Positions 1 to 64,000 of a DNA stretch of 64,000 nt are shown here, piece by piece. The translations under genes were made by a program, and so were the position numbers. Within the stretch, counting starts at the first letter, position 1. Every line of letters begins with the position of its first letter. Under the pieces are notes generated by a model. It was not told the DNA's origin. It did no database searches and saw only the letters and a list, made by a program, of their open reading frames with translations. Source of the DNA: Methanobrevibacter sp. (lineage in GTDB: Archaea > Methanobacteriota > Methanobacteria > Methanobacteriales > Methanobacteriaceae); the NCBI GenBank assembly GCA_017434555.1, contig JAFRFB010000006.1:1-64000 (forward strand), written 5' to 3'.

Positions 1-1101
1 ATTAAATGTTGTTGATATTGATATTTTGGTTCCTAAAATTCTACAACATCTTAGTTCATAATTAGCCCTATCTTGTGCTAATTCATCACTATATATCGCT
101 GCATCATTCAAATACTTAACCCTTCTTCCAATTCTTTGTATGCATATTGGCGATTCTGGGTCTTCATTTCTAGCAACGGCTGAAACAATTTTATTGTTGA
201 TATTATCCCCAATAACATCTACTTCATTAACTACATTTTCAAAATCATAATTTGAATTAGATGATATAAACTCTTTTTGTTCATCGCTAAAATCCCAAAT
301 AATTGGTTTATTTTCGTCAACTACGGTTTCATTAATTGGAATAAAACATAAATTACCAATATCATTATAAAAACATTCAGCGCCCAAGATACTAGCTAAT
401 TCTAGTATAATCTCTCCAAAATTAGAACCAGCATCTTTCCTAATTGTATAAGGTGTTCTTCTACCTTTGAAACTATGGTCATAAATAATTGGTTTTAAAT
501 CTAATGCATACCCACTTCCAGAATCTATAGTTAAAATTGCCTTTATAGCACTTTCAATATCTGTTCCTTCTGGTATTTCATATGTTGTTTCAAGAGTTCC
601 CATATGTCCCTCTAATAAAGCAAATTTATCGACCAAAGATAGAGATATTTGTTTATCAGAATCATTATGTTGAACACTTGGATTTCCCATTATGTAAATT
701 CCACGTGGGAACCAAAATACCTCATCATTATATTCAACACCAACATCTAATCTAAATTTATCGTAAACCCAAATAGAATTAATATTAGGAGTATATTGTC
801 CGTTAATATTAACCAATGAAATATTCGCATTTCTTCTTTGTCCGTTTTGATAATTTTCGGTATAATTACCAGCATCATTGATGATATCAGATTGAGGAAT
901 TTCATAATTAATTTTTTCATCTGGATATAATAAAAACAAACGATATCTTGAAGTATATTTTCCTTTTCTTAAAATCGTTTGTATCATATCAAAATTATAC
1001 ATATTTGAATTATTAACAATTAGAAATTCCCCATATATTGTTTTTAAATATTCATTAGCAATATCTGCTAATGCTTGAATTTGGTACATACTATTATGCA
1101 T
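1..1101 (-). CDS. Tail tip / baseplate protein, 3' end outside window (partial)
   Basis: Reads open for 367 codons to the window edge, so the C-terminus is missing. ATG at 1101 follows a GGTGA ribosome site that lies inside the end of the gene before it. The protein is beta-rich with Asn/Asp/Tyr and no membrane segment. Position after tape measure, fibre-like and Dit-like genes suggests a baseplate or tail-hub component, resembling the second baseplate protein of Firmicutes siphophages. Family not identified with certainty; the function is inferred mainly from gene order. Confidence 0.6.
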   Translation of the reverse strand, partial: MHNSMYQIQALADIANEYLKTIYGEFLIVNNSNMYNFDMIQTILRKGKYTSRYRLFLLYPDEKINYEIPQSDIINDAGNYTENYQNGQRRNANISLVNINGQYTPNINSIWVYDKFRLDVGVEYNDEVFWFPRGIYIMGNPSVQHNDSDKQISLSLVDKFALLEGHMGTLETTYEIPEGTDIESAIKAILTIDSGSGYALDLKPIIYDHSFKGRRTPYTIRKDAGSNFGEIILELASILGAECFYNDIGNLCFIPINETVVDENKPIIWDFSDEQKEFISSNSNYDFENVVNEVDVIGDNINNKIVSAVARNEDPESPICIQRIGRRVKYLNDAAIYSDELAQDRANYELRCCRILGTKISISTTFN

Positions 1102-1103
1102 AA

Positions 1104-1940
1104 TTAATCACCTATAATAATATATTCATCAGCATTATCTATTTGAGTCCATCCAACGGTTACAACAGTAGCTTGTTGTCTTGTTTCGTCAAGAGTATTG
1201 TTGCTAGATGTTGTTACATCAACAATATATTTATGTCCTTTTCTATCTTTAAATAATTTAAGTTGATTATTTGAACAAAATTCATTCCATTTATCTAATA
1301 ATAGAACATCTTCTTTATAATCATTATTTTCAACTTTTCCTATTAATGCAGAAAATGAGCCACTGGCATAATTTGATTTTCCAGTTGAGATTTGTGGATA
1401 TTTAGTTAAATTCTGATATGTTGTCTTTGCAAAATTTTGTGATGTGCTATCACTTTCAACATTTGACCCAAATAACCAAACATCATTAGGATTAATCTTA
1501 TAAGTATTTGTCGCAACATCTTCTAATGTTAATCCACTAATAGAATAATCCCACCAACAAGTTGTTATTTCATTTGATAATAATGCTTTAGAAATAGATG
1601 TTGAATCTTCTTTAAAAATGTAATATTGATATTTTTTTTGATTTCTAACATTATAATCTACAATAGATAGTTTATCGTTATTTTTAGAAGAAATAGGAAT
1701 CAAAGTAGTTCCATCTTCATCTAATCTATATATTGAAAAGGTATAACCCAAAGCATCATCTGATACACTTTGAGAATTTACGCCATTTTCAAAACTAACC
1801 AAAGAACGAGTATAATTGTTTGCAACAGGCTTATAAGCATCAACAAAAATATTAGAATTTTGTCCAAGCTCTTCTTTTTCTAAATGCGCAAAATCTAAAT
1901 TAACGTGACTATAAAAAGTGACTTTTTGTAATACTCCCAT
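1104..1940 (-). CDS. Putative distal-tail (Dit-like) or baseplate protein
   Basis: 278 aa. Starts ATG at 1940 after a GGAGGAGT ribosome site. The C-terminal part has a W-N-x-F then LKLFKDRKGHKYIVDV stretch followed by Ser/Thr/Asn, a pattern I associate with tail proteins of gut Firmicutes phages in which a domain ends in a beta strand carrying 'G-x-x-Y-I-V-D'. It sits between the long fibre-like gene (1 nt gap) and the partial baseplate gene (2 nt gap), so all three are probably cotranslated. Could instead be a receptor-binding accessory protein. Role inferred from position. Confidence 0.55.
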   Translation of the reverse strand: MGVLQKVTFYSHVNLDFAHLEKEELGQNSNIFVDAYKPVANNYTRSLVSFENGVNSQSVSDDALGYTFSIYRLDEDGTTLIPISSKNNDKLSIVDYNVRNQKKYQYYIFKEDSTSISKALLSNEITTCWWDYSISGLTLEDVATNTYKINPNDVWLFGSNVESDSTSQNFAKTTYQNLTKYPQISTGKSNYASGSFSALIGKVENNDYKEDVLLLDKWNEFCSNNQLKLFKDRKGHKYIVDVTTSSNNTLDETRQQATVVTVGWTQIDNADEYIIIGD

Positions 1941-1941
1941 A

Positions 1942-4311
1942 TTATACTCCTCCTCTCGCTATAATCATTCCACTAGGTGTAATTTGTAATTTCCACCAGT
2001 TCTCAGTTGCTCTACCAATTGGAGTTCCGCCTTCAAGCCAATAATAAGCGTCATTCCAGTTACTAGAATCTGTCCATACATAATCTGCATATGGACTTAT
2101 GAAATTTGTTGCCTGTAAACAAAAAACATTATTTGGAGCATCATAATAAGACGCTGTTATCGTATCATATAAAAAGAATGTATCTCCTACATCTGGAATA
2201 TATTCATTAGGTATATTTTTTTCTAATGTTAATTTATTTGTTAAAGAATCATAAGAAATAATATATGCTATATATTCCTGCTCAGTTAAACATACAAATT
2301 TTTGTTTTGTAATATCAATTGTATAGCCGGTGCTTACATAAATAGCAGAACCGTCTGGTTCAACTCCAGTTATTGTTCCACCAACTAATGAACCGCTACT
2401 TTCACTTGGAGTTATTGCATAAAAATTATAATCTTTAGCAAAAACCATTAAGTCTTCTAATCCAAGAGCATCATTCCCCTCATATCTTGCAATTAAAGCC
2501 ATATCTTGATAAACATTGTTGTCTCCATAGAAAAAGTTATCATCAAGTAAAAATTGCATTGTCAATTGAAAATCTGTTGGATATGTTGCCAAACCAGTGT
2601 TTTTATAATAAACTAAGTGGTTATCTCCAATAGCCGCAGTATTAACGCCACTATATGGAACATTTGTTTCTATATTAATACCATTTAAATTATAATTTGG
2701 CTCTGAATAAATATAATAAGATTCCCCTGTTGTCGGTACATAATTTAATGGTTCACTCAACATAGTGAAACCAGTATTAATATCATAACTTTCAATCAAC
2801 CCTTCTGATGCAGTTAAACCAACAATTATAGTTGTATTTGGATAAATATCTTGATTTGGTTCTAACCATAAACTATATAATGTATTATCGTCTGACTGAA
2901 CATACCCCGATGCATTTTTAATATATAAAGAATAAGGCTCTGTTAATACAGTCGTTAACCAAGATACTCTAATTCCTTGTTCATCTGTTTGTTCGGCAAC
3001 TGGTTGCTCATCATAAGTTACTTCATCATAACTAACTGTAAATATAGACTTAGTATTTGCAATAATACCAAATTCATTTTCACAAATTAATTCAAGAGCA
3101 TATGTTTCTCCATTCTTAAATCCATCATATTCAAACTCAATATTTGCACTATATGTTTTTCTTGAACTTTTAATCAAAGTTTCTCCGTTGCCATCAATTG
3201 AATATAAATTCCATAAATAATAAACTAATGGAACGTTATCACTTTGAGCATATCCTCCGGTAAAACTAGCACTTTTACTCGTTAATGTTACACTTGCTCC
3301 AGTAATAGTTATTACAGGGGTTGCTCTTACATATAATAAATTTTCAGGCATAGTTTCTATAAAATCAGAATACACATTATAAGTATCGCTAGACGTTGGG
3401 ATATTTGTATATGCTGATGAAACTACGGCTAAACCCGTTGTTGAATCGTAAGAACTAATTGTCTTAGTTTCATTATTTATTTCAAGAGTCATTTGTGCCT
3501 TTATATTAATATTTCTTTGTAAATATACTTGAGTAGTAGTATTAACAGATTGAGTTGCCGTTAATTGAGTGCTTGATACATAGTTTAATGAAATGGCAAT
3601 ACCAGAATGATTTTGAGTTATTGTTAATGTTGATGGATTGAAAACAATCGTATCTCCAGAAACCAAATCTGATAATGTATTAAACCAATAATCAACACCA
3701 CTCGCCTTAAAGTGATATTTCCCAGCACTTAATCCTCCACTACCAACCGTATATGTATTTGAATTTAATGTAATAGTACCAAAAGAACTATTTGTTATTT
3801 TTGTCGTTGGTAAATAATAAGAACTTTGAGTTGATGAAGAAATAAGTGAAGCAATTTCAGAAGATGTATCAAAAGATATAATATCACTAGATACTAAATT
3901 ACTTACAACGGTAAATATATATGTATCATTATCAATAACGAAATGATAATTTTTGGCGGTTAATCCACCACCACCAACTGTATATGTATATGTAGTTGGA
4001 GAAATTACATTACCATAAGTTATAAGCATATTACTTGAACTTTGATAAAGTTTTGCAGTCCATTTATAATTTTCTCCGTTTACTAAATTTAATGTATTAG
4101 GTAAACTAATATAACCAGTTTCTCCGTTATATAAATTGTCGGAGAAATTAGTCTTAGCGCCATCATAAAAAATAGTATTATCCATATTATAGATAGTCAA
4201 TTTGTACGCATCAACATATTCTGTCGTATTCATTACCATAGATATTTCATTATTTTTAAGACCATCTATAGACCTATGAGTTGGTTGTATATTTTTAGGT
4301 TGGTAAATCAT
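1942..4311 (-). CDS. Large tail-tip / fibre-like protein with internal repeats
   Basis: 789 aa, rich in Ser/Thr/Asn/Tyr with almost no Cys, typical of extracellular phage tail proteins. Two copies of a module occur near residues 108-150 and 187-228: both begin TYTVG-x-GGL, continue with a YHF strand and end in L-V-S-x-D-x-I-x-F. The remainder looks like fibronectin/Ig-type beta sandwiches (repeated 'Y-x-x-Y-x-W' strands) and ends with a WWKLQITPSG segment resembling a concanavalin-like sheet. Ribosome site GGGAGGAGG precedes ATG at 4311. Likely surface-exposed adhesin or tail-tip scaffold; substrate unknown. Confidence 0.6.
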   Translation of the reverse strand: MIYQPKNIQPTHRSIDGLKNNEISMVMNTTEYVDAYKLTIYNMDNTIFYDGAKTNFSDNLYNGETGYISLPNTLNLVNGENYKWTAKLYQSSSNMLITYGNVISPTTYTYTVGGGGLTAKNYHFVIDNDTYIFTVVSNLVSSDIISFDTSSEIASLISSSTQSSYYLPTTKITNSSFGTITLNSNTYTVGSGGLSAGKYHFKASGVDYWFNTLSDLVSGDTIVFNPSTLTITQNHSGIAISLNYVSSTQLTATQSVNTTTQVYLQRNINIKAQMTLEINNETKTISSYDSTTGLAVVSSAYTNIPTSSDTYNVYSDFIETMPENLLYVRATPVITITGASVTLTSKSASFTGGYAQSDNVPLVYYLWNLYSIDGNGETLIKSSRKTYSANIEFEYDGFKNGETYALELICENEFGIIANTKSIFTVSYDEVTYDEQPVAEQTDEQGIRVSWLTTVLTEPYSLYIKNASGYVQSDDNTLYSLWLEPNQDIYPNTTIIVGLTASEGLIESYDINTGFTMLSEPLNYVPTTGESYYIYSEPNYNLNGINIETNVPYSGVNTAAIGDNHLVYYKNTGLATYPTDFQLTMQFLLDDNFFYGDNNVYQDMALIARYEGNDALGLEDLMVFAKDYNFYAITPSESSGSLVGGTITGVEPDGSAIYVSTGYTIDITKQKFVCLTEQEYIAYIISYDSLTNKLTLEKNIPNEYIPDVGDTFFLYDTITASYYDAPNNVFCLQATNFISPYADYVWTDSSNWNDAYYWLEGGTPIGRATENWWKLQITPSGMIIARGGV

Positions 4312-4332
4312 ATAATTCCTCCTCCCTTAAAT

Positions 4333-4611
4333 TTAACTTAATGAAATATAAACTTCTATATCTTCCCAAGTTAATGTTCCATTATTATTTTTTAAAATTT
4401 GATTTTTTGTTGCATCATATCCTGTTAAAGAAGCTGCCACATTGCTAGGTTTTACCTCTAATTCGCCGCTTCCGTTAGTATTAATTGTATTTTTATCATA
4501 TTTAACATTAATTTTTCCTCCGGAAACGTCAATACCATCTCCTGCAAGAGGTATTATTGGTTCGCTCATAGCGTGGATGGCTAAAGCTCTTGCTATAGTA
4601 TCCTTTGCCAT
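4333..4611 (-). CDS. Small tail-associated protein
   Basis: 92 aa. The N-terminus MAKDTIARALAIHAMSE is helical; the middle (residues 22-60) reads like a short beta repeat with GDGIDVSGGKINVK, similar to the collar of fibre or appendage proteins. Stop-start overlap of 1 nt with the gene upstream (ends 4611). Probably a small baseplate or fibre-attachment component; no family recognised. Confidence 0.55.
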   Translation of the reverse strand: MAKDTIARALAIHAMSEPIIPLAGDGIDVSGGKINVKYDKNTINTNGSGELEVKPSNVAASLTGYDATKNQILKNNNGTLTWEDIEVYISLS

Positions 4612-4955
4612 TATTCAACAACCTCCCCGATAACAGTAACATTACCATCGGCATTGCTTAATGCAACCCTAATATCTTCATATGATGACATATCAATCAA
4701 ATAAGATTCATTAATGCTTCCTGTGCTAACTAAAGTATAATCGCTTGCTTGAATTGCTTGAATTGCAATAAACACATTACTTCCAGTTGCTTTACCATAA
4801 AATGTTAATGTGGCAGTTGTTGCTGTTGGAGTTTCATTTAAATCACCACAAGAGATAACCATTGAAGAATCACCGCTCTTATTTGAAATATGATAATCAG
4901 TTCCGTTACCACTTGTACTTGTATTATCGTGGAATATATGTTTAATTTTTATCAT
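4611..4955 (-). CDS. Small beta-rich tail protein
   Basis: 114 aa from ATG 4955, chosen because AAAGGAGGTAAAAGT lies just upstream; a longer reading to 5009 would run through an inverted repeat and has no ribosome site. Ser/Thr/Gly rich, predicted all-beta, e.g. ATLTFYGKATGSNVFI. Lies directly after the tape measure gene across a 115-nt gap holding duplicated palindromes. Likely a tail-tip or baseplate accessory domain. Confidence 0.55.
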   Translation of the reverse strand: MIKIKHIFHDNTSTSGNGTDYHISNKSGDSSMVISCGDLNETPTATTATLTFYGKATGSNVFIAIQAIQASDYTLVSTGSINESYLIDMSSYEDIRVALSNADGNVTVIGEVVE

Positions 4956-4974
4956 ACTTTTACCTCCTTTTTGA

Positions 4975-5068
4975 TTTGAAGTCACCGACATAAATGTCGG
5001 CGACAACATATAATTAGCGGTACCGACATAAATGTCGCCACCATTTTGGTAAGGATATTAATGTCCTT
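4975..5068 (-). repeat. Duplicated palindrome after tape-measure gene
   Basis: The gap after the tape-measure stop holds three hairpins in the direction of transcription: GGTAAGGA...TCCTTACC (5044-5067, 8 bp stem) and two copies of the palindrome CGACATTTATGTCG, each inside a larger imperfect stem (4983-5006 and 5019-5042). The copies are in a much more GC-rich context than their surroundings. None has a U-run after it, so they do not look like ordinary terminators. Confidence 0.7.
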
Positions 5069-5070
5069 AC

Positions 5071-8000
5071 CTATTGATTACGAGTTGTATTAACTAAAGA
5101 TTTTAATTCTCTTAAGAATTGGTTTGCGTTACTTACATTTGGTAATTCAATACGGTCAAAATTATAATTATATATTGAAGTTCCTCCGTTAGTAACATTT
5201 GATACAACACGTGGATTTACTAAATTACTTAATAGATTTCTCATTTGGTCGTTGTTTAATACATATTCTGGTTTTGATGGTGTACCGTGTAACATTGCTA
5301 AACCAGTATAATTAACTTCTCCACCGTCAGCATAACCAGGCAACGCATAAGGAGTATAGTTAGATGCTTGATTTGTTGACATATTATCAACCTTATCAAT
5401 CTCGGCAAGGATTGCATTATATTTATTTTTAAAGTTTTCCAACACATCAATTCTTTTATCAAGTATTTCCTTCTCCCAGCTTGCCCCCATAATTTGACTT
5501 GCTTTAAGTCTATCTTGGGCTTCTTCATACATATCGGCAACATCTGACCATTCGCCTTTATAATCTTGTAAATCTTTAATTAATTTATCCCAATATTCGT
5601 CTTCTTCCTCTTTCTTTTTATTTAATTCTTCAATTTGCTTTTGTGTTTCTTCAAGATTAACTTGTAAATCATAATAAGCATTTGAAAAATCGTCGACTAC
5701 TTGTGGGTCAAGTTGAGATACCATCTCTGTCCAATTCTCACCCAATAATAAATTGGCAAGATTTGTATTCTTTTCATTATCAAACTTATCGAAAACTTTA
5801 TCCCAAGAATCTATATATTTAGTTAATTCTTCAATTTGTTCTTCTAATGATTTTACAGCGGTATCTTTTTGTTTTTCAATTTCTTTTACACTAGAGCTTT
5901 TAACAAGGTCATCATAGTTTTTCTTTGCAGCTTTAATGGCTTCTTGGTCGGCCTCAAATACCCACCCAAGTCCTTCACGATACACTTTTTTTGTACGCTG
6001 CGTCATAGCGTTAATTAACGCATCATAAGCTTCGGCTAAATCTATTGCCTCTTGTTGTTCCTCATTTTGTTTCTCTAATGCTTCGATGACATTTGTATAA
6101 TAATTTTCAACGTTATCTCTTTGATTATTGATTGCATCAAGTTGTTCATTTAAAAATTTAACAACGGCCTTTTGAGCACGTTCATAATCATCAACATTGT
6201 CATCTAATTTATCTTTCACTTCGTTTAATTTATCTATTTCATCATCGTATTTTTCATCAGCCGCATCTTTTAATTCTTCATACTTGTCTATTTGTTTATC
6301 TAAAACATCTGTAACGGCAGAAAGAGCACTCTTAAGGTCACTTTGTTGTTCTTTCAATTTATCAAGTTTTGCCTTTTTAATTGCTTTTGCCAAATCGTTC
6401 CAAGCATCAGTACCAGCAGCATATGCTTTTTGTAAATTTTGAAGTGATATAATATATTGATTAAGAGATATACGACCGGCGTCATAATCATCTTTAACTT
6501 TATCTAATTTTTGTTTTTGTAATTCTTTATTAATTTTTCTCCAAGCTTCTGTTCCTTGACCAACTTTCCCTAATAAATTTTGTAAACTATTAATATATTG
6601 GTCTACTGTAATTTCATTATAATTAAATTGGTCTTTAAGGTCACTAAGAGCAGTTTCCCACCACTCTTTTTCTTTCTTTGTTGAAGAAGAACCTTTTGAA
6701 CTTGACTTTTTAGAGCCACTTGAACTTCTACCCATAGAAGCAGAGAAATTTTGCCTAATTCCAAGTCTTGTTTTATCTATAACCGCATTATTTCTAATAT
6801 GGTCTGCTTCAACAATATCATAAGCAGCCTGTAAAGCTGCGGCAGACTCAGCATTAAATGCCTGAATATTTGCTTCAATTTGTGCTCTTAACTTACTAGC
6901 ATTAACCTCTTGACCGGCCATAGCTTGGTCGTGAGCATTTATACTTCCAGCGGCTAATTGAGCAGCACCAGCTTCGTCAATTTGTGCTAATTTTAATAAT
7001 TCATTATAATATCTAGCATCTTCACTTGCTTGAATATCGTTAATTTTAGCTTCTGCTAAAGCTTGGAACATATCTGTGTTATCCCTAATTAAGCCATTTT
7101 CATCAACCAATGCGTCTAAATATTGAGGATAATCGTTTAATAATTTATCTAAAGTATCAACCGTGAAATATCCTTTTTCATTATATTCATCCCACGCATC
7201 TGATATGTCGTTATATGCGTCTTTAAGAGATAATAATTGTTCTCCTAATTCTTCAAATTGAGTTCTTGCAATTGCTGTAGCATCAGCAACAGAAGCTAAT
7301 TGAGGATATAATTCAACTAAAACATCTAAAACCGTCTCTAATGGAACGTTTAATGATTTAGACATTTGTATAATATCATTTAAAAAATTCCAGTTTCCTT
7401 CTTCATTTAACGCTTCATCTAATCCTAATTCTTTGATTAAATCCATATCAGCGAATCCATTTTCGTCTGCTATTTTATGAATTTGTTCTCTAAACCAATC
7501 TGAATCAAGACCTTTTTCTAAAGCACTTGTTATATGAACTCTAAATCCATTTCCTAAATCATAATCTCCACCAGTTATTAAATTTTGAATAACACCACTA
7601 AAATTACCTTTTAAAGCATTTTTGATTTTATTTTCATTAAATGTATCTGCTAAAGCTTCTTTATAATCATCATATATTTCAATTAGATTACCCCTTAAAT
7701 ACATTTTAGCTTCTTCACTTAAATCGGAATCTTGAATTGATTGAAATACTTTTGTATAATATTCCCCTAGTTTATCAGCCGTAATTTCTGGGTCATTAAA
7801 GGCCTCTTCAAAATCAGTAAATGCATTTGCAATATCTTTATTTGCACCCTTTGCATATTTTATAATGTTATTTTTATATGTTTCTACTTCTTCATCTATA
7901 CGTTTTTGGCCTTCTTTAGTGAATCCGTCAAACCATCTTGATGGGGTTAAAATAAATTCGCCAAAACTCATACCTGCCCCAAGGTCTTCCGTATCTTCTA

Positions 8001-10041
8001 ATGCCTTTTTATTTTTCTTTTGCTCTTCTAACTCAATAAGAGTTCTCATATTTTCAATTTGTTTTTCAATTTCGCCATTAGTTGTATTAAGGGCTTTAGT
8101 ATTTAAATTATATTCATCTCTTAATTTCTTTTGCAAAGATTTAATTTCTTCAAATAAATCCTTTTGTTCAGAAACCGATAAATTACCTTCCGCAAATTTA
8201 TCAGAAATTTCACCCAATCTATCATCTATACTTTGTAAATCTTCCAGTTCCGTATTTAAATTTGTTATTTCATCTCTAACAGCTTGAGTGTTTGCTTTTA
8301 ATAAAGCCATTGTTCCAACAAAAGCAGTTAAAGCAAAGAAAATAGGATGAGCGGCCAACAAATCAAAAGCTCCCTTAAGAGCCATACTTGACGCTGCTAC
8401 AACTCCTTGAGTTGCGGCAACAGTACCCAAAGTTTTTATATAAGTAAACATACTTACAATTAAACGTCCAATCATTGTTTTATTCAACGCTTCAACTATC
8501 ATTTGGAATGCTAATGTTGATGTAGCAGCAATACCTTCGGAAGCGGCCAAAGACATAAATGCTGCAATTGTTTTAACAATAACTGAACCTGACAATATAT
8601 TTAATATTCCTACAACAATACCAATTTTAGCAGCCAATTGTACAAAATCATTATTTGCTAATTTTAATATTGCAGTACCTAAATCAATAACCGTGGTTAT
8701 TAATTCTTTACTAAAAGTACTACGAGATAGTTCTTCCCAGGAGGCTTTTAATTGATTTAAATGACCTGTAATAGATTGTAATACTTTTTCATTTTCTTTT
8801 GCAGCACTACCTTGACTATTCATTGCGGTTTCAGTAGCTTCAACAGCCGTAGCCCAATTGTTTAAAATTGCGGCAGCGTTTTGTGCTTGATATTTACCGG
8901 CAATTGTTTCAGTTACATAAGCCTTTTCCGCATTTGTCAATTTTGGATATACAGCAGCTAAACTTTCCAATATTTCATAGGTATTTTTAAGTTCACCATT
9001 TGCTTTGTAAACGGAAATATTTAATTTGTTAAATAATCCCTCCATTTGTGCCTGGAGTTCTAATGACTCTTCGCCATTATCATTCATACCTTGGAGACGC
9101 AAAGTGATAGTTTTAAGACCATTTGCCGCTTTACTAGCATTTCTTGTTACCTCTGTTGCGGCTGTCATCATACCGATATATTGTTCCATAGAGTTACCAG
9201 CATTAGCCATTACAGCAGATGCCTTACCTAAGTTATTTGCAATATCAGCAGAACTTACGGCAAAATTATTTGATACTTCATTAACAGCATCAATTACGTG
9301 ATAAGCATTTTCTAATGTCTTCGTTGTATTTGATGTTTCTAAGCCAAAAGCCTTCATTTGTGCAATAATAAATTCTGCCGCTTCACCAGTAGATATTTCT
9401 TCGTCGGCAATATTCGTATACATTGCAGCAACTTTACCTAATTGTAAAGACATATCTGCATCATAACCAGATTTAGCAAATGCAGTAGCTGCATCAATCA
9501 TTTCTTTTCCCGTTTTTGCTACGGCCTCTCCGGCTTCGTATGCTTTATCAATAAAGTTTTCTAAAGCCGTTCCTTCTAAATCTGTAACTTTTTGTAATTC
9601 GACAAGAGAATCATCAAGTTCGTGGACTTGGTCTATCATATCTCTAATACCATTCATAAAAGTATTAAATAGTTGCGTAACAGACATATATGTTAAGAAT
9701 GATTGCATTGCCTTAGACCAGTTATAAGACCAATTACTTGTAGCAAATGTTGCATTTTTAATATGTTTTTCTGTTTGCTCTAAATTAGTATTAAGTTGTT
9801 TCGTCTCTTGTTTGGCTTTTTTTGCACTTGTTGCTGTATTTTTAAAACTATCTTTTTTTGATATATTATCTAAATTTTTACTAACATTATTAACTTGAGT
9901 AGAAGCGTCTTTTAGATTTGAGGTATCAATTTTAATTTCAATCTTCTCATTAGATAATTTATTTTCTATTTCTTTTTTTATATTAGAAACAGACTTATCA
10001 TCTAATGTAATACCAATCTTAACACTATAGTTTTTATCCAT
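5071..10041 (-). CDS. Tail tape measure protein
   Basis: 1656 aa, the longest gene in the window, as expected for the protein that sets tail length and is ejected with DNA. The N-terminus is coiled-coil (KIEIKIDTSNLKDASTQVNNV), followed by an Ala/Thr-rich helical core (residues ~130-420), a hydrophobic stretch (~450-580), and long charged coiled coils (~1180-1500). The C-terminus has the 'GYADGGEVNYTGLAMLHGTPSKPEYVLNND' type ending (shown here in part) common in Gram-positive tape measures. ATG at 10041 follows AGGGGGTG. Tail length estimated from the family rule (about 1.5 A per residue) would be near 250 nm; this is inference. Confidence 0.93.
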   Translation of the reverse strand: MDKNYSVKIGITLDDKSVSNIKKEIENKLSNEKIEIKIDTSNLKDASTQVNNVSKNLDNISKKDSFKNTATSAKKAKQETKQLNTNLEQTEKHIKNATFATSNWSYNWSKAMQSFLTYMSVTQLFNTFMNGIRDMIDQVHELDDSLVELQKVTDLEGTALENFIDKAYEAGEAVAKTGKEMIDAATAFAKSGYDADMSLQLGKVAAMYTNIADEEISTGEAAEFIIAQMKAFGLETSNTTKTLENAYHVIDAVNEVSNNFAVSSADIANNLGKASAVMANAGNSMEQYIGMMTAATEVTRNASKAANGLKTITLRLQGMNDNGEESLELQAQMEGLFNKLNISVYKANGELKNTYEILESLAAVYPKLTNAEKAYVTETIAGKYQAQNAAAILNNWATAVEATETAMNSQGSAAKENEKVLQSITGHLNQLKASWEELSRSTFSKELITTVIDLGTAILKLANNDFVQLAAKIGIVVGILNILSGSVIVKTIAAFMSLAASEGIAATSTLAFQMIVEALNKTMIGRLIVSMFTYIKTLGTVAATQGVVAASSMALKGAFDLLAAHPIFFALTAFVGTMALLKANTQAVRDEITNLNTELEDLQSIDDRLGEISDKFAEGNLSVSEQKDLFEEIKSLQKKLRDEYNLNTKALNTTNGEIEKQIENMRTLIELEEQKKNKKALEDTEDLGAGMSFGEFILTPSRWFDGFTKEGQKRIDEEVETYKNNIIKYAKGANKDIANAFTDFEEAFNDPEITADKLGEYYTKVFQSIQDSDLSEEAKMYLRGNLIEIYDDYKEALADTFNENKIKNALKGNFSGVIQNLITGGDYDLGNGFRVHITSALEKGLDSDWFREQIHKIADENGFADMDLIKELGLDEALNEEGNWNFLNDIIQMSKSLNVPLETVLDVLVELYPQLASVADATAIARTQFEELGEQLLSLKDAYNDISDAWDEYNEKGYFTVDTLDKLLNDYPQYLDALVDENGLIRDNTDMFQALAEAKINDIQASEDARYYNELLKLAQIDEAGAAQLAAGSINAHDQAMAGQEVNASKLRAQIEANIQAFNAESAAALQAAYDIVEADHIRNNAVIDKTRLGIRQNFSASMGRSSSGSKKSSSKGSSSTKKEKEWWETALSDLKDQFNYNEITVDQYINSLQNLLGKVGQGTEAWRKINKELQKQKLDKVKDDYDAGRISLNQYIISLQNLQKAYAAGTDAWNDLAKAIKKAKLDKLKEQQSDLKSALSAVTDVLDKQIDKYEELKDAADEKYDDEIDKLNEVKDKLDDNVDDYERAQKAVVKFLNEQLDAINNQRDNVENYYTNVIEALEKQNEEQQEAIDLAEAYDALINAMTQRTKKVYREGLGWVFEADQEAIKAAKKNYDDLVKSSSVKEIEKQKDTAVKSLEEQIEELTKYIDSWDKVFDKFDNEKNTNLANLLLGENWTEMVSQLDPQVVDDFSNAYYDLQVNLEETQKQIEELNKKKEEEDEYWDKLIKDLQDYKGEWSDVADMYEEAQDRLKASQIMGASWEKEILDKRIDVLENFKNKYNAILAEIDKVDNMSTNQASNYTPYALPGYADGGEVNYTGLAMLHGTPSKPEYVLNNDQMRNLLSNLVNPRVVSNVTNGGTSIYNYNFDRIELPNVSNANQFLRELKSLVNTTRNQ

Positions 10042-10048
10042 TTATTTT

Positions 10049-10561
10049 TCACCCCCTTATCCCGTATTGTTTTAAATATTTATTAAACCATTTTTCACAT
10101 TTATCTTTTATATCAATAACATAGGTGTCCCAATATCCTTGATTTGTTGATTCAAAATATTTTGCACCACCATTATAAGAATAAGAAAAATTTAAATCGG
10201 GGTCATTTAAAATTTGCATCATTACATTTCTAAAATCAGCACCTGTATCTCCACCGTGTGACATTTGGCTATTTCTCATATCGTCTTGAGGAGCAACCAA
10301 TTGACTTCCATCGAATACTAAAGACCTAACATATTGTTGTGTTGCTTTAGAAACATCATCTGATATTTTCCAACCAGAATAAAAACCACCCTGCTTATAA
10401 TATCTATCATATTCTCCTTTTGGAGCAGCATAAATAGTATTGTCTAAATGACCTAAAAAATCTTTTAACAAATCATTAGAAACGGCTTCTATGACCTGCT
10501 GCATAATACTATCAAAATAGGTTTTTAATTCTTGTTCATTATTAAAAATTTGTGTAGCCAT
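10049..10561 (-). CDS. Tail assembly protein upstream of tape measure
   Basis: 170 aa from ATG 10561 (AAAGGGGA upstream); an in-frame TTG further upstream overlaps that ribosome site and is less likely. Sits 7 nt before the tape measure, where the second tail-assembly chaperone is usual. It looks like a separate translated gene rather than a -1 frameshift extension of the gene before it, because a terminator-like hairpin and its own ribosome site intervene. Contains Tyr/Gly-rich stretches (YYKQGGFYSGWK). Function inferred. Confidence 0.6.
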   Translation of the reverse strand: MATQIFNNEQELKTYFDSIMQQVIEAVSNDLLKDFLGHLDNTIYAAPKGEYDRYYKQGGFYSGWKISDDVSKATQQYVRSLVFDGSQLVAPQDDMRNSQMSHGGDTGADFRNVMMQILNDPDLNFSYSYNGGAKYFESTNQGYWDTYVIDIKDKCEKWFNKYLKQYGIRG

Positions 10562-10601
10562 TAAGCCATCCCCTTTCAAATTTTGTTATTTTCTAAAAAA
10601 A

Positions 10602-10635
10602 AGAGGGCGTAGAATGTTATTCATTATCCCCCTCT
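10602..10635 (-). terminator. Hairpin with U-run overlapping a stop codon
   Basis: AGAGGG/CCCTCT arms with a T8 run after the stem on the minus strand; the stop codon of the gene ending at 10617 lies in the loop. Probably an attenuating rho-independent terminator between tail assembly genes and the tape measure. Confidence 0.65.
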
Positions 10636-11108
10636 AATTTATTATGTCCAACAATATCATCATATTTTTCTTTAACTTCTTTCCATTCTTCTGGTAACTT
10701 TTCCATAAGTTTATTCAAATCTTCTTGCTCTGGTAAATTATCAAGGAATCCTTTAATTTTATATAATATAGAACCTATAGAATTGCTTACCTCGTTAGCA
10801 GTTTTCCACATTAAATCATAAGCAAGTTGTGCATTTTTGATATCGTGTAACAAATTTTCGTGAACTCCGTGGCTAAATAATTCTTCAAATTGTTCATTAT
10901 TATCAATTTCATAATTTTCAATTGTTAAATAAAACAATCCAGCATAAAAGTTAATTTCCATATCAACTGGATTAAAAGCATAATCATCTATTAATCCTCC
11001 ACCCATATAAATTTTTATAGCTTCAGATACTAAATTTGATACTTGACCTCCAGTTAAAGCGTCTCTTTTTGTAGTATAATCATATCCATTGTAATTCACT
11101 TTTCCCAT
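10617..11108 (-). CDS. Putative tail assembly chaperone
   Basis: 163 aa. Predicted mostly helical with an acidic, helical C-terminus (LPEQEDLNKLMEKLPEEWKE). It lies two genes before the tape measure, the usual slot for gpG-like chaperones. The N-terminal phrase 'DALTGGQVSNLVSEAIKIYMGGG' type (Tyr, Gly, amphipathic) suits a protein that binds other tail proteins. No slippery heptamer was found near its 3' end. Assignment is from position. Confidence 0.5.
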   Translation of the reverse strand: MGKVNYNGYDYTTKRDALTGGQVSNLVSEAIKIYMGGGLIDDYAFNPVDMEINFYAGLFYLTIENYEIDNNEQFEELFSHGVHENLLHDIKNAQLAYDLMWKTANEVSNSIGSILYKIKGFLDNLPEQEDLNKLMEKLPEEWKEVKEKYDDIVGHNKLEGDNE

Positions 11109-11110
11109 AA

Positions 11111-11635
11111 TTAATCCTCCTTTTTTTCTAAATAATAAGCTCTGGCAATCAATATTGCCTCGGCAATATCATCATCGCTTTGTTTAGCTTTAGTGTCTCT
11201 GGTATAATAATTAAAATTTAATTTATATAATTCATTAACCTTGTCTACCGCTAAACGTTTTTGCGTTTCTCTTTTCATTCCTTCCCTAGTACCATTGTAT
11301 GTTCCAACAACCGAACGCCAAGAGGACGGAGAAAACGCGACACAAGGTAGACATTGTTCAAAACATAATCCTAATATGACTCCGTGTAGTATCGATAAAT
11401 CTTTACCTGTTTTTAAGTTTGAATGATTATTGACTGGTACGTCCTCAACAATAACTACCTTAATATCTTTTTTTTGACAAATATTTTTAAGATTAGAATA
11501 AATTTCTTTCATTCTATCTCTTATGTCATCAGAGTCAGTTTTAATTAACCCGTATTCAACCAAACCTCCATTGTTATAATCTATAATACTATAACCAGTT
11601 TTTTTAGTTGCAGCGTCAATCCCTAAAATATTCAT
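11111..11635 (-). CDS. RuvC-like Holliday junction resolvase
   Basis: 174 aa. RNase H fold with all catalytic motifs visible: GIDAATKKTG (Asp7), VVIVED (Glu64), the FSPSSWRSVVG motif (~101-111), and DDDIAEA (Asp155/Asp156 region). Matches the RuvC/poxvirus A22 and phage resolvase clan, which cleaves branched DNA before packaging. Its position inside the tail operon, 2 nt from the assembly chaperone, means it would be made late, when replicated concatemers need trimming. Confidence 0.88.
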   Translation of the reverse strand: MNILGIDAATKKTGYSIIDYNNGGLVEYGLIKTDSDDIRDRMKEIYSNLKNICQKKDIKVVIVEDVPVNNHSNLKTGKDLSILHGVILGLCFEQCLPCVAFSPSSWRSVVGTYNGTREGMKRETQKRLAVDKVNELYKLNFNYYTRDTKAKQSDDDIAEAILIARAYYLEKKED

Positions 11636-11641
11636 AACTCC

Positions 11642-11806
11642 TTATTTTCCTTTCAACATATCTCTCACCATCTTCTTATATTTCGCATCTTTCTCTATAT
11701 TTTCTTTAACAAATTCCCAAATCTGTTGCTTACAAACTCTAACAGAAACGGGCATTATTATAAATCCAATAAATAATAATGTTATTATAATCAATATGGT
11801 TTCCAA
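11642..11806 (-). CDS. Small single-span membrane protein (holin-like?)
   Basis: 54 aa starting at TTG 11806, after AAAAAAGGAG. One N-terminal membrane segment (ETILIITLLFIGFIIMP) is followed by a basic, charged helix ending KDMLKGK-like. The size and one-span topology, and its place beside another membrane protein and ahead of tail genes, fit a class III holin or a spanin-like helper; no lysin gene is visible in this window. Codon use matches neighbours. Confidence 0.6.
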   Translation of the reverse strand: METILIIITLLFIGFIIMPVSVRVCKQQIWEFVKENIEKDAKYKKMVRDMLKGK

Positions 11807-11814
11807 ATATTCAT

Positions 11815-12276
11815 CTACTCCTTTTTTGTGTCTACGTTAATATTCTCTTCCCATAATTTATGGATATAAGAATTTTGATGATAAACATTTGTATATTTAT
11901 CATAAGCTTCGTAAGCACGTTCTTCTTTCGAAGAAACATTTTTACCAGATTTAACGTCTGATATAAAATCTATAATTGCGTCTTTACACTGGTTTATTTC
12001 TAATGAATCAATCTTGTTGTTTAGTTTTTTATAATTCTCTTCCATCTTGCTGGACATTTCATCTCTGACTTGGTTCACATTACTATTAACACCATCAATT
12101 TTTTTGTCCATTTTTTTAATTTCTTCCAAAATAGGATTAATTTCTTTCTCGGTTCTATTCTTCTTGATTAAATTTATAAAGTAAATTATGAACTTCGCAA
12201 TTACTGTAATAGAACCTATTACACCAGCTATGGCAGCTAAAGCTATGGCTATTTGTCCTAAAGTTATTTGTCCCAT
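11815..12276 (-). CDS. Membrane-anchored coiled-coil protein (candidate holin)
   Basis: 153 aa. Residues ~5-38 form one or two membrane segments (IAIALAAIAGVIGSITVIAK...FIIYFINLI), followed by about 75 residues of coiled coil with Asp/Asn/Lys. The domain order resembles phage holins of the Bacillus type or membrane-linked tail proteins. It overlaps the ribosome site of the small membrane protein gene downstream, so the two may act together. Confidence 0.55.
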   Translation of the reverse strand: MGQITLGQIAIALAAIAGVIGSITVIAKFIIYFINLIKKNRTEKEINPILEEIKKMDKKIDGVNSNVNQVRDEMSSKMEENYKKLNNKIDSLEINQCKDAIIDFISDVKSGKNVSSKEERAYEAYDKYTNVYHQNSYIHKLWEENINVDTKKE

Positions 12277-12313
12277 AATTCAGCTCCTTTTGATTTTTCT
12301 AAAAAATAAAAAA

Positions 12314-12349
12314 GAAAGGGATAATTATAATTTAATTATATCCCCTTTC
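12314..12349 (-). terminator. Strong rho-independent terminator
   Basis: GAAAGGG ... CCCTTTC arms with an AT-rich inner stem (about 14 bp in all), followed on the minus strand by TTTTTTATTTTTT. The stop codon at 12325 sits in the hairpin. Likely ends or attenuates the capsid-to-tail-tube transcript. Confidence 0.8.
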
Positions 12350-12753
12350 TTATAAGTATTTATTTCGTTGATAACCTCATTTACTCCATTCTTATTGATA
12401 ATAAAGTATGATGGGGTTGCCAAGACAATCTCGTATTCAGACTCGGAATCATTAGGAATTTCAACATTAATCTCGTCTTCGCTTATTTCTTCAACTTCAT
12501 TAATGTTGTATGATTCATCGAAAGACTCAACGAATGCTCTTTCGTTATCATTGGCTAGTTTAGAATTTTTCTTTGCCATTTGTACTTCCTCCTTCTTCAA
12601 ATGAGTACAAGAGCGCCAATCTTCTGTATTAACAAGTTCTCTTTTAGTATTGCAATAACGTTGTTTCATACAAAATTGCCCGGTTTTGGAACAAAGAAGA
12701 CTTTGTTCCAAACCAGACTTCTTTAATTGGCTATAAGGACATTCTTCCTTCAT
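12325..12753 (-). CDS. Cys-rich protein with an internal second start
   Basis: 142 aa. The first ~55 residues carry many Cys (CPYS, C, C, RYC, C-T-H), plausibly a zinc module. An in-frame ATG at residue 59 (12579) is preceded by a near-perfect AGGAGG seven nucleotides away, so an 84-aa acidic form (SEDEINVEIPNDSESE) may be made too. The 3' end lies inside the terminator hairpin. Family unknown; the arrangement is between tail tube and membrane genes. Confidence 0.55.
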   Translation of the reverse strand: MKEECPYSQLKKSGLEQSLLCSKTGQFCMKQRYCNTKRELVNTEDWRSCTHLKKEEVQMAKKNSKLANDNERAFVESFDESYNINEVEEISEDEINVEIPNDSESEYEIVLATPSYFIINKNGVNEVINEINTYKKGDIIKL

Positions 12754-12759
12754 ATTTTA

Positions 12760-13794
12760 TTAAGCAACAGTTACAACAACGTTAGCGTCAATATCAGTCT
12801 TACCTGTAATAGTAGCTTTGATTGTTGCATCTCCAGCTGATACACCAGTAACTAAACCACTTGCGCTAACAGTAGCTTTTCCAGTTGCACTTGAAGCGAA
12901 TGTAATATTTGATGAATCAACTAAGAATGCAGCAGTTCCATTATTAGGTATTGCGAATACTTTTAATTGTTTTGTACCGGATACTGATAATGAGAAGTCT
13001 CCTCCTTCGATAGCTAATGCTACAACATTGTCATACCAATTTCTACCGTCTAAGATTTCAATAATTTCAGCATATATTGGTCTATTAGCCGTACATCCAC
13101 CATTGTTAGTTGGAGTATAAGATAATGCTCTTACTGATAATGGAGTTTGTGCAACTGAATCTGGAGTCATTGATAATGTAAATGCACCAGTCATTGAAGC
13201 CTTTGGAACATTAATTTGTAATGTACCAATTCTATTTGTTGTAGAATCAGAACTACATAATTGTGCCTCCATAACTAATCTAATTGTTGATGGTAACATA
13301 TCTGCATAAACTGTTACTTTTTGAGCAGCAGCATCAGTAGCATAATATCTTACACATACATCACCATTATAAGTATTATCAGCCATACTAAATGAACTTC
13401 CAGTAAATTCAACTCTTTGAACATTATCATCTTTGTCTGTTACCCAACCATATAAAGTTGTTCCAGAAATTCCTAATGGAGTTTTACTTACAGAACCAGC
13501 ACCAGCAGTTACTGTTACAGTTTCAGTAGTCCAAACATTTGCTCCAGTAGTGATAGCAGAACCAACGTTTAATGCTAAGTATGGTAATGAAAATTGAGCT
13601 TCATTGATTGTGATATTCATTTCAGCTGTATGATAATAAATATATTGTAATTGGTTTCCTTGTCCAGCTCTTACATCAGTATTAGCTAAAGTTGTTTCAA
13701 TAGAACTGTCCATTAATGTAGTACCAGTAAATAATAAATTGTCATTTGAATCATATCCAAAAACATTGGCAGTTGAAACTAAGAACTTTTTCAT
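12760..13794 (-). CDS. Major tail tube protein with C-terminal Ig-like (BIG2) domain
   Basis: 344 aa. Starts MKKFLVSTANVFGYDSNDNLLFTGTTL, a typical tail tube/major tail opening. The body is beta-rich. Residues ~275-344 form a BIG2-like domain with the VTVSASGLVTGVSAGDA-type signature (abbreviated here), which is displayed on the tail outside in other phages. Strong AAAGGAGG ribosome site. Preceded by a 150-nt leader with a 30-bp hairpin (see findings). Expected to be the most abundant tail product. Confidence 0.8.
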   Translation of the reverse strand: MKKFLVSTANVFGYDSNDNLLFTGTTLMDSSIETTLANTDVRAGQGNQLQYIYYHTAEMNITINEAQFSLPYLALNVGSAITTGANVWTTETVTVTAGAGSVSKTPLGISGTTLYGWVTDKDDNVQRVEFTGSSFSMADNTYNGDVCVRYYATDAAAQKVTVYADMLPSTIRLVMEAQLCSSDSTTNRIGTLQINVPKASMTGAFTLSMTPDSVAQTPLSVRALSYTPTNNGGCTANRPIYAEIIEILDGRNWYDNVVALAIEGGDFSLSVSGTKQLKVFAIPNNGTAAFLVDSSNITFASSATGKATVSASGLVTGVSAGDATIKATITGKTDIDANVVVTVA

Positions 13795-13863
13795 TGTTAT
13801 TCCTCCTTTAAATTATTTTTATAAAAAAAGAAACTTTTTTATAGCCTCTTTAATTATTTTTTT

Positions 13864-13932
13864 TCATCAATTCCTTGGATTATAATTATAATCACTATTC
13901 CAAATTATAACCATAATTCAAAGAATTGATGA
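13864..13932 (-). repeat. Long near-perfect hairpin in leader of tail-tube gene
   Basis: The arms TCATCAATTC (13923-13932 when read as transcript) and GAATTGATGA (13864-13873) begin a stem that continues inward for about 30 pairs with one mismatch and a few G-U pairs. On the minus strand it is followed by an A-rich run, not U-rich, so it is not an intrinsic terminator. A second short hairpin (AAAAAAG...CTTTTTT, ~13823-13846) lies between it and the gene. Confidence 0.7.
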
Positions 13933-13943
13933 TTATAATTGTT

Positions 13944-14714
13944 TTATTTATTAATATTATCAATTTTATTATGCATTTCTTCGGCATCAACTTTAACTTC
14001 TTCATATTTATCAGATTTAGTTAAATCAGCCATCCAATGTTTGAATGGATTTCCATCTTTAAAAGATACCATTCCAGACATCTCGGCACTCTTATAAATT
14101 TGATAATGTAATTTATAATCTACGCGCTCTAATATTTTAGAAAACTTTCTAATTGTTAAATTATATATATCTTCTAACTTCATAGATGTAGATATTAAAA
14201 CGCAAATCATTTGTTCTTCTAAAGAACACATTTTATAAGCATTTTGTTGCATTTTGTAACCCATTGCTTTATCCATTGCGTCTCTAACTTCTTTTTGAAT
14301 AGAGTCATCTATATGTTCAATTCCGTTTTGTTTAAATATAATATCCACTATATTATCAAAATCGGTTGATGTATAGGTTTCCCCTTTTATTTTTAATAAC
14401 GCCTTACCTTTTTCATCGGTACCAAAATAATAATCATTATCATCATTATTATGGAGAACCATCTTAAGTAATTCTTTAAGCATATATAAATAAGGTAAAT
14501 TTGGTGTTGCATTTACTAAATAATAAAGAAATTCAAGATATGTCATACTGATTACTTTAGCATCTGGTGTGCTATTTTTATCTAATAATAAACTTTGAAC
14601 ATACAAATGAAATGGTAAATAATCGTTCATTAAAACTGGATATATTTCCAATCCTTTATATTTAACTGGTTTATCATAAAATAAACAATATTCTAAACTA
14701 TCAGATATATTCAT
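13944..14714 (-). CDS. Unknown protein of connector/tail region
   Basis: 256 aa, helical. Shares a 1-nt stop-start junction with the gene upstream (14714). Residues ~165-200 contain a cysteine-containing helix pair (LEEQMICVLISTSMKLEDIYNL) and the sequence ends with charged coiled coil (YEEVKVDAEEMHNKIDNIN). No motif names it. Its place before the tail tube suggests a tail-completion or tube-associated protein. Confidence 0.5.
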   Translation of the reverse strand: MNISDSLEYCLFYDKPVKYKGLEIYPVLMNDYLPFHLYVQSLLLDKNSTPDAKVISMTYLEFLYYLVNATPNLPYLYMLKELLKMVLHNNDDNDYYFGTDEKGKALLKIKGETYTSTDFDNIVDIIFKQNGIEHIDDSIQKEVRDAMDKAMGYKMQQNAYKMCSLEEQMICVLISTSMKLEDIYNLTIRKFSKILERVDYKLHYQIYKSAEMSGMVSFKDGNPFKHWMADLTKSDKYEEVKVDAEEMHNKIDNINK

Positions 14715-15274
14715 TATGACAAATTAACTCCCATTGTTATAACTTTACCTTTATAAGGCTTTTCACCTATGGTTGCTATTCTGCTATATCTATTGGCGCC
14801 CATATCAAAATATAAAACTCCAACACCATTAACTTCAACACCATTTAATACTTTTATTAAAGCTTGAATGATAGTATCAAGCCTTGTTGTATAATCAGAT
14901 AAATGATTAATTTGAGAATGAATTAAAACTTCTAGGTTTACACAACAAATTCCATACGTCCTAGTTGTTGGATATACGGCAGCAGGATAAATTCTTAAAA
15001 AACTCTTTTCTTTATTTGTTGCTTCGTCCATAAAGTAATCAAGATAAACATTAAAATTATCTTGCCCATTCATTCCGTTATAAATCATTTTGGCCTTTTC
15101 ATCTCTTGTTAAGTTTGGTTTTTCCCAAGCATCTGAATCATTATATTTTAATAACTTCCAAATAATTTCTGCATCAGGATTAGTCATTAAATGTTCTATA
15201 ATATTATAACTCAAAGTTGGCATAACATCATATGTTGCATAAGCATCTTTGACCATTTTCATATCATATGCCAT
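14714..15274 (-). CDS. Putative tail terminator/completion protein
   Basis: 186 aa. The size, the small basic C-terminus (YKGKVITMGVNLS) and the location after the head-tail connectors and before the tail tube fit the tail-completion protein (Lambda gpU / SPP1 gp17 position). Overlaps both neighbours by 1 nt. Fold not recognised from sequence alone. Confidence 0.45.
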   Translation of the reverse strand: MAYDMKMVKDAYATYDVMPTLSYNIIEHLMTNPDAEIIWKLLKYNDSDAWEKPNLTRDEKAKMIYNGMNGQDNFNVYLDYFMDEATNKEKSFLRIYPAAVYPTTRTYGICCVNLEVLIHSQINHLSDYTTRLDTIIQALIKVLNGVEVNGVGVLYFDMGANRYSRIATIGEKPYKGKVITMGVNLS

Positions 15275-16563
15275 TAATATAACCCCCTTAATGTAAATTC
15301 AAATACTTTAACAATATTTTCATCATCATAAGAACATTGAACTTTAACTTTATTCTTTAAATATTTAAATTTGTTTTTAATTGTAAAACTATTACCATTA
15401 ATAACTATAGAATAATTATCTTTTGGAACACCTTCACTAACATCAACAATGTTTAAAGAATTTCCTTGAATAATTCCATTCTTATATAAAGAAGCATTTA
15501 TAGTTATTTCTTCTTTTTCTAAAATATAATCAATATCTGGATTAATTAAAATATCATAATTATCGCCGGCTTGACTATCTAAAATGTTAATAATTATTTC
15601 TCCACGTACACTTTCATTATCCGCCATTTTAACAATTACGCCAACTTCCCCAGGAGATATTCCAGTAATTTGATTATTGCTAATAGTTGCAATATTTTCA
15701 TCCGTAGATTCCCATATAACTTCCTTATCAACAATATTTTTACCATTATATACAACAGCATTCAAACTCATAGAAGCTCCAACGTTCAAATATGTATTAT
15801 TTTCACTAATATCTATACTATAATTAAATCTTTCAGCATTAGCGAAACCATTTTCGATATCATCTTCTTGATAATTGATTTCATATTCTTCAACATAAAA
15901 TTGTGTTAAAGTTGGAGAATTATCATCTCCCGTAATAGTATTTAATGAATTACCAAAACCTCCGGCATATAACCTAAACCCAATTCGTTGCTCTGGAACA
16001 CCAAATAAGAATCTATCGTTAGGTTTTAATTTTACAGTCCTACTATTACGTTGACACCATATATATTGTTCTGCTTTACCAGTGACAATAGTCATAGTAT
16101 CATTATTATTTGTAAATCTTAACACTTGGTCTAAAATGCAAGGTTCATAAATTTTATTCCCATTTTCATCAAAAAATCTTAATGTATTATTGCACCTACG
16201 AACTTCGGCACTTGTAGATAAACCAGAACCCTTATCAACATTAATGACTAAATAATAATTTTTACCCCATTTAAATTTCATACCATAATATGGTTCTGGG
16301 AAATCCGGTGTAAAAATAAATACTTGAAAGTCATCTCCAACTTGAATACCAGTATTATAATTTACAACAGGCTCTACCCTTACCATAGGTATTGGTTTAA
16401 AATCCCTTGTTCCATAATGAACTTCATATTCTATTTCGTTATATTTAACATTTGGTGCATTATCAAATGTTTGGTCACTAATAGCAACAAAATCATCATA
16501 ATAAGCCTTTGTAGGATTCGTGTTTCTTATAGATTGACTAGCCTTGTAATACTTCATCGACAT
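15274..16563 (-). CDS. Head-tail connector protein with Ig-like (BIG2) domain
   Basis: 429 aa. Residues 1-235 are a beta-rich domain typical of gut Firmicutes phage connectors (W-G-K-N-Y-Y-L-V-I). Residues ~250-330 contain a BIG2-type Ig domain with the VVYNGKNIVDKEVIWESTD ... GEVGVIVKMAD pattern. This is the second BIG2-carrying structural gene in the window. GAGGT lies 8 nt before ATG 16563, and the first 26 nt overlap the preceding gene. Confidence 0.5.
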   Translation of the reverse strand: MSMKYYKASQSIRNTNPTKAYYDDFVAISDQTFDNAPNVKYNEIEYEVHYGTRDFKPIPMVRVEPVVNYNTGIQVGDDFQVFIFTPDFPEPYYGMKFKWGKNYYLVINVDKGSGLSTSAEVRRCNNTLRFFDENGNKIYEPCILDQVLRFTNNNDTMTIVTGKAEQYIWCQRNSRTVKLKPNDRFLFGVPEQRIGFRLYAGGFGNSLNTITGDDNSPTLTQFYVEEYEINYQEDDIENGFANAERFNYSIDISENNTYLNVGASMSLNAVVYNGKNIVDKEVIWESTDENIATISNNQITGISPGEVGVIVKMADNESVRGEIIINILDSQAGDNYDILINPDIDYILEKEEITINASLYKNGIIQGNSLNIVDVSEGVPKDNYSIVINGNSFTIKNKFKYLKNKVKVQCSYDDENIVKVFEFTLRGLY

Positions 16564-16909
16564 TTTTTGTTACCTCGTCCTTCATACTATTAATTAAATT
16601 AGTACAATGATTGACAATATATTTAACCCTATCGTGCTCATCGGCATTAAATTTTTTCATACCTTCAATCATATAAACAAGTTCAACATAATATTGATTG
16701 TCTTTCCATAATTCACTAGCACCAAGTAATTTAGTACTTAAAAATAAAAGATGTTTTTGATAATTTTCATAAGCTTCATCGCGGGAATATGCGATTTCGC
16801 CATTTTTATTTTTCCCCTCAAATATTGGCAGTGTTTTCCAACATTGATTAATTAATATAGTTAATGATTCTATGGTAGATTTTTCATCTAAATTAAAATC
16901 ATATTTCAT
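16538..16909 (-). CDS. Head-tail junction protein (unknown)
   Basis: 123 aa, helical and acidic, without recognisable motif. Overlaps the connector gene by 26 nt downstream and abuts the next by 1 nt upstream. By order it is a second connector or head-completion factor. Confidence 0.5.
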   Translation of the reverse strand: MKYDFNLDEKSTIESLTILINQCWKTLPIFEGKNKNGEIAYSRDEAYENYQKHLLFLSTKLLGASELWKDNQYYVELVYMIEGMKKFNADEHDRVKYIVNHCTNLINSMKDEVTKNVDEVLQG

Positions 16910-17355
16910 TATGTTAAAGCGTGCTCATTTAACCAATTAGATTTGCTGAAACTATATGTAGTTTTCTTTGTAGCAACTTCCTCGATTAACTGATTTCTCC
17001 TATTTATTTTAGCATTTAAATTATTAGCCTCAGAATATCTATGAGCCTCTTTATTATTTTGCATCATACCGGTGATTTGCCTAACATCATTTATTTCTTT
17101 ATCAAGCCAAGCTATAACTGTATAATCAGCAAGAATGCTTTTTTCAATTTCTGATAATTCAAAATTAAAAACTCTTTCCTCATCATTTCTATTAGATAAG
17201 TCGTGTTTACAATTTTCAAAATTGGCTAATCCTCTTACCATAAAGCTTTCTAACACTATATTAAAATCTTTTGGGGAATCCACTGATAATCTATTCAAAT
17301 GATAATCTTCAATGGAAACTAAAGCGAGGTCTAATATATCGTCATATGATGTCAT
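16909..17355 (-). CDS. Putative head-tail adaptor
   Basis: 148 aa, all helical (residues ~60-110 rich in Glu/Lys/Asn). Its length and location after the capsid gene resemble HK97 gp6-like adaptors that bind the portal. Shares 1 nt with the following gene. The N-terminus MTSYDDILDLALVSIED matches an adaptor helix. Confidence 0.5.
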   Translation of the reverse strand: MTSYDDILDLALVSIEDYHLNRLSVDSPKDFNIVLESFMVRGLANFENCKHDLSNRNDEERVFNFELSEIEKSILADYTVIAWLDKEINDVRQITGMMQNNKEAHRYSEANNLNAKINRRNQLIEEVATKKTTYSFSKSNWLNEHALT

Positions 17356-17369
17356 ATATGTACCTCCTT

Positions 17370-18017
17370 CTATTTATTTATATCTTTAAATATTTCTTGT
17401 TTATTCTTTACATCTGCCACAATGTCTATATTCATATCATCATTTAAAATTTGAACAATATTCATATCTACACTTTTAGCATCTTTTTCTAACTTTTCGA
17501 ATATAATTCCTCTTAAAGTTTCTTTTTGATTTTTAGTCATACTTTTAAAAATTTTTTCAAAAGTATTTCTATCTTCTTCAAAAATTTTGTTCATTTCTTC
17601 ATAACTTAATAGTTTCTTATATACATTTGCCAATCTTTGACTTTGAACGACGTCTTCGTCATTAATAAAAACGTTTCCACCCTCAATGAACTTTTTATTA
17701 TTTCTAATAATTTTTTTTAAATCATCATATGGTACTGTTTGTTCTTCTCCATAATTATGAAAAGTATAAATAACCCCCTGACCATATCCTTCTGTTGAAA
17801 GATTTAATTCACCGACTGTTAACGATGTAAGGGTAACATCTTTATTATTTTCATTAACATTTGTAATATATTGTATATTACTTGGTTGAGAATTGGCAGT
17901 TAGATTTTTAATCATTTCTTCCATTTCTTTCATATGCTTTTGCATATCTTCATAATCTTTTTTACTAATAGTTTCTTTAGTTGTTGTTTTTTTTGTATTT
18001 GACTTCGTATTTGCCAT
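17370..18017 (-). CDS. Coiled-coil head protein of unknown function
   Basis: 215 aa. Basic Lys/Thr-rich N-terminus (ANTKSNTKKTTTKETISKK), then a coiled coil, then an N/E-rich C-half. Another ATG two codons upstream is possible; ATG at 18017 was chosen because it gives MANTKS. It lies right after the capsid terminator, so it may be made in smaller amounts than the capsid. No family recognised. Confidence 0.5.
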   Translation of the reverse strand: MANTKSNTKKTTTKETISKKDYEDMQKHMKEMEEMIKNLTANSQPSNIQYITNVNENNKDVTLTSLTVGELNLSTEGYGQGVIYTFHNYGEEQTVPYDDLKKIIRNNKKFIEGGNVFINDEDVVQSQRLANVYKKLLSYEEMNKIFEEDRNTFEKIFKSMTKNQKETLRGIIFEKLEKDAKSVDMNIVQILNDDMNIDIVADVKNKQEIFKDINK

Positions 18018-18048
18018 AATCATATCTCTCCTTTTTTACTAAAAATAA

Positions 18049-18068
18049 GAGGGGCTTTTATACCCCTC
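18049..18068 (-). terminator. Hairpin after capsid gene
   Basis: Minus strand GAGGGG - 8 nt loop - CCCTCT then TTATTTTTAG. Probably an attenuator that limits read-through from the abundant capsid mRNA into the connector genes. Confidence 0.7.
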
Positions 18069-18089
18069 AAATAATATACTCTCTTAAAA

Positions 18090-19178
18090 TTATAGAGCAA
18101 TTTCACCAGCTAAAGCTGAAGTAAATGCACCTACACCATAAGATTTGTATAATGTAGCAACTTGTTGTAAGTTAGCATTATAGAAATTAGTTTCGTTATT
18201 TGCTAATGTAGAACCTTCAACAAATACTTTAACTAATTTATCAGTTCCTGGGCATAAAACATAAATTTTTTCGTCGTCTAATTTAACTGCAAATTCAGTT
18301 TTGTAATCAGCAACTTGTTCTAATTCAACGCAAGATACTCCGAAGAAATCTCTTAAGTATCCAACCTTAACATATTCATCACCTAATAAGATTCTTGTGT
18401 TTGTTGATGCAGGTAAAATTTTAGATAAAGCTAATTTAGTTCCTAAGAAAATAGGTTTTCTTCCACCATTCCAAGCACTAACTTTTTGAGCTAATGCAAT
18501 AGCAGAATCTTGAGAGAATCCACTGATTTTTAATGCAGCACTACCTGAAGTTGGTAAGTTATTCATCATAGTTGCAAAAGCATCATAGATATCATATCTC
18601 ATTTCAGTTTCGATAGATAATACGGCTTTTCTTACAAATTCAGCTAATGTATAAGCACCTCTTAATACATCATATAAAGAAATACCTACAGAAATTGCGT
18701 GAACTTCTGGAACTACAGTCTTTTCTCCTCTAAATTGTCTAGTGATGTCGAAATCTCTTTTAGCTCTTCCACCTTTAGCAACAATAAATAAATCTCTTGG
18801 TTCAATTTCAACTTTTAGAGTATCTCCCCAAGCACCATTTTTAACTTCTGCGATAACTCCTAAGTCTTTGATTAATGTATCAGGTATAATTAAGTCAGTA
18901 ATCATACCGATGATAGCAAATGCAGATTCTTTAACGTCTGAGAAATTACAGAAAACTGCTAAATCATTGTAATCAGAAACTTTTTTTCCAGACATTCTTT
19001 CGATTTCGTCAGTATAGAATTTTAACATTTTGCTATTCATTTCTTCGAATGTAGTACCAGCGGCGCTACTTTTCTTACCATTGATATATGATTCATAGTA
19101 TTCAACAAATTTAGAATAAGCATCTTTTCTTTCTTCGTCATTTGCTGTGAAATTTAAAACACTATTTGGTAATCTCAT
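18090..19178 (-). CDS. Major capsid protein (HK97 fold)
   Basis: 362 aa, placed exactly where the capsid gene is expected: after protease/scaffold and head-decoration genes and before connectors. The sequence has the long N-arm helices, a middle 'AVFCNFSDVKESAFAIIGM' E-loop-like part, and a C-terminal ending AGEIAL. It has no Cys cluster and high Ala/Gly. AAGGAGGAATATAAA is the ribosome site. High-level expression is implied by its own downstream terminator. Confidence 0.82.
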   Translation of the reverse strand: MRLPNSVLNFTANDEERKDAYSKFVEYYESYINGKKSSAAGTTFEEMNSKMLKFYTDEIERMSGKKVSDYNDLAVFCNFSDVKESAFAIIGMITDLIIPDTLIKDLGVIAEVKNGAWGDTLKVEIEPRDLFIVAKGGRAKRDFDITRQFRGEKTVVPEVHAISVGISLYDVLRGAYTLAEFVRKAVLSIETEMRYDIYDAFATMMNNLPTSGSAALKISGFSQDSAIALAQKVSAWNGGRKPIFLGTKLALSKILPASTNTRILLGDEYVKVGYLRDFFGVSCVELEQVADYKTEFAVKLDDEKIYVLCPGTDKLVKVFVEGSTLANNETNFYNANLQQVATLYKSYGVGAFTSALAGEIAL

Positions 19179-19227
19179 TTTATATTCCTCCTTCTTAATT
19201 TTTATATATTATAATTTATTTGCTAAA

Positions 19228-19761
19228 TTAAATAGCAACACATTCAAGTAAAACAGCAGCAACTCTTTGAGTTCCGATTGCGCTTGCTCCACCAATTGAA
19301 ATATATGCTGAATCATCTAATACTTTGTAGCTTAAACCAGATACAGCAGCACTAGCATATTGTAATTTAGTTTCTCCAGCAGCTACTACAGCATAATCGT
19401 CAGCAGTTCCTTCAATACCGTTAGCAGAGATTAAGATTTTATCTCCAACTTGTGGTCTATAAGCACTAAATACTAATCCTTTTGAGTTAGTAAAGTTTCT
19501 TGGGTCATTTAAACCAATTTTATATTGATTTCCCATTTCGTCTGTCATAATTGAATCTTCTGGACTAAATGCCATATATACATCGTGTAATTCACCACTT
19601 CCGATAGCAGCAGGTGTATAAGTTTGTTTTGCAGAGTCATAAGCTCCAGCCTTAAATACCATACCATTATCATAATCATTAGAACTATCTAAGAAACTTT
19701 GATTTAATGAATCAATGTTTTTAGCAGCAACTAAACTTGGTATTAAAACAATTTTTGCCAT
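19228..19761 (-). CDS. Head protein (decoration or minor capsid)
   Basis: 177 aa, beta-rich and Ala/Gly/Tyr-rich (e.g. VFSAYRPQVGDKILISANG), without membrane segments. It sits between the scaffold and capsid genes, the typical slot of a decoration or head-stabilising protein. AAGGAGG is 7 nt before ATG. No fold can be named from sequence. Confidence 0.55.
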   Translation of the reverse strand: MAKIVLIPSLVAAKNIDSLNQSFLDSSNDYDNGMVFKAGAYDSAKQTYTPAAIGSGELHDVYMAFSPEDSIMTDEMGNQYKIGLNDPRNFTNSKGLVFSAYRPQVGDKILISANGIEGTADDYAVVAAGETKLQYASAAVSGLSYKVLDDSAYISIGGASAIGTQRVAAVLLECVAI

Positions 19762-19789
19762 TTTAATTTCCTCCTTCTTAATTTTTTAA

Positions 19790-20521
19790 TTATTTCCACG
19801 TATATTTACTTGATGTACTTTGTTCATTAACTAATACATCGTTAACAGCCATTCTTGTGATTTTATTTTCTTTAACTTCGAAGTTTTTTCCGCTTTCCAT
19901 TTTATCAAATGCTTTTGCTTTAACTTCGTTGCTAAAAATGTTTAATTCATCTAATGAATATTTCTTTGCTTCTTCTCTTAATTCTGAAATTTCATTATCA
20001 TCAAACACGCTACGTACACCAGAAATTATACTTTCTACTTGAAGTGACTTTTCTTGTTCTTCATACTTTTCAACTTTTTCTTTTAAAACCTCACATTCTT
20101 GTTTTAAAGAATCTCTTTCGGCTTTAACAGTCTCAAAGTCTTCTTCTTTTTCAGGTTCATCAACTTCACAATTTTCAGTAGGAAGATTTTCCTCAGTTTC
20201 AGTCTCAGATGTTTCTGTTTCATTTTTGCATTCCTCTTCAACATCTTTGCATTCGTTTTTGCATTCTTTTTCAACTTTCTCTATATCTTCCTTAGATTCG
20301 TCTTCATCGTCATCTTCTTCCTCAGAATCGTCTTCTGATTTATCGTCTTCAGATTCCAACTTTTTCTCTTTATCATCTTCAGAATACATAGTTTCGTCGT
20401 CTTCTTTAGATGATTCTTCTTGAGTATCAGTAGTTTTAGTTTCTTCTTCAACAACTTCTTCTTTTGTTTCTGCTTCAACTTTAACTTCTTCTACTACTTC
20501 TACTTCTTTAGTTTCATCCAT
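19790..20521 (-). CDS. Internal in-frame start: scaffold-only form
   Basis: ATG at 20521 in frame with the protease-scaffold gene, giving 243 aa (MDETKEV...). AAAGGAGG lies 11 nt upstream, in a place where the coding sequence does not require it. The product would contain only the acidic and coiled-coil scaffold. Nested protease/scaffold genes of this type are established in lambda (C/Nu3) and some Firmicutes phages. Translation from this ATG is inferred. Confidence 0.6.
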   Translation of the reverse strand: MDETKEVEVVEEVKVEAETKEEVVEEETKTTDTQEESSKEDDETMYSEDDKEKKLESEDDKSEDDSEEEDDDEDESKEDIEKVEKECKNECKDVEEECKNETETSETETEENLPTENCEVDEPEKEEDFETVKAERDSLKQECEVLKEKVEKYEEQEKSLQVESIISGVRSVFDDNEISELREEAKKYSLDELNIFSNEVKAKAFDKMESGKNFEVKENKITRMAVNDVLVNEQSTSSKYTWK

Positions 20522-21142
20522 TGTACCTTTTTCCTCCTTTCCTGAAAATTCCGTAACAATTGTATTATCACGGTGTTCATTATATACTTTTAGTGCATTT
20601 TCGCAGTCGAATTTGATTATAGATGCACTACTGCCTTCACAGGCAGGTACGTGGTTTAATCCTAAAATGGTAACTCCATTGAAAACAAATTCTTCAATAG
20701 TTAATAAGTTATCATTTTCATCTACTTGCCCAGCAAGAACTGTAATTTCCATAGATACATCTCTATGATTACCTTTCTCTTTAAATATCTCATAAGCCCA
20801 GTTTGCGTATACTTTAGACATTATAGCTTGAGCAACCAAATATGTTCTCCCTTTTCTTTTTTCAAATTTCATTTTTGAGCTTTCTGGGAAAAATCCAACT
20901 ATTTGTTCATCTGGTTCGTGACCTTCAAAATCATTGCCGTCAAAACCAGCAACTAAAAATTTATTTTTTAATGTATCTTTAGCCCTTACTAAAGCCTCTC
21001 TTGTTATAGGAACATTATGTCTATTATTGCCGTCGTGGCACACATAAATTTCTACAACAGCTAGTTGACTATCCGAATATTCTTCTGGAACTATTTCAAA
21101 ACTAGCCACATCAATAGAGAATTTTTCTAATTCCTTATCCAT
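19790..21142 (-). CDS. Prohead protease fused to acidic scaffold
   Basis: 450 aa. Residues 1-185 form a capsid-maturation-protease-like domain (VYVCHDGNNRHNVPITREAL ... GHEPDEQIVGFFP ... DVSMEITVLAGQ ... LGLNHVPAC). Residues ~205-320 are extremely acidic and Lys/Glu-rich, and ~330-430 are coiled coil, as in scaffolds that are later digested. It ends KYTWK. An internal start inside this gene could make the scaffold alone (separate feature). Confidence 0.75.
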   Translation of the reverse strand: MDKELEKFSIDVASFEIVPEEYSDSQLAVVEIYVCHDGNNRHNVPITREALVRAKDTLKNKFLVAGFDGNDFEGHEPDEQIVGFFPESSKMKFEKRKGRTYLVAQAIMSKVYANWAYEIFKEKGNHRDVSMEITVLAGQVDENDNLLTIEEFVFNGVTILGLNHVPACEGSSASIIKFDCENALKVYNEHRDNTIVTEFSGKEEKGTMDETKEVEVVEEVKVEAETKEEVVEEETKTTDTQEESSKEDDETMYSEDDKEKKLESEDDKSEDDSEEEDDDEDESKEDIEKVEKECKNECKDVEEECKNETETSETETEENLPTENCEVDEPEKEEDFETVKAERDSLKQECEVLKEKVEKYEEQEKSLQVESIISGVRSVFDDNEISELREEAKKYSLDELNIFSNEVKAKAFDKMESGKNFEVKENKITRMAVNDVLVNEQSTSSKYTWK

Positions 21143-21347
21143 TTATAACCCCTGCCTTTCTTAATATTTCAAATCTGACAGGTAAATGAGATAAGGTATC
21201 TTGTAATTCTTTGGTATTAGAGAATTTCATCTTATCTCCATCTCTACCTAATAAAGGAAATCCTTTTTTTAATAAGAAGTTACCAAGTGTTTTACCACAA
21301 GTATATACATTAGAAAAATTCATATCTTTAATATTACTTATAAACAT
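21135..21347 (-). CDS. Small protein between portal and protease
   Basis: 70 aa, basic (MFISNIKDMNFSNVYTCGKTLGN start), ending with VRFEILRKAGVING. Its end overlaps the start of the protease gene by 8 nt, so the two are probably translationally coupled. Function unknown; its position suggests a head or portal assembly helper. Confidence 0.55.
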   Translation of the reverse strand: MFISNIKDMNFSNVYTCGKTLGNFLLKKGFPLLGRDGDKMKFSNTKELQDTLSHLPVRFEILRKAGVING

Positions 21348-21362
21348 ATATAACTCCTCCTT

Positions 21363-23015
21363 TTATTGATTTCCACCTTTTTCTATATTTGACCCTCTAC
21401 TTCTAGTTTCTTCACCACTATCTGTCAAGTCACTATCTTTAGAGGCTGGTCTACCGGCTCCATTATTTGGAGTAGAACCTTGAGTAACATTACCTTGTGT
21501 ATAAATGTTAATCATTGGTCTTAATTTTTCAATAAAATCACTTGCGTTCATTTCTTCAAGTTCTCTTTCAAGTTCTATTTTATTCATACCTAATGAAGAA
21601 GCAATTTTATTTGGTAATACCACACCTTTATCAGCATATTTAAAAGCTTCATCTTGTCTAGCTTCTCTGTCAAATTTATCGTTTGTTCCAACAAATCTAA
21701 AACTCCATTTAAATTTTTTAGTATGTTTATTTGCATAATATTCTAAAAAATTTTCAAATTGTGGATATATTGATTTAACCAACATTCTATCAATATCTAT
21801 AGAAAATTGACTTTCTATTGCATTTTGATTTTCTTTTGTAGAAAATATAACTTTACCACCACTTAGTAAAGAACTTGTTATACTCATAAATGTTTCATAT
21901 GTATCATTATCAGTATTTTTAAATTCTACCCCTTTAATATCTTCAGTTGGCAACGCTAAAACTTTAATAGCAGCTTCCAATCCTTGAGTTGCTAAGCCAA
22001 TAAATTTACCTAAAGTATCAGCATCAATAGCTAACTGATTGGCAACACTAGCAGCCTTCTTTTCATTTAGATATGGAATAGAAGAAACTAATAATTTCCT
22101 TGCCGCCGCCATACTTTGATTAATCTGAAGATTTCTCATTACAGGAATTGCAGCCATCTCTGGTAACATTCCTGAGAAAAATGGAATTTGTAAATTATGA
22201 TTTGGATTAAATTTAAATACCCAACATCCATCTGCCGGGTCTGTTTGTGTCCACAATGCAAAACTGCCAGTTCTTTTATTTATTTTATTACTTGGTATAT
22301 ATGGTTTTACTTGTTTACCATCAAACATTTCCAAATATCTTTTCTTTATCCAATCAGGATAACAATTTATATCAACTTCCCCCTGAAGAAACCAATTCAT
22401 ATCAATGTCATACAATAATCCATATTCCCATTTCCCAGTAATTAAAGCGTATTGAGATGGAAACTCTTGTATAACAGATTTATCTCCTAATTCTCTAAAC
22501 ATTGCATAATATGTTTCATTCATCACAATGTTCCAAGTTATATTCTTGAATTGTTCCCTATAATTAAATGCATTTATAAATTTTTTAATTTCTTCATAAT
22601 CATTTTTATATTTATTTGTTTTATAATCTTCTGGTTTTGCATTTTTACAAGAAATTTCCAAATCAAATGCGGGTAGGTTAGCTAAATATTCTTGATTTCT
22701 TTTATACATTAAGCTGCTAAAATAATAAGATTGTCCATAATTAACTATATTACCTTCATTTTCAATAGGGTTTGATAATGCTTCGTCTATTTTCTTTCCA
22801 TTAGGCGTACTATTTGTTGCAATATTCATTCTTTTCATTATTTCGTTTTGTGTATACGGAGTAAAAGCTCCAGCATCAGCCATACCTTTTGAAAAACTTT
22901 GTACATCAAAAGTTCCGTTCATTATTTGTTCATCTCTAATACTTAATGCGTTATCTAATGCTTGTAGAACTTCATTAACTTGTTTTTCGGTTAGTTTAAC
23001 TTTATTATTGCTCAA
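21363..23015 (-). CDS. Portal protein
   Basis: 550 aa, in the canonical slot directly after large terminase. Rich in Asn/Tyr with a helical C-half; the N-half carries the portal-type helices and the C-terminal tail is disordered (GRPASKDSDLTDSGEETRSRGS, abbreviated). TTG start at 23015 with AGGTGA 6 nt upstream fits better than later ATGs. Confidence 0.82.
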   Translation of the reverse strand: MSNNKVKLTEKQVNEVLQALDNALSIRDEQIMNGTFDVQSFSKGMADAGAFTPYTQNEIMKRMNIATNSTPNGKKIDEALSNPIENEGNIVNYGQSYYFSSLMYKRNQEYLANLPAFDLEISCKNAKPEDYKTNKYKNDYEEIKKFINAFNYREQFKNITWNIVMNETYYAMFRELGDKSVIQEFPSQYALITGKWEYGLLYDIDMNWFLQGEVDINCYPDWIKKRYLEMFDGKQVKPYIPSNKINKRTGSFALWTQTDPADGCWVFKFNPNHNLQIPFFSGMLPEMAAIPVMRNLQINQSMAAARKLLVSSIPYLNEKKAASVANQLAIDADTLGKFIGLATQGLEAAIKVLALPTEDIKGVEFKNTDNDTYETFMSITSSLLSGGKVIFSTKENQNAIESQFSIDIDRMLVKSIYPQFENFLEYYANKHTKKFKWSFRFVGTNDKFDREARQDEAFKYADKGVVLPNKIASSLGMNKIELERELEEMNASDFIEKLRPMINIYTQGNVTQGSTPNNGAGRPASKDSDLTDSGEETRSRGSNIEKGGNQ

Positions 23016-23033
23016 TCTTATTCACCTACCTTT

Positions 23034-24257
23034 CTAATAAATATATTTTTTTAAATAAGATAAAGCATCAATATCTTTTTTATACATATCTGCCTTACCT
23101 TGCTTTTCGTATTCCCATACCACAGATAATCCATACATTAAACTGGTAGCACGGTCTCTTTTTTTACTTTTTACTATTCTTGTATAAATAATCTTCCCGC
23201 CTTCGGAATAAGATTGTTTTATATTGCTTAATTCCTGAACAAGATTATCGTGCTCAACGTGAATAACCTGTTCTTCTGGTCTATATTTACCATTTTTGTA
23301 TTCCTCATCCGTTTCACTACTATCAACTAACAATTGAAGACTTCCATCTTCAAATCCAGTTTTCATATAAGGATAAAAAGTACTATTAAATTCTTGTGTT
23401 GCGGTGATTCCTCTAATCATTGGAGATGCATCAGGAAGCAATAATTGTGCTTCTTCATCATCATCGCAAATTAATGGTGGAAACTCTTCCATTTCTCCCC
23501 TTGTATTTCTTGCACTCCAAGGTTCTTCCAATAATGATAATAAACCTTGTCCAGCAGACTGAGCGTCTATTACCAATTTTTCTGTATTTGGGAATCTAAT
23601 ATGTATTAATTCTCTTAAAAAATCTCTTTGCTCTTTTAATGTTGCGCCATTCATTGTTTTTGTAAAAACAATTTGTTTAGTAAATGTACCATTTTTTCTT
23701 GGTATTAATTTGATAACGTGCGTACAGGCATTATCAGAGCCAGATTTACCAGACACGGCAACGTCGTGTGTGACAATATATGAATATTGGCATTTTTTTG
23801 GTTGCTCTAATTCACACCTATCGATAACTCTACATTTAGAAGTTATATCATATGGATAATAACTATCATTTGCACTACCAACAAATCGACCTTCGTATTC
23901 ATAAGCCCATTTGTCCAATGTCATTTCAGGGTCATTTTTTTCGAGCATCATACTTTCTTCTGTAAATAAACCAGCGTCAATACCAACCGTATAATCAAGA
24001 CTTGCAACAAAATAATTTTTATCGCCAGAAACCATATTACTATAAAAATTTAAAAATCTTTGATATAAGTCACAAGTTTTTAACCAAGCAGAAGATATGT
24101 AAACCATTCTTCCATCTTCATACGGTGCTTCTGGGAATTTCTTTCTTAATTCTACTGCATTTTCTCTTGGCGTTTTTGTCATAGGAATTAAAACCTCTTT
24201 TAATGCTTCCGTTTTTACCAATCTAGCTTCATCAACTAAAATTAATTGAAATCTCCA
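23034..24257 (-). CDS. terL: Large terminase, exon 2 (ATPase end and nuclease)
   Basis: The reading frame begins TGG at 24257, right after the intron, with Walker B-type LILVDEAR immediately following. The nuclease half shows catalytic-type motifs: HDVAVS, LVIDAQSAG and KKRDRATSLMYGL. Combined with exon 1 the product is 588 aa, normal for phage terminases. The first 12 codons before the TTG at 24221 belong to the protein only when spliced. Confidence 0.9.
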   Translation of the reverse strand, partial: WRFQLILVDEARLVKTEALKEVLIPMTKTPRENAVELRKKFPEAPYEDGRMVYISSAWLKTCDLYQRFLNFYSNMVSGDKNYFVASLDYTVGIDAGLFTEESMMLEKNDPEMTLDKWAYEYEGRFVGSANDSYYPYDITSKCRVIDRCELEQPKKCQYSYIVTHDVAVSGKSGSDNACTHVIKLIPRKNGTFTKQIVFTKTMNGATLKEQRDFLRELIHIRFPNTEKLVIDAQSAGQGLLSLLEEPWSARNTRGEMEEFPPLICDDDEEAQLLLPDASPMIRGITATQEFNSTFYPYMKTGFEDGSLQLLVDSSETDEEYKNGKYRPEEQVIHVEHDNLVQELSNIKQSYSEGGKIIYTRIVKSKKRDRATSLMYGLSVVWEYEKQGKADMYKKDIDALSYLKKYIY

Positions 24258-25336
24258 CTGTTATGTTACTTTATTAAGTCGTTAATTTAATAAAGATTAA
24301 TTTATTCATCTATATATTTAAAGTGCATATTTTTATATTTATTTCTTTGTCCTAAACAAACCCTTGAAACACCTTTTCCGTTTTGCGCTCCTAAATAAAG
24401 ACCCGCAGCATATGCGCTTTCAAAAATCATATCTAATTCTTCGCAATATACTTTCTTTTTATTTGGTGCACACATAACTCCTCTTAAACCTTTATTCCAA
24501 GGCGCCTTATTAATTTTAGATTTTTGACCATTAATAAAATTTTGCCAAATATCCGGTCTATGCATTGCTTGTTTTGTTTTTTCTGAAATTTTCTTTTTCA
24601 TTGCATCCGTCATTCTACTTTTTGTAGCTTGACTCATTTTCTTTCTTGATTCTTCTGTAATAGTAAAATATGTACTATCGCTAGGAATCTGCATATTACA
24701 TTTCGGATTTAATTTTTGTATCCAAAACATTTCTCTTTCAGTTAAATCTTTTGGGTCACATTCCTCTATTTCACTAAAAATAAAATCACTTCCATATTTA
24801 TTATATAATCTTTGTAAATATATATTATAATGATTATTATTTCTTAATTTTCTTAAATGTGAACTTTTTCTACTTCTTAAATTAATAGATTGACCAACAT
24901 AAATACATTCTCCTTGACAATCTATTCTATAAATTCCGCTATGTTCATTCATTATTATCATCTCCTTAATAGATTTTAATAAAATAATGGGTAATTTAAA
25001 TAATTAAGGTATTTAAAAACAACCGTCGTTGCTGTCCCCATAAATGAATAAATTAATTTTCTTATACTTTCATATAAGCACTGACTATATCTTCATCTAC
25101 AGCATTACCTGTTTAGAGGAGGGTACTTCGTATCACTTGATACTACGAGCTAAGCTCTAGTCGATGAACCTTTCCTTTCGGACTCGGCTGCTGATTAACT
25201 CATAAATATTTATTTTTAAACATTCACACTTATACCATTTAAGGTATTATGTTGTAGTTAAATATTCTTAAAGTGTTTCCAGCAATTCTCCCTCTTTTAT
25301 TTTTCGTATATTTCTATACGGAGAAGCAATAAATTT
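24258..25336 (-). other. Group I intron in the large terminase gene
   Basis: 1079 nt between two terminase exons that fuse in frame. P1 can form between the exon end GAGAGGU and intron GCUUCUC (25321-25327), ending in the U-G pair required at the 5' splice site; the intron ends in G. The core shows GGTTCATCGACTAGAG (25155-25170) and AAGATATAGTC (25083-25093), the P7 region hallmark of group I introns. A 9-bp P9-like stem (CTTTATTAA/TTAATAAAG) lies near the 3' end. A GIY-YIG gene is inside. Confidence 0.9.
24302..24952 (-). CDS. Intron-encoded GIY-YIG homing endonuclease
   Basis: 216 aa from ATG 24952, chosen for AAGGAG at 9 nt; the ATG three codons earlier directly abuts the ribosome site. 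N-terminal catalytic domain: GIYRIDC...CIYVGQS (GIY and YVG), then Arg and Glu-containing helix. The middle has the NUMOD3-like PWNKGLRG motif and C-terminus resembles NUMOD1 (VSRVCLGQRNKYKNMHFKYI). It would cut intronless copies of the terminase gene and spread the intron. Confidence 0.92.
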   Translation of the reverse strand: MNEHSGIYRIDCQGECIYVGQSINLRSRKSSHLRKLRNNNHYNIYLQRLYNKYGSDFIFSEIEECDPKDLTEREMFWIQKLNPKCNMQIPSDSTYFTITEESRKKMSQATKSRMTDAMKKKISEKTKQAMHRPDIWQNFINGQKSKINKAPWNKGLRGVMCAPNKKKVYCEELDMIFESAYAAGLYLGAQNGKGVSRVCLGQRNKYKNMHFKYIDE

Positions 25337-25879
25337 ACCTCTCGAGCTATCCCCTTTTTGATTATTACCTAGGGTAAAAGCTCTAATTGAGCTTCCATTT
25401 TTAAATTCTACAATGCAGTTGTCCTGCCCAGTATTAATATTTGAAATTTCTCTTTTTATGTTTTCGTTTTTTATTAATTCTCCCTCAATTTTTTGTTTTA
25501 TAACCATTCTTGCCTGATTACCATTACCAGATACTATACCTATTTTAATTCCAGGATATAAAATAGCCATACAAGTGATAAATATTGCAGCAATATATGA
25601 TTTAGTTAAACCTCTACACATAATAAACATTATGTTAGGAAACCTTCCCATTGCTCTCAACAATAATCTTTGAAATGGGAATAAATTTGTCATCCCTAAA
25701 ATATCTACTGCAAATTCATCAACATAATATCTATAATATGATAAGAATTTAGTCCATTCTTCATAATCAATTTTTTCCGTGTTAATAGGGTCATAACTCA
25801 ATGGAGAATCTGTATTATCATATCCCCACGTTTTTTGAGCCTCAACTCCTTTACGAACTTTTTTTACATTTACAGCCAT
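25337..25879 (-). CDS. terL: Large terminase, exon 1 (ATPase N-terminal half)
   Basis: 181 codons, ending ...SSRG at the intron. Contains the modified Walker A MCRGLTKSY (residues 88-95), typical of phage terminases that have CRGLSKS in place of GxGKT, and the GNNQKGDSSRG motif before Walker B. Read straight on, the frame would stop at 25268 inside the intron, making a truncated product. Start is 1 nt from the small terminase stop. Confidence 0.9.
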
Positions 25880-25880
25880 A

Positions 25881-26708
25881 TTACAAACTCTTATTAATAT
25901 TCATAAATTGGTCTATAATCTTATCAAACATATCTTTATCTTCTGGTATATGTTGAGGAACGAAATTATGTTTTTCCACAGCATCAAAAACTCTACCAAA
26001 GCATCCAAGTGAAACGTCACTTGCACTTCTTTGACTTTCTGCAAATTGTGCAGATTTTGATAATCTATCAAAATTTGATACAGCAGTATTATATGCGCTT
26101 ACCGCATCTTTATCTTCAGGATTATCTCTCATAAAATTATAAGTATCATTCATTATTAATGACGCCTGTGCAATTCTTCTAGCATAATCCTTATGATTTG
26201 TCGTAATTATTTTGAAATCGTTATTTAAATCTTGATAATATTTATTTAAATAATCAATTTCTCTTTTTGAATAATATCCTTGCCATTCATCATTCCACTC
26301 TTTTATTTCTTTACCATCTTCATCTCTTTCTATGTGAGCTGAATCTTCATATATGCTGTCTTTAAATCGAGCATTTTCATATCTAGTTTTATAAGTGGAA
26401 TTTATTAAATTTAAATATGTTTCAATATAGTCGCCATCTACGCTCGCAAGAGCCTCCCTCCAAATATCTTGAATAAATGGTGTGTCTAAGGTTTGTAAGA
26501 TTTCATAAATAGTTTCCATATTGTCAATGTTAATAACTTTTTTTATACAATCTTTACAATATGGATGATATCCAATATAAGCATTTCTTGATTTATAAAA
26601 ATTACTTGTTGGTTGATATCTACCCATAGCATTACAATCTTTATTTTGACAAATCTTTTTTGGCTCTTTTGGCAGACTATTTGTAACAGTTTTGTTTTTA
26701 GTCGCCAT
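25881..26708 (-). CDS. terS: Putative small terminase with N-terminal zinc module
   Basis: 275 aa. The N-terminus carries Cys at ~20, 25, 51 and 54 (CQNKDCN ... YCKDCIKK), a zinc-ribbon type fold, then helical body with a Lys/Asp-rich C-end. It lies 1 nt before the large terminase. This position is where the DNA-recognition subunit sits, but no terminase HTH could be identified, so the call rests mainly on context. Confidence 0.55.
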   Translation of the reverse strand: MATKNKTVTNSLPKEPKKICQNKDCNAMGRYQPTSNFYKSRNAYIGYHPYCKDCIKKVINIDNMETIYEILQTLDTPFIQDIWREALASVDGDYIETYLNLINSTYKTRYENARFKDSIYEDSAHIERDEDGKEIKEWNDEWQGYYSKREIDYLNKYYQDLNNDFKIITTNHKDYARRIAQASLIMNDTYNFMRDNPEDKDAVSAYNTAVSNFDRLSKSAQFAESQRSASDVSLGCFGRVFDAVEKHNFVPQHIPEDKDMFDKIIDQFMNINKSL

Positions 26709-26734
26709 TTAAACACCTTTCTTTCTTAATTTCA

Positions 26735-26830
26735 AGCAGCAGCCGACAAAAGTCGGCAAGTGTGTTGCAAAGCAACTCCTTCTATTTTGTGTTTTACCAT
26801 ATAGGTCGCCGAAGCTAGGCTGGGGCTGCT
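26735..26830 (-). ncRNA. GC-rich structured leader before small terminase
   Basis: In an otherwise AT-rich genome this 96-nt stretch can fold as a multi-branched RNA on the minus strand: outer stem AGCAGC/GCTGCT (26825-26830 with 26735-26740), inside it GCCGAC-TTTT-GTCGGC (26742-26757) and GTTGC-TTT-GCAAC (26764-26776). It forms part of the leader of the small terminase gene. Candidates: packaging (pac/cos) site, regulatory RNA, or leader of the packaging operon. Confidence 0.5.
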
Positions 26831-26853
26831 ATCTCCCATCATAAAAAAGAACC

Positions 26854-28059
26854 CTATTCGAGTTCTACTGTATAATTACATTCTATTCCATCTTTATTAC
26901 AAACCAATACTGTTTGAGATGGTTTACCACTAAGTCTTAATTCAATAGTATGGTCGTCTCCTGAACCAGGCATACTTCCTGACTGAACCATTTTAATTCC
27001 GTTAATTTCTGTTGTTGCTGGAAAATGTTTATGTCCAAGTAAAACACAATAAGGAAAATACCCTATCATCATACTTAATTTAGCTAGTCCATTTTGATTC
27101 ATTGAATCATAATCTCCGTGGCAACTAACATAATGTTTTCCTCTAACAACAAATGATGTAATTGTATTATCAAAAGCATCTATAAATTCAATATTATCAA
27201 ATGCTTCTAATTTTCTTTTTGCATACCATTCTATAATAGTATCTAAACGCTCATCTTTTAATGCGTCTTCTTTTTTATCTATTCTTGAATGATTTCCTAC
27301 CACGCTAGCAACAGTAATGTGATTAAAATATTTACTCAATTCGGCAATGAATGAAGTCACCATTTCACTAGCTTCTATAACTTGTTCTATTACATTTTCT
27401 CTATTTGTAATAGCTATAGATTTATGAATTGAATTACTTATCATATCGCCTTGCAATGATATAAAACAATTTTCAGAATGATGTCTATCTTTAATTTCAA
27501 TAATTTTATTAAGGTATTCTTTCATTCTATCTTTAGCAACTTCTAAATTATATCTTCCCCAAGCAGAAGCAAAATTTTGCCCAATATGTAAATCGCTTAA
27601 CATAACTATTAAGTCGTTATCAGACTTAATTTGAATTTCCTTCCTTTGCTCTGGTCTTAAAGGTTTATAATCTATCTTACCTTGATTAGCAATAATTTTT
27701 TCTAAATAATCAAGTTTTTGTTCGACACGCGCTTCAATTCTAATATTTTTGTTTTTATTAGTTCTTTCATCTTGTAATCGAACTCTCTCTTTTTTTAATT
27801 CTATTTTTTGCTCTTCAAGTTCTTGTAAATATTCATCGCTTTCTCTTTTTGAGAATACATCTTCATAGAACATCTTTGCATATTGATATTTTTTTCTATA
27901 TGCACTTTCATCTCTATATTCAGTTTCGTCATTTCTTAACTGCTTATTCAAAATTGGTGCTATAGTTTTCCAATTATCAATTTGACCAGCATCTATCATT
28001 TGACCAATTCGCCAAATATATTGATTCTCAGTTTCTCCTTCTTTTCTTTCTAAATTCAT
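26854..28059 (-). CDS. Calcineurin-like metallophosphoesterase
   Basis: 401 aa. The active-site motifs are complete: SDLHIG, LQGDMI, VGNHSR, SCHGDYD and LLGHKH, the order seen in DNA/RNA-processing MPEs (Mre11/SbcD clan) and phage phosphoesterases. The N-terminal ~120 residues form a charged coiled coil. ATG 28059 is 8 nt from AAGGAG; a TTG start two codons upstream overlaps the spacer. Possibly acts with the terminase or RNA polymerase; context only. Confidence 0.85.
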   Translation of the reverse strand: MNLERKEGETENQYIWRIGQMIDAGQIDNWKTIAPILNKQLRNDETEYRDESAYRKKYQYAKMFYEDVFSKRESDEYLQELEEQKIELKKERVRLQDERTNKNKNIRIEARVEQKLDYLEKIIANQGKIDYKPLRPEQRKEIQIKSDNDLIVMLSDLHIGQNFASAWGRYNLEVAKDRMKEYLNKIIEIKDRHHSENCFISLQGDMISNSIHKSIAITNRENVIEQVIEASEMVTSFIAELSKYFNHITVASVVGNHSRIDKKEDALKDERLDTIIEWYAKRKLEAFDNIEFIDAFDNTITSFVVRGKHYVSCHGDYDSMNQNGLAKLSMMIGYFPYCVLLGHKHFPATTEINGIKMVQSGSMPGSGDDHTIELRLSGKPSQTVLVCNKDGIECNYTVELE

Positions 28060-28073
28060 TCTCAAAACTCCTT

Positions 28074-28173
28074 TTAATTGTTAAAACTTGTTTTTCTTTC
28101 TCATATATATAATATTTTTTTAATATGTTGACAAACCCTTATTTTTAAAGGGTTTTAGCAATTTGGGTTTTTC
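28074..28173 (-). promoter_or_regulatory. Intergenic hairpin and weak promoter before metallophosphoesterase
   Basis: The minus strand has AACCCTT/AAGGGTT arms (28133-28155) and, downstream, TTGTCA - 17 nt - TATATA (-35/-10-like, weak). The stretch also shares 13- and 16-nt identities with the 37.8-38.0 kb control region. Possibly an attenuator plus re-start for packaging genes. Confidence 0.35.
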
Positions 28174-28947
28174 CTAAATTTTATTTTTATAATATTTTTT
28201 ATTTTGTTTATTCTTAATTAATTTAGCACAATTGTTGCAATATTTCTTTGGTGAACGAGTCTTTTTTATGACGACTTTACAATTCGAACATCTCTTATAA
28301 TCATCTGGATTATTATAAATATGTAATTCTCCTAAAATATTATCATAATTATTAATAGTAAATGCGACATCACCATCATTTTTAATGAAAGGCAAATAAA
28401 AATAATTGTAAGATTTAAAATTATCTTCGATATATAAATTATTTAATATTAGCTTATTACTTAACTGATGCCTTTCACTAACTCTTAATTTCATAATATT
28501 TGCATATTTCCAAATATCAACATCGTTTGTCATTACCATTTTAACGTTATTATGTTTACTAAAAAAATATAGATAATTTTGATTTATAGCCCACTTATAA
28601 TAAACCAATAATACAAATAATAAATCTTGTGCAAAATTATCATCTAAAGAATTGATAGCATCAATTTCTTCTTTATATATTTTTATTTCAACATTTGTGA
28701 CAAGAGGACAAGATAATGCTCTTTGAAAAATTCTTTCATATATCAAATCTATATCCTTTTTATCTAAATATTCACACCCAATTAATGGAAATTTATCTAA
28801 TTTTTGCCTAATTTCATCATTATTTAATCCTTTTTCGTGTAAATATCTTATTAAAATATATCTTTCTATATCTTTTTGCCTATAAGTTTGAAATTTTTTA
28901 TCCTTTAATAACTTTTCAGCATATTTTTTTTCATCAAACACCAACAT
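28174..28947 (-). CDS. Zinc-ribbon protein translationally coupled to RNA polymerase
   Basis: 257 aa, helical, rich in Tyr/Asn/Lys. The C-terminal ~30 residues have CSNC - 15-20 residues - CNNC, a treble-clef or zinc-ribbon module, with a basic tail. Its first 14 nt overlap the end of the RNA polymerase gene, so expression is probably coupled. AGGAGG lies 9 nt before ATG. Function unknown; a cofactor, sigma-like or processing partner for the polymerase is a reasonable hypothesis. Confidence 0.6.
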   Translation of the reverse strand: MLVFDEKKYAEKLLKDKKFQTYRQKDIERYILIRYLHEKGLNNDEIRQKLDKFPLIGCEYLDKKDIDLIYERIFQRALSCPLVTNVEIKIYKEEIDAINSLDDNFAQDLLFVLLVYYKWAINQNYLYFFSKHNNVKMVMTNDVDIWKYANIMKLRVSERHQLSNKLILNNLYIEDNFKSYNYFYLPFIKNDGDVAFTINNYDNILGELHIYNNPDDYKRCSNCKVVIKKTRSPKKYCNNCAKLIKNKQNKKYYKNKI

Positions 28948-31696
28948 TATAGTTAACCTCCTGTATACTGAATTTATGTCCCAAATATTCTAAACCATTG
29001 ACTTCGTCGTCTATCAACATAATTGGGTTTTGAATTGGAATAATATCGATAATATCATCCCCCATAATATCCCAAATAATATCGTGGCTCATATGTTTAA
29101 TTTGACACATCATCATTAAATGATTAAACAATTCCTTTGAATTACTAAAAATATTTTGAACTTCATCTCTATATTTATCTTTATGCCCATATAATACTTG
29201 ATTCATAAGTTCTTGCATATCATCATCGGCTATTCCTTCATTTTCTATCATTGTATAAAATCCCTTATATTGCTTTTCTGATTTATAATTTTTACAAATA
29301 TCCATAATTTTATTTAATTTTTCTTGATTTATATTAGAAAAATCAGCATAATCATCTAATAAACTATTTTTATTGGGATGATATTTTATGTCGTTATCAG
29401 AATTTTCTATTTCTCTACATAAATTATTCATAACACAATCTGTTTCTAAAACTGGTGAATATTTTCTATATTTTTTTACTAATTTATTTTCTCCATCACT
29501 TTTGTTTTCTTTCCTCAACAAATCTTTTATAGACATTCCAAAATATTTATAACTTATACTATTAAAATTCTTTGAATATGCTTTATAGTCTTTCATTAAA
29601 GTAGAATATAAATATATAAAGAAATAAGGTTTCTTTTTAACAACCATTGAATTATATTTGTACTTTTCTGCTTTTGTAATATCATCATCATCTTTATCTA
29701 TTTTAACCCAATAACGCCATTCTTTAGGGAATTGTGGTGGGGTAGTTCCTTTTATCTTATCAATTTCTGCCCCCTGAATCTCCCTTAACAATTTAATTCT
29801 TTTTTGCATTTCTTGCAATTGCTCTTGTTGTCCCTCTCCTTTAAATAAAGGCAACATTGCTATCATACTTGTTGAATAGTTTGTTATTTGACCAACTTTT
29901 GTATCTAATCCTTTAACATCACATCTAATAAAATTTGGAAGAGTTATTTTTTGAGTTGGAACCATTTCTTTTTCATATGTAATAGGTATTTCATCTCTCA
30001 TAGCCCCTTTTAAAAAATAAGGATTATTTGTTGAACATACTATGTCCCCATCAAAATCGGAATCGGCGTGTTTAACAGTTGCTATATCATAAATACTATA
30101 TATAATACCACTATAAATGTATTTATACCATTTTCTCATTTCTTCGGTATTTGCCAAATTTTCAACATTAATTTCTGAATAATGAGTTAAAGGGCTCCTC
30201 ATTAAACAAACTTCTCCGTCTATTCCTCTTGAACTCCAAAAATTAGAATATACTTGATTAGCTTTTAACTCGCCTTTAATTTCCAGTCCAAGAGCACTTC
30301 TTACTTGTGCAATAGGGTCACTTATCATAAATTGATAATTACCTTTAATCCATATTCTCCCAATTTTAGCCTGTCTAACAGATTCTTTTATTGAATTGTA
30401 TATTTTCTTTTGCACATATCCATCATTAAGCATATTAGAATTTTTTACTATTGCTTTTGTAAAAGAACTACCGCAAGAACTAATCATATCATCAAGTGAA
30501 TCATTTTGATTTTTGATTCCAATATTGTAAGCCAAAGAATATATTTTATCTCCATTGCAAATTTTTTTAAACCAATTTGTGGTTTCTGAAACCAATCCTT
30601 TTATATCTTCTTTATCTAAGTTAAGAACTTGAATATATTGATAATTTGTTAAAACATATTCGTCATCAAATTCTTTATTATATCTCGCAACGCCCCATTT
30701 TAAATGATAAGAATGATGATAACTTAAATATCCTTCCCAAGAAGAATAATATTTAGCCATTTTAAATTGACTTTCTGATAATAATATGTCTATATCATCT
30801 ATATTATATTCCGTACCATATCTATCTTTTATTTTTGAAATACCATTTTCTCTTGCATATTCCTGAAAATCAAAAGTTACAAGATTTCCTTTAACAAAAG
30901 CCGTTCTTACAACAAAAGAACAAGGAGTATAATTTAAGTGCATATCTTCAGCCCAGTTTTTTGCCATTTGTGGGCTAATTAAACCCTGACCATCGCAGCT
31001 ATTTAATTTTAAGTCTTTATAAATTTCTTTAATTTGATTCTTTTTATTTTCATCTTTATAAATAAAACTTAATTTTTGGTTAGGTACAATTGTGTCAAAA
31101 TCTTTAATAACACAAACTCTAGGTTCTCTAACCCATAATACAGAGGAAAAAGATAACGCAAAATAAGCACTGAGTTTTGCTAAATTTATATTTCTAATTT
31201 TTTTATCAAGACCACACATTAAATGTTCTTGCATATAATCATATAATTTTTCATTTATGAAACTTACAGTATTCCTTCTCATTTGTCCAGACCCAACCAT
31301 AAATCTAACATAATGTTTTCCATTTAGGTCAAAACCAGTTCTAGCAATTTCTCGATATTCTTTTTTAGTTATAACTTTTATGTTAACAATATCGTCAATA
31401 AATAACATATTATCTAATTGTTGTTGTAAATCTTTAATTTTGTTAATATTTTCCTGTGTAGTAGGCATTTTTTTTATTAACTTCATTTCTTTTCTAATAT
31501 CCTGTACTTTATTATATAAAGAAATGTGGTCGCTTGTCTCCCCATAATATTCTCTTATTTTTGCAAATACTAGATTATCTCCTATTGAGACAACATTGCC
31601 ATCTCTTGAAGCTTCCTTGAAAGTATATTTCTTTATTTTTTTTATTTTATTTGATGGTATTTTATATACGTAATATAAATTTTGAAGTACTTTCAA
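28934..31696 (-). CDS. YonO/RdRP-like single-subunit RNA polymerase
   Basis: About 920 aa, start TTG 31696 (AAGGAG 8 nt upstream). Near residues 548-554 is DSDFDGD, the Mg-binding triad of two-barrel RNA polymerases. SCDGQGLISPQM (~236-247) and VVRTAFVKGNLVTFDF (~265-280) match the DG-x-G-x-IS and KG motifs of eukaryotic RdRPs and the YonO family, and MRSPLTH (~502-508) resembles the beta' R-x-P-T-L-H strand. YonO of SP-beta is about 905 aa. A DNA-dependent RNA polymerase for later phage genes is the expected role. Confidence 0.88.
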   Translation of the reverse strand: MKVLQNLYYVYKIPSNKIKKIKKYTFKEASRDGNVVSIGDNLVFAKIREYYGETSDHISLYNKVQDIRKEMKLIKKMPTTQENINKIKDLQQQLDNMLFIDDIVNIKVITKKEYREIARTGFDLNGKHYVRFMVGSGQMRRNTVSFINEKLYDYMQEHLMCGLDKKIRNINLAKLSAYFALSFSSVLWVREPRVCVIKDFDTIVPNQKLSFIYKDENKKNQIKEIYKDLKLNSCDGQGLISPQMAKNWAEDMHLNYTPCSFVVRTAFVKGNLVTFDFQEYARENGISKIKDRYGTEYNIDDIDILLSESQFKMAKYYSSWEGYLSYHHSYHLKWGVARYNKEFDDEYVLTNYQYIQVLNLDKEDIKGLVSETTNWFKKICNGDKIYSLAYNIGIKNQNDSLDDMISSCGSSFTKAIVKNSNMLNDGYVQKKIYNSIKESVRQAKIGRIWIKGNYQFMISDPIAQVRSALGLEIKGELKANQVYSNFWSSRGIDGEVCLMRSPLTHYSEINVENLANTEEMRKWYKYIYSGIIYSIYDIATVKHADSDFDGDIVCSTNNPYFLKGAMRDEIPITYEKEMVPTQKITLPNFIRCDVKGLDTKVGQITNYSTSMIAMLPLFKGEGQQEQLQEMQKRIKLLREIQGAEIDKIKGTTPPQFPKEWRYWVKIDKDDDDITKAEKYKYNSMVVKKKPYFFIYLYSTLMKDYKAYSKNFNSISYKYFGMSIKDLLRKENKSDGENKLVKKYRKYSPVLETDCVMNNLCREIENSDNDIKYHPNKNSLLDDYADFSNINQEKLNKIMDICKNYKSEKQYKGFYTMIENEGIADDDMQELMNQVLYGHKDKYRDEVQNIFSNSKELFNHLMMMCQIKHMSHDIIWDIMGDDIIDIIPIQNPIMLIDDEVNGLEYLGHKFSIQEVNYNVGV

Positions 31697-31701
31697 AAAA
31701 A

Positions 31702-32286
31702 TCACTCCTTCTCTAATGTCTCATAATTATAATCCTTATAAAAATTTAAAATATCGTCTATTTCTTTCCAAGTATTAACAACAATACACTCTTGATTGTT
31801 ATAAGATTGTTGCCACGGAAACTCATTAAAATTTTTATATAATATTTTTAATGACGCATTTGTTTCTAAACATTTTAAATTATCATCTATTTGTATAGAA
31901 TTTTTCATATTTACCTTACTTTTGTTTAAAAGATTTTTCCCAGCTTTGATAAATTTAAAATCAAAAGGAAGATTATTTTTTATCCAAATTTCTTTTTTTG
32001 ATAAATTATCATCGGTACCATTACTTATTATCACAATATTGTAAATATTTTTATATTTATCTAAAACTTCTAAAACGCCATTTTTAAAATTTAATCCATT
32101 ATAAAATTCGTCACTCTCAAACATCTTTATTTTTTCTTCTTCAGAAATAGGGTAAATAGACGAATAACCATAATCTTTTAAATCTTCTTCTGTTTTAGAA
32201 AGATTATATCTCTTGTTTAAAATTTCTATAATTCTCTTGTTGCTCTCAACTATCGTGTTATCAAAATCTAAATAAAGCGTCTTCAA
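31702..32286 (-). CDS. HAD-family 5'(3')-deoxyribonucleotidase
   Basis: 194 aa from TTG 32286 (AGGGAGG upstream); longer readings would overlap a perfect promoter. Contains HAD motifs LYLDFDNTIVE (DxDxT), VIISNGT, and IQIDDNL (acidic motif), with the conserved Lys between. Matches phage and NT5C-like nucleotidases that dephosphorylate (deoxy)nucleotides. First gene of the leftward block, ahead of RNA polymerase. Confidence 0.8.
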   Translation of the reverse strand: MKTLYLDFDNTIVESNKRIIEILNKRYNLSKTEEDLKDYGYSSIYPISEEEKIKMFESDEFYNGLNFKNGVLEVLDKYKNIYNIVIISNGTDDNLSKKEIWIKNNLPFDFKFIKAGKNLLNKSKVNMKNSIQIDDNLKCLETNASLKILYKNFNEFPWQQSYNNQECIVVNTWKEIDDILNFYKDYNYETLEKE

Positions 32287-32320
32287 ATTGGTTCCTCCCT
32301 TCTCTATTTTTACTAATAAC

Positions 32321-32349
32321 ATTATATCAAAAAATATGCCGTTTGTCAA
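32321..32349 (-). promoter_or_regulatory. Consensus promoter for nucleotidase/RNA polymerase
   Basis: Minus strand TTGACA (32344-32349), 17-nt spacer, TATAAT (32321-32326) with TGA before it (extended -10). A near-perfect host-type promoter, placed divergently from the plus-strand promoter at 32359. Confidence 0.85.
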
Positions 32350-32358
32350 TGTATTTTG

Positions 32359-32387
32359 TTGACAATAAAAAAAATATGTGTTAGAAT
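32359..32387 (+). promoter_or_regulatory. Promoter for antirepressor-like/helicase island
   Basis: TTGACA (32359-32364), 17 nt, TAGAAT (32382-32387) with TGT before it. Start site near 32394 rules out the earlier ATG at 32356 as the gene start. Confidence 0.8.
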
Positions 32388-32403
32388 AACAATGGGTGAT
32401 GTT

Positions 32404-33114
32404 ATGGATAAATATTTAATTGATTATTATCAAATATTAGATTCTGAATTATACCGATTAAAAGAGAAAGATACTGGCGTATATTGGTACCCACTAAGAG
32501 ATTTCTTTAAAAAAGCATTATTCAGAAAAGTAAATATAATATCTTATAGAGATAATGAATTTTATAATAAATATATGAGAGTTATAAGTTCAGAACATCC
32601 GAATCAAGCAGTTAAAGGATTACAAATAAAAACTTGGTTTATTAATGAAGAAGGACTTTATTTGATACTTTCTAATCTTAAGCCTCTAAACGATACAATT
32701 AGAAAAAATCAAATAAGAGAAAAATATGAAGCGGCAGCAAAATCATTATTAGGAGTCACAACATTAAATAGTTCTACGCCTCCTAAATTTATAGGATTTC
32801 AACCGGATTTATCAAATTACGATGTATGGAGCATAATATGTTTGACAAATGACAAAAGTATAACGCAAAAAACATTATGGAAAAGATGCGAAATTTGTGG
32901 ATTTTATTATCCAAATACAATAAAATATTTTAGTAGATTATCTCAAAAACACTTAAATGATAAATGCAGACAATGTTTTGGTACCGGCTTTAGATGCCCC
33001 AACGCAAGATATCAATATATTTATCAAAGAAATGGATATGATTTAATTTATAAACTATATCAAAATAATCCCCCGGAAGAAATAGTTGAAGAATTAAAAA
33101 AATGGCTAGGATAG
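32404..33114 (+). CDS. Bro-N/antirepressor-like protein with zinc ribbon
   Basis: 236 aa. Start ATG 32404 with GGTGAT 3-8 nt upstream, because the promoter lies over the earlier start. The N-terminal ~110 residues resemble Bro-N/phage antirepressor domains, especially WFINEEGLYLILSN near 78-91. C-terminal Cys pairs CEIC (162-165) and CRQC (188-191) form a likely zinc ribbon. Could be a transcription or DNA-binding regulator acting with the next gene. Confidence 0.5.
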   Translation: MDKYLIDYYQILDSELYRLKEKDTGVYWYPLRDFFKKALFRKVNIISYRDNEFYNKYMRVISSEHPNQAVKGLQIKTWFINEEGLYLILSNLKPLNDTIRKNQIREKYEAAAKSLLGVTTLNSSTPPKFIGFQPDLSNYDVWSIICLTNDKSITQKTLWKRCEICGFYYPNTIKYFSRLSQKHLNDKCRQCFGTGFRCPNARYQYIYQRNGYDLIYKLYQNNPPEEIVEELKKWLG

Positions 33115-33129
33115 AAAAGGAGAATAATA

Positions 33130-34332
33130 ATGGAGATAAATGTAATAGATGCAGGATGTGGAGTTGGTAAAACAACGGCAATGATTAATTTGATTAATCA
33201 AAGTGAAGATAATGAAAGATTTTTATATATAACTCCTTTTTTAACGGAAGTTGAAAGAATAAAAAAAAGTTGTAAAAATAAAAATTTTCAAGAGCCAATA
33301 GAAAAGCCAACTAAAACTGAGGATTTAATTAGGTTGATAGAAAAAGGATATAATGTCGTTTCAACACACGCCCTATTTCAAAAATTAACAGATAGAGTTT
33401 TAGATTTAACACAATTTAATGATTACATTTTAATTGTTGATGAAGCAGCCGATGTAATAGAAGAAATAGATATTACAAAAAATGATTTAAAAACTATAGT
33501 TAAAGAATATATAACTATCAAAGATGATATGAGCGTTGTGTGGAATGAAGAAAAAAAAGATTATGAAGGAAGATTTGATGATTATAAACATATGATAGAT
33601 ATGGGAGGGGTAAAAGCTCATCGTTCTGATTCTGGCGAAATAATTTCTTTAGTGTGGACTTTCCCTTCATTTATATTTGAAGCATTTAAAAAAGTATATA
33701 TTTTAACTTATATGTTTAATGGTCAAAAAGCGTATTATGATTATCATAACATATCCATTAATAAATTATATGTAGATAGCAATTATCAAATAACAAATAT
33801 ACCGCAAAAATATAATTATAATGAGCAGAAAAAATTAATAACAATTATAGAAGATGATAAACTTAATTCCATTGGTGAACCGAATGGTTCATTGTCAATG
33901 TCTTGGTTTTATAGAAATTCAAAGTCAGTATTAATTAAGCAACTTCAAAATAATATCAATAATTTTTTTAAGAACATTATGAACGGAACTCCAATTAACC
34001 AAAAGATATGGACAACATTTAAAGAATATAAAGATATTATAAAGGGCAAAGGATATACAAATGCCTTTGTTCCTATCAATATAAGGGCTACAAACGATTA
34101 TAAAGATACAATAGCTGTAGCATATATAGCCAATCGTTATATGAAGCCAACGCTTAAACATTTCTTTGAATCTGAAAATATTAATGTAGACGAAGATGGA
34201 TATGCTTTATCTGAAATGATACAATTCATATATCGTAGCGCTATCAGAGATGGTAAACCGATAACAATATATATTCCATCTAAAAGAATGAGAAATTTAT
34301 TAAAAAATTGGATAAATAAAAAAGACGAATAA
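33130..34332 (+). CDS. SF2-type helicase / ATPase
   Basis: 400 aa. Walker A AGCGVGKTT (residues 8-16), motif Ia-like ITPFLTEVERI, STHALF (Ic-like), Walker B VDEAAD (103-108), TYMFNG (III-like), and QFIYRSAIRDG (~365-375, VI-like). So the SF2 core seems complete though short. It follows the zinc-ribbon gene by 15 nt with AAGGAG. Probably acts on DNA in replication or recombination; substrate unknown. Confidence 0.8.
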   Translation: MEINVIDAGCGVGKTTAMINLINQSEDNERFLYITPFLTEVERIKKSCKNKNFQEPIEKPTKTEDLIRLIEKGYNVVSTHALFQKLTDRVLDLTQFNDYILIVDEAADVIEEIDITKNDLKTIVKEYITIKDDMSVVWNEEKKDYEGRFDDYKHMIDMGGVKAHRSDSGEIISLVWTFPSFIFEAFKKVYILTYMFNGQKAYYDYHNISINKLYVDSNYQITNIPQKYNYNEQKKLITIIEDDKLNSIGEPNGSLSMSWFYRNSKSVLIKQLQNNINNFFKNIMNGTPINQKIWTTFKEYKDIIKGKGYTNAFVPINIRATNDYKDTIAVAYIANRYMKPTLKHFFESENINVDEDGYALSEMIQFIYRSAIRDGKPITIYIPSKRMRNLLKNWINKKDE

Positions 34333-34347
34333 TTATTCGTCTTTTTT
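34318..34347. terminator. Perfect 30-bp palindrome, bidirectional terminator
   Basis: A6-GACGAATAATTATTCGTC-T6, fully symmetrical, between the plus-strand helicase (ends 34332, inside the palindrome) and the minus-strand gene at 34350. It ends in U-runs both ways, so it can stop both converging transcripts. Confidence 0.9.
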
Positions 34348-34349
34348 AT

Positions 34350-34544
34350 TTATTTGTGGATACGCCATTCTAAATATCCAAACATTTCTACAATCAACCA
34401 CAATATAGAAATTCTACTCCAATAATATAAATCAACGGCGGATTCAGGATAACCTATCCAAATAAGATACATTATACAAAACGGGGAAGCAAAAAGAGCT
34501 AGTACTAAAAAAACAAAAGTAATTGAAATAAATCTTTTTAACAT
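34350..34544 (-). CDS. Small membrane protein
   Basis: 64 aa with two hydrophobic segments (ISITFVFLVLALFASPF and ISILWLIVEMFG) and a short basic end. Last gene of the leftward small-gene operon, next to the palindromic terminator. TAGGAGGATAAAATAT precedes ATG. Function unknown. Confidence 0.6.
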   Translation of the reverse strand: MLKRFISITFVFLVLALFASPFCIMYLIWIGYPESAVDLYYWSRISILWLIVEMFGYLEWRIHK

Positions 34545-34557
34545 ATATTTTATCCTC

Positions 34558-34998
34558 CTAATAATTTTCTAAAGCTTCTTTGTATTCTTCCTCATCCTGA
34601 GGACATATAAAATTTTTTATATAATTATCTTTAATTTCTTTTTTGTGACTCTTCCATTCTTCTTTTAATTTTTGATAAGGGAATTTTAATAAGGCAAAAC
34701 TATTACCTTCTTGTTCGCCACAAAATAATCTTTGCCACACAATATTTATAACATATCCAAATTGTCTTTCTTTATCATCACTTATATCTTCATAAGTTAA
34801 ATATGATATTAAAGTTAAATCTCCTTGTCCCTCTCCTTCAAAATAAGATTTTTTACAATCAATTTCATCTTTATTTTCATCAAGGTCTAATAAATAATCT
34901 ATCTCTCTAACTAAATCAGTTAAATAACTGACTTGAAAATTACAATATCCAACATTTAAACTAGCCCATCCATATTTTATATCTGTTAAATATATCAT
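34558..34998 (-). CDS. Unknown acidic protein
   Basis: 146 aa from ATG 34998, which overlaps the stop of the gene before it (ATGA). It contains SYLTDLVREIDYLLDLDEN and a Trp-rich middle (IVWQRLFCGEQEG), then a Lys/Glu-rich end. No family recognised. Confidence 0.55.
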   Translation of the reverse strand: MIYLTDIKYGWASLNVGYCNFQVSYLTDLVREIDYLLDLDENKDEIDCKKSYFEGEGQGDLTLISYLTYEDISDDKERQFGYVINIVWQRLFCGEQEGNSFALLKFPYQKLKEEWKSHKKEIKDNYIKNFICPQDEEEYKEALENY

Positions 34999-35498
34999 AT
35001 TTCTACATAACCTTTTCCGCCACAACTTCTACATTGCTCAGGTGCAGTTGTAGATGTAACCCAAGTATTACCGGTATGATTATAAAATCCATTAGAAACT
35101 ATTCCATTACCACCACAAACAGGACAGCACCTCACTTCTCTTGTTGTTGTAAAATGCCATATTGTAGGCTTAATTTTAGTTATACATTTACAATCAGAAT
35201 CTAATGATGAACAAGTCGAGCAAGTCGATGTTAGTTTTACACTATACACTCTTTGTAAATTCGATACTTTATCGTTTAAGTTCGATAAATCTATTTGGTC
35301 TTCTAAATATAAATATGTTTTTACATCAGCATCATAATAATCTAACTCTTTGGTTCTAATACATTCATCTTCTTTATCATATACCCATCGATGTCCATCG
35401 TAATCAAAACTGGTTCCTTCTCCTAAAGTTCCTTCAGATATTTCTTTTAATATATCAATAATTTTTGGTTCTTCAATAACCTGATAATAATTATTCAT
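34995..35498 (-). CDS. Zinc-finger protein with DnaJ-type Cys motifs
   Basis: 167 aa. The C-terminal half has CSTC, CKC, CCPVCGGNGIV and CRSCGGKGYV: two CxxCxGxG repeats like the zinc centre of DnaJ, without a J-domain. Such modules bind unfolded proteins or act in zinc-dependent adaptor proteins. Overlaps the next gene by 4 nt. Confidence 0.65.
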   Translation of the reverse strand: MNNYYQVIEEPKIIDILKEISEGTLGEGTSFDYDGHRWVYDKEDECIRTKELDYYDADVKTYLYLEDQIDLSNLNDKVSNLQRVYSVKLTSTCSTCSSLDSDCKCITKIKPTIWHFTTTREVRCCPVCGGNGIVSNGFYNHTGNTWVTSTTAPEQCRSCGGKGYVEI

Positions 35499-35501
35499 AT
35501 T

Positions 35502-35906
35502 TTATACCTCCCTACGAGGATTATAAGGAATATCTCTCCTAATTATTTCAATTAACTCCTCTTTGCTTAAATCATATAATTTATCTTCTTCTTCGGCTTC
35601 TAGCCAATCCATTTTTTCAAAAACACCATCTTTATTAATCCATCCCTCAGCTTCTTCAAAATCTTTACATACAAATATTCTAACATTATCAAGAACACCA
35701 TCGCCATCTTCGTCATCTATAAATCCAATTACATATGTATCACCACTACAAATAAAATAATATCCTGGTTCCTCTTCCTTACCAATTTCTAAAGATAAAT
35801 CTCTACATATTCTATCAATTCTCTTTTGAATTTCCTCGTCGCTTACTTTAACAGCGTCACTGCAATCTTTAAAATCATTTTTATTATAATTAAATTTTAT
35901 ATTCAT
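35502..35906 (-). CDS. Unknown acidic protein
   Basis: 134 aa from ATG 35906 (overlapping the previous gene by 17 nt). Very acidic, with CSGDTYVIGFIDDEDGDGV and a C-terminal LIEIIRRDIPYN. Ca-binding-like DxDxDG is visible (DEDGDG) but isolated, so no function is claimed. Confidence 0.5.
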   Translation of the reverse strand: MNIKFNYNKNDFKDCSDAVKVSDEEIQKRIDRICRDLSLEIGKEEEPGYYFICSGDTYVIGFIDDEDGDGVLDNVRIFVCKDFEEAEGWINKDGVFEKMDWLEAEEEDKLYDLSKEELIEIIRRDIPYNPRREV

Positions 35907-36108
35907 CACCAAGAGCAACCTCCATTTCTTTAATTTTATTATTAATAGCATTATTGCTTAGATATTTTTCATAATCTTCTTTAGTTATAATGCCTTTACT
36001 ATTCAATAATTCTATTAATTGAAACATAGCCACTTCATTTCTTTCAGCTATTCTAAATATTGGGCTGAATGTCTCAATGATTTCTTTTTGTAATTCTTCC
36101 TTATTCAT
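35890..36108 (-). CDS. Small helical protein
   Basis: 72 aa from ATG 36108, which follows GGAGGTG. Helical and amphipathic (KEELQKEIIETFSPIF ... EEDYEKYLSN, abbreviated). Overlaps both neighbours. Function unknown. Confidence 0.5.
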   Translation of the reverse strand: MNKEELQKEIIETFSPIFRIAERNEVAMFQLIELLNSKGIITKEDYEKYLSNNAINNKIKEMEVALGDEYKI

Positions 36109-36481
36109 CATCCACCTCCAAATAAAAGATTCCATTACCAATTCTTAAATCAATAGTTCTACCATCTCTTCCTGTAAATACATCACACATATCTAATATT
36201 TCATCAGTCACAGATGTTCCCCTCAAAATACTATAATCATAATCTTTACTTTTAATGTGTATAAATATTTTTTCTTCCCTTAAATATTTTAACAATTCAT
36301 ACAGAGCACTAATTTGATGAAATGGTTCACCATTAATAATCCAAGCATTGGCTTTTTCTTTCATAATTTCACTTAGTCTATAAGTGGAGCATTCAAGGCA
36401 GTCGCCATAATTAGATATTTCAATTGATGCGATTTGGTTATGACTGCCAATAACCATTTCTTTATATCTAATTGTTTTCAT
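36101..36481 (-). CDS. Protein with degenerate radical-SAM/NrdG-like pattern
   Basis: 126 aa. Contains GDCLECSTYRL, then NGEPFHQISALYELLKYLREEKIFIHI and later CDVFTGRDGRTIDLRIGNG, reminiscent of anaerobic RNR activase (NrdG): a Cys pair, the GGEP-like strand and a D-V-F-x-G end. The expected CxxxCxxC is incomplete, so an FeS-based activity is uncertain. Tentative. Confidence 0.4.
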   Translation of the reverse strand: MKTIRYKEMVIGSHNQIASIEISNYGDCLECSTYRLSEIMKEKANAWIINGEPFHQISALYELLKYLREEKIFIHIKSKDYDYSILRGTSVTDEILDMCDVFTGRDGRTIDLRIGNGIFYLEVDDE

Positions 36482-36484
36482 TGA

Positions 36485-36691
36485 TTACCACTCCTCTTCT
36501 TCTAAATCTTCATCATCAAAATAATCGTCGTCTTCTATTTCTCTCTCATCTAATACTTCAACATATTCAATATCAGTATCATCAGATTCTTCCATATTTT
36601 CGGCAAGTTCTTTAGCGGCATCTTCATCTGCTGCTTCTACCCATAATCTTGTTTTCTTTGTTACTTCTACTAAATATTCTCTTTTCATCAT
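36485..36691 (-). CDS. Small acidic protein
   Basis: 68 aa ending in an acidic DDDYFDDEDLEEEEW tail; N-terminal half is basic-hydrophobic. Ribosome site AGGAGACAAATAATT before ATG. Could be a DNA-mimic or binding protein; unknown. Confidence 0.5.
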   Translation of the reverse strand: MMKREYLVEVTKKTRLWVEAADEDAAKELAENMEESDDTDIEYVEVLDEREIEDDDYFDDEDLEEEEW

Positions 36692-36693
36692 AA

Positions 36694-36948
36694 TTATTTG
36701 TCTCCTTTAAATTTTGGATGGTAATATTCACAAGGATATATATCCATTATTTTAATTCTATCATTCATACAATGTACTAAATTTTCATCATACGTCTTAA
36801 GATAATAATTTAATTTATTATCAAGCGCTTCATATGAGTTTATAATAAGTTCGTTTGTTAATTGACCCGGCATCTCTATTTCTGCACATATTGCACTTTT
36901 ATTTTCTTTTGCTTCTTCAAAAGCATTCTCTAAATCTTTTCTAGTCAT
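36694..36948 (-). CDS. Small unknown protein
   Basis: 84 aa from ATG 36948, which follows AAGGAG; a longer version to 36978 would overlap the next gene more. Has a Cys pair (SAICAEIEM, LVHCMND) and an ICPCEY-like end. Unknown. Confidence 0.5.
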   Translation of the reverse strand: MTRKDLENAFEEAKENKSAICAEIEMPGQLTNELIINSYEALDNKLNYYLKTYDENLVHCMNDRIKIMDIYPCEYYHPKFKGDK

Positions 36949-36949
36949 T

Positions 36950-37156
36950 TTATTCTCCTTCTTTTGATGTTGATTCATTATTAATTATAATTGTTGGTTC
37001 TTCTGGTTCTTGGTCACTATATACAACCATAGTTCCATTTATGCTATATTGAATATTCACCACAATCTTACATTCATCGCCTTGAATAAAATCATTAATT
37101 TCTTCTTCTAACTTTTCAAGTTCACTTTCTTTAAAAAACTTTACCTTTAGTTTCAT
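36950..37156 (-). CDS. Small unknown protein
   Basis: 68 aa, acidic (EELEKLEEEINDFIQGD), with VNIQYSINGTMVVYSDQ strand region. Overlaps 26 nt with the gene upstream. Function unknown. Confidence 0.5.
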   Translation of the reverse strand: MKLKVKFFKESELEKLEEEINDFIQGDECKIVVNIQYSINGTMVVYSDQEPEEPTIIINNESTSKEGE

Positions 37157-37481
37157 TTAACATACCCTCCATATAATATTCTTTATATTTAATTTCTACC
37201 AATTCACTTATTCTTGACATTGGTATAAAATATATATTCCTATCTTCAAATTCTAAATACATAGCAAATTTATGTATGGTACATTTATCTATATAATCAA
37301 GAGCTACTAATTTCATTGCTTCTTTAGCTCCTTTAACTGTTTCACATACTATTACTATATTTTTAGAGTTTTTATCCTTCATATTATTTAATTCTTCAAA
37401 TAATTTAAATATATCCCTATCTCCAGCTCTCTTATATGATTCTAATCTTTTAAGAGTTGTTAACTTGTGATAATCGTTCAC
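37131..37481 (-). CDS. First gene of the leftward small-gene operon
   Basis: 116 aa. GTG start at 37481 with GGAGG 5 nt upstream. Mixed alpha/beta with a strand NIVIVCETVKG followed by helix (AKEAMKLVALDY) that looks like a Rossmann-type beginning, but no nucleotide motif is seen. Driven by the promoter at 37525-37553. Confidence 0.6.
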   Translation of the reverse strand: MNDYHKLTTLKRLESYKRAGDRDIFKLFEELNNMKDKNSKNIVIVCETVKGAKEAMKLVALDYIDKCTIHKFAMYLEFEDRNIYFIPMSRISELVEIKYKEYYMEGMLNETKGKVF

Positions 37482-37524
37482 TTTATCCTCCTTCCATTTT
37501 GGTGTGCCACCTTATCATAATTAA

Positions 37525-37553
37525 ATACTATCATAAATTAATTAATTTGTCAA
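37525..37553 (-). promoter_or_regulatory. Consensus promoter for leftward small genes
   Basis: Minus strand TTGACA (37548-37553), 17 nt, TAGTAT (37525-37530) with TGA before it. Divergent from the promoter at 37561. Confidence 0.8.
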
Positions 37554-37567
37554 GAAAAACTTGACAA
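37547..37567. promoter_or_regulatory. Inverted repeat over both -35 boxes
   Basis: TTGTCAAG-AAAAA-CTTGACAA: the two divergent -35 boxes are 7 nt apart and symmetrical. A candidate operator or just two back-to-back -35 boxes; the extra G/C at each side adds slightly to the chance. Confidence 0.5.
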
Positions 37568-37589
37568 GATTCTAAATATATGTTATTAT
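37561..37589 (+). promoter_or_regulatory. Consensus promoter for a 42-aa gene
   Basis: TTGACA (37561-37566), 17 nt, TATTAT (37584-37589) preceded by TGT (extended -10). Followed by AAGGAGG and an ATG at 37619. Confidence 0.85.
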
Positions 37590-37618
37590 ATATTCATAAA
37601 AAGGAGGAACGAATAATT

Positions 37619-37747
37619 ATGGCTATATTATTAGCATTTGCATTATTTGCAATTAATACGACAAAAAATTATGATAAACCTGGAACAAAGAGAGCAATAT
37701 ATTTATCTCAATCATTTTCCAGAAAAGGTAATAGAAGATGGTATTAG
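37619..37747 (+). CDS. Short 42-aa protein
   Basis: Start ATG 37619 follows AAGGAGG (37601-37607). N-terminus is hydrophobic (AILLAFALFAIN) and the rest is basic (KRAIYLSQSFSRKGNRRWY), like a small membrane-anchored or secreted peptide. Has its own promoter and terminator, so is probably real. Function unknown. Confidence 0.65.
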   Translation: MAILLAFALFAINTTKNYDKPGTKRAIYLSQSFSRKGNRRWY

Positions 37748-37762
37748 TTATCATCTTTTTTT
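37735..37762 (+). terminator. Terminator of the 42-aa gene
   Basis: AAGATG - 11 nt - CATCTT followed by a T-run; it overlaps the gene end. Confidence 0.75.
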
Positions 37763-38101
37763 TATTTCCTTATAAAATAAGGGTTTAAATGGCATCTATA
37801 ATAATATAATGCATATTTTTATAATATAATGCATACTTACCAAAAAAAGGGTTGGTTGTTCGGCTTGGCCGTCTGGGTGTAGATTTCAGTTCCTTTACAC
37901 TTATTCTAAAAAAACTAAAATGTGTCCTATATATTCTTAAGGGAGACCTCCGGAAAACCGCATAAAATAAGGACTTTTTTAAAATTTTAGAACCTCAGTG
38001 GTGCTAAAATACCCCATTTAGGAAAAACCCAACTTAAAAAATGTGTAAAGTTAAACAATTAAAAAAGTGTAAAATTATGTAAAGTTTTGTGGTCACATTA
38101 A

Positions 38102-38149
38102 GCTCATAGCGTTGCTTCCCAAAAAGGCATAAGCGTTATGAGCGTTTTT
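38102..38149 (+). terminator. 12-bp hairpin with T-run
   Basis: GCTCATAGCGTT (38102-38113) pairs with 38132-38143 (two G-U pairs), then GTTTTTA. A good intrinsic terminator for a rightward transcript. Since no gene precedes it for 350 nt, it may end a non-coding RNA. Confidence 0.75.
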
Positions 38150-38195
38150 ATGTGGAAGTCGTTTTGCTTCGCTTTTGATGGCTCGCAAACGACAA

Positions 38196-38231
38196 TTCGG
38201 TGATTTGTGGAAATATTTTTCGGTGATTTGT
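38196..38231. repeat. Direct repeat TTCGGTGATTTGT
   Basis: Two identical 13-nt copies at a period of 23 nt (38196 and 38219), followed by a TTGTCA hairpin. Iteron-like arrangement. Only two copies, so weak evidence. Confidence 0.5.
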
Positions 38232-38480
38232 TATTGTCAGAAAATGACAAAACATTTGTGGTTTTGTGGTATACGTGAAAATATTATGTGGTGTCTGGTG
38301 GATGTTTTTATGTGATTTATGGTCACGGAAGGTGATGTGCTACCTTTATAAATGTTTGGCTCTTTGGTTTTTCTTTGTAAAATATCCCTATATTTACATT
38401 ATATTATACAATAAAAGTTATTCCCTCCACCCTTTAAAACTCTTCTTTTTTATATATAAAAAGCGACTTCTAAAGAAGTA

Positions 38481-38543
38481 TTTTTTTGGAGTATCTAAAA
38501 CACCATAAAAAAAGCAAGTGTTATTTTTTTATTACTTGCTTTT
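38481..38543. terminator. Terminators between control region and leftward genes
   Basis: On the minus strand AAGCAAGT (38534-38541 complement) pairs with ACTTGCTT (38512-38519) then T7, terminating the leftward genes. On the plus strand ACTTC-TAAA-GAAGT with T7 (38465-38487) gives a weak rightward stop. Confidence 0.7.
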
Positions 38544-38554
38544 AAATAGTTTCT

Positions 38555-38815
38555 TTAATATTCTATTATACTATAATTATTTTTTTCTGCTATTCTTTTT
38601 ATTAAATTAGTGTTTCTAGTAGTAGTCATACTATACTTTTTTTTATTTAAATATATTTTTTTATCATTTATTTTTTTACTTGCTATTACTGTATTATAAT
38701 TATACATATGCATTATATTATTATTACTATCTTTTATTATATATAGATTACTACTTTTTACATTATCATTATCTTTTAAAAACTCATTAATAAAATTATC
38801 TTTTTTAATTATCAT
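38555..38815 (-). CDS. Small protein of leftward triad
   Basis: 86 aa, Lys/Asn/Ile rich (MIIKKDNFINEFLKDND). It follows AGAAGAGGTGTAAATAT, the ribosome site style shared by all three triad genes. Last gene before the terminator. No homology recognised; two tandem promoters upstream feed it. Confidence 0.5.
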   Translation of the reverse strand: MIIKKDNFINEFLKDNDNVKSSNLYIIKDSNNNIMHMYNYNTVIASKKINDKKIYLNKKKYSMTTTRNTNLIKRIAEKNNYSIIEY

Positions 38816-38830
38816 ATATTTACACCTCTT

Positions 38831-39361
38831 CTATAATTCATTTATATTAATATTATCACTAAATAATATATAATTATTTTTTAAATACCATTGTAAAATA
38901 TTTATGGCATTTTTTGTATCAAATTGTTTTATAAACATATAATCAATTATATTATTATTACTATCTAATATTTTTTTATATAGTGAATAAAAAGTTATTT
39001 CATAATTTAAATATATACTTCTATTATGTTTTATATCATAAATGGCTTTTTGCAAGTTCTTTTTAGCTGTTTTTTCTGCATCTCTTCGGCTTGGTATATT
39101 TTTACTAATATCTATATATATTTTATCATTATCTTTTTTATCTATCCATACACCAATAAAATGATTATCATTATTAAAATTATCTAATATTTTTTTATAT
39201 TCTTTTATTTTATCTATCATTTTATTATAATCTTTAGTTATAAACTCATAACCCATTATAGACACCATAAACCCATTTTTTAAATTAGCATTTTTTAATT
39301 CTTTATTAATTGTTAAACCCTCATTTTTTATTATTTCATTTTTTAAAGTTTCTAAACTCAT
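38831..39361 (-). CDS. Unknown protein of leftward triad
   Basis: 176 aa. Has IWIDKKDNDKIYIDISKNIP, a strand-rich middle and helical end; N-terminus SLETLKNEIIKNEG. Shares the AGAGGTG ribosome site. The sequence around it is exceptionally T-rich. Unknown. Confidence 0.55.
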   Translation of the reverse strand: MSLETLKNEIIKNEGLTINKELKNANLKNGFMVSIMGYEFITKDYNKMIDKIKEYKKILDNFNNDNHFIGVWIDKKDNDKIYIDISKNIPSRRDAEKTAKKNLQKAIYDIKHNRSIYLNYEITFYSLYKKILDSNNNIIDYMFIKQFDTKNAINILQWYLKNNYILFSDNININEL

Positions 39362-39413
39362 TTTTTTACACCTCTTCTAATTTTATTTTTTTATTATTTA
39401 CACTTTTATTTTT

Positions 39414-39635
39414 TTAAAACTCTTCTTTTATGTTTATATATTCATCTATAAACTTTTTACTACTATATTTTTTTATTATAATATGATTAATAAAGATAAT
39501 ATTTAAAGTTATACTATAAAATAAATAACACTCATTTAATTCTGCTAATAACATAACATCTAGCATAATTAATATAACATTAATTGCATAAATAATATAA
39601 CTAACATTATCTTTTAAAACTCTTCTTTTTATCAC
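39414..39635 (-). CDS. Small membrane protein of leftward triad
   Basis: 73 aa with two predicted membrane segments (VSYIIYAINVILIMLDVMLL and SITLNIIFINHIII). The first gene downstream of two tandem promoters. Function unknown. Confidence 0.55.
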   Translation of the reverse strand: MIKRRVLKDNVSYIIYAINVILIMLDVMLLAELNECYLFYSITLNIIFINHIIIKKYSSKKFIDEYINIKEEF

Positions 39636-39668
39636 TTTTTACACCTCCATTTTTTATTATTTACACTT

Positions 39669-39730
39669 GATAAAGTTTTATTACTTGCTTTATCTAATAC
39701 TATTATATAATAAATATTTTTTTCTGTCAA
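39669..39730 (-). promoter_or_regulatory. Perfect promoter with GATAAAG inverted repeat (proximal)
   Basis: Minus strand TTGACA (39725-39730), 17 nt, TATAAT (39702-39707). The predicted transcript begins with CTTTATC/GATAAAG arms (39688-39694 and 39669-39675), a hairpin or operator just after the start site. Confidence 0.8.
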
Positions 39731-39778
39731 TAGTTTTTTAATAACTTTTTACATTTTTTTATTTATTATTTTTTTATT

Positions 39779-39839
39779 GATAAAGTGCTTTTTTTTCTTT
39801 ATCTACTAATATTATAATATAGATATCTTTAAAAGTCAA
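39779..39839 (-). promoter_or_regulatory. Second tandem promoter with the same repeat (distal)
   Basis: Minus strand TTGACT (39834-39839), 17 nt, TATAAT (39811-39816). Again followed by GATAAAG ... CTTTATC arms (39779-39785, 39797-39803) at the same place. The two promoters are an evident duplication. Confidence 0.8.
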
Positions 39840-39870
39840 TAGTATTTTATCATTTTTTTAATATTTTTTT

Positions 39871-39910
39871 ATGGCTTGTAAAGTATAGTTTTAAAATATT
39901 ATGATATAAT
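39871..39910 (+). promoter_or_regulatory. 40-nt element 1 (degenerate)
   Basis: ATGGCT block at 39871, a degenerate -35 block (AAGTATAG in place of GTGTATAG), TATGA before TATAAT (39905-39910). Spacing identical to the 12 others. It precedes about 250 nt of non-coding sequence, so may make an RNA. Confidence 0.65.
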
Positions 39911-40157
39911 AATAATGTATTAATTGATACATACACCAAAAAAACAAAAAAAGCAGAAACACCAAAAAAACAAGTGTTTAGCACTCTAAAATAATAACTG
40001 CTAATTATTAAATACTGCTAAACTTTAAAACTCCATAAATGCAACGGCTAAAAATGTGGGAGAATTAAAACGGCACGGCTTGTTTTGTGGGAGACTTGCA
40101 AGATTAAATGGCTTTTCTAAAATTGTGGTGGACTTTTCAAAAAAAGCAACAAAAAAA
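39911..40157 (+). other. Non-coding stretch between elements 1 and 2
   Basis: No gene or ribosome site. Contains short hairpins (TGTAT/ATACA, AAACAC/GTGTTT, AGTG/CACT) and recurring TGTGGGAG and CTCCATAAATGC words, also found at 40790-40870. Possible small RNA or leader; otherwise unknown. Confidence 0.45.
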
Positions 40158-40197
40158 ATGGCTAATCGTGTATAGTATCATAAATATATGATATAAT
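40158..40197 (+). promoter_or_regulatory. 40-nt element 2
   Basis: ATGGCTA, GTGTATAG, TATG-A-TATAAT in the fixed register. Drives the gene at 40226. Confidence 0.8.
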
Positions 40198-40225
40198 TAA
40201 AGCAGATGAAGGGAGAAGAAGAAAA

Positions 40226-40441
40226 ATGTATAATAAAGAAGTAAAAACTGAATTAATGAATATCTATAAAGATATTAAAAATGTTGACAATGAATTAGTA
40301 AATATTAAAATTGCTATTCATAATTTGGAGAAATTGGGACTTGATACAAAAGATTATTATAAATTACTTGATAATATTGGTATTGAGTTTAAGAAGTTCA
40401 AAGATTTTAATGAAGATTTTACAAAAGAAAAGTTAAAATAA
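40226..40441 (+). CDS. Small coiled-coil protein
   Basis: 71 aa. Lys/Asn/Asp-rich helix with IAIHNLEKLGLDTKDYY. Ribosome site AAGGGAG. First gene of the rightward early region, and ends 1 nt before element 3. Function unknown. Confidence 0.6.
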   Translation: MYNKEVKTELMNIYKDIKNVDNELVNIKIAIHNLEKLGLDTKDYYKLLDNIGIEFKKFKDFNEDFTKEKLK

Positions 40442-40442
40442 T

Positions 40443-40482
40443 ATGGCTAGAAGTGTATAAAATAAAAAATATATGATATAAT
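40443..40482 (+). promoter_or_regulatory. 40-nt element 3
   Basis: Same blocks and spacing. It starts right at the end of the previous gene and drives 40513. Confidence 0.8.
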
Positions 40483-40512
40483 AAAATTGTCAATGAAAGA
40501 GGAGATGATATT

Positions 40513-40779
40513 ATGACAATTATAACTAGAAATGAATATGATAATAAAGATTTTTCAAGATTATATGATAATTCTTGGAGTGGTGCTTTACAGACTTTAG
40601 ATGATATTGCAAATGCAGATTTAGAAGAAGAATTTATGGACTATTTAGAGGGTTTATTTGGAGATGAAGAAGTTGAAGATACAACTTTAAATGATTATAT
40701 TTGGTTTGAAAGAGATGAAATATATGAGGCTCTTGGACTAGATGAAAATGGAGAACTACCAAAAGAAGATGAAGAATAA
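40513..40779 (+). CDS. Small acidic protein
   Basis: 88 aa, very acidic (EEEFMDYLEGLFGDEEVEDTT, ends EDEE). GAGGAGATGATATT upstream. A DNA-mimic or regulatory protein is possible; nothing is recognised. Confidence 0.6.
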   Translation: MTIITRNEYDNKDFSRLYDNSWSGALQTLDDIANADLEEEFMDYLEGLFGDEEVEDTTLNDYIWFERDEIYEALGLDENGELPKEDEE

Positions 40780-40872
40780 AAAGAGTTTTGTGGAGTTCTT
40801 GGCTTAAAATAAAAGTCAAGTTCTCCATAAATGCTTAACTTGATTTTGTGGGAGTTTAAAACTCCAAAAAAG
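40780..40872 (+). other. Intergenic hairpins with CTCC/GGAG words
   Basis: Contains CTCCATAAATGC and TGTGGGAG, as in 40040-40070, plus GGAGT-TTAAA-ACTCC (40848-40866) and CAAGT...ACTTG stems. Repeated RNA-like module; function unknown. Confidence 0.45.
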
Positions 40873-41301
40873 ATGGAAAAAAATTGGAAGTGTAGGGAAA
40901 TGGAAAATAAATGGAAAGTAAATAGTCGTGGCTTATTAGATACGGCTCTAATGGAAAGCAATTTTGATGAACTGGACTATAATAATTCAAATGATATTGC
41001 TAACAATTCTAAAGGTATATTAAGGCTTTATGTTTACAATACAACGGAAAAAAGTTATAGATATGAATATTATTTTATTAAGGTTATCAAAAACAAGTAT
41101 TTTGGAAACTTATGTAATCATACTTTTAAAATGGAAGTTTTACAAGTATTAAAGGGAAATCACAGACAAGTGGGAGATATAATCACTAAAAACGGAAAAA
41201 TACTATATCATAATTATTTTGAAATAAGGAAAGCAAATGTATTTTGTAGAAATTGTAAACATAAACAAAAATATCAAAAAATTATGGCTATGAGTGTATA
41301 G
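40873..41301 (+). CDS. Unknown protein ending inside a promoter
   Basis: 142 aa from ATG 40873. C-terminal FCRNCKHK. The last codons (M-A-M-S-V-stop) are the ATGGCT...GTGTATAG part of element 4, so coding and promoter overlap. N-terminal start is not certain because no good ribosome site is visible. Confidence 0.5.
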   Translation: MEKNWKCREMENKWKVNSRGLLDTALMESNFDELDYNNSNDIANNSKGILRLYVYNTTEKSYRYEYYFIKVIKNKYFGNLCNHTFKMEVLQVLKGNHRQVGDIITKNGKILYHNYFEIRKANVFCRNCKHKQKYQKIMAMSV

Positions 41302-41323
41302 AATAGAAAAACAATGATATAAT
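41284..41323 (+). promoter_or_regulatory. 40-nt element 4
   Basis: ATGGCTA (41284), GTGTATAG, ATGA-TATAAT (41318-41323). Overlaps the upstream gene's 3' end and drives 41349. Confidence 0.8.
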
Positions 41324-41348
41324 GTTATTAGTTAAGGGAGATGAGACT

Positions 41349-41639
41349 ATGTTTGATTTGAATATATGTAAAGAAACAAACGACTTTTTAAAGGAAATAA
41401 GAAAAGAATTAAAGAATAAAGGCTATAATATGTCTATGAGTAGAACTAATAGATATATTGGGACAATGCACTTAAATTATGTAAATGAGTATTATACAAG
41501 ACCAAAAACAAATATTATGTTTGAAATTGAAAAAGATTTAGAAAATAATACAATGAGTGCAATGCTACATTTTAAAGATGAAAACGGAAAAAATGACTTT
41601 AAAAGAATAAGACTAGCAGATATTATAGATTTGGCTTAA
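41349..41639 (+). CDS. Small unknown protein
   Basis: 96 aa from ATG 41349; an earlier ATG lies upstream of the transcription start and is rejected. Arg/Lys-rich middle (MSMSRTNRYIGTMHLNY, abbreviated) may bind nucleic acid. AAGGGAG upstream. Unknown. Confidence 0.6.
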   Translation: MFDLNICKETNDFLKEIRKELKNKGYNMSMSRTNRYIGTMHLNYVNEYYTRPKTNIMFEIEKDLENNTMSAMLHFKDENGKNDFKRIRLADIIDLA

Positions 41640-41663
41640 AATGGAAAGTAGAGGGAAAATAAA

Positions 41664-41963
41664 ATGAGTATATACCAAAAAGGCAGTTATGAAAGAACAG
41701 ATGAAATTATTAAAGGCTTAGTAATATTTTGTGGAGTAGTCTTTATTCTTGGAGTAATTGCAATTACAATGGTAAATATTGAAAAGCAAACAGAAAAAGA
41801 AAAACAAGAGAAAGAACTTTATTGCAAGAGAATATTAATTGAAGAAGATTATATTGAAGTTGGTTGTGATGAAGTATTTAAAGAAGAAAAATGGTATATT
41901 GATTATATGGAATATATTGAAGATGAATATAAAAAGATAGGAGTTGAAAATAATGAAAATTAA
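41664..41963 (+). CDS. Single-span membrane protein
   Basis: 99 aa, with one membrane helix (IIKGLVIFCGVVFILGVIAI) at 16-35 and a cytoplasmic/charged tail with three Cys. Overlaps the start of the next gene. Unknown function. Confidence 0.6.
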   Translation: MSIYQKGSYERTDEIIKGLVIFCGVVFILGVIAITMVNIEKQTEKEKQEKELYCKRILIEEDYIEVGCDEVFKEEKWYIDYMEYIEDEYKKIGVENNEN

Positions 41964-42210
41964 AAAGATTTTGGAAATAAGTTTACAACATAGAGATGAA
42001 GTTGAAAAAGCAATTAAGTTTAATGCAGAAAATAACTATGAATATATTTTAGTAGATGATAATAATTTGATTAAATATGACACTTTGGCTTATTTATTGA
42101 GAGTTGGTTATCAAATGAATATTTATGCAGATATGGTGGAATTAAGACATAAAAACTATAATTTTGACAATGAAAAAGTAAAGGAAGATGAAGAAAATGG
42201 AAAAAAATAG
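41953..42210 (+). CDS. Unknown acidic protein
   Basis: 85 aa from ATG 41953, with AGGAG about 9 nt upstream. Helix-strand pattern (VEKAIKFNAENNYEYILVDDNN). Overlaps its neighbours by a few nucleotides. Unknown. Confidence 0.55.
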   Translation: MKIKKILEISLQHRDEVEKAIKFNAENNYEYILVDDNNLIKYDTLAYLLRVGYQMNIYADMVELRHKNYNFDNEKVKEDEENGKK

Positions 42211-42529
42211 ATTTTTAGATTATATAATGCAGTTTAAAAAAGATTTAGTTGAAACAGAAAAGACTATTGAAGAAGATTATGATTTTTTAGAGGGAAATTG
42301 TGGGACACTTGCTTATATCGGCTTAAATTATAGTTTTGAACTTGCTAATATTGGTTTTGAACTTGGTTATAGTAATTGGGTTTTTGATATAAGAGGAGAT
42401 TTTGAAAATATCAAAAAAGAGTTTAATTCATTAATTATAGAAAATGAAAAAATTGAAAAATTATTCAATGATAAAGAATTGGAAATTATATCAAAAAGAA
42501 TATTAAATTGCAAAGAAAATATGGCTTAA
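42197..42529 (+). CDS. Unknown protein ending in element 5
   Basis: 110 aa. Its stop (ATG GCT TAA) lies in the ATGGCT block of element 5. Acidic, Tyr/Gly-rich (GLNYSFELANIGFELGYSN). Start 42197 preferred over 42188 for spacing. Unknown. Confidence 0.6.
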   Translation: MEKNRFLDYIMQFKKDLVETEKTIEEDYDFLEGNCGTLAYIGLNYSFELANIGFELGYSNWVFDIRGDFENIKKEFNSLIIENEKIEKLFNDKELEIISKRILNCKENMA

Positions 42530-42560
42530 TGTGTATATAATGGAAAATAAATGATATAAT
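42521..42560 (+). promoter_or_regulatory. 40-nt element 5
   Basis: ATGGCTT variant at block 1, GTGTATA, ATGA-TATAAT (42555-42560). Drives 42598. Confidence 0.8.
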
Positions 42561-42597
42561 ATAATTGTAAAGAAAAAGGAAAGAGAGATGAAATCTT

Positions 42598-42792
42598 ATG
42601 AAATACAGATATGAAGTGAGATTTGAAGAAGAAAATGTTATAAAAACATTGAAATTAGAAGATAAAAATACATTAGACTATATCGTAAAAGAACTTGAAA
42701 ATAAAGGAATAATGTATGTAGTTATTAAAATTGTAGATGAAAGAGATAAAGACCATTTACAATGGAAATTACATTGTTTACTAGATTTTTAA
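42598..42792 (+). CDS. Small beta-type protein
   Basis: 64 aa. KYRYEVRFEEENVIKTLKL starts as a beta strand; the end HLQWKLHCLLDF is hydrophobic. Ribosome site AAAGGAAAGAGAG. A stand-alone domain, unknown. Confidence 0.6.
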   Translation: MKYRYEVRFEEENVIKTLKLEDKNTLDYIVKELENKGIMYVVIKIVDERDKDHLQWKLHCLLDF

Positions 42793-42799
42793 TAAAAAT

Positions 42800-42839
42800 A
42801 TGGTTAAATGTGTATAGAATAAAAAAGTTATGTTATAAT
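42800..42839 (+). promoter_or_regulatory. 40-nt element 6
   Basis: Block 1 is ATGGTTA (one change); GTGTATAG and TGT-TATAAT conserved. Drives 42864. Confidence 0.8.
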
Positions 42840-42863
42840 TAATATGTAAAGGGAGATGATATT

Positions 42864-43232
42864 ATGGAAATTAGAACATTAAAAATTGGAAAAAGAGTTT
42901 GGCAATTAGTAAATGAAAGTTGGAGTAATTCAAATGGTTGGGGACATAAAACAAATGTTATAAGAAACGGCTTTGATTTTGGAGAAACAAAAACAAAATA
43001 CTTAAATAGAACTTGGGAAAGTTATACATACCAAAGTAATATGTTTAAAGCAGTAAATAACATAAAAGCAGATGAACTTAACAGATTTATTGAAAGCTAT
43101 AAATATAAAAACAATGTTGATAGATTTAAAAAGGGAGAAAAAGAACAAGTTATCAAAGATTTTGAAAAAACAGAAATTGCTAGAGATTTAAATAAATTAT
43201 ACAAAGCAATAGAAACTAGACAATTCAGTTAA
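42864..43232 (+). CDS. Unknown Trp/Asn-rich protein
   Basis: 122 aa. Tyr/Trp-rich middle (WQLVNESWSNSNGWGHKTN) and Lys-rich helical end. AAGGGAGATGATATT upstream. Unknown. Confidence 0.6.
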   Translation: MEIRTLKIGKRVWQLVNESWSNSNGWGHKTNVIRNGFDFGETKTKYLNRTWESYTYQSNMFKAVNNIKADELNRFIESYKYKNNVDRFKKGEKEQVIKDFEKTEIARDLNKLYKAIETRQFS

Positions 43233-43244
43233 GGAGTGATTTTG

Positions 43245-43409
43245 ATGAGAACTTTACAATATAAGTTAAGATTTAGACAACTAGAAGAACAACATTTAGA
43301 CATTATTAAAGACTATTTAAATGGCAATATAGAGTGGTTAAAGGCTCACAATAGGTTGATACCATTTGGCATATATTTAGCAGAAAATGGAGACTTAATG
43401 GACTATTAA
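43245..43409 (+). CDS. Small 54-aa protein
   Basis: Start ATG 43245 after AAGGAGTGATTTTG. Helical (LRFRQLEEQHLDIIKDYLNG) then IEWLKAHNRLIPFGIYLAENGD. Continuous with its neighbours in the operon. Unknown. Confidence 0.65.
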   Translation: MRTLQYKLRFRQLEEQHLDIIKDYLNGNIEWLKAHNRLIPFGIYLAENGDLMDY

Positions 43410-43423
43410 GAGGAGATTTGATT

Positions 43424-43654
43424 ATGATTAATAAAGATATTGAAAAAATTGAAAATAATTATGATAATTTAGAAATATTAAATGCAGTTAAGTATTTAAT
43501 TGGAGTTGTTATCAATGATATTGAATATATGAACGACTTAACAGATGAAAAAGAAAATTATGATTTAGGGAATAACTATATCATTAAAAATGAAGATTTG
43601 GAAAGTCTTGTATCGGCAATGGAAACTTTACAAGATATAATAAATTATAATTAA
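43424..43654 (+). CDS. Small helical acidic protein
   Basis: 76 aa from ATG 43424 (GAGGAG upstream). Acidic helices (DIEKIENNYDNLEILNAV). Unknown function. Confidence 0.55.
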   Translation: MINKDIEKIENNYDNLEILNAVKYLIGVVINDIEYMNDLTDEKENYDLGNNYIIKNEDLESLVSAMETLQDIINYN

Positions 43655-43669
43655 TTAGGAGTGAAAATT

Positions 43670-44311
43670 ATGGAAAAATTATTTTTAGCAAAAATAAAAA
43701 ATGATGATGATAGAGATATCGTAAAATATATTGAGTTTAGTGGTTTTGAGTGTAATCATTATTTTGGTGGACTTCATATTCACGGGGCTTGTTTCTGTGG
43801 CTTTGAAAAAGAATTAAGAGATATTGTAGAAAACAATTTTGATGATTTAGAGACTATTCTAACTAAAGAAGAGTTTATGAAAATATTTGAACTTGATGAT
43901 GAATTAAATGAATTAGGCTATGGAATAGAAAAAGATAGTGATAAATATAAAAGAGGACTAGAAATCATTGAAGAATATAAAAACACTATTGAAAAAAGAT
44001 TATTAAGTGATGAAAATAAAAAACTATTTGAAAAAGTAATTGCAGATGAAAAAGAATATGTTAAAAATGAATATGATTTGACAGATGATGAAGTTGAAAC
44101 TATTTTTGAAAACTATGGGCTTGAATATCAAGATAGGGCTATTGTTGGCTATGTTTTTAGAGATTTTGATGAAATGGTTGAAGAAGAAAAGTTCAGTTTA
44201 GGTTATGACAAAGTACCATATTTTAATGATGAAGAGTTTGGAAATGATTTACTTGAAACTGGAAACTATTTACAATTAAGTAGTGGTAAAATTGTCTCAT
44301 ATTGTTATTAA
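43670..44311 (+). CDS. Acidic protein with ArdA-like C-terminus
   Basis: 213 aa, very acidic (pI low). The last ~60 residues (AIVGYVFRDFDEM ... YFNDEEFGNDLLETGNYLQL ... KIVSYCY) resemble the ending of ArdA antirestriction proteins (YxDYexYxRDLxxxG), which mimic DNA. The N-half has a HYFGGLHIHGACFC region. So a DNA-mimic antirestriction role is possible but unproven. Confidence 0.4.
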   Translation: MEKLFLAKIKNDDDRDIVKYIEFSGFECNHYFGGLHIHGACFCGFEKELRDIVENNFDDLETILTKEEFMKIFELDDELNELGYGIEKDSDKYKRGLEIIEEYKNTIEKRLLSDENKKLFEKVIADEKEYVKNEYDLTDDEVETIFENYGLEYQDRAIVGYVFRDFDEMVEEEKFSLGYDKVPYFNDEEFGNDLLETGNYLQLSSGKIVSYCY

Positions 44312-44323
44312 GGAGTGATTATA

Positions 44324-44584
44324 ATGGACAGAACAGATAGATTTGTTTATAGTTGTACTTATAGTGATTATTCTACCGATTTATGCGTTGGGAGTTTTGA
44401 TACAATTTGTAATTTAATAGAAAGACAACTAAACAAAGAAAATGATGATATGTTTAAATATAAATATATCAATGTAATTGATAGAAAAGAGGGTTGCTCT
44501 TTTGAAATCAATGATGATTATGGTATGGCAAGAACTTTATATAGTCAATTTATAGATAGTTATTATGGAGATGAAACTTTATAA
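44324..44584 (+). CDS. Small unknown protein
   Basis: 86 aa from ATG 44324 (AAGGAG upstream). Contains Cys-containing N-part (FVYSCTYSDYSTDLCVG) and a GMARTLYSQFIDSYYGDE end. Unknown. Confidence 0.55.
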   Translation: MDRTDRFVYSCTYSDYSTDLCVGSFDTICNLIERQLNKENDDMFKYKYINVIDRKEGCSFEINDDYGMARTLYSQFIDSYYGDETL

Positions 44585-44591
44585 AGTTTTT

Positions 44592-44631
44592 ATGGCTAAA
44601 AGTGTATAGAATACAAAATGTGTGTTATAAT
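44592..44631 (+). promoter_or_regulatory. 40-nt element 7
   Basis: ATGGCTA, GTGTATAG, TGT-TATAAT (44626-44631). Drives 44664. Confidence 0.8.
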
Positions 44632-44663
44632 ATATTTGTAAATGAGAAAAGGAGAAATGATTT

Positions 44664-45197
44664 ATGGGTTATTATAAAGCAAAAAACATAAAAATTGATA
44701 GAAAAAATAATAAAATTAGTGGAGTTTTAGCAGATAGCAACTGGAGAGATTTTGAAGATAAGTTTATCTATGAAAATATAGAAGATTTATACCCAAAATT
44801 AAATGTAATTGAAGATAAAATTGCTAATCTATACTATGACATTATTTGTGGAAATATTCATACAAGCAATGGAAAATATGAAGATTTAGTTTGTAGTTTT
44901 GATTATATTGGAAATGGAAACTTTACAGAAGAGTTTAGACAAGTTTATTCAAAAGAAAATAGACAAGATTATGAATTATACAATGTATTTAAAAAATATG
45001 AAGATGAAATCAATAAATATGCAGTTAAAAATTGTGTGTTAAGAAGAAAAGGAAGTAAAAGTTTATATATTGTTAGATTAAATAAAACAAGTGTATCAAT
45101 GAATTATGTTGATAAAGAAAAAGCAAAGAAGTTCAATGCAGAAAAAGTTAAAAGAAATAGTTGGTATATGGAAAACTATGATATTGAGTATATTTAA
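44664..45197 (+). CDS. Unknown conserved-type phage protein
   Basis: 177 aa beginning MGYYKAKNIKIDRKNNKISGV, a pattern I have seen in accessory phage proteins; the rest is Asn/Tyr/Lys-rich with ADSNWRDFEDKFIYENI. Function unknown. Confidence 0.6.
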   Translation: MGYYKAKNIKIDRKNNKISGVLADSNWRDFEDKFIYENIEDLYPKLNVIEDKIANLYYDIICGNIHTSNGKYEDLVCSFDYIGNGNFTEEFRQVYSKENRQDYELYNVFKKYEDEINKYAVKNCVLRRKGSKSLYIVRLNKTSVSMNYVDKEKAKKFNAEKVKRNSWYMENYDIEYI

Positions 45198-45214
45198 AAG
45201 GAGTTGAATAATAT

Positions 45215-45466
45215 ATGCTATATACAGATGAAGAAGAGAGAAACTACCCAAAAATTGATATAAAAGATTTAAAAAATAGTATGGGAGTTTGTCCTCATTG
45301 TAAAGAACAAGATTTAGAATATGGTTCTATACAATTAGAGGGAGAAAATGCTTACTTCCCCTATAAATGCAATAATTGTGGTTTAGAGGGAGAAGAGTGG
45401 TATTCTATGGAGTTTATAGGACATAATGTTTATGATAAAGAGGGAAACTTAATTGAGGTGGAATAA
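45215..45466 (+). CDS. Small zinc-ribbon protein
   Basis: 83 aa. CPHC and CNNC (positions ~23-26 and ~49-52) in a ribbon, then acidic tail. Probably binds zinc; partner unknown. It overlaps the next gene by 1 nt. Confidence 0.7.
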   Translation: MLYTDEEERNYPKIDIKDLKNSMGVCPHCKEQDLEYGSIQLEGENAYFPYKCNNCGLEGEEWYSMEFIGHNVYDKEGNLIEVE

Positions 45467-45693
45467 TGGAAGATTTGAATAAAGTTGAGTTATTACAAGA
45501 GATTATAGGTTCTAGTAAAGAGTTCAAGTTTGAAACTGATGAAATAATGAATATTAGAAAGTATTATGATACTAAACAAAGTATAAATATTAATTTTGTT
45601 GCTCTAATGGAAATTATGTTTGAAAAACTTGATGATGAAGATATAAACAGAATATTATTAACAGATGAAGAAGTTGAAAATTTAGAATATTAA
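45466..45693 (+). CDS. Small acidic protein
   Basis: 75 aa, Glu/Asp-rich helical protein with LMEIMFEKLDDEDINRILL. Coupled to the zinc-ribbon gene and ends 1 nt before element 8. Unknown. Confidence 0.6.
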   Translation: MEDLNKVELLQEIIGSSKEFKFETDEIMNIRKYYDTKQSININFVALMEIMFEKLDDEDINRILLTDEEVENLEY

Positions 45694-45694
45694 T

Positions 45695-45734
45695 ATGGCT
45701 AATTGTGTATAGCTTTGAATATTCGTGATATAAT
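45695..45734 (+). promoter_or_regulatory. 40-nt element 8
   Basis: ATGGCTA, TGTGTATAG, TGA-TATAAT (45729-45734). Its transcript begins at about 45741 with the long hairpin. Confidence 0.8.
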
Positions 45735-45747
45735 ATTTATATAAAGT

Positions 45748-45842
45748 CTTTTATAGGCTTTATAGAGGGTATTAAGTAGGTCATCTCCAAAAAAGTTGAT
45801 TATATCACTACCTATTTGATATTCTCTATAAGGTCTATAAAG
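45748..45842 (+). ncRNA. 33-bp G-U-rich hairpin at a transcript start
   Basis: 5' arm 45748-45781 pairs with 3' arm 45810-45842: 33 base pairs, one bulged U, six G-U pairs, 28-nt loop. All wobbles are G-U in the plus-strand RNA (A-C mismatches on the other strand). The stem begins ~7 nt after the predicted start of element 8's transcript and ends before the ribosome site of 45869. Confidence 0.8.
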
Positions 45843-45868
45843 GGAAAACAAAGTGAGGAGAGATTAAA

Positions 45869-46099
45869 ATGTTAGATAAGAAAACAAAGGAAATAAGATT
45901 ATATAAAAATGCAGTTGTGTTTAATAAAAATCACAATGCAAGTTATGTTATGAAAAAATATGTTGAAATTGAGTTCTTCAATGGAGATATTATTAAATTA
46001 AGTATTGAGGGAAAAGCAGATATCACAGATAGTGATTATTTAGAAATCAAAGAAAAGGGAAAACTTGTTAAAACATTATTTAGAAATGAATTAGCATAG
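45869..46099 (+). CDS. Small beta-rich protein behind the hairpin
   Basis: 76 aa. KKTKEIRLYKNAVVFNKNH, then GDIIKLSIEGKADI, short beta hairpins. Its leader holds the 33-bp hairpin, so its translation or mRNA stability may be regulated. Ribosome site GAGGAGAG. Confidence 0.55.
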   Translation: MLDKKTKEIRLYKNAVVFNKNHNASYVMKKYVEIEFFNGDIIKLSIEGKADITDSDYLEIKEKGKLVKTLFRNELA

Positions 46100-46111
46100 G
46101 AGTTGAGATTT

Positions 46112-46564
46112 ATGGAGAGTAAATATTATAAATGGAATAAAAGAGGTAGCAGAATAATTATTGATAGTGGTTATAAGACTTTTGACAATTATATTGATTG
46201 TATCAGTAGAGGAAATGTAGTAGGTAGAGGACAAATAAGTTTTTATATTCGTCCATATAATGAAATCACTTGCAATGGAAAAACTTTTGAAAAAGGACAT
46301 TTAAGAAATTATGATTTATCAATGTTTAGTGGTTTAGATTATGAAGTTAGAAAATATGTTGAAAGCATAACTACTAATCAAAGTTGTATTTTATATAAGT
46401 TTTATACATATAAATACGGAATTGAAAATCAAGTTGGCTACATTGTGGAACAAAATGGCAATTTTAAGATATTCAATAATAGTTATTACTCTAAAAATAA
46501 AAAACAAAAATGTTTGGAGTTTATAACAAAAATCTTACAAGAAGAATATAAAATATATGGCTAA
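46112..46564 (+). CDS. Unknown Tyr/Asn-rich protein
   Basis: 150 aa from ATG 46112. Contains CISRGNVVGRGQISFYIRPYNE and NQVGYIVEQNGNFKIF. Its 3' end overlaps block 1 of element 9. No family recognised. Confidence 0.6.
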   Translation: MESKYYKWNKRGSRIIIDSGYKTFDNYIDCISRGNVVGRGQISFYIRPYNEITCNGKTFEKGHLRNYDLSMFSGLDYEVRKYVESITTNQSCILYKFYTYKYGIENQVGYIVEQNGNFKIFNNSYYSKNKKQKCLEFITKILQEEYKIYG

Positions 46565-46596
46565 TCGTGTATATAGTTGTATATATATGATATAAT
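46557..46596 (+). promoter_or_regulatory. 40-nt element 9
   Basis: ATGGCTA, GTGTATA, ATGA-TATAAT (46591-46596). Drives 46627. Confidence 0.8.
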
Positions 46597-46626
46597 GTAT
46601 ATAGTTAAAGGAGATGAATTAATATT

Positions 46627-47112
46627 ATGACTTTTAAAGATGAAATATTGCAGACTTTATTCGGTGGTGGAACGGCAGATTATGAAATGCTAGAAAAATG
46701 TAATTATGCTTTTGAAGATATACTTGATTATATCAAAAGTTTTACTTCAGTTGATGAAATGGAGTTCAATGATATTTTATTAGGTGCTATTGATTTATAC
46801 AGAAGTAATATTGAAGAAAAAATTGAAGAGAAAAAGAAATCACTAGAAGAAAATATTAAATATTTAGAAAATAAAATGAGTTGTTGTGCTAGTGATAAAT
46901 ATGATGAAATGGAACTTTTAGATAATCAAAAAGATTTAGAAAAACTAGAAGAATTGTCTCCATTTGATGATATTGAATATAATACAAATTATTTAGATAC
47001 GCAAATATGGGTTTTAGATGATGATATAAGGGCTATATACAAAGAATTGCTTGCAGATGAAATAAGCAAAGAAAATGATGAAATTGGCTTTGTGGAGTTA
47101 GATTTAGATTAA
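46627..47112 (+). CDS. Coiled-coil acidic protein
   Basis: 161 aa. Residues ~60-110 are a Lys/Glu coiled coil (EEKIEEKKKSLEENIKYLE), the rest acidic. AAGGAGATGAATTAATATT upstream. Unknown. Confidence 0.6.
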   Translation: MTFKDEILQTLFGGGTADYEMLEKCNYAFEDILDYIKSFTSVDEMEFNDILLGAIDLYRSNIEEKIEEKKKSLEENIKYLENKMSCCASDKYDEMELLDNQKDLEKLEELSPFDDIEYNTNYLDTQIWVLDDDIRAIYKELLADEISKENDEIGFVELDLD

Positions 47113-47113
47113 T

Positions 47114-47272
47114 ATGGAGTATTTAGGAGATTATAAACTTACTTTACTTAATATTGATAAGAATATTATTTTTGAGAAGTATATTAAAAATGAATACTTC
47201 TTGAGAAAGTTTAGAAATAAATGCAGATATTCCAAAAAAATAAAAATATTATGTGAAGAAAAAATGTATTAA
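47114..47272 (+). CDS. Small basic protein
   Basis: 52 aa from ATG 47114, 1 nt after the previous stop. Lys/Arg/Tyr-rich (FRNKCRYSKKIKI), with two Cys. Ends before element 10. Could bind nucleic acid. Confidence 0.5.
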   Translation: MEYLGDYKLTLLNIDKNIIFEKYIKNEYFLRKFRNKCRYSKKIKILCEEKMY

Positions 47273-47275
47273 AAT

Positions 47276-47315
47276 ATGGCTAGTTGTGTATAGAATAAGA
47301 AATCTATGTTATAAT
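47276..47315 (+). promoter_or_regulatory. 40-nt element 10
   Basis: ATGGCTA, TGTGTATAG, TATGT-TATAAT (47310-47315). Start site falls after the earlier ATGs of the next gene. Confidence 0.8.
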
Positions 47316-47348
47316 GTATATGTAAACAAAAGAAGAGGAGATGATATT

Positions 47349-47897
47349 TTGGAAACATTACAAGAAAAACTAAATAGGCTTGTCAATGAAAGTGTTAAAG
47401 AATTAAAGGAGATAGGGTTAGGAGATAATCTAAACACGAATATGACTTTTGAAATTAATTATCGTGCAAAACAAAGATTAGGTCAATGTTGCAATAAGTG
47501 TGATATTAATATTTCAAGTTGGTTATTAGAAGTTGGAAGTGATAAAGATATCAAAAACACTATAATTCACGAAATATTACATACTTTCAAAGATACAATA
47601 GGACATAAAGCAAAATGGCAATACTATGCTAGATATGTAAATAATAGAACAGAATATAATATTACTAGAACAACAAGTATTAATAATATCTATGCTAGGG
47701 CTAATATTCAAAGACCAACAAAACATATTCACTACAAATGGGAAATAACTTGTACTAAATGTGGTGCAGTATGGAAGAAACAAAAGATGACTACAAAGGT
47801 ATTAAATGGCTTTACAGAGGGTAATAGAATACATAGAAAATGTGGTGGAACAGATTTTAGAATAGTAGATTTAGATAATTGTGAGGTAATTTGGTAA
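47349..47897 (+). CDS. SprT-like zinc metallopeptidase
   Basis: 182 aa from TTG 47349 (GAGGAGATGATATT upstream; the promoter excludes the earlier start). Contains HEILH (74-78) and GHKAKW (H86), the zinc-binding HExxH...H, and a C-terminal zinc ribbon CTKCGAVWKK ... KCGGTD. Matches SprT-type proteases that remove DNA-protein crosslinks. Role in phage is likely DNA repair or protein processing. Confidence 0.88.
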   Translation: METLQEKLNRLVNESVKELKEIGLGDNLNTNMTFEINYRAKQRLGQCCNKCDINISSWLLEVGSDKDIKNTIIHEILHTFKDTIGHKAKWQYYARYVNNRTEYNITRTTSINNIYARANIQRPTKHIHYKWEITCTKCGAVWKKQKMTTKVLNGFTEGNRIHRKCGGTDFRIVDLDNCEVIW

Positions 47898-47898
47898 T

Positions 47899-48141
47899 AT
47901 GAAAACTAAAGAAAAATTAGAATATATTGATAGACAATTAAATGAAAGATTAAATAAGAGGTTAAAAAATAGAAGTTTTAAAGCAGAGTTTAAAAACAAT
48001 GGTGCTAATAACTATTGTTTAGTGATGAAAGATAAAACATATAAGTTTAATACTTATGATGATATGATTAGTTGTTTAGATTTTATTGATGATATGTTTG
48101 AAAATGCAATAGTTGAAATTGAAAAGGAGAAAAAGAAGTAA
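47899..48141 (+). CDS. Small basic protein
   Basis: 80 aa. N-terminus has many Lys/Arg/Asn (RLNKRLKNRSFKAEFK) and a helical acidic end. Starts 1 nt after the SprT stop. Unknown. Confidence 0.55.
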   Translation: MKTKEKLEYIDRQLNERLNKRLKNRSFKAEFKNNGANNYCLVMKDKTYKFNTYDDMISCLDFIDDMFENAIVEIEKEKKK

Positions 48142-48142
48142 T

Positions 48143-48652
48143 ATGAATAAAGTATATTTAAAAAGATTTATGAAAGATATTCACAATGATAAAAAAGCAG
48201 AACAAGAGAATAAATATATTAAATATGATGATAGATATTTGATTAGTAATAATTGTTCTGTGGTACTATTAAATAGTGATTATGGAGTGCTTACAGAAAA
48301 CAACGGAAAGATAAAAGATACAATTAAAAATATCTATGAAGATTTTAGAGATAGATTTTGTTTAAATGCAGTTGATATAACTGATGAAATCAATAATTTT
48401 AATGCAAGTGAAGATGAAGAAGAAAAAGATTTTAAGTTCAAAAAAGAATATGCTTGTGATATTAAAGAAGAAAAAGAAATCATTAATTTTGGAATAGATT
48501 TAAAGAAATTAGAAACTATCAAAAAAATGATTAAAGCAGATAAAATTGAAATCCATACAAAGTTCGGTTTTAATAGTTATATGTATGTGATAGAGATTAA
48601 GAATACAAAAACAAATGAAATTGGTTATTTACTACCTATTAAAATATATTAA
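48143..48652 (+). CDS. Unknown Lys/Glu-rich protein
   Basis: 169 aa from ATG 48143, after AAAAGGAG. Charged, with a strand-like end (YMYVIEIKNTKTNEIGYLLPI). Unknown. Confidence 0.55.
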   Translation: MNKVYLKRFMKDIHNDKKAEQENKYIKYDDRYLISNNCSVVLLNSDYGVLTENNGKIKDTIKNIYEDFRDRFCLNAVDITDEINNFNASEDEEEKDFKFKKEYACDIKEEKEIINFGIDLKKLETIKKMIKADKIEIHTKFGFNSYMYVIEIKNTKTNEIGYLLPIKIY

Positions 48653-48664
48653 GGAGTGTATATT

Positions 48665-48895
48665 ATGAGTTGCTATAATAAGATTAAGAAATCATTAGAA
48701 AAAGGCAGTGGGGTTAAGGTTGTTAAATTACAAGATAATAAAATAACTATATCAAGAGACAATAAATTGCTTACAACTTATGATTTAAAGTTTGTAGAGT
48801 ATGGCAACAATTTAAAGGGTTTTCTTGATTATTGGGAAACTAAATTAAAAATACCAAAGAAAAAAGAAAAGAAAAAAATGGCTAAAAGTGTATAG
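48665..48895 (+). CDS. Small basic protein ending in a promoter
   Basis: 76 aa from ATG 48665. Basic tail KKKEKKKMAKSV: the last codons ATG GCT AAA AGT GTA TAG are element 11's blocks. Possibly binds RNA or DNA. Unknown. Confidence 0.55.
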   Translation: MSCYNKIKKSLEKGSGVKVVKLQDNKITISRDNKLLTTYDLKFVEYGNNLKGFLDYWETKLKIPKKKEKKKMAKSV

Positions 48896-48917
48896 AATAG
48901 AAAACTTATGCTATAAT
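48878..48917 (+). promoter_or_regulatory. 40-nt element 11
   Basis: ATGGCTA, GTGTATAG, ATGC-TATAAT (48912-48917). Overlaps the upstream coding end and drives 48945. Confidence 0.8.
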
Positions 48918-48944
48918 ATAATTGTAAAGAAAAGAGGAGAGATT

Positions 48945-49220
48945 ATGGAAAAGAAGTTTTTAGATATTTACAATGAACTTGGAGATGAAAGAATTGAAGA
49001 GTTATATGTGTTTAGTTGTTTAAAAGCAAGTGGTTTTAATGATGAATTAGGACAAAAACTAATACCATTGTTAAAAGATTTATGGCTAGATGATACGGCT
49101 TGTCGTTGTATATCACAATTAAGTGATAATTTATATGCAGTATATGAAGAAAATGGAAAAGAAGATTTTTTAGAATTAACTTCTAAAGAATTATTAGAAT
49201 TAGATGAGTTTAGTTTATAA
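48945..49220 (+). CDS. Small acidic protein
   Basis: 91 aa. Helical acidic protein (EKKFLDIYNELGDERIEEL) with a Cys pair (FSCLKASG, DTACRCIS). Start 48945 after GAGGAGAGATT; the promoter rules out an earlier ATG. Unknown. Confidence 0.6.
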   Translation: MEKKFLDIYNELGDERIEELYVFSCLKASGFNDELGQKLIPLLKDLWLDDTACRCISQLSDNLYAVYEENGKEDFLELTSKELLELDEFSL

Positions 49221-49232
49221 GGAGTGATTTAA

Positions 49233-49865
49233 ATGGGACAAAGATTAAATATTGAAATTAAAAGAAGAAAAGATAATAAAGTATTGGCAAATAGTTATTA
49301 TCATTGGAGTGCTTATACAAGTTCAAGTTTACATTTAGCAGAAGAAATTATTGAAAACATTTATGAAGTTATTAGAAAAGAAAAAGTTAGTGATGAAATT
49401 AAGGCTATTCAATTATTACAAACAACTGGAGCAGGTCTTATGGAAGATGAATATAATAAATTAAATGAAGAAGATAAAAAATATTGTAGTCTTGCAACAA
49501 ATAGAAATCTTGGCTTAATATCTTTCACAGATGAGGGTATGGAAGAAACAAGAAGTTGGGAAGAGGGAAGATTAACAATAGATATTGATTTTGATGATAA
49601 AGACTATGACTTCTATGGTAATAAAAACTTGGTTGATTTTGAAGTATATTTTCAAATTGATGAAGAGGAAATCAATGAAAGTTATGAAGAAGAAATAAAG
49701 AGTGGTAAATTAGATTTAAATAATCTTACAAAGTTTGAGTTTAGTTTAGAAGAAATGACATTAAATGATATTAGATTATTTATGAGTAAATTAGATGAAA
49801 TTGAAAACAACAATGGTTTATTTAGAGTTAAAGGAACAGATTTAATATATCAAATTATTTATTAA
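49233..49865 (+). CDS. Unknown protein with a YxHWxxY motif
   Basis: 210 aa. N-terminal ANSYYHWSAYTSSSLHL resembles the GSYNHWDSYPSGLG segment of the protein at 57557; the two are probably paralogues. The rest is acidic. Proteins with YNHWDSYP are known in phages but without a firm function. Confidence 0.55.
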   Translation: MGQRLNIEIKRRKDNKVLANSYYHWSAYTSSSLHLAEEIIENIYEVIRKEKVSDEIKAIQLLQTTGAGLMEDEYNKLNEEDKKYCSLATNRNLGLISFTDEGMEETRSWEEGRLTIDIDFDDKDYDFYGNKNLVDFEVYFQIDEEEINESYEEEIKSGKLDLNNLTKFEFSLEEMTLNDIRLFMSKLDEIENNNGLFRVKGTDLIYQIIY

Positions 49866-49877
49866 GGAGATGAGATT

Positions 49878-50639
49878 ATGAATTATCAAGAATTAGTTGA
49901 TAAATGTAAAAAGGCTTATGCAGATAAAGATTTAAAACTTGCTTGGCAATTATGGGAAGAATTAGGTAAAATAATTGACAAGTTAGATGAAATTGATATC
50001 AAAGATGATGAAAAAAGAAATGCAATTTTTGAAGAATATCATAGTTATACAAAACAATTTACAGATGAAGAAGTTTTTGGAATAACAGATTATGGTAAAC
50101 AAAAAGCATATAGGGAAATGGAGTTTGAAAGAACTAGGGGCATTTTAGATAAAAGTATAAGTCTTTATGACTTGACTAAAGATGATAAAATGAAATCTCT
50201 TGATGACTTTTTGAACTTCTATGAGTGGTGTATTCTAAAAAGTGATGATAAAGAAAATATGTATATGATTTATGATTTACAAACAAACGAAATTAAAGAT
50301 TATGATGAAAACAATGGGAATAAGACATTAGATGAAGTAATTGATAGAGTTGTAGGTCGTGCAGTTGATTATGAAACAAATGAAAGTGAAAATGATGAAT
50401 ATATTGATGATGAAACATTTGAATATTTTGAAAACTTATATGATATTGCAAAAAAATATACTATTGGAGATTATGATTTGTGGTTAAAACAATTTAGACA
50501 ATTTATTGATGACTTTAAAGAAGTTGCAAAAGATAAAAAGATTTGTCTAGTTTGTGGGAGAGAAAAAGAAGATTATCAAAGTGCTTATTGTGATAAATGT
50601 TGGGAAGAAGAGAAAAAAAGAATAGGGGTTGAAGATTAA
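49878..50639 (+). CDS. Unknown protein with C-terminal zinc knuckle
   Basis: 253 aa, acidic. The C-terminal ~30 residues contain CLVCGREKEDY ... CDKCWEEE, a four-Cys zinc finger with short spacing. The N-terminus is helical. Overlaps no neighbour but shares a TAAATG junction with the next gene. Confidence 0.6.
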   Translation: MNYQELVDKCKKAYADKDLKLAWQLWEELGKIIDKLDEIDIKDDEKRNAIFEEYHSYTKQFTDEEVFGITDYGKQKAYREMEFERTRGILDKSISLYDLTKDDKMKSLDDFLNFYEWCILKSDDKENMYMIYDLQTNEIKDYDENNGNKTLDEVIDRVVGRAVDYETNESENDEYIDDETFEYFENLYDIAKKYTIGDYDLWLKQFRQFIDDFKEVAKDKKICLVCGREKEDYQSAYCDKCWEEEKKRIGVED

Positions 50640-50813
50640 ATGAAAAAAGAAAACATTGAAGTTTGTATTTGTAAAATAAAATACCCAAAAAACGAAACTA
50701 TTTATTGGACTTTCTCCTCTTTTACAAATGCTATTAAAGAAGTTTTAAAAGCAATAGAAGATAAAAGAATAAATGAAGAAGATATTAGATATATAGAAAG
50801 AGTAAGTGAATAA
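50640..50813 (+). CDS. Small 57-aa protein
   Basis: ATG 50640 immediately follows the previous stop. Has three Cys (EVCICKIKYP), a strand (ETIYWTFSSFTNA) and an acidic helical end. Real by position; unknown. Confidence 0.6.
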   Translation: MKKENIEVCICKIKYPKNETIYWTFSSFTNAIKEVLKAIEDKRINEEDIRYIERVSE

Positions 50814-50814
50814 T

Positions 50815-50988
50815 ATGAAATCACTACAAGAATTAGTAAAAGAAAATGGAGATAAAATAGTTTATTTCCAAAATTGTAAAGCAGATAAAAAATATATGAG
50901 TGTATTTAATTATAGTGAAAAATATGGTGGTACTTTTGATAGCTTTAGATATTATAATGATTATGTTATAGAGTTAGGAGATGAATAG
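50815..50988 (+). CDS. Small unknown protein
   Basis: 57 aa from ATG 50815, chosen since an earlier in-frame ATG would overlap the previous gene. Tyr-rich. Unknown. Confidence 0.5.
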   Translation: MKSLQELVKENGDKIVYFQNCKADKKYMSVFNYSEKYGGTFDSFRYYNDYVIELGDE

Positions 50989-50989
50989 T

Positions 50990-51439
50990 ATGGAAGATAC
51001 TAGAAAATATTTTGATTATGAACTTGCTTATGAGGGCTATTTAAAAGCAAAAGAACTTTTTGATAAGGGTGGTCTTGAAGAACTTGTAAATAGTGCAGAT
51101 TTTGACATAAGTGGTGGTGGAGTAGATTATATTGGCAGTATAGAACAATGGGCTAGTAATGGTTATATTCCTATTGTGGCTAGTGCTTATAATATTACTT
51201 TATATGTAATAGATAAAAACTTTGATACTGATACAGAAGAAAAAGACTGGTATATTAGTGGAGAAGTTGATATGATTAGTTATAGTTATGGAGAAGATAA
51301 TCTATATATAAACAACAAAGGTGCTATTGAAGATAGAATAGGTCGTTTATTAGATTATGCAAAGGAAAATAATTATACTATTGGAGATTATGAAAAAGAA
51401 CTAGAAAGTTTAGAAAAAGTTTTAGAAAAACTACAATAA
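50990..51439 (+). CDS. Unknown Gly/Tyr-rich acidic protein
   Basis: 149 aa from ATG 50990. Has ISGGGVDYIGSIEQWASNGYIPIV and a Glu/Lys helical end. No family recognised. Confidence 0.55.
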   Translation: MEDTRKYFDYELAYEGYLKAKELFDKGGLEELVNSADFDISGGGVDYIGSIEQWASNGYIPIVASAYNITLYVIDKNFDTDTEEKDWYISGEVDMISYSYGEDNLYINNKGAIEDRIGRLLDYAKENNYTIGDYEKELESLEKVLEKLQ

Positions 51440-51441
51440 AT

Positions 51442-51481
51442 ATGGCTATTAGTGTATATAATAGTAAATGTATGTTATAAT
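51442..51481 (+). promoter_or_regulatory. 40-nt element 12
   Basis: ATGGCTA, GTGTATA, TATGT-TATAAT (51476-51481). Drives 51508. Confidence 0.8.
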
Positions 51482-51507
51482 ATATATAACAAAGGAGAGA
51501 TGAGATT

Positions 51508-51819
51508 ATGAAATATATCTTATATGAAAGTCATATAGATGAAACTAGAATTATGAAAAACTTAAGATTTAATACTAAAATAATTGGTCTATATGATGAA
51601 AAGAAACTTGCAATAAATGAACTCCAAAAATATGTTGATGATATTATGTTAAACTTAACAGATGAGCATAATTGGTATATCAAGGAGTTTGATATTAAAC
51701 TTGCTAAAGAAGAAAATCAAAACATAGTTGCAGTTTATGAAGTATTTAATGAAGAAATTGATAATTGTGGAGAAGTTTTCTATGTAATATTAGAACAAAT
51801 AGGAGTGGAAGTGATTTAA
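51508..51819 (+). CDS. Small unknown protein
   Basis: 103 aa, mixed alpha/beta with KYILYESHIDETRIMKNL. Followed at once by the next gene (ATG at 51820). Unknown. Confidence 0.55.
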   Translation: MKYILYESHIDETRIMKNLRFNTKIIGLYDEKKLAINELQKYVDDIMLNLTDEHNWYIKEFDIKLAKEENQNIVAVYEVFNEEIDNCGEVFYVILEQIGVEVI

Positions 51820-52176
51820 ATGGAAGTATTAACTAGAAGAAAATATAGTGAAGAAGATATGAAAATTCTTAAAAAAGTTTATATAGATTATAAACAATTT
51901 GAAAGAAAATTAAATAGAAATGCTTTTTGTAATAAGAGTATTCAAGACATTTATAATTTTGTATACCCTTATGCAGATAGAATTACTAATGAAGATTTTA
52001 AACTTGGTTGTTTTGATTTTGAATATAAGAATAATTGTATCTTAACTATTGATGATTATAGACATAAAGGTTTATTTGAATTAAGTGATTTATTAGAAGT
52101 TTTAGATGATAATGGAACTATTTGTACTATTACATTTGATGAATTAGAAAAGTTGGTGTTAGGTTATGAAGAATAA
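51820..52176 (+). CDS. Small unknown protein
   Basis: 118 aa. Lys/Asn-rich N-half, with several Cys (NAFCNKS, LGCFDF, ICTIT). Overlaps the next gene by 11 nt. Unknown. Confidence 0.55.
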   Translation: MEVLTRRKYSEEDMKILKKVYIDYKQFERKLNRNAFCNKSIQDIYNFVYPYADRITNEDFKLGCFDFEYKNNCILTIDDYRHKGLFELSDLLEVLDDNGTICTITFDELEKLVLGYEE

Positions 52177-52453
52177 GTTTTATATGATAGAGATTTTATG
52201 CAAAGATACTGATAATACTATATACAATGATAATTTTAGAATAGGCTATCGTACTTTTGAAAAGGCAAAAGAAGTGCTTGATGAATTAATTAATCAAGAG
52301 TTTGAAGATTTAAAATCAAATGGTGGAGATTATTATATTCAAAATTATGATGAAAGCAAAGAAGAAAGATACGAAAGAGAAATACATATTGAAACAGAAG
52401 ATTATGAAGATATGCTAACAAGATATTCTATTGTTGTAGTTGAGGTGGAATAA
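52166..52453 (+). CDS. Small unknown acidic protein
   Basis: 95 aa. Strand then helix (FYMIEILCKDTDN...FEKAKEVLDELINQEFEDL), like a ferredoxin-like fold. Unknown. Confidence 0.55.
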   Translation: MKNKFYMIEILCKDTDNTIYNDNFRIGYRTFEKAKEVLDELINQEFEDLKSNGGDYYIQNYDESKEERYEREIHIETEDYEDMLTRYSIVVVEVE

Positions 52454-52455
52454 TA

Positions 52456-52713
52456 ATGGAAATTGTATTTAAAAACTATGATTTAAGAAACGATTTAGAT
52501 TTATTAAATAAAACACTTGCAAGAGCAAGTAAAGATAGATTTGAATTAAGACAAGACACTAGAAACAGATATTATTTGTATGATTATGACTTTAAAGAAG
52601 TTAGTAGAAGTAAAGATGAGATAAAAGATATTATTGAGTGTATGAACTTACAAGATTATACTACAAAGGAGAACTATTTAAGAATAGAAAATAAATTGAA
52701 AGAGGTGTTTTAA
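52456..52713 (+). CDS. Small unknown protein
   Basis: 85 aa, Arg/Asp/Tyr-rich (ASKDRFELRQDTRNRYYLYDYD). Possibly nucleic-acid binding. Unknown. Confidence 0.55.
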   Translation: MEIVFKNYDLRNDLDLLNKTLARASKDRFELRQDTRNRYYLYDYDFKEVSRSKDEIKDIIECMNLQDYTTKENYLRIENKLKEVF

Positions 52714-53253
52714 ATGACTGATAAAGAGTTATTAGCAGAATTAAAGGTTTGTTATGAATATATTAACGATATTAAAGAAAATCACGAAAATAGATTTGAT
52801 GAAACTGAAGAAAAAATGTTGTGGAATATAGAAAATCAATTAGATGAACTATATCAAAAAGTTTATAATAATGCTATTCAAAGTGAATATAAAGATGAAT
52901 TAAAGGTAGACACAGACTTTGAAGATGAGGAACTTATTATTGGAAGTGATATTTATACAGATTATAATTTTGTTAAAAAAGGAACTTTTGATTTTAAAGA
53001 AGATATTTATGGAACTAGAGAATATGCTACTTGTGGAGATATTGATAAATATTGGTATTGTGAAGAATTAGGGCATAGATACAACGATTATGATTATAAC
53101 ATTATTGCAAAAGGCTTTATGGGTGCTTTAGATGAAATGGCACAAAAAGAAGATAATTTTGATTATTTTGATAAGGCTTGTGATTTATTAGACACTAGCA
53201 ATTCAAATGTATTAGATTTTTTAGATGAATTTGGAAGTGATAATGATGAATAA
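52714..53253 (+). CDS. Unknown acidic protein
   Basis: 179 aa. Strongly acidic with DKYWYCEELGHRYNDYDYNII; C-terminal DFLDEFGSDNDE. DNA-mimic-like composition, unproven. Overlaps the next gene slightly. Confidence 0.55.
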   Translation: MTDKELLAELKVCYEYINDIKENHENRFDETEEKMLWNIENQLDELYQKVYNNAIQSEYKDELKVDTDFEDEELIIGSDIYTDYNFVKKGTFDFKEDIYGTREYATCGDIDKYWYCEELGHRYNDYDYNIIAKGFMGALDEMAQKEDNFDYFDKACDLLDTSNSNVLDFLDEFGSDNDE

Positions 53254-53602
53254 TTTAAAAGAATTAGTTGAAAAGATAATTCAATATACTAGAACTTGGT
53301 CTATTACAGAAACAGAGTGGTACTGGAATATTGAGTGTATTAGAAAAAGTGATGATAGAAGAAACGAACATATTACTTGGGAAGAATTTGAAAAAGTTAT
53401 TAGAGAAGAAACTTTATATGATTTAGTTTACAGAAATGGTGCTTGTTTAAGGCAACAAATGGAAAATGATTATGAAGTATATGAAGAAGATGATGAGTTT
53501 TGGAAGAAATCTAGTGTTGAACTTGAATTAGCAGTTAGGGAAGTCATTGCAGATTTTAAAGTTAGCAGATTAGATAATAATTGTAAAACATATTTTATTT
53601 AA
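53246..53602 (+). CDS. Unknown acidic protein
   Basis: 118 aa from ATG 53246 (53243 also possible). Contains WSITETEWYWNIECIRKSDD and an acidic middle. Ends before element 13. Unknown. Confidence 0.5.
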   Translation: MNNLKELVEKIIQYTRTWSITETEWYWNIECIRKSDDRRNEHITWEEFEKVIREETLYDLVYRNGACLRQQMENDYEVYEEDDEFWKKSSVELELAVREVIADFKVSRLDNNCKTYFI

Positions 53603-53607
53603 AAAAT

Positions 53608-53647
53608 ATGGCTTATAGTGTATACAATAAGAAAATTATGGTATAAT
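53608..53647 (+). promoter_or_regulatory. 40-nt element 13
   Basis: ATGGCTT variant, GTGTATA, ATGG-TATAAT (53642-53647). Drives 53676 and the long operon to the right; the last such element found in the window. Confidence 0.8.
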
Positions 53648-53675
53648 GAATATAGTTAAGAAAGGAAATAAAGTT

Positions 53676-54113
53676 ATGAATATTAAAATTGTTTTAGATG
53701 AAAAATTATTAGATGACAAAGATTATGACTTCTTCCATTATCAAGAAAGTTATAAACTTGCAGAGTGTGAATATGGAACATTTTATATTGCTAGTCGTGG
53801 AGATATGAGATGTGCTTATATTGACAAAGAAAATGATATTTATAGAGAAGATTATATTGATATTATTAGATATCATATAAAGAATAATGCAGATTATGAA
53901 AAGGCAGTTGATGAGGGAAAACTTGTATTTGACTTAAATAATTGGTTTGAAATAGAGTTTTATACCAAAGATAATGGAGAATATGTTTGCTTAACTGATG
54001 ATATATTTGGAAGTATTACAGAGTGTTTAATGGCTTTTAAAGAATATATTAAAGATGAAGAAATTATGAAAGAATTTGAAGAAGATATAAAGGAAGTGTT
54101 AAAAAATGAATAA
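53676..54113 (+). CDS. Unknown acidic protein
   Basis: 145 aa from ATG 53676 (AAGGAAAT upstream; an earlier start overlaps the -10 box). Has LAECEYGTFYIASRGDMRCAYID. Unknown. Confidence 0.55.
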   Translation: MNIKIVLDEKLLDDKDYDFFHYQESYKLAECEYGTFYIASRGDMRCAYIDKENDIYREDYIDIIRYHIKNNADYEKAVDEGKLVFDLNNWFEIEFYTKDNGEYVCLTDDIFGSITECLMAFKEYIKDEEIMKEFEEDIKEVLKNE

Positions 54114-54708
54114 CATTATATTAAAAACTTATGAAGATGAAAGAATAAATAAAGAATTAAAGAAATGTTTAGTTAGAGCAGTTGCAGATGATGAGTTTGA
54201 TATGAGATATGATTTGCAATGTGGTATGACAGATTTTAAAATATTATTAGATAATATTGATAAGGTTATTGATTATACAAACAATGGCTATAAAGGAGAA
54301 TTAAGATTAAATAGTAATATTTGGGAAGTTTGTCTTGAAACATTAAGTAATGTTCTTGATTTATATGGTTTAGAGTGGGAAAATAAAGAAACTAGAAAAG
54401 TAACTGAAGCAGAATTAGTTATTCCAAAAAGTAAAGTTGGAGTTATAAAAGAAGAAATCTTTAATAAAATGATAGAGTATGGTTGGCATTTAGATGAAAA
54501 TAGATATAAAGATTTTGAAGAAGTATTTAATATTCATAGCAGTTTTATTGAAAATTCTTTTGATAAAATTGAAGAAAGTGATATTGATACAAAATTTGAT
54601 ATGAATAGTTTAGATTTTCAAAGTTTTTACGATATGGCATCTTTTATGAGTGATTTTATTAGGGCTTTAAATGATATTGATGAATATGTTATTAGAGGAG
54701 ATGAATAA
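54106..54708 (+). CDS. Unknown acidic protein
   Basis: 200 aa. Overlaps the previous gene by 8 nt. Acidic helices, with LDLYGLEWENKETRKVTEAEL. Unknown function. Confidence 0.55.
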   Translation: MNNIILKTYEDERINKELKKCLVRAVADDEFDMRYDLQCGMTDFKILLDNIDKVIDYTNNGYKGELRLNSNIWEVCLETLSNVLDLYGLEWENKETRKVTEAELVIPKSKVGVIKEEIFNKMIEYGWHLDENRYKDFEEVFNIHSSFIENSFDKIEESDIDTKFDMNSLDFQSFYDMASFMSDFIRALNDIDEYVIRGDE

Positions 54709-54711
54709 TAT

Positions 54712-55023
54712 ATGAAAGTATATGTAGCTTATGAAGTTAGAGAGCAAGATTATGTTGCTTTAAATAATTTACAAGTTGATTTTGATTGTATTAAGGTATT
54801 CGACAATGAATTAAAAGCAAAGTCTTGGCTAATGAGTGAATTAGAATTTCAATGTGATGAAATTGAAATAAACGGAAAAGTTGAATTTGAAAAAGCAGAA
54901 ATTAATCAAGATGATTTATGGCTAGCAAAAGTAAAAGAAGAAGAAAATAAAATTAGTGTTGAAGTAAGATATTGTGATGAGTGGCAATATGATATTATTC
55001 TAAAAGAAATGGAGGTAGAATAA
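54712..55023 (+). CDS. Small acidic protein
   Basis: 103 aa. MKVYVAYEVREQDY start with an alpha/beta pattern and SWLMSELEFQCDEIEIN. Similar in style to YopX-neighbour proteins. Unknown. Confidence 0.5.
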   Translation: MKVYVAYEVREQDYVALNNLQVDFDCIKVFDNELKAKSWLMSELEFQCDEIEINGKVEFEKAEINQDDLWLAKVKEEENKISVEVRYCDEWQYDIILKEMEVE

Positions 55024-55024
55024 T

Positions 55025-55324
55025 ATGAAAGAAAAATTAGATAAATTAGTAAAAGATGAGTGGTTATGGGACTATGATTTACAAGATGATGAACTAACTA
55101 TAAGATATGGTTTATATAGTGTTCGTGATACGGAAAGAGTTATAGACCTTAACGGAAAAGATTTAAAACAAGCACTTTTAGAAAGTGCAGAAAATATTAG
55201 AGTAGACATTGAAAGCAGTTTAGTAGATGATAATGACTTCTTTGGTTATGATAATGCAAAAGATTTAGAAGATAGAATTGTTGAAGAAACTGAATATCTA
55301 CAAAGATTAAGTGAATTAGTATAA
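55025..55324 (+). CDS. Small acidic protein
   Basis: 99 aa. Helical Lys/Asp-rich start, then strand ELTIRYGLYSVRDTERV. 1 nt after previous stop. Unknown. Confidence 0.5.
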   Translation: MKEKLDKLVKDEWLWDYDLQDDELTIRYGLYSVRDTERVIDLNGKDLKQALLESAENIRVDIESSLVDDNDFFGYDNAKDLEDRIVEETEYLQRLSELV

Positions 55325-55338
55325 GGAGAGTGTAAATA

Positions 55339-55611
55339 ATGGAAAATGAATATAAAGGAAAAGTATTAGAAGTTGTTGAGTGTATGAAAGATGAACTTAT
55401 TAATCAATTATATATGATTAAGTTTGATAGTGATGATTTAGATTATAACGGAATTGAAAACATACAAGATAATACTAATTTATATTTAGAGTGTATCAAT
55501 GGTATATATCAAGATTATATTACTGGTATAGTAAATAAAGATGATGAAATAGAGATTTATTATAATCCTATGGGAAGTCTATTTTATAGAAAAGTAGGAG
55601 ATGATAAATAA
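55339..55611 (+). CDS. Small unknown protein
   Basis: 90 aa. Ends YNPMGSLFYRKVGDDK. GGAGAGTGTAAATA upstream. Overlaps the next gene by 1 nt. Unknown. Confidence 0.5.
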   Translation: MENEYKGKVLEVVECMKDELINQLYMIKFDSDDLDYNGIENIQDNTNLYLECINGIYQDYITGIVNKDDEIEIYYNPMGSLFYRKVGDDK

Positions 55612-55853
55612 TGAATAGTTTATTATTAGATATTGCAGAGCAATTAAGAAGTAATTTGAAAATTCAAAATGCAAAAGCAGACTATAATATTAATGCAGTT
55701 AAAACTTATTATGATTTAGAGGGTTCTTTAAGAATTGCAGTTAGGGTATTTAATAAAGCAGAAGAAAAAGAACAAGTTATTATATTAGGTGGAGATTATC
55801 TTGGAGATTTGACTGAAAAAGATGAAATAGAATGGTTTGAGGAGTTGAATTAA
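55611..55853 (+). CDS. Small unknown protein
   Basis: 80 aa. Leu/Lys helix then beta hairpin RIAVRVFNKAEEKEQVIILGG. Overlaps its neighbours. Unknown. Confidence 0.5.
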   Translation: MNSLLLDIAEQLRSNLKIQNAKADYNINAVKTYYDLEGSLRIAVRVFNKAEEKEQVIILGGDYLGDLTEKDEIEWFEELN

Positions 55854-55854
55854 G

Positions 55855-56331
55855 ATGAGAAATGAATTAATTAAATATGGCTATAAATGGCTAGGTATGA
55901 AAGGAATAGATTATGATATGGCAATTAATACATTTAAATGCAATGTTGCAGTGTATATGCTATATGAAGATAATACCGAAAGTCAAGCAGATAGTATAGA
56001 AGAAATTGAAGAACACTACAAAAATGGTGGCAAATTTGGAATTGAATTAAATGAATATGATAATTATGTGGTGTTTTTACTAGGAAGAGATTATTTAAAA
56101 GATATTCTCCCTTATGAAAATGACATTGCTTATGAGTGGTGTGTTAATCTTGCAAAAGATTTTGAAATTAGTGATTTTAATGTAAATACTCGTGGTTTGG
56201 TTGAGTGTTTAGAAGATTATTTAAGAGCAAACATATATAAAGATGAAAATGATATTTGGAGTTTTAGAAATGCAGATTTATATGAAGTTTGTGGTGGAAT
56301 AAGAGGTGTTAAATATGATAATTTTGAGTAA
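55855..56331 (+). CDS. Unknown protein
   Basis: 158 aa. Contains MAINTFKCNVAVYMLYEDNTESQADS, resembling a small domain seen in phage accessory proteins (helix-strand with a D-N-T-E turn). Function unknown. Confidence 0.5.
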   Translation: MRNELIKYGYKWLGMKGIDYDMAINTFKCNVAVYMLYEDNTESQADSIEEIEEHYKNGGKFGIELNEYDNYVVFLLGRDYLKDILPYENDIAYEWCVNLAKDFEISDFNVNTRGLVECLEDYLRANIYKDENDIWSFRNADLYEVCGGIRGVKYDNFE

Positions 56332-56908
56332 AGATTATGCTTGGTATCGACCTTATAAATATGATAAGTATATTATTAAAAATATTAAATTTTATGATGA
56401 AAATGGTATAGTTATCGAAGTCGGTAGTGGTTGGTTAGAAAATAATCATAAAGATTTAGATTATGTTAAACTAAATATTGATGAGATACAATTAAAAAGA
56501 AAAGAAGATTTTTCTATTAAAGGTGCTTTTATTATAAGCAAAGGAAAAGATTTTAGTGATGAACTTGGAGCAGATTTATATATCAACATTGAACTTGTTA
56601 ATTTAAAATTTGGTGGTTATAAAAAGGAATATGATAATATTAGAAAATATTATGTAGGAAGTGATTATGATAATCAAGAATTTGAAGTATCAAGTAATGT
56701 AAAATGGTTAAAAGAAAATTGGTATAAATATCAAGCAATAGTTCAAGAAAATGCTAAAAAATTAGAGAATATATATTATGACACTACAATAGATGAGGTA
56801 GCAGAGTGTGTTAAAAATATTAAAAAATATGCAGATAAAATGTTTAAGGAAAGACAACTAATAGAAAGTTATAGTATAGAAGATTATTTGAAAGAAGAGG
56901 GAAAATAA
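56315..56908 (+). CDS. Unknown protein
   Basis: 197 aa from ATG 56315, with AGAGGTG upstream, inside the end of the previous gene. Mixed alpha/beta with KYYVGSDYDNQEFEVSSNV. Unknown. Confidence 0.5.
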   Translation: MIILSKDYAWYRPYKYDKYIIKNIKFYDENGIVIEVGSGWLENNHKDLDYVKLNIDEIQLKRKEDFSIKGAFIISKGKDFSDELGADLYINIELVNLKFGGYKKEYDNIRKYYVGSDYDNQEFEVSSNVKWLKENWYKYQAIVQENAKKLENIYYDTTIDEVAECVKNIKKYADKMFKERQLIESYSIEDYLKEEGK

Positions 56909-56909
56909 A

Positions 56910-57161
56910 ATGATAGATTATGGAAAATATAGAGCAGTTGAAATTAAAGATTGTTATGATAACACAAATATTTTAGCAGTAATATGCTTAAATTATAAAC
57001 ATAGCGTCAAAGACTTTCAAGAAGAGTTATATAGAGCAAGAGAGCAAGTAAGAGAAGAAATTGAGAAGTATGGAGATGACTGGTCTTATATTTCACAAGT
57101 TATTGATGAAAAATTTGACTGGTATGAAATTACTTTTGATAATGAATATGTAGAGGTGTAA
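56910..57161 (+). CDS. Small unknown protein
   Basis: 83 aa. Cys pair (KDCYDNTNILAVICLNYKH) and helix REQVREEIEKYG. Unknown. Confidence 0.5.
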   Translation: MIDYGKYRAVEIKDCYDNTNILAVICLNYKHSVKDFQEELYRAREQVREEIEKYGDDWSYISQVIDEKFDWYEITFDNEYVEV

Positions 57162-57163
57162 GT

Positions 57164-57388
57164 ATGGAAATGGAAAAATATATGGAAGAAAAATTTAAAG
57201 AAAGCAGTTCATATAAGTTCTTTAAAGATTTAATTTGGGACATAACAGAAGATTATAGAGCAAATGAGGGTAAAGAATATGATTTTGATAAAACTATCGA
57301 CAATTTAATGGCAGATGATGAATTATGGCAACAATTAAATGATAGTGTTTGGAATAATTTAGTTGAAGTAGGTGTAAATAATGACTAA
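57164..57388 (+). CDS. Small acidic protein
   Basis: 74 aa, acidic helical (DLIWDITEDYRANEGKEYDFD). GAGGTG upstream. Overlaps the next gene by 8 nt. Unknown. Confidence 0.5.
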   Translation: MEMEKYMEEKFKESSSYKFFKDLIWDITEDYRANEGKEYDFDKTIDNLMADDELWQQLNDSVWNNLVEVGVNND

Positions 57389-57554
57389 TATGGAAAAAAT
57401 TTTAAAAGAAATTGACAATATAGAACAATTAGGAGCAGATATGAGATATAAAGTCAATAATGATGATTTAGATTTAGAAGTAGAACTAGAAAGTATAAAT
57501 GAGTGGGTTAAAAGTCTTAAAAGAAGAATTAAAAAAGAAAAGGAGAGTAAATAA
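57381..57554 (+). CDS. Small helical protein
   Basis: 57 aa from ATG 57381 (AGGTG upstream). Charged helix ending RRIKKEKESK. Unknown. Confidence 0.5.
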   Translation: MTNMEKILKEIDNIEQLGADMRYKVNNDDLDLEVELESINEWVKSLKRRIKKEKESK

Positions 57555-57556
57555 TT

Positions 57557-58093
57557 ATGAGTACAAGAGGTTATTATGGAATTAAGAAAAGGGGAGAATT
57601 AAAAGGGAGTTATAATCATTGGGATAGTTATCCTAGTGGTTTAGGAAAAGATTTGGTTAAGGAATTAAATAAAATTAAGAAAGATGATAGATTAAAAGTT
57701 TTAAATGAAACATTTGATTATATCGAATTAATTGATAGTAATATTCCACCAACAGAAGAACAAAAAGAAGTTTGTCAAAAGGCAAATGTAGTAGATTTAG
57801 GTGTATCTAACAGAAGTTTAGATGACTGGTATTGTTTATTAAGAAAGACACAAGGAGATTTAAGTACATATATTAATAAAATAGTACCATATATGGAAAA
57901 TGGGAATAGCTTTTTAGATGATAGCTTATTCTGTGAGTGGGCTTATATTATTAATCTTGATACTAATAAATTAGAGATTTATACAAGTGGAAATTGTAAA
58001 CAAGATGAACTAGATTTATTGGAACTTGATTTAGATAGATTATTAAGCCTAGAAAACTATGATGATGAAGATGAAGAAATACCATTATTTTAA
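57557..58093 (+). CDS. YNHWDSYP-type phage protein
   Basis: 178 aa. STRGYYGIKKRGELKGSYNH, then WDSYPSGLG, an arrangement met in phage proteins of unknown role. Its paralogue lies at 49233. The C-half has CEWAYIINLDTNKLEIYTSG and an acidic end. Confidence 0.55.
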   Translation: MSTRGYYGIKKRGELKGSYNHWDSYPSGLGKDLVKELNKIKKDDRLKVLNETFDYIELIDSNIPPTEEQKEVCQKANVVDLGVSNRSLDDWYCLLRKTQGDLSTYINKIVPYMENGNSFLDDSLFCEWAYIINLDTNKLEIYTSGNCKQDELDLLELDLDRLLSLENYDDEDEEIPLF

Positions 58094-58122
58094 TGGAAAA
58101 TAAAAATAAGGAGCAAATAATT

Positions 58123-58335
58123 ATGAGAAAATATATTGAAAATTATATAAGATTTTATTTAGAAAATGATGATGAGTTTACAGAAAAGAATAAAGAAAAA
58201 TTCACAAAAATACTACAAAATAATGAAATTATGGAAGAATTAGCCCAAAAATTAGGTGCTATGAAACTTGAAGATATGCAAGACATTAATTATGAAATTA
58301 GTAGATTACTTGAAGAGGTGCAGTTCAATGCTTAA
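58123..58335 (+). CDS. Small helical protein
   Basis: 70 aa from ATG 58123 (AAGGAG upstream). Charged helices. Overlaps the next small gene by 8 nt. Unknown. Confidence 0.5.
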   Translation: MRKYIENYIRFYLENDDEFTEKNKEKFTKILQNNEIMEELAQKLGAMKLEDMQDINYEISRLLEEVQFNA

Positions 58336-58426
58336 TTTGTTTATAATGTGGCTGAGTAAAGGTTTTATGGACAAAGTTGTCGATAAAATGGAAGAAAATC
58401 TTGGAATAGAAAATAAGGAGAATTAA
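58328..58426 (+). CDS. Very short protein (32 aa)
   Basis: ATG 58328 with GAGGTG upstream, overlapping the previous gene. MLNLFIMWLSKGF start is hydrophobic, then acidic. Plausible by ribosome site and spacing only. Confidence 0.45.
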   Translation: MLNLFIMWLSKGFMDKVVDKMEENLGIENKEN

Positions 58427-58428
58427 TT

Positions 58429-58668
58429 ATGAAGAATATTGATTTTATACACAAATATGGCAAGTTAGAGTTTAGAGATATGTGCAAATACATAACACAA
58501 GAACTCTATCTTGCTAGAGCAGATAAAAAAATAGGGGGTTTTAAAATCAATAATTCTAAAAAATATGTAAAATTTTATCGTAAAGATAAAGAAAGTGTTA
58601 ATTTGGAGTTTGCAACAATATATAGTATTGGTTGCAACAGATTAAAGCAATATATAGAAAGTAAATAG
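58429..58668 (+). CDS. Small basic protein
   Basis: 79 aa, Lys/Arg-rich with KKYVKFYRKDKESVNLEFATI. Possibly nucleic-acid binding. AAGGAGAATTAATT upstream. Confidence 0.5.
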   Translation: MKNIDFIHKYGKLEFRDMCKYITQELYLARADKKIGGFKINNSKKYVKFYRKDKESVNLEFATIYSIGCNRLKQYIESK

Positions 58669-58689
58669 TAAAGGAGAGTAAATAACAAG

Positions 58690-59169
58690 ATGAAACAAGC
58701 AGAATTATTTGGTTATAAAGTATTAGAAAATGGTGTAATTATTGGTTTTAATAATGAACCTATAAGTTTTGCAAAAACAATAACAATTATGATTAATGGA
58801 GAGATGAAAAGTGTGTCTTATGCACGATTTGTATATTATGCTTTTCACCAAAATGATTTTGACTTTAGTAATCATAGTTATTGCGTAAAACATATAGATA
58901 ATGACCCTAAAAATAATGCAATAGATAATTTATATATCACAAATGAAAAAGATTATTTGTGGGGAGAAAAACATAAAAAATCAAAATTAACAAATGAAGA
59001 AGTTGAGGAAATTAGAAAACTATATTATATTGGAGAAGAAGATAATAAAGGGAACGGCTTAAATAACCCAACTAGAAAATATAGTTATAGAAAATTAGCA
59101 GAAAAATTTGGTGTTAGTCATAGTTTAATTAAGGCTATTGTAAAAGGAGAGTGTAGAGTTAATGAATAA
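58690..59169 (+). CDS. HNH endonuclease with C-terminal HTH
   Basis: 159 aa. HNH motif in the middle (YCVKHIDNDPKNNAIDNLYI), and C-terminal helix-turn-helix SYRKLAEKFGVSHSLIKAIVKG. The layout is like free-standing homing-type or AP2/HNH phage nucleases that also bind DNA. No intron flanks are visible. GGAGAG lies 8-10 nt upstream. Confidence 0.8.
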   Translation: MKQAELFGYKVLENGVIIGFNNEPISFAKTITIMINGEMKSVSYARFVYYAFHQNDFDFSNHSYCVKHIDNDPKNNAIDNLYITNEKDYLWGEKHKKSKLTNEEVEEIRKLYYIGEEDNKGNGLNNPTRKYSYRKLAEKFGVSHSLIKAIVKGECRVNE

Positions 59170-59374
59170 ATATAGGGCAAGATTAAAGGTTAAAATAAAT
59201 CTTTATAAAGATGTTGAAGTTATTGCAGAAGATGAAATATCGGCAAAAAGAAAAATTATGGAGTTAAGTAGCAATTTATTAGATGATAGCCGAAAATCAA
59301 TAGAGCAAAATGATAAGGAAGTTCAAAGATATATGTCTTATTGGGACTATGGAAAAATAGAAAAAATTGATTAA
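59162..59374 (+). CDS. Small basic-acidic protein
   Basis: 70 aa. YRARLKVKINLYKDVEVIA is a strand pair, then a helix. Overlaps the HNH gene by 8 nt. Unknown. Confidence 0.5.
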   Translation: MNKYRARLKVKINLYKDVEVIAEDEISAKRKIMELSSNLLDDSRKSIEQNDKEVQRYMSYWDYGKIEKID

Positions 59375-59430
59375 ATGGCAGTTCTTAAAATGTGGGGTTT
59401 TAGAAATTATTGAAAGGAGACAAATAATTT

Positions 59431-59637
59431 ATGGAGAATTTTTTAGAAGATGAAAATGGTTATTTCAAAAGTGTTGTCAAAGACGCATTAGATGACCTTA
59501 AAAATAATGGACAGGCTTACGCATTTTATCAAGAACAAGTTGATGAAATAGTTAAGGCATACCAAAAAGAGCTAAAAATAGAAGAAAAAGATGGTATCTT
59601 CTACTTGACAGACATAAAACAATATGCTATTATTTAA
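59431..59637 (+). CDS. Small helical protein
   Basis: 68 aa. NFLEDENGYFKSVVKDALDDL and YQEQVDEIVKAY helices. Precedes the recombinase. Unknown. Confidence 0.5.
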   Translation: MENFLEDENGYFKSVVKDALDDLKNNGQAYAFYQEQVDEIVKAYQKELKIEEKDGIFYLTDIKQYAII

Positions 59638-59659
59638 ATAATAAAGGAGGTGTAAGGAA

Positions 59660-60667
59660 ATGGAATTAGAGCAATTATATAAATCATACAAAGATTATAA
59701 ATGTAAAATAGAAGGTAAAAGTGAAAATAGTGTTAATCAATATATTTATCGTATTCAAGATTTTATAAAATATAATAATATAAAAAATGTTGATGATTTG
59801 TTATCTATGACTTCAAATAATGTTAAATTATGGTTATCATCATTAGCAGATAATGGTAATGCAGAAAGAAGTAGAAATACTAAATTAACAGCAGTTAAAG
59901 AAATATATAAGTATCTTGATGAAGATTTAAAAATGGAAGTTGATACTGATATTCAAAGAATACCTTTTGCTAAAGTGCCAAAAAGAGAGAGCAAATGTCT
60001 TTCTAGTGAAGATGTTAAAGATTTAATTGATTTCATTAGAGATAGTAGAACTAGAACGGCAGTAGCAATTATATTTCAAACTGGTGTAAGATTTTGTGAA
60101 CTAATACAAATTACTTGCACTGATATTGAGAGAGGTTATGCCGATATTATTGGAAAAGGAAATAAAGAAAGAACAATTTGGTTTGATTTATGGGTACAAG
60201 AAATTGCTAGAAAGTACATAAATGGAAAGCGTAGAAAAATTGTAGAAAAACAGAAAGTAAACACAGATATTTTGATGATAAGTGATTGGGGTAATGTTAT
60301 TTTAAGAGAAAATCTTGAAAAAAGTATGAAGAAATGGGCTAAAGATTTTAATGAATATCCTCTAACAAAAGGAAGATTAGAGTGGTGGGAACATTTTAGT
60401 CCTCACAAGTTAAGACATAGTTTTGCCTCATATCAATTTGAGCAAGGTGTCGATGCTGCAACTGTTCGTGATTCAATGGGACACTCAAATTTGGCTACTA
60501 CAAATAACTATTCACACTCTACACAAAATAGAGTTAAAATGGCTATGTTGGGTCAAAAAGCAAAGGAAAATCACGAAGATATGGAACTTATTAAGAAATT
60601 ATTGGCAGATAAAGACCTTTTAAGCAAAGTAAAAGAGATGATTGGAGAAGATAATAAAGATGAATAA
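59660..60667 (+). CDS. Tyrosine recombinase / integrase
   Basis: 335 aa. N-terminal SAM-like domain (1-100) and catalytic domain with R144 (TGVRFCEL), H249/R252 (SPHKLRHS), H275 (MGHSNL) and Tyr284 (NNYSH). Complete catalytic set. AAAGGAGG lies 8 nt before ATG. It could integrate the phage, resolve dimers, or be an SP-beta YopP-like enzyme; no attP was recognised. Confidence 0.92.
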   Translation: MELEQLYKSYKDYKCKIEGKSENSVNQYIYRIQDFIKYNNIKNVDDLLSMTSNNVKLWLSSLADNGNAERSRNTKLTAVKEIYKYLDEDLKMEVDTDIQRIPFAKVPKRESKCLSSEDVKDLIDFIRDSRTRTAVAIIFQTGVRFCELIQITCTDIERGYADIIGKGNKERTIWFDLWVQEIARKYINGKRRKIVEKQKVNTDILMISDWGNVILRENLEKSMKKWAKDFNEYPLTKGRLEWWEHFSPHKLRHSFASYQFEQGVDAATVRDSMGHSNLATTNNYSHSTQNRVKMAMLGQKAKENHEDMELIKKLLADKDLLSKVKEMIGEDNKDE

Positions 60668-61202
60668 CGAAGAAAATCAAAAACACTTTGAAATGGTACA
60701 AAAAATTGCCAAAATAAATGAAGAATTAAATGAAATTGATGAATATTTTGATAATTTAAATGGAAGTTTGAGTGAAGTGGAGTTATATATTAGTGATTTG
60801 CTACATTATGTAGAAAATAATAACTTCACTCCTCAACAAGCCGTTAGATTTTTAAATTTATTGAAAAAGAAAAGGTTGGAAAGAAGAAAAATAAAACAAG
60901 ATATTGTAATTAAATCAAATTTTGATAATATTAGAAATAAATTTTCATTTTACGACCAAAGAAAAATTGCAATGACACAATTTTTTAGGAAAGAAAAAGA
61001 ATTAATGTCTGAATATAATCCTAGAAAAATATCTGTTGTTGAATTAAGAGAAATGATTACTGGAAAACGTGGAAGAAAATCCATAAATGCAAAAGAAGAA
61101 TTTGTGGGTAGTTCTGAAATAGAAAATGAAATTATGTTATCAAATAATGAAAATATTGAAGAAAATTCATTAAATGATAACAAAGAAATTGTGGAGGTAT
61201 AA
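60660..61202 (+). CDS. Coiled-coil DNA-repair-type protein
   Basis: 180 aa from ATG 60660, overlapping the recombinase's stop by 8 nt. Lys/Glu/Asn-rich with a coiled N-half (NEELNEIDEYFDNLNGSLSE) and a basic region (LLKKKRLERRKIKQD). Might assist the recombinase. Unknown. Confidence 0.55.
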   Translation: MNNEENQKHFEMVQKIAKINEELNEIDEYFDNLNGSLSEVELYISDLLHYVENNNFTPQQAVRFLNLLKKKRLERRKIKQDIVIKSNFDNIRNKFSFYDQRKIAMTQFFRKEKELMSEYNPRKISVVELREMITGKRGRKSINAKEEFVGSSEIENEIMLSNNENIEENSLNDNKEIVEV

Positions 61203-61204
61203 TT

Positions 61205-61540
61205 ATGTATGGTTATTTTATAAGTTATGTTTATTCTGAAGAAGGTTTTAGCTTTGCTGATATATTTGGTTCGACAAGCAAAAATGTATTTGGCAATGCT
61301 TTTGTTAATTATGAATATGAATTAAAAGATTTTGAAATTAGCGATTATAATGAAATAAAATCTATGATAGCAAAAGGTGTATCTAAATTAATTAATGATA
61401 GAAGAAAAGAAGCACACGAGCGTTTTCATAAAGATGAAGAGTATACATATCAAAATGATATAGTAAAGGCAGAAAACATTACTTTAATAAGCATTATTCC
61501 AAAGAAAGTTGAGGAATTAAATAATGGAAAAGATAATTAA
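61205..61540 (+). CDS. Unknown protein (YFISYVY start)
   Basis: 111 aa beginning MYGYFISYVYSEEGFSFADIFG, a pattern I have seen in phage genes of unknown role. Overlaps the next gene by 17 nt. Unknown. Confidence 0.55.
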   Translation: MYGYFISYVYSEEGFSFADIFGSTSKNVFGNAFVNYEYELKDFEISDYNEIKSMIAKGVSKLINDRRKEAHERFHKDEEYTYQNDIVKAENITLISIIPKKVEELNNGKDN

Positions 61541-61718
61541 ATTATATTGTGAACATTGTAACAAAGAAACTGAACATAAAAGAAATTTCAGTTTGATAAA
61601 GAATTTTGTTGATGGTGCTAAAATGGTATTCACAAGAGGTTGGAGTCTAAATAATCAAACAGAATTATATAAATGCTGTAATTGTGGCAATATTGTAGAA
61701 ATAGAGGTGGAGAATTAA
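61524..61718 (+). CDS. Small zinc-ribbon protein
   Basis: 64 aa. CEHCNKETEHK and CCNCGN form two Cys pairs (residues ~8-11, ~52-56). Likely zinc binding. Overlaps both neighbours. Confidence 0.65.
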   Translation: MEKIIKLYCEHCNKETEHKRNFSLIKNFVDGAKMVFTRGWSLNNQTELYKCCNCGNIVEIEVEN

Positions 61719-61933
61719 TGAATAACGAAGAAATTATTGCTAACTTAAAAACATTAAAAAATAGTATTGAACTTGAAAAGATGACTTTGCCAAGTCTACA
61801 ACACGAAGAACTAAACGAAGAAAATATTAATAAGTTTGTAGATACTATGACAAGAGCATTTAATAATGATATTATTTTACTTAATAATATTGTGGCTATA
61901 ATAGAAAGCAAATCTGAAAAAGATGGAAAGTAA
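61718..61933 (+). CDS. Small helical protein
   Basis: 71 aa from ATG 61718 (TAATGA junction). Acidic helix with LKNSIELEKMTLPSLQHEEL. Unknown. Confidence 0.5.
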   Translation: MNNEEIIANLKTLKNSIELEKMTLPSLQHEELNEENINKFVDTMTRAFNNDIILLNNIVAIIESKSEKDGK

Positions 61934-61938
61934 ATATT

Positions 61939-62226
61939 ATGGAAACATTAAAAATATCTTATACAAATGACAATACGCACGTTCAAAATAGTTATCTATT
62001 AATTACTAGAAAAATTATTACTGAAAAAGTTAATGATATTATTATTGAAAGAAGATTAAAAGATTATCAAGTTACTAGAAATGTTAATTCATATGTTAGA
62101 GAATGGATAGGGCATAATAGATTATATCGTTTAGGTTTATTTAAAAGTCATACAAAACACGTTGATTTAGAAGAAAATATACCTAAATGGAAAGAAATTA
62201 TTTGGTTTATATTAGGAGGAATATAA
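61939..62226 (+). CDS. Small basic protein
   Basis: 95 aa, Arg/Lys/Asn-rich (RRLKDYQVTRNVNSYVREWIGH). Possibly nucleic-acid binding. Unknown. Confidence 0.5.
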   Translation: METLKISYTNDNTHVQNSYLLITRKIITEKVNDIIIERRLKDYQVTRNVNSYVREWIGHNRLYRLGLFKSHTKHVDLEENIPKWKEIIWFILGGI

Positions 62227-62227
62227 T

Positions 62228-62473
62228 ATGTTTGGAAGGTCTAAATTAAAAAGAATGGCTACTATAAAAGATTTAGAAAGTAATCCAGAAGTATTAAATT
62301 TAAACGAAGTTAAAAAGTACGGCAAGGTTGTTGAAGAAGTTTCTAAATATCTTAAACAATATAAATATCAAGTTGGTACTTATTTAGCAAATATGAAAGC
62401 TGATGAAGGCAAAGTAAAATATCTTAGACTTGGTGCAAAAGATTGCGTTGTAGAAATAAGAATTATGGAGTGA
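62228..62473 (+). CDS. Small basic protein
   Basis: 81 aa, Lys-rich (GRSKLKRMATIKDLESNPE). Overlaps no neighbour. Unknown. Confidence 0.5.
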   Translation: MFGRSKLKRMATIKDLESNPEVLNLNEVKKYGKVVEEVSKYLKQYKYQVGTYLANMKADEGKVKYLRLGAKDCVVEIRIME

Positions 62474-62478
62474 TAATT

Positions 62479-62766
62479 ATGTATATAAATGATGGTTTAA
62501 AAGTTGCCTTAAATTACTTACAATATTGTATGACAAGTTCGAGTGATAATATTTTATTAATATTTGATACAAATATATTAGCTGATGAATATAAAAATGT
62601 GTTATTAAAAAAAGAAGATAATGTCGAAAATAAAATATTTGTTTCATTAAGTGATTTATTATATCCTAATTGTTTAATTGGTCGTAGATTTTCACACTAT
62701 TATTTTATAACAGATTCAGATATAAGAAGTTTAAGAGAAGAGGTAGAAAATTGTGATAGAGAATAA
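62479..62766 (+). CDS. Small unknown protein
   Basis: 95 aa from ATG 62479 (GGAGTGATAATT upstream). Contains NILLIFDTNILADEY, a strand-helix with FDTN. Overlaps the next gene by 14 nt. Unknown. Confidence 0.5.
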   Translation: MYINDGLKVALNYLQYCMTSSSDNILLIFDTNILADEYKNVLLKKEDNVENKIFVSLSDLLYPNCLIGRRFSHYYFITDSDIRSLREEVENCDRE

Positions 62767-62956
62767 TGAAAGAATACAAAGTATGTGTTCAAATATTTTA
62801 GAGCAAGTTCAAATTATAAAAAATGATTTTGCTACTAATGGGAAAACACACTACAATTATATTTTAGAAAAATTAAGTAAAGCACAATGGGACTTAAATG
62901 TTCTAATAAAAATGGCTGAAAATAAAAAAGAGGAAGTTGAAAAGAAGGAGGAATAA
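62753..62956 (+). CDS. Small helical protein
   Basis: 67 aa, GTG start with AGAGGT 8 nt before. Helical, Asn/Lys-rich, C-terminal KKEEVEKKEE. Unknown. Confidence 0.5.
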   Translation: MIENNERIQSMCSNILEQVQIIKNDFATNGKTHYNYILEKLSKAQWDLNVLIKMAENKKEEVEKKEE

Positions 62957-62957
62957 T

Positions 62958-63035
62958 ATGGTTTGGAAATTAATTATATTATTACTATTATTCTTTATAT
63001 GGTGTTGTTGTAAAGTAGGAGGAGGAGATGATTAA
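62958..63035 (+). CDS. Very short Cys-rich membrane peptide
   Basis: 25 aa: VWKLIILLLLFFIWCCC followed by KVGGGDD. One membrane helix and a C-C-C run. AAGGAGGAATAAT upstream and stop overlapping the YopX start. Small hydrophobic early peptides of this type are common in phages. Confidence 0.5.
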   Translation: MVWKLIILLLLFFIWCCCKVGGGDD

Positions 63036-63427
63036 TGAGAGAAATTAATTTTAGAGTATGGGATAATGTTGATAAAAAATTTATTTCTTTAGATGATTAT
63101 CAAAAATTAGGTGCTGTTGAAATAGAGAATGATGGTACTTTAACTTTAAGTCCTAGATATAGGTTTTTGACAAGTATGATGATTATGCCAACAAGATTTA
63201 TTCTTTCTCAAGACACTGGATTAATTGATAAAAATGGCACAAAGGTTTTTGAAGGAGATATTGTTATGTTCGATTATGAATGGACTAAGCCTAACGAAAC
63301 TGGAATTATTCAGTGGAACAAAGATAATGCTAGTTTCCAAATTAAAGGACACATACCTAGTTCTTCAATGAAACATTTAAGTCAAATGAAAATTATGGGT
63401 AATATATATGAAAATCAAGAGGTGTAA
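63035..63427 (+). CDS. yopX: YopX-family protein
   Basis: 130 aa. MREINFRVWDNVDKKFI, ... QDTGLIDKNGTKVFEGDIV and later WNKDNASFQIKG: the standard YopX signature (RAW-D-x-x-x-K-x-M ... TGLKDKNGKEIYEGDIV). YopX is an SP-beta gene of unknown function, frequent in Firmicutes phages. GGAGGAGATGATTA precedes the start. Confidence 0.88.
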   Translation: MREINFRVWDNVDKKFISLDDYQKLGAVEIENDGTLTLSPRYRFLTSMMIMPTRFILSQDTGLIDKNGTKVFEGDIVMFDYEWTKPNETGIIQWNKDNASFQIKGHIPSSSMKHLSQMKIMGNIYENQEV

Positions 63428-63429
63428 AT

Positions 63430-64000
63430 ATGGGATTAACTTTAAAATATGAATTTACAAATGGAAATAAACAAGATATTCATTTTGATAATGATGATAA
63501 AACAAGAGTAAATAATATACATTCGTGGGGTTTTGTTAATGATTTTACTTTAAAACAAAAAATTAGTGCTATTTCAAAATTATTTAAACAAGGAACGATT
63601 AAAGGTAGTTGGATTAAAAATGAATTATATTTAATAGACGACAAATACGGCTACTATTCAAATGGTTGGGAATGGCAATTTTGTGAATATACTCCAGTCG
63701 AAGTAGAAATTGAACCTGCTTGGAGTTATTATGAGGCTAAAGTAGAAACACAATATGAAACTAAACATTTGAAAGTTCTTGAGTTTGATGATTTATACAA
63801 TTTGCTAGACGATGAAAAGAAAAATGAAGTAGACCAATTAATTAAAGAAGCAATGGAAAAATATTACGAAAAATCTTATAATGACATTTATTATGAATTT
63901 TCAATTAATGAAAATAAAGATAAAGTAAATTTCTATTTAGAATATAAAGGTACTTTTTATGGCGTTAGAATAACAGAAAATAATTATGTTGAAGTTTTTA
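63430..64000 (+). CDS. Unknown protein, runs off right edge (partial)
   Basis: 190 codons open to the window end. Starts ATG 63430 (GAGGTG upstream). Beta-rich N-half (GLTLKYEFTNGNKQDIHFDND), Trp/Tyr-rich core, acidic coil. Unknown. Confidence 0.55.
   Translation, partial: MGLTLKYEFTNGNKQDIHFDNDDKTRVNNIHSWGFVNDFTLKQKISAISKLFKQGTIKGSWIKNELYLIDDKYGYYSNGWEWQFCEYTPVEVEIEPAWSYYEAKVETQYETKHLKVLEFDDLYNLLDDEKKNEVDQLIKEAMEKYYEKSYNDIYYEFSINENKDKVNFYLEYKGTFYGVRITENNYVEVF

Follow-up and report, generated by a model that had tools for sequence, protein, structure and literature searches.

A two-part box at the -35 position of extended -10 promoters in a YonO-type phage, and its concerted replacement among related phages

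Introduction

The window (the whole stretch of 64,000 nucleotides that was analysed) contains thirteen promoter-like elements that combine a host-type -10 with a repeated box in place of the -35 hexamer, and this raises the question of what reads that box. The window lies inside a phage of 27% GC, a distant relative of SPβ, and the phage is that of a Firmicutes-type gut bacterium. It carries a YonO-type RNA polymerase and shares with SPβ the block YonV-YonO-YonJ-YonG-YonF, in which YonV, YonJ, YonG and YonF make up the late block. YonO-type phages use an unusual single-chain RNA polymerase for their late genes, and the order of transcription before YonO is little known outside SPβ.

Results

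All thirteen 40-mers described in the initial annotation were found on the + strand at precisely the coordinates given there (Table 1), with 0-3 mismatches to ATGGCTA-N3-GTGTATA-N14-TGN-TATAAT. No element appeared in dinucleotide shuffles (n=100), and the remaining 3.15-Mb assembly gave only one match, with 3 mismatches. When the sites were scored with a position-weight matrix, the held-out scores were 35-49 bits at 12 sites and 25.8 bits at 39871, and the highest-scoring non-site in the contig reached about 4.5 bits. The box alone scored 13 bits at 39871 (ATGGCTT...AAGTATA) as against 29-36 bits at the other sites, so that twelve elements are strong and that at 39871 is a weak outlier. The same scoring found no copy of the box of comparable strength without a -10 anywhere in the contig. 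A near-identical circular genome of 129 kb had all 12 strong elements.

The spacing was identical at all thirteen sites and consisted of box 1, 10 bp, box 2 exactly on the -35, a 17-bp spacer and TGnTATAAT. The two-part box (ATGGCTA and GTGTATA) spans -46 to -30, and the proposed position of GTGTATA on the -35 was borne out, TGTATA covering the hexamer in the 12 strong sites. The σA -10 (TATAAT) was kept at every site and immediately preceded by TGn, making all of them extended -10 promoters. The conserved blocks noted earlier were present, although conservation was wider than had been described (gAATA at offsets 18-22, A at 25-27 and T/R at 46/47) and ATGGCTA was not constant, being ATGGCTT at 42521 and 53608 and ATGGTTA at 42800. 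The T/R at offsets 46/47 resembles -1/+1, and a pyrimidine/purine pair there fits initiation 7 nt past TATAAT, where transcription is predicted to start. Each strong element was located 5' of a small early gene, with 24-37 nt between the end of the -10 and the RBS-linked start codon at 11 sites. The SprT-like gene was preceded by an element of the phage's own allele in all four phage lineages.

Table 1. Coordinates of the promoter elements, contrasting promoters and genes considered in this study
Feature	Coordinates	Strand	Remarks
YonO-type DNA-dependent RNA polymerase	28934..31705	-	Pfam RdRP 1.1e-20; tblastn to SPβ yonO
Canonical σA promoter, NT5C-YonO operon	32321..32349	-	TTGACA-N17-TATAAT with TGn; contrasting promoter class
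Candidate regulator, fast-evolving zinc-ligand protein	32392..33114	+	Divergent from YonO operon; BRO-N label weak
Canonical σA promoter (TTGACA)	39702..39730	-	Leftward genes 39635-38555
Canonical σA promoter (TTGACT)	39811..39839	-	Leftward genes
Weak/degenerate element	39871..39910	+	No ORF directly 3'; missing in near-identical phage g148
Promoter element (box, TGnTATAAT)	40158..40197	+	ORF 40226-40441; orthologous promoter g7 27097
Promoter element	40443..40482	+	ORF 40513-40779; orthologous promoter g7 26811
Promoter element	41284..41323	+	ORF 41349-41639
Promoter element	42521..42560	+	ORF 42598-42792
Promoter element	42800..42839	+	ORF 42864-43232
Promoter element	44592..44631	+	ORF 44664-45197
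Promoter element	45695..45734	+	134-nt hairpin leader, then ORF 45869-46099
Promoter element	46557..46596	+	ORF 46627-47112
Promoter element	47276..47315	+	SprT-like ORF 47349-47897
Promoter element	48878..48917	+	ORF 48945-49220
Promoter element	51442..51481	+	ORF 51508-51819; orthologous elements g7 13681, g150 C5 50146
Promoter element	53608..53647	+	ORF 53676-54113
Candidate regulator, I-HmuI-like HNH + C-terminal HTH protein	58690..59169	+	Same locus in 4/4 lineages
Tyrosine recombinase	59660..60667	+	R-K-HxxR-H-Y intact; not MrpR-type catalytically dead repressor

Five other promoters with TTGACA had also been reported, and a strict search of the contig (TTGAC[A/T]-N15-19-TATAAT) recovered three of them (39839-, 39730- and 32349-). 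That of the NT5C-YonO operon was also present in the relatives examined. Because the same genomes carry TTGACA promoters with TGn, the loss of the -35 is specific to the class of promoters with the box. More distant YonO phages had TTGAC alone at the -35. No tRNAs were found, and megablast to phages, pattern scans of viral contigs for the window's box and an Rfam search gave no lead.

Three related phages had the same promoter geometry with a different box, which was uniform at all sites within each phage: GTGCA..GTGnAATAT in g7, GTGAAYATTTT in g150 and TAGGCATAT in g151. Each phage combined essentially no box but its own with a -10 (12 sites in c87, 9 in g7, 7 in g150 and 5 in g151), with at most one stray cross-match. 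At orthologous promoters the box had been replaced in place and the -10 retained; in the four pairs compared, the box was 33-58% identical and the extended -10 82-100%, and the upstream flank was 63-82% identical in three of them, as in 40443 and its g7 orthologue (box 58%, upstream flank 82%). All boxes were tested for an internal direct repeat of 10 bp, which was clear in g7 only, and no dyad was visible by eye in the consensus of any lineage. A scan of 139 genomes from the family found repeated copies of the full element on the window's phage contig only, the other genomes giving single matches with 2-3 mismatches, like the reversed control.

The regulon had been proposed to be phage-specific, and this held: the promoters are of host type with a phage box in place of the -35, and four lineages have four internally uniform boxes. 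Such concerted, allele-like divergence under one geometry is strong evidence that a DNA-binding factor encoded by the phage co-evolves with the box. The proteins encoded at 32392-33114 and 58690-59169 are candidates for this factor. The first gave a Pfam BRO-N match (7.8e-5) below the cut-off, which was not seen in its g7/L011 orthologues, and was 52% identical to the g7 protein and 29% to that of g151; its AlphaFold model (pLDDT 87) had no confident fold match in Foldseek. The HTH of the second was identical between two phages sharing identical boxes, but the protein has the fold of the homing endonuclease I-HmuI and is therefore a less convincing regulator. Genes 56315-56908 and 57557-58093 were discarded as specificity determinants because they are absent from g148, whose boxes are identical, as were genes 65088-68264, because they are 97-99% identical to those of g7, whose boxes differ. 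YonO is unlikely to be the polymerase of these elements, since the sites have σA -10s and are located in the early region, outside the late region; in SPβ, YonO transcribes the late genes from a single start site, as a single operon (PMC5467207).

Discussion

We give an even chance to the reading in which these elements are early/middle promoters used by the host σA RNA polymerase together with a phage-encoded activator, which would take the box as a substitute for the -35. The host enzyme with its housekeeping σA would read this phage promoter class through the intact extended -10, contacted by σ region 2 and through TGn, and the contact of σ region 4 at TTGACA would be swapped for a DNA-binding activator sitting on the two-part box (about -46 to -30). 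This protein would be made first, from the phage's own TTGACA promoters, and would then boost transcription of small early genes in a dozen operons. We infer that a protein binds the boxes, that the phage encodes it and that it activates; the factor reading the box is most likely an activator taking over the -35 contact, as MotA does in T4 and Mor in Mu. An extended -10 promoter whose TATAAT is perfect can be active with neither a -35 nor an activator (PMC4390567), so the sequence by itself does not call for activation.

The middle promoters of T4 likewise keep the host -10, with TGn in about half of them, and many promoters of its prereplicative genes carry a phage-specific box in place of the -35 (PMC2988021). 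However, the MotA box, (a/t)(a/t)TGCTT(t/c)a, is a single 9-bp motif centred at -30 (PMC2988021), whereas here the box has two parts and belongs to a Firmicutes-type phage whose relatives have other box alleles. About 70 phage proteins were scanned with Pfam/PHROG, and neither MotA nor AsiA was among the matches. Mu Pm also has a -10 and no -35, whose place is taken by the site of the activator Mor (PMC4390567). Mor binds a 16-bp inverted repeat centred at -43.5, whereas the present box, without an evident dyad, occurs at about a dozen promoters with TGn and has direct-repeat character in g7 only. Class II activator sites of the λ CII and PhoB type have direct half-sites about 10-11 bp apart that overlap the -35, a likeness supported here only by g7; sequence, promoter number and host differ, and no CII- or PhoB-like protein was identified. 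We tentatively suggest, as a possibility somewhat short of even, that the phages with a YonO polymerase have a new activation system, in which a protein related neither to MotA or Mor nor to any sigma factor would appropriate σA RNA polymerase at promoters with an extended -10. It would act via a fast-diversifying two-part box at -46/-30, so that each lineage would have a middle-promoter code of its own before the switch to YonO.

The main rival to an activator is a repressor. The extended -10 promoters, at which a -35 is dispensable, may be intrinsically strong, and the box over the -35 may be the operator of a lysogeny or timing repressor, its alleles marking immunity groups. In related temperate phages operators co-diverge with their repressors, and the concerted divergence of the boxes is equally compatible with operators of heteroimmune repressors. 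SPβ, the best-studied relative and one that shares the Yon block, has repeated promoter elements at early genes that are bound by MrpR and serve as repressor operators (PMC10516654). The element of SPβ (SPBRE), a 15-bp motif derived from ChAP-seq promoters, is A(C/T)AAA(T/A)AATATGTATA and occupies the spacer/-10, after a -35 (TAGACA) that is close to the consensus, unlike the present box, which lies upstream and has no -35 beside it. This difference in motif and position rules out identity with the SPBRE/MrpR system, as does the fact that phmmer against SPβ detected no MrpR or AimR homologue and that the sole tyrosine recombinase retains every catalytic residue (R, K, HxxR, H, Y). Neither a CI-type HTH_3 repressor nor a serine recombinase (integrase) was found on the phage contigs, and one related contig was circular. 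A pure operator, moreover, need not abolish the -35 everywhere nor sit so rigidly. Taken together, we consider a repressor operator rather unlikely.

Duplicated promoter cassettes that are homogenised by copying and have no DNA-binding protein devoted to them would agree with the location of the promoters within arrays of small genes that rearrange between relatives. We find this very improbable, because positions 8-10, 22-24, 28, 29 and 34 vary among the sites of one phage, showing that the sites are not recent copies and ruling out recent duplication, and because between phages the box has changed more than the -10 and, in three of four pairs, more than the upstream flank. A sigma-like protein, suggested in the initial annotation, fared poorly. 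An alternative sigma factor of phage or host could read the entire 40-bp element, which has -35-like and -10 blocks at the canonical 17-bp spacing, and the annotation of PMBT24, a distantly related YonO phage, includes a sigma factor gene; nevertheless, the -10 matches the σA consensus and keeps its TGn, the conserved box bases reach -46, past the -35 hexamer, and Sigma70_r2 and Sigma70_r4 had no match on the phage contigs (G148 contig C9, g7 and g151), making this highly improbable. The least probable reading of all is recognition of the box by a transcription factor of the host. The box does contact a host-type promoter at its -35 position, yet the repeated element is restricted to the phage contig and the boxes of related phages differ.

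Returning to a phage-encoded factor, the four box alleles of four related phages represent a natural experiment in the co-evolution of a transcription factor with its sites. The factor must be orthologous among these phages, co-diverge with the box and be common to the phages with identical boxes, which offers a direct route to finding it. Once identified, it would provide orthogonal promoter/regulator pairs for gut Firmicutes.

Promoter elements of the phage contig

All thirteen 40-base elements described in the initial annotation were recovered in place, with 0-3 mismatches to ATGGCTA-N3-GTGTATA-N14-TGN-TATAAT; none was expected in shuffled sequence, and the assembly outside C87 (the 77,623 bp, 27% GC contig that includes the window) gave a single match, with 3 mismatches. 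The position-weight scan proposed there set the sites far above the rest of this 77.6-kb contig, the leave-one-out scores being 35-49 bits at 12 sites, 25.8 at 39871 and about 4.5 or below at any non-site. The two-part box (ATGGCTA/GTGTATA) of 39871 alone scored 13 bits against 29-36 for the other 12, no gene lies downstream of it and the near-identical phage g148 has no equivalent, so this site was treated as degenerate.

An RBS and a start codon follow all 12 strong sites, 24-37 nt from the -10 end except at 45695, where the distance is 134 nt and contains a long hairpin. TGTATA holds the position of the -35 hexamer with a 17 bp spacer, and offsets 46/47 are T/purine in nearly all sites, as expected for -1/+1, suggesting a start 7 nt past TATAAT. 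Since the free positions (8-10, 22-24, 28, 29 and 34) differ among sites within one phage, the sites are not recent copies. The elements are a real and unusually uniform class of phage-box promoters without a -35. Ordinary σA promoters (TTGACA, 17-bp spacer, TATAAT) are also present in this phage, particularly preceding the YonO operon; among more distant YonO phages, TTGAC was the sole strongly enriched -35.

Coordinates of features (on C87 unless stated)
Feature	Coordinates	Observation
Element starts	39871, 40158, 40443, 41284, 42521, 42800, 44592, 45695, 46557, 47276, 48878, 51442, 53608	
YonF (terminase large subunit) gene	23034-25879 (-)	Interrupted by a 1.1-kb insertion, leaving the parts 25268-25879 and 23034-24182; uninterrupted in g148
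GIY-YIG endonuclease ORF	24302-24952	In the insertion, probably an intron with homing endonuclease
ORF overlapping YonO gene 3' end	28174-28947 (-)	Adjoins YonO in relatives too; weak matches to MerR-like HTH and C-terminal zinc-ribbon; possible partner of YonO polymerase
Back-to-back σA promoters	32290-32390	Between 32392 gene and NT5C-YonO operon; -35s form TTGTCAA-N8-TTGACAA, retained in relatives examined
Cysteine-containing protein	32392-33114	Divergent from YonO operon
Segment differing in g148	38416-40004	Other sequence in g148, which elsewhere is about 95% identical; includes leftward genes 38555-39635; strong box elements untouched
Leader, 45695 element to ORF 45869-46099	45735-45868	Nearly perfect hairpin, about 35 bp, -44 kcal/mol; no Rfam match; possibly a regulatory or dsRNA leader
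SprT-like gene	47349-47897	
HNH-HTH protein	58690-59169	
g7-like stretch	64661-68374	94-97% identical to g7, remainder of contig g148-like, hence recent recombination
tRNAHis guanylyltransferase-like (Thg1) gene	101947-102759 (G148 contig C9)	Pfam 1.2e-31

Related phages

The window encodes a portal protein (phrog_2739) and a YonO-type RNA polymerase (Pfam RdRP match and tblastn match to SPβ yonO); this polymerase and homologues of SPβ YonV, YonJ, YonG, YonF and YomU place the phage in the SPβ-related YonO group, as a distant relative. The g148 contig (G148:C9, 129,311 bp, sheep-colon MAG) is circular, with termini overlapping by 141 bp; along most of its length it matches C87 at 91-98% identity, and it bears the same 12 strong elements.

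Promoter sites in related phages with other boxes
Phage	Source or size	YonO identity	Sites	Consensus
g7	IMG/VR, 132,932 bp	85%	9	GGTGCArAAAAGTGnAATAT...TGnTATAAT
g151	108,674 bp	69%	5	TTGAnAATTT-TAGGCATAT...TGnTAT(A/T)AT
g150	rabbit MAG, contig C5		7	GTG(C/T)..-GTGAAYATTTT...TGnTATAAT

In every related phage the second box begins 24 bases ahead of TATAAT. When the four boxes were counted, each phage had its own box coupled to the -10 (C87 12, g7 9, g150 7, g151 5), with no foreign box so coupled in C87 and at most single stray matches elsewhere, which made the table almost diagonal. The SprT-like gene has such a promoter in 4/4 lineages, each with its own lineage's box. Across four orthologous C87/g7 promoters, identity was 82-100% for the extended -10 and 33-58% for the box; for the upstream flank it was 63-82% in three and 37% in the remaining one. 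A dozen sites uniform within a lineage and changing together across lineages strongly suggest that a trans-acting factor with changed specificity reads the boxes.

The inferred factor that reads the boxes

Such a factor should be common to C87 and g148, whose boxes are identical, and different in g7. Genes missing from g148 were therefore excluded, as were those 97-99% identical between C87 and g7 via recombination. Two candidates are the cysteine-containing and HNH-HTH proteins. The former, whose cysteines are conserved, is 52%/29% identical to its g7/g151 counterparts, against 85/69% for YonO; its BRO-N label was under cut-off and missing in orthologues, and its predicted model was confident, yet gave no confident fold match. 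The HNH-HTH protein occupies the same locus in 4/4 lineages. When C87 is compared with g148, synonymous and amino-acid-changing codons number 10 and 0 in its HTH part, and 20 and 35 outside it (Fisher p = 1.7e-4, a comparison chosen post hoc); long stretches without amino-acid changes occur in other genes too. In Foldseek its predicted fold resembles that of I-HmuI, a homing endonuclease (probability 1.00), so that it may simply be such an enzyme.

An activator is the simplest reading, because the -35 is swapped, in fixed register, for a lineage-specific box. The main rival, that the box is a repressor operator, we consider less likely: a promoter with an extended -10 can function unaided (PMC4390567) and the repeated promoter element of SPβ, SPBRE, is the operator of MrpR (PMC10516654), but re-derivation of SPBRE from the ten ChAP-seq promoters places it after a TAGACA -35, whereas here the box takes the place of the -35. 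Moreover, a phmmer comparison with SPβ gave no homologue of MrpR or AimR, the phage recombinase is catalytically intact, and neither an HTH_3 repressor nor a serine recombinase is present on the phage contigs. The sigma-like protein suggested by the initial annotation lost ground, as no phage sigma factor was found on the G148:C9, g7 or g151 contigs and the extended -10 is intact, which makes the host σA enzyme the most likely polymerase.

Under the activator reading, to which we give about even chances, host σA RNA polymerase would use the intact extended -10, and a box-bound activator at -46 to -30 would substitute for σ region 4. We propose that this resembles T4 middle promoters, where MotA stands in for the σ region 4 contact (PMC2988021), and Mu Pm, where Mor plays that role (PMC4390567).
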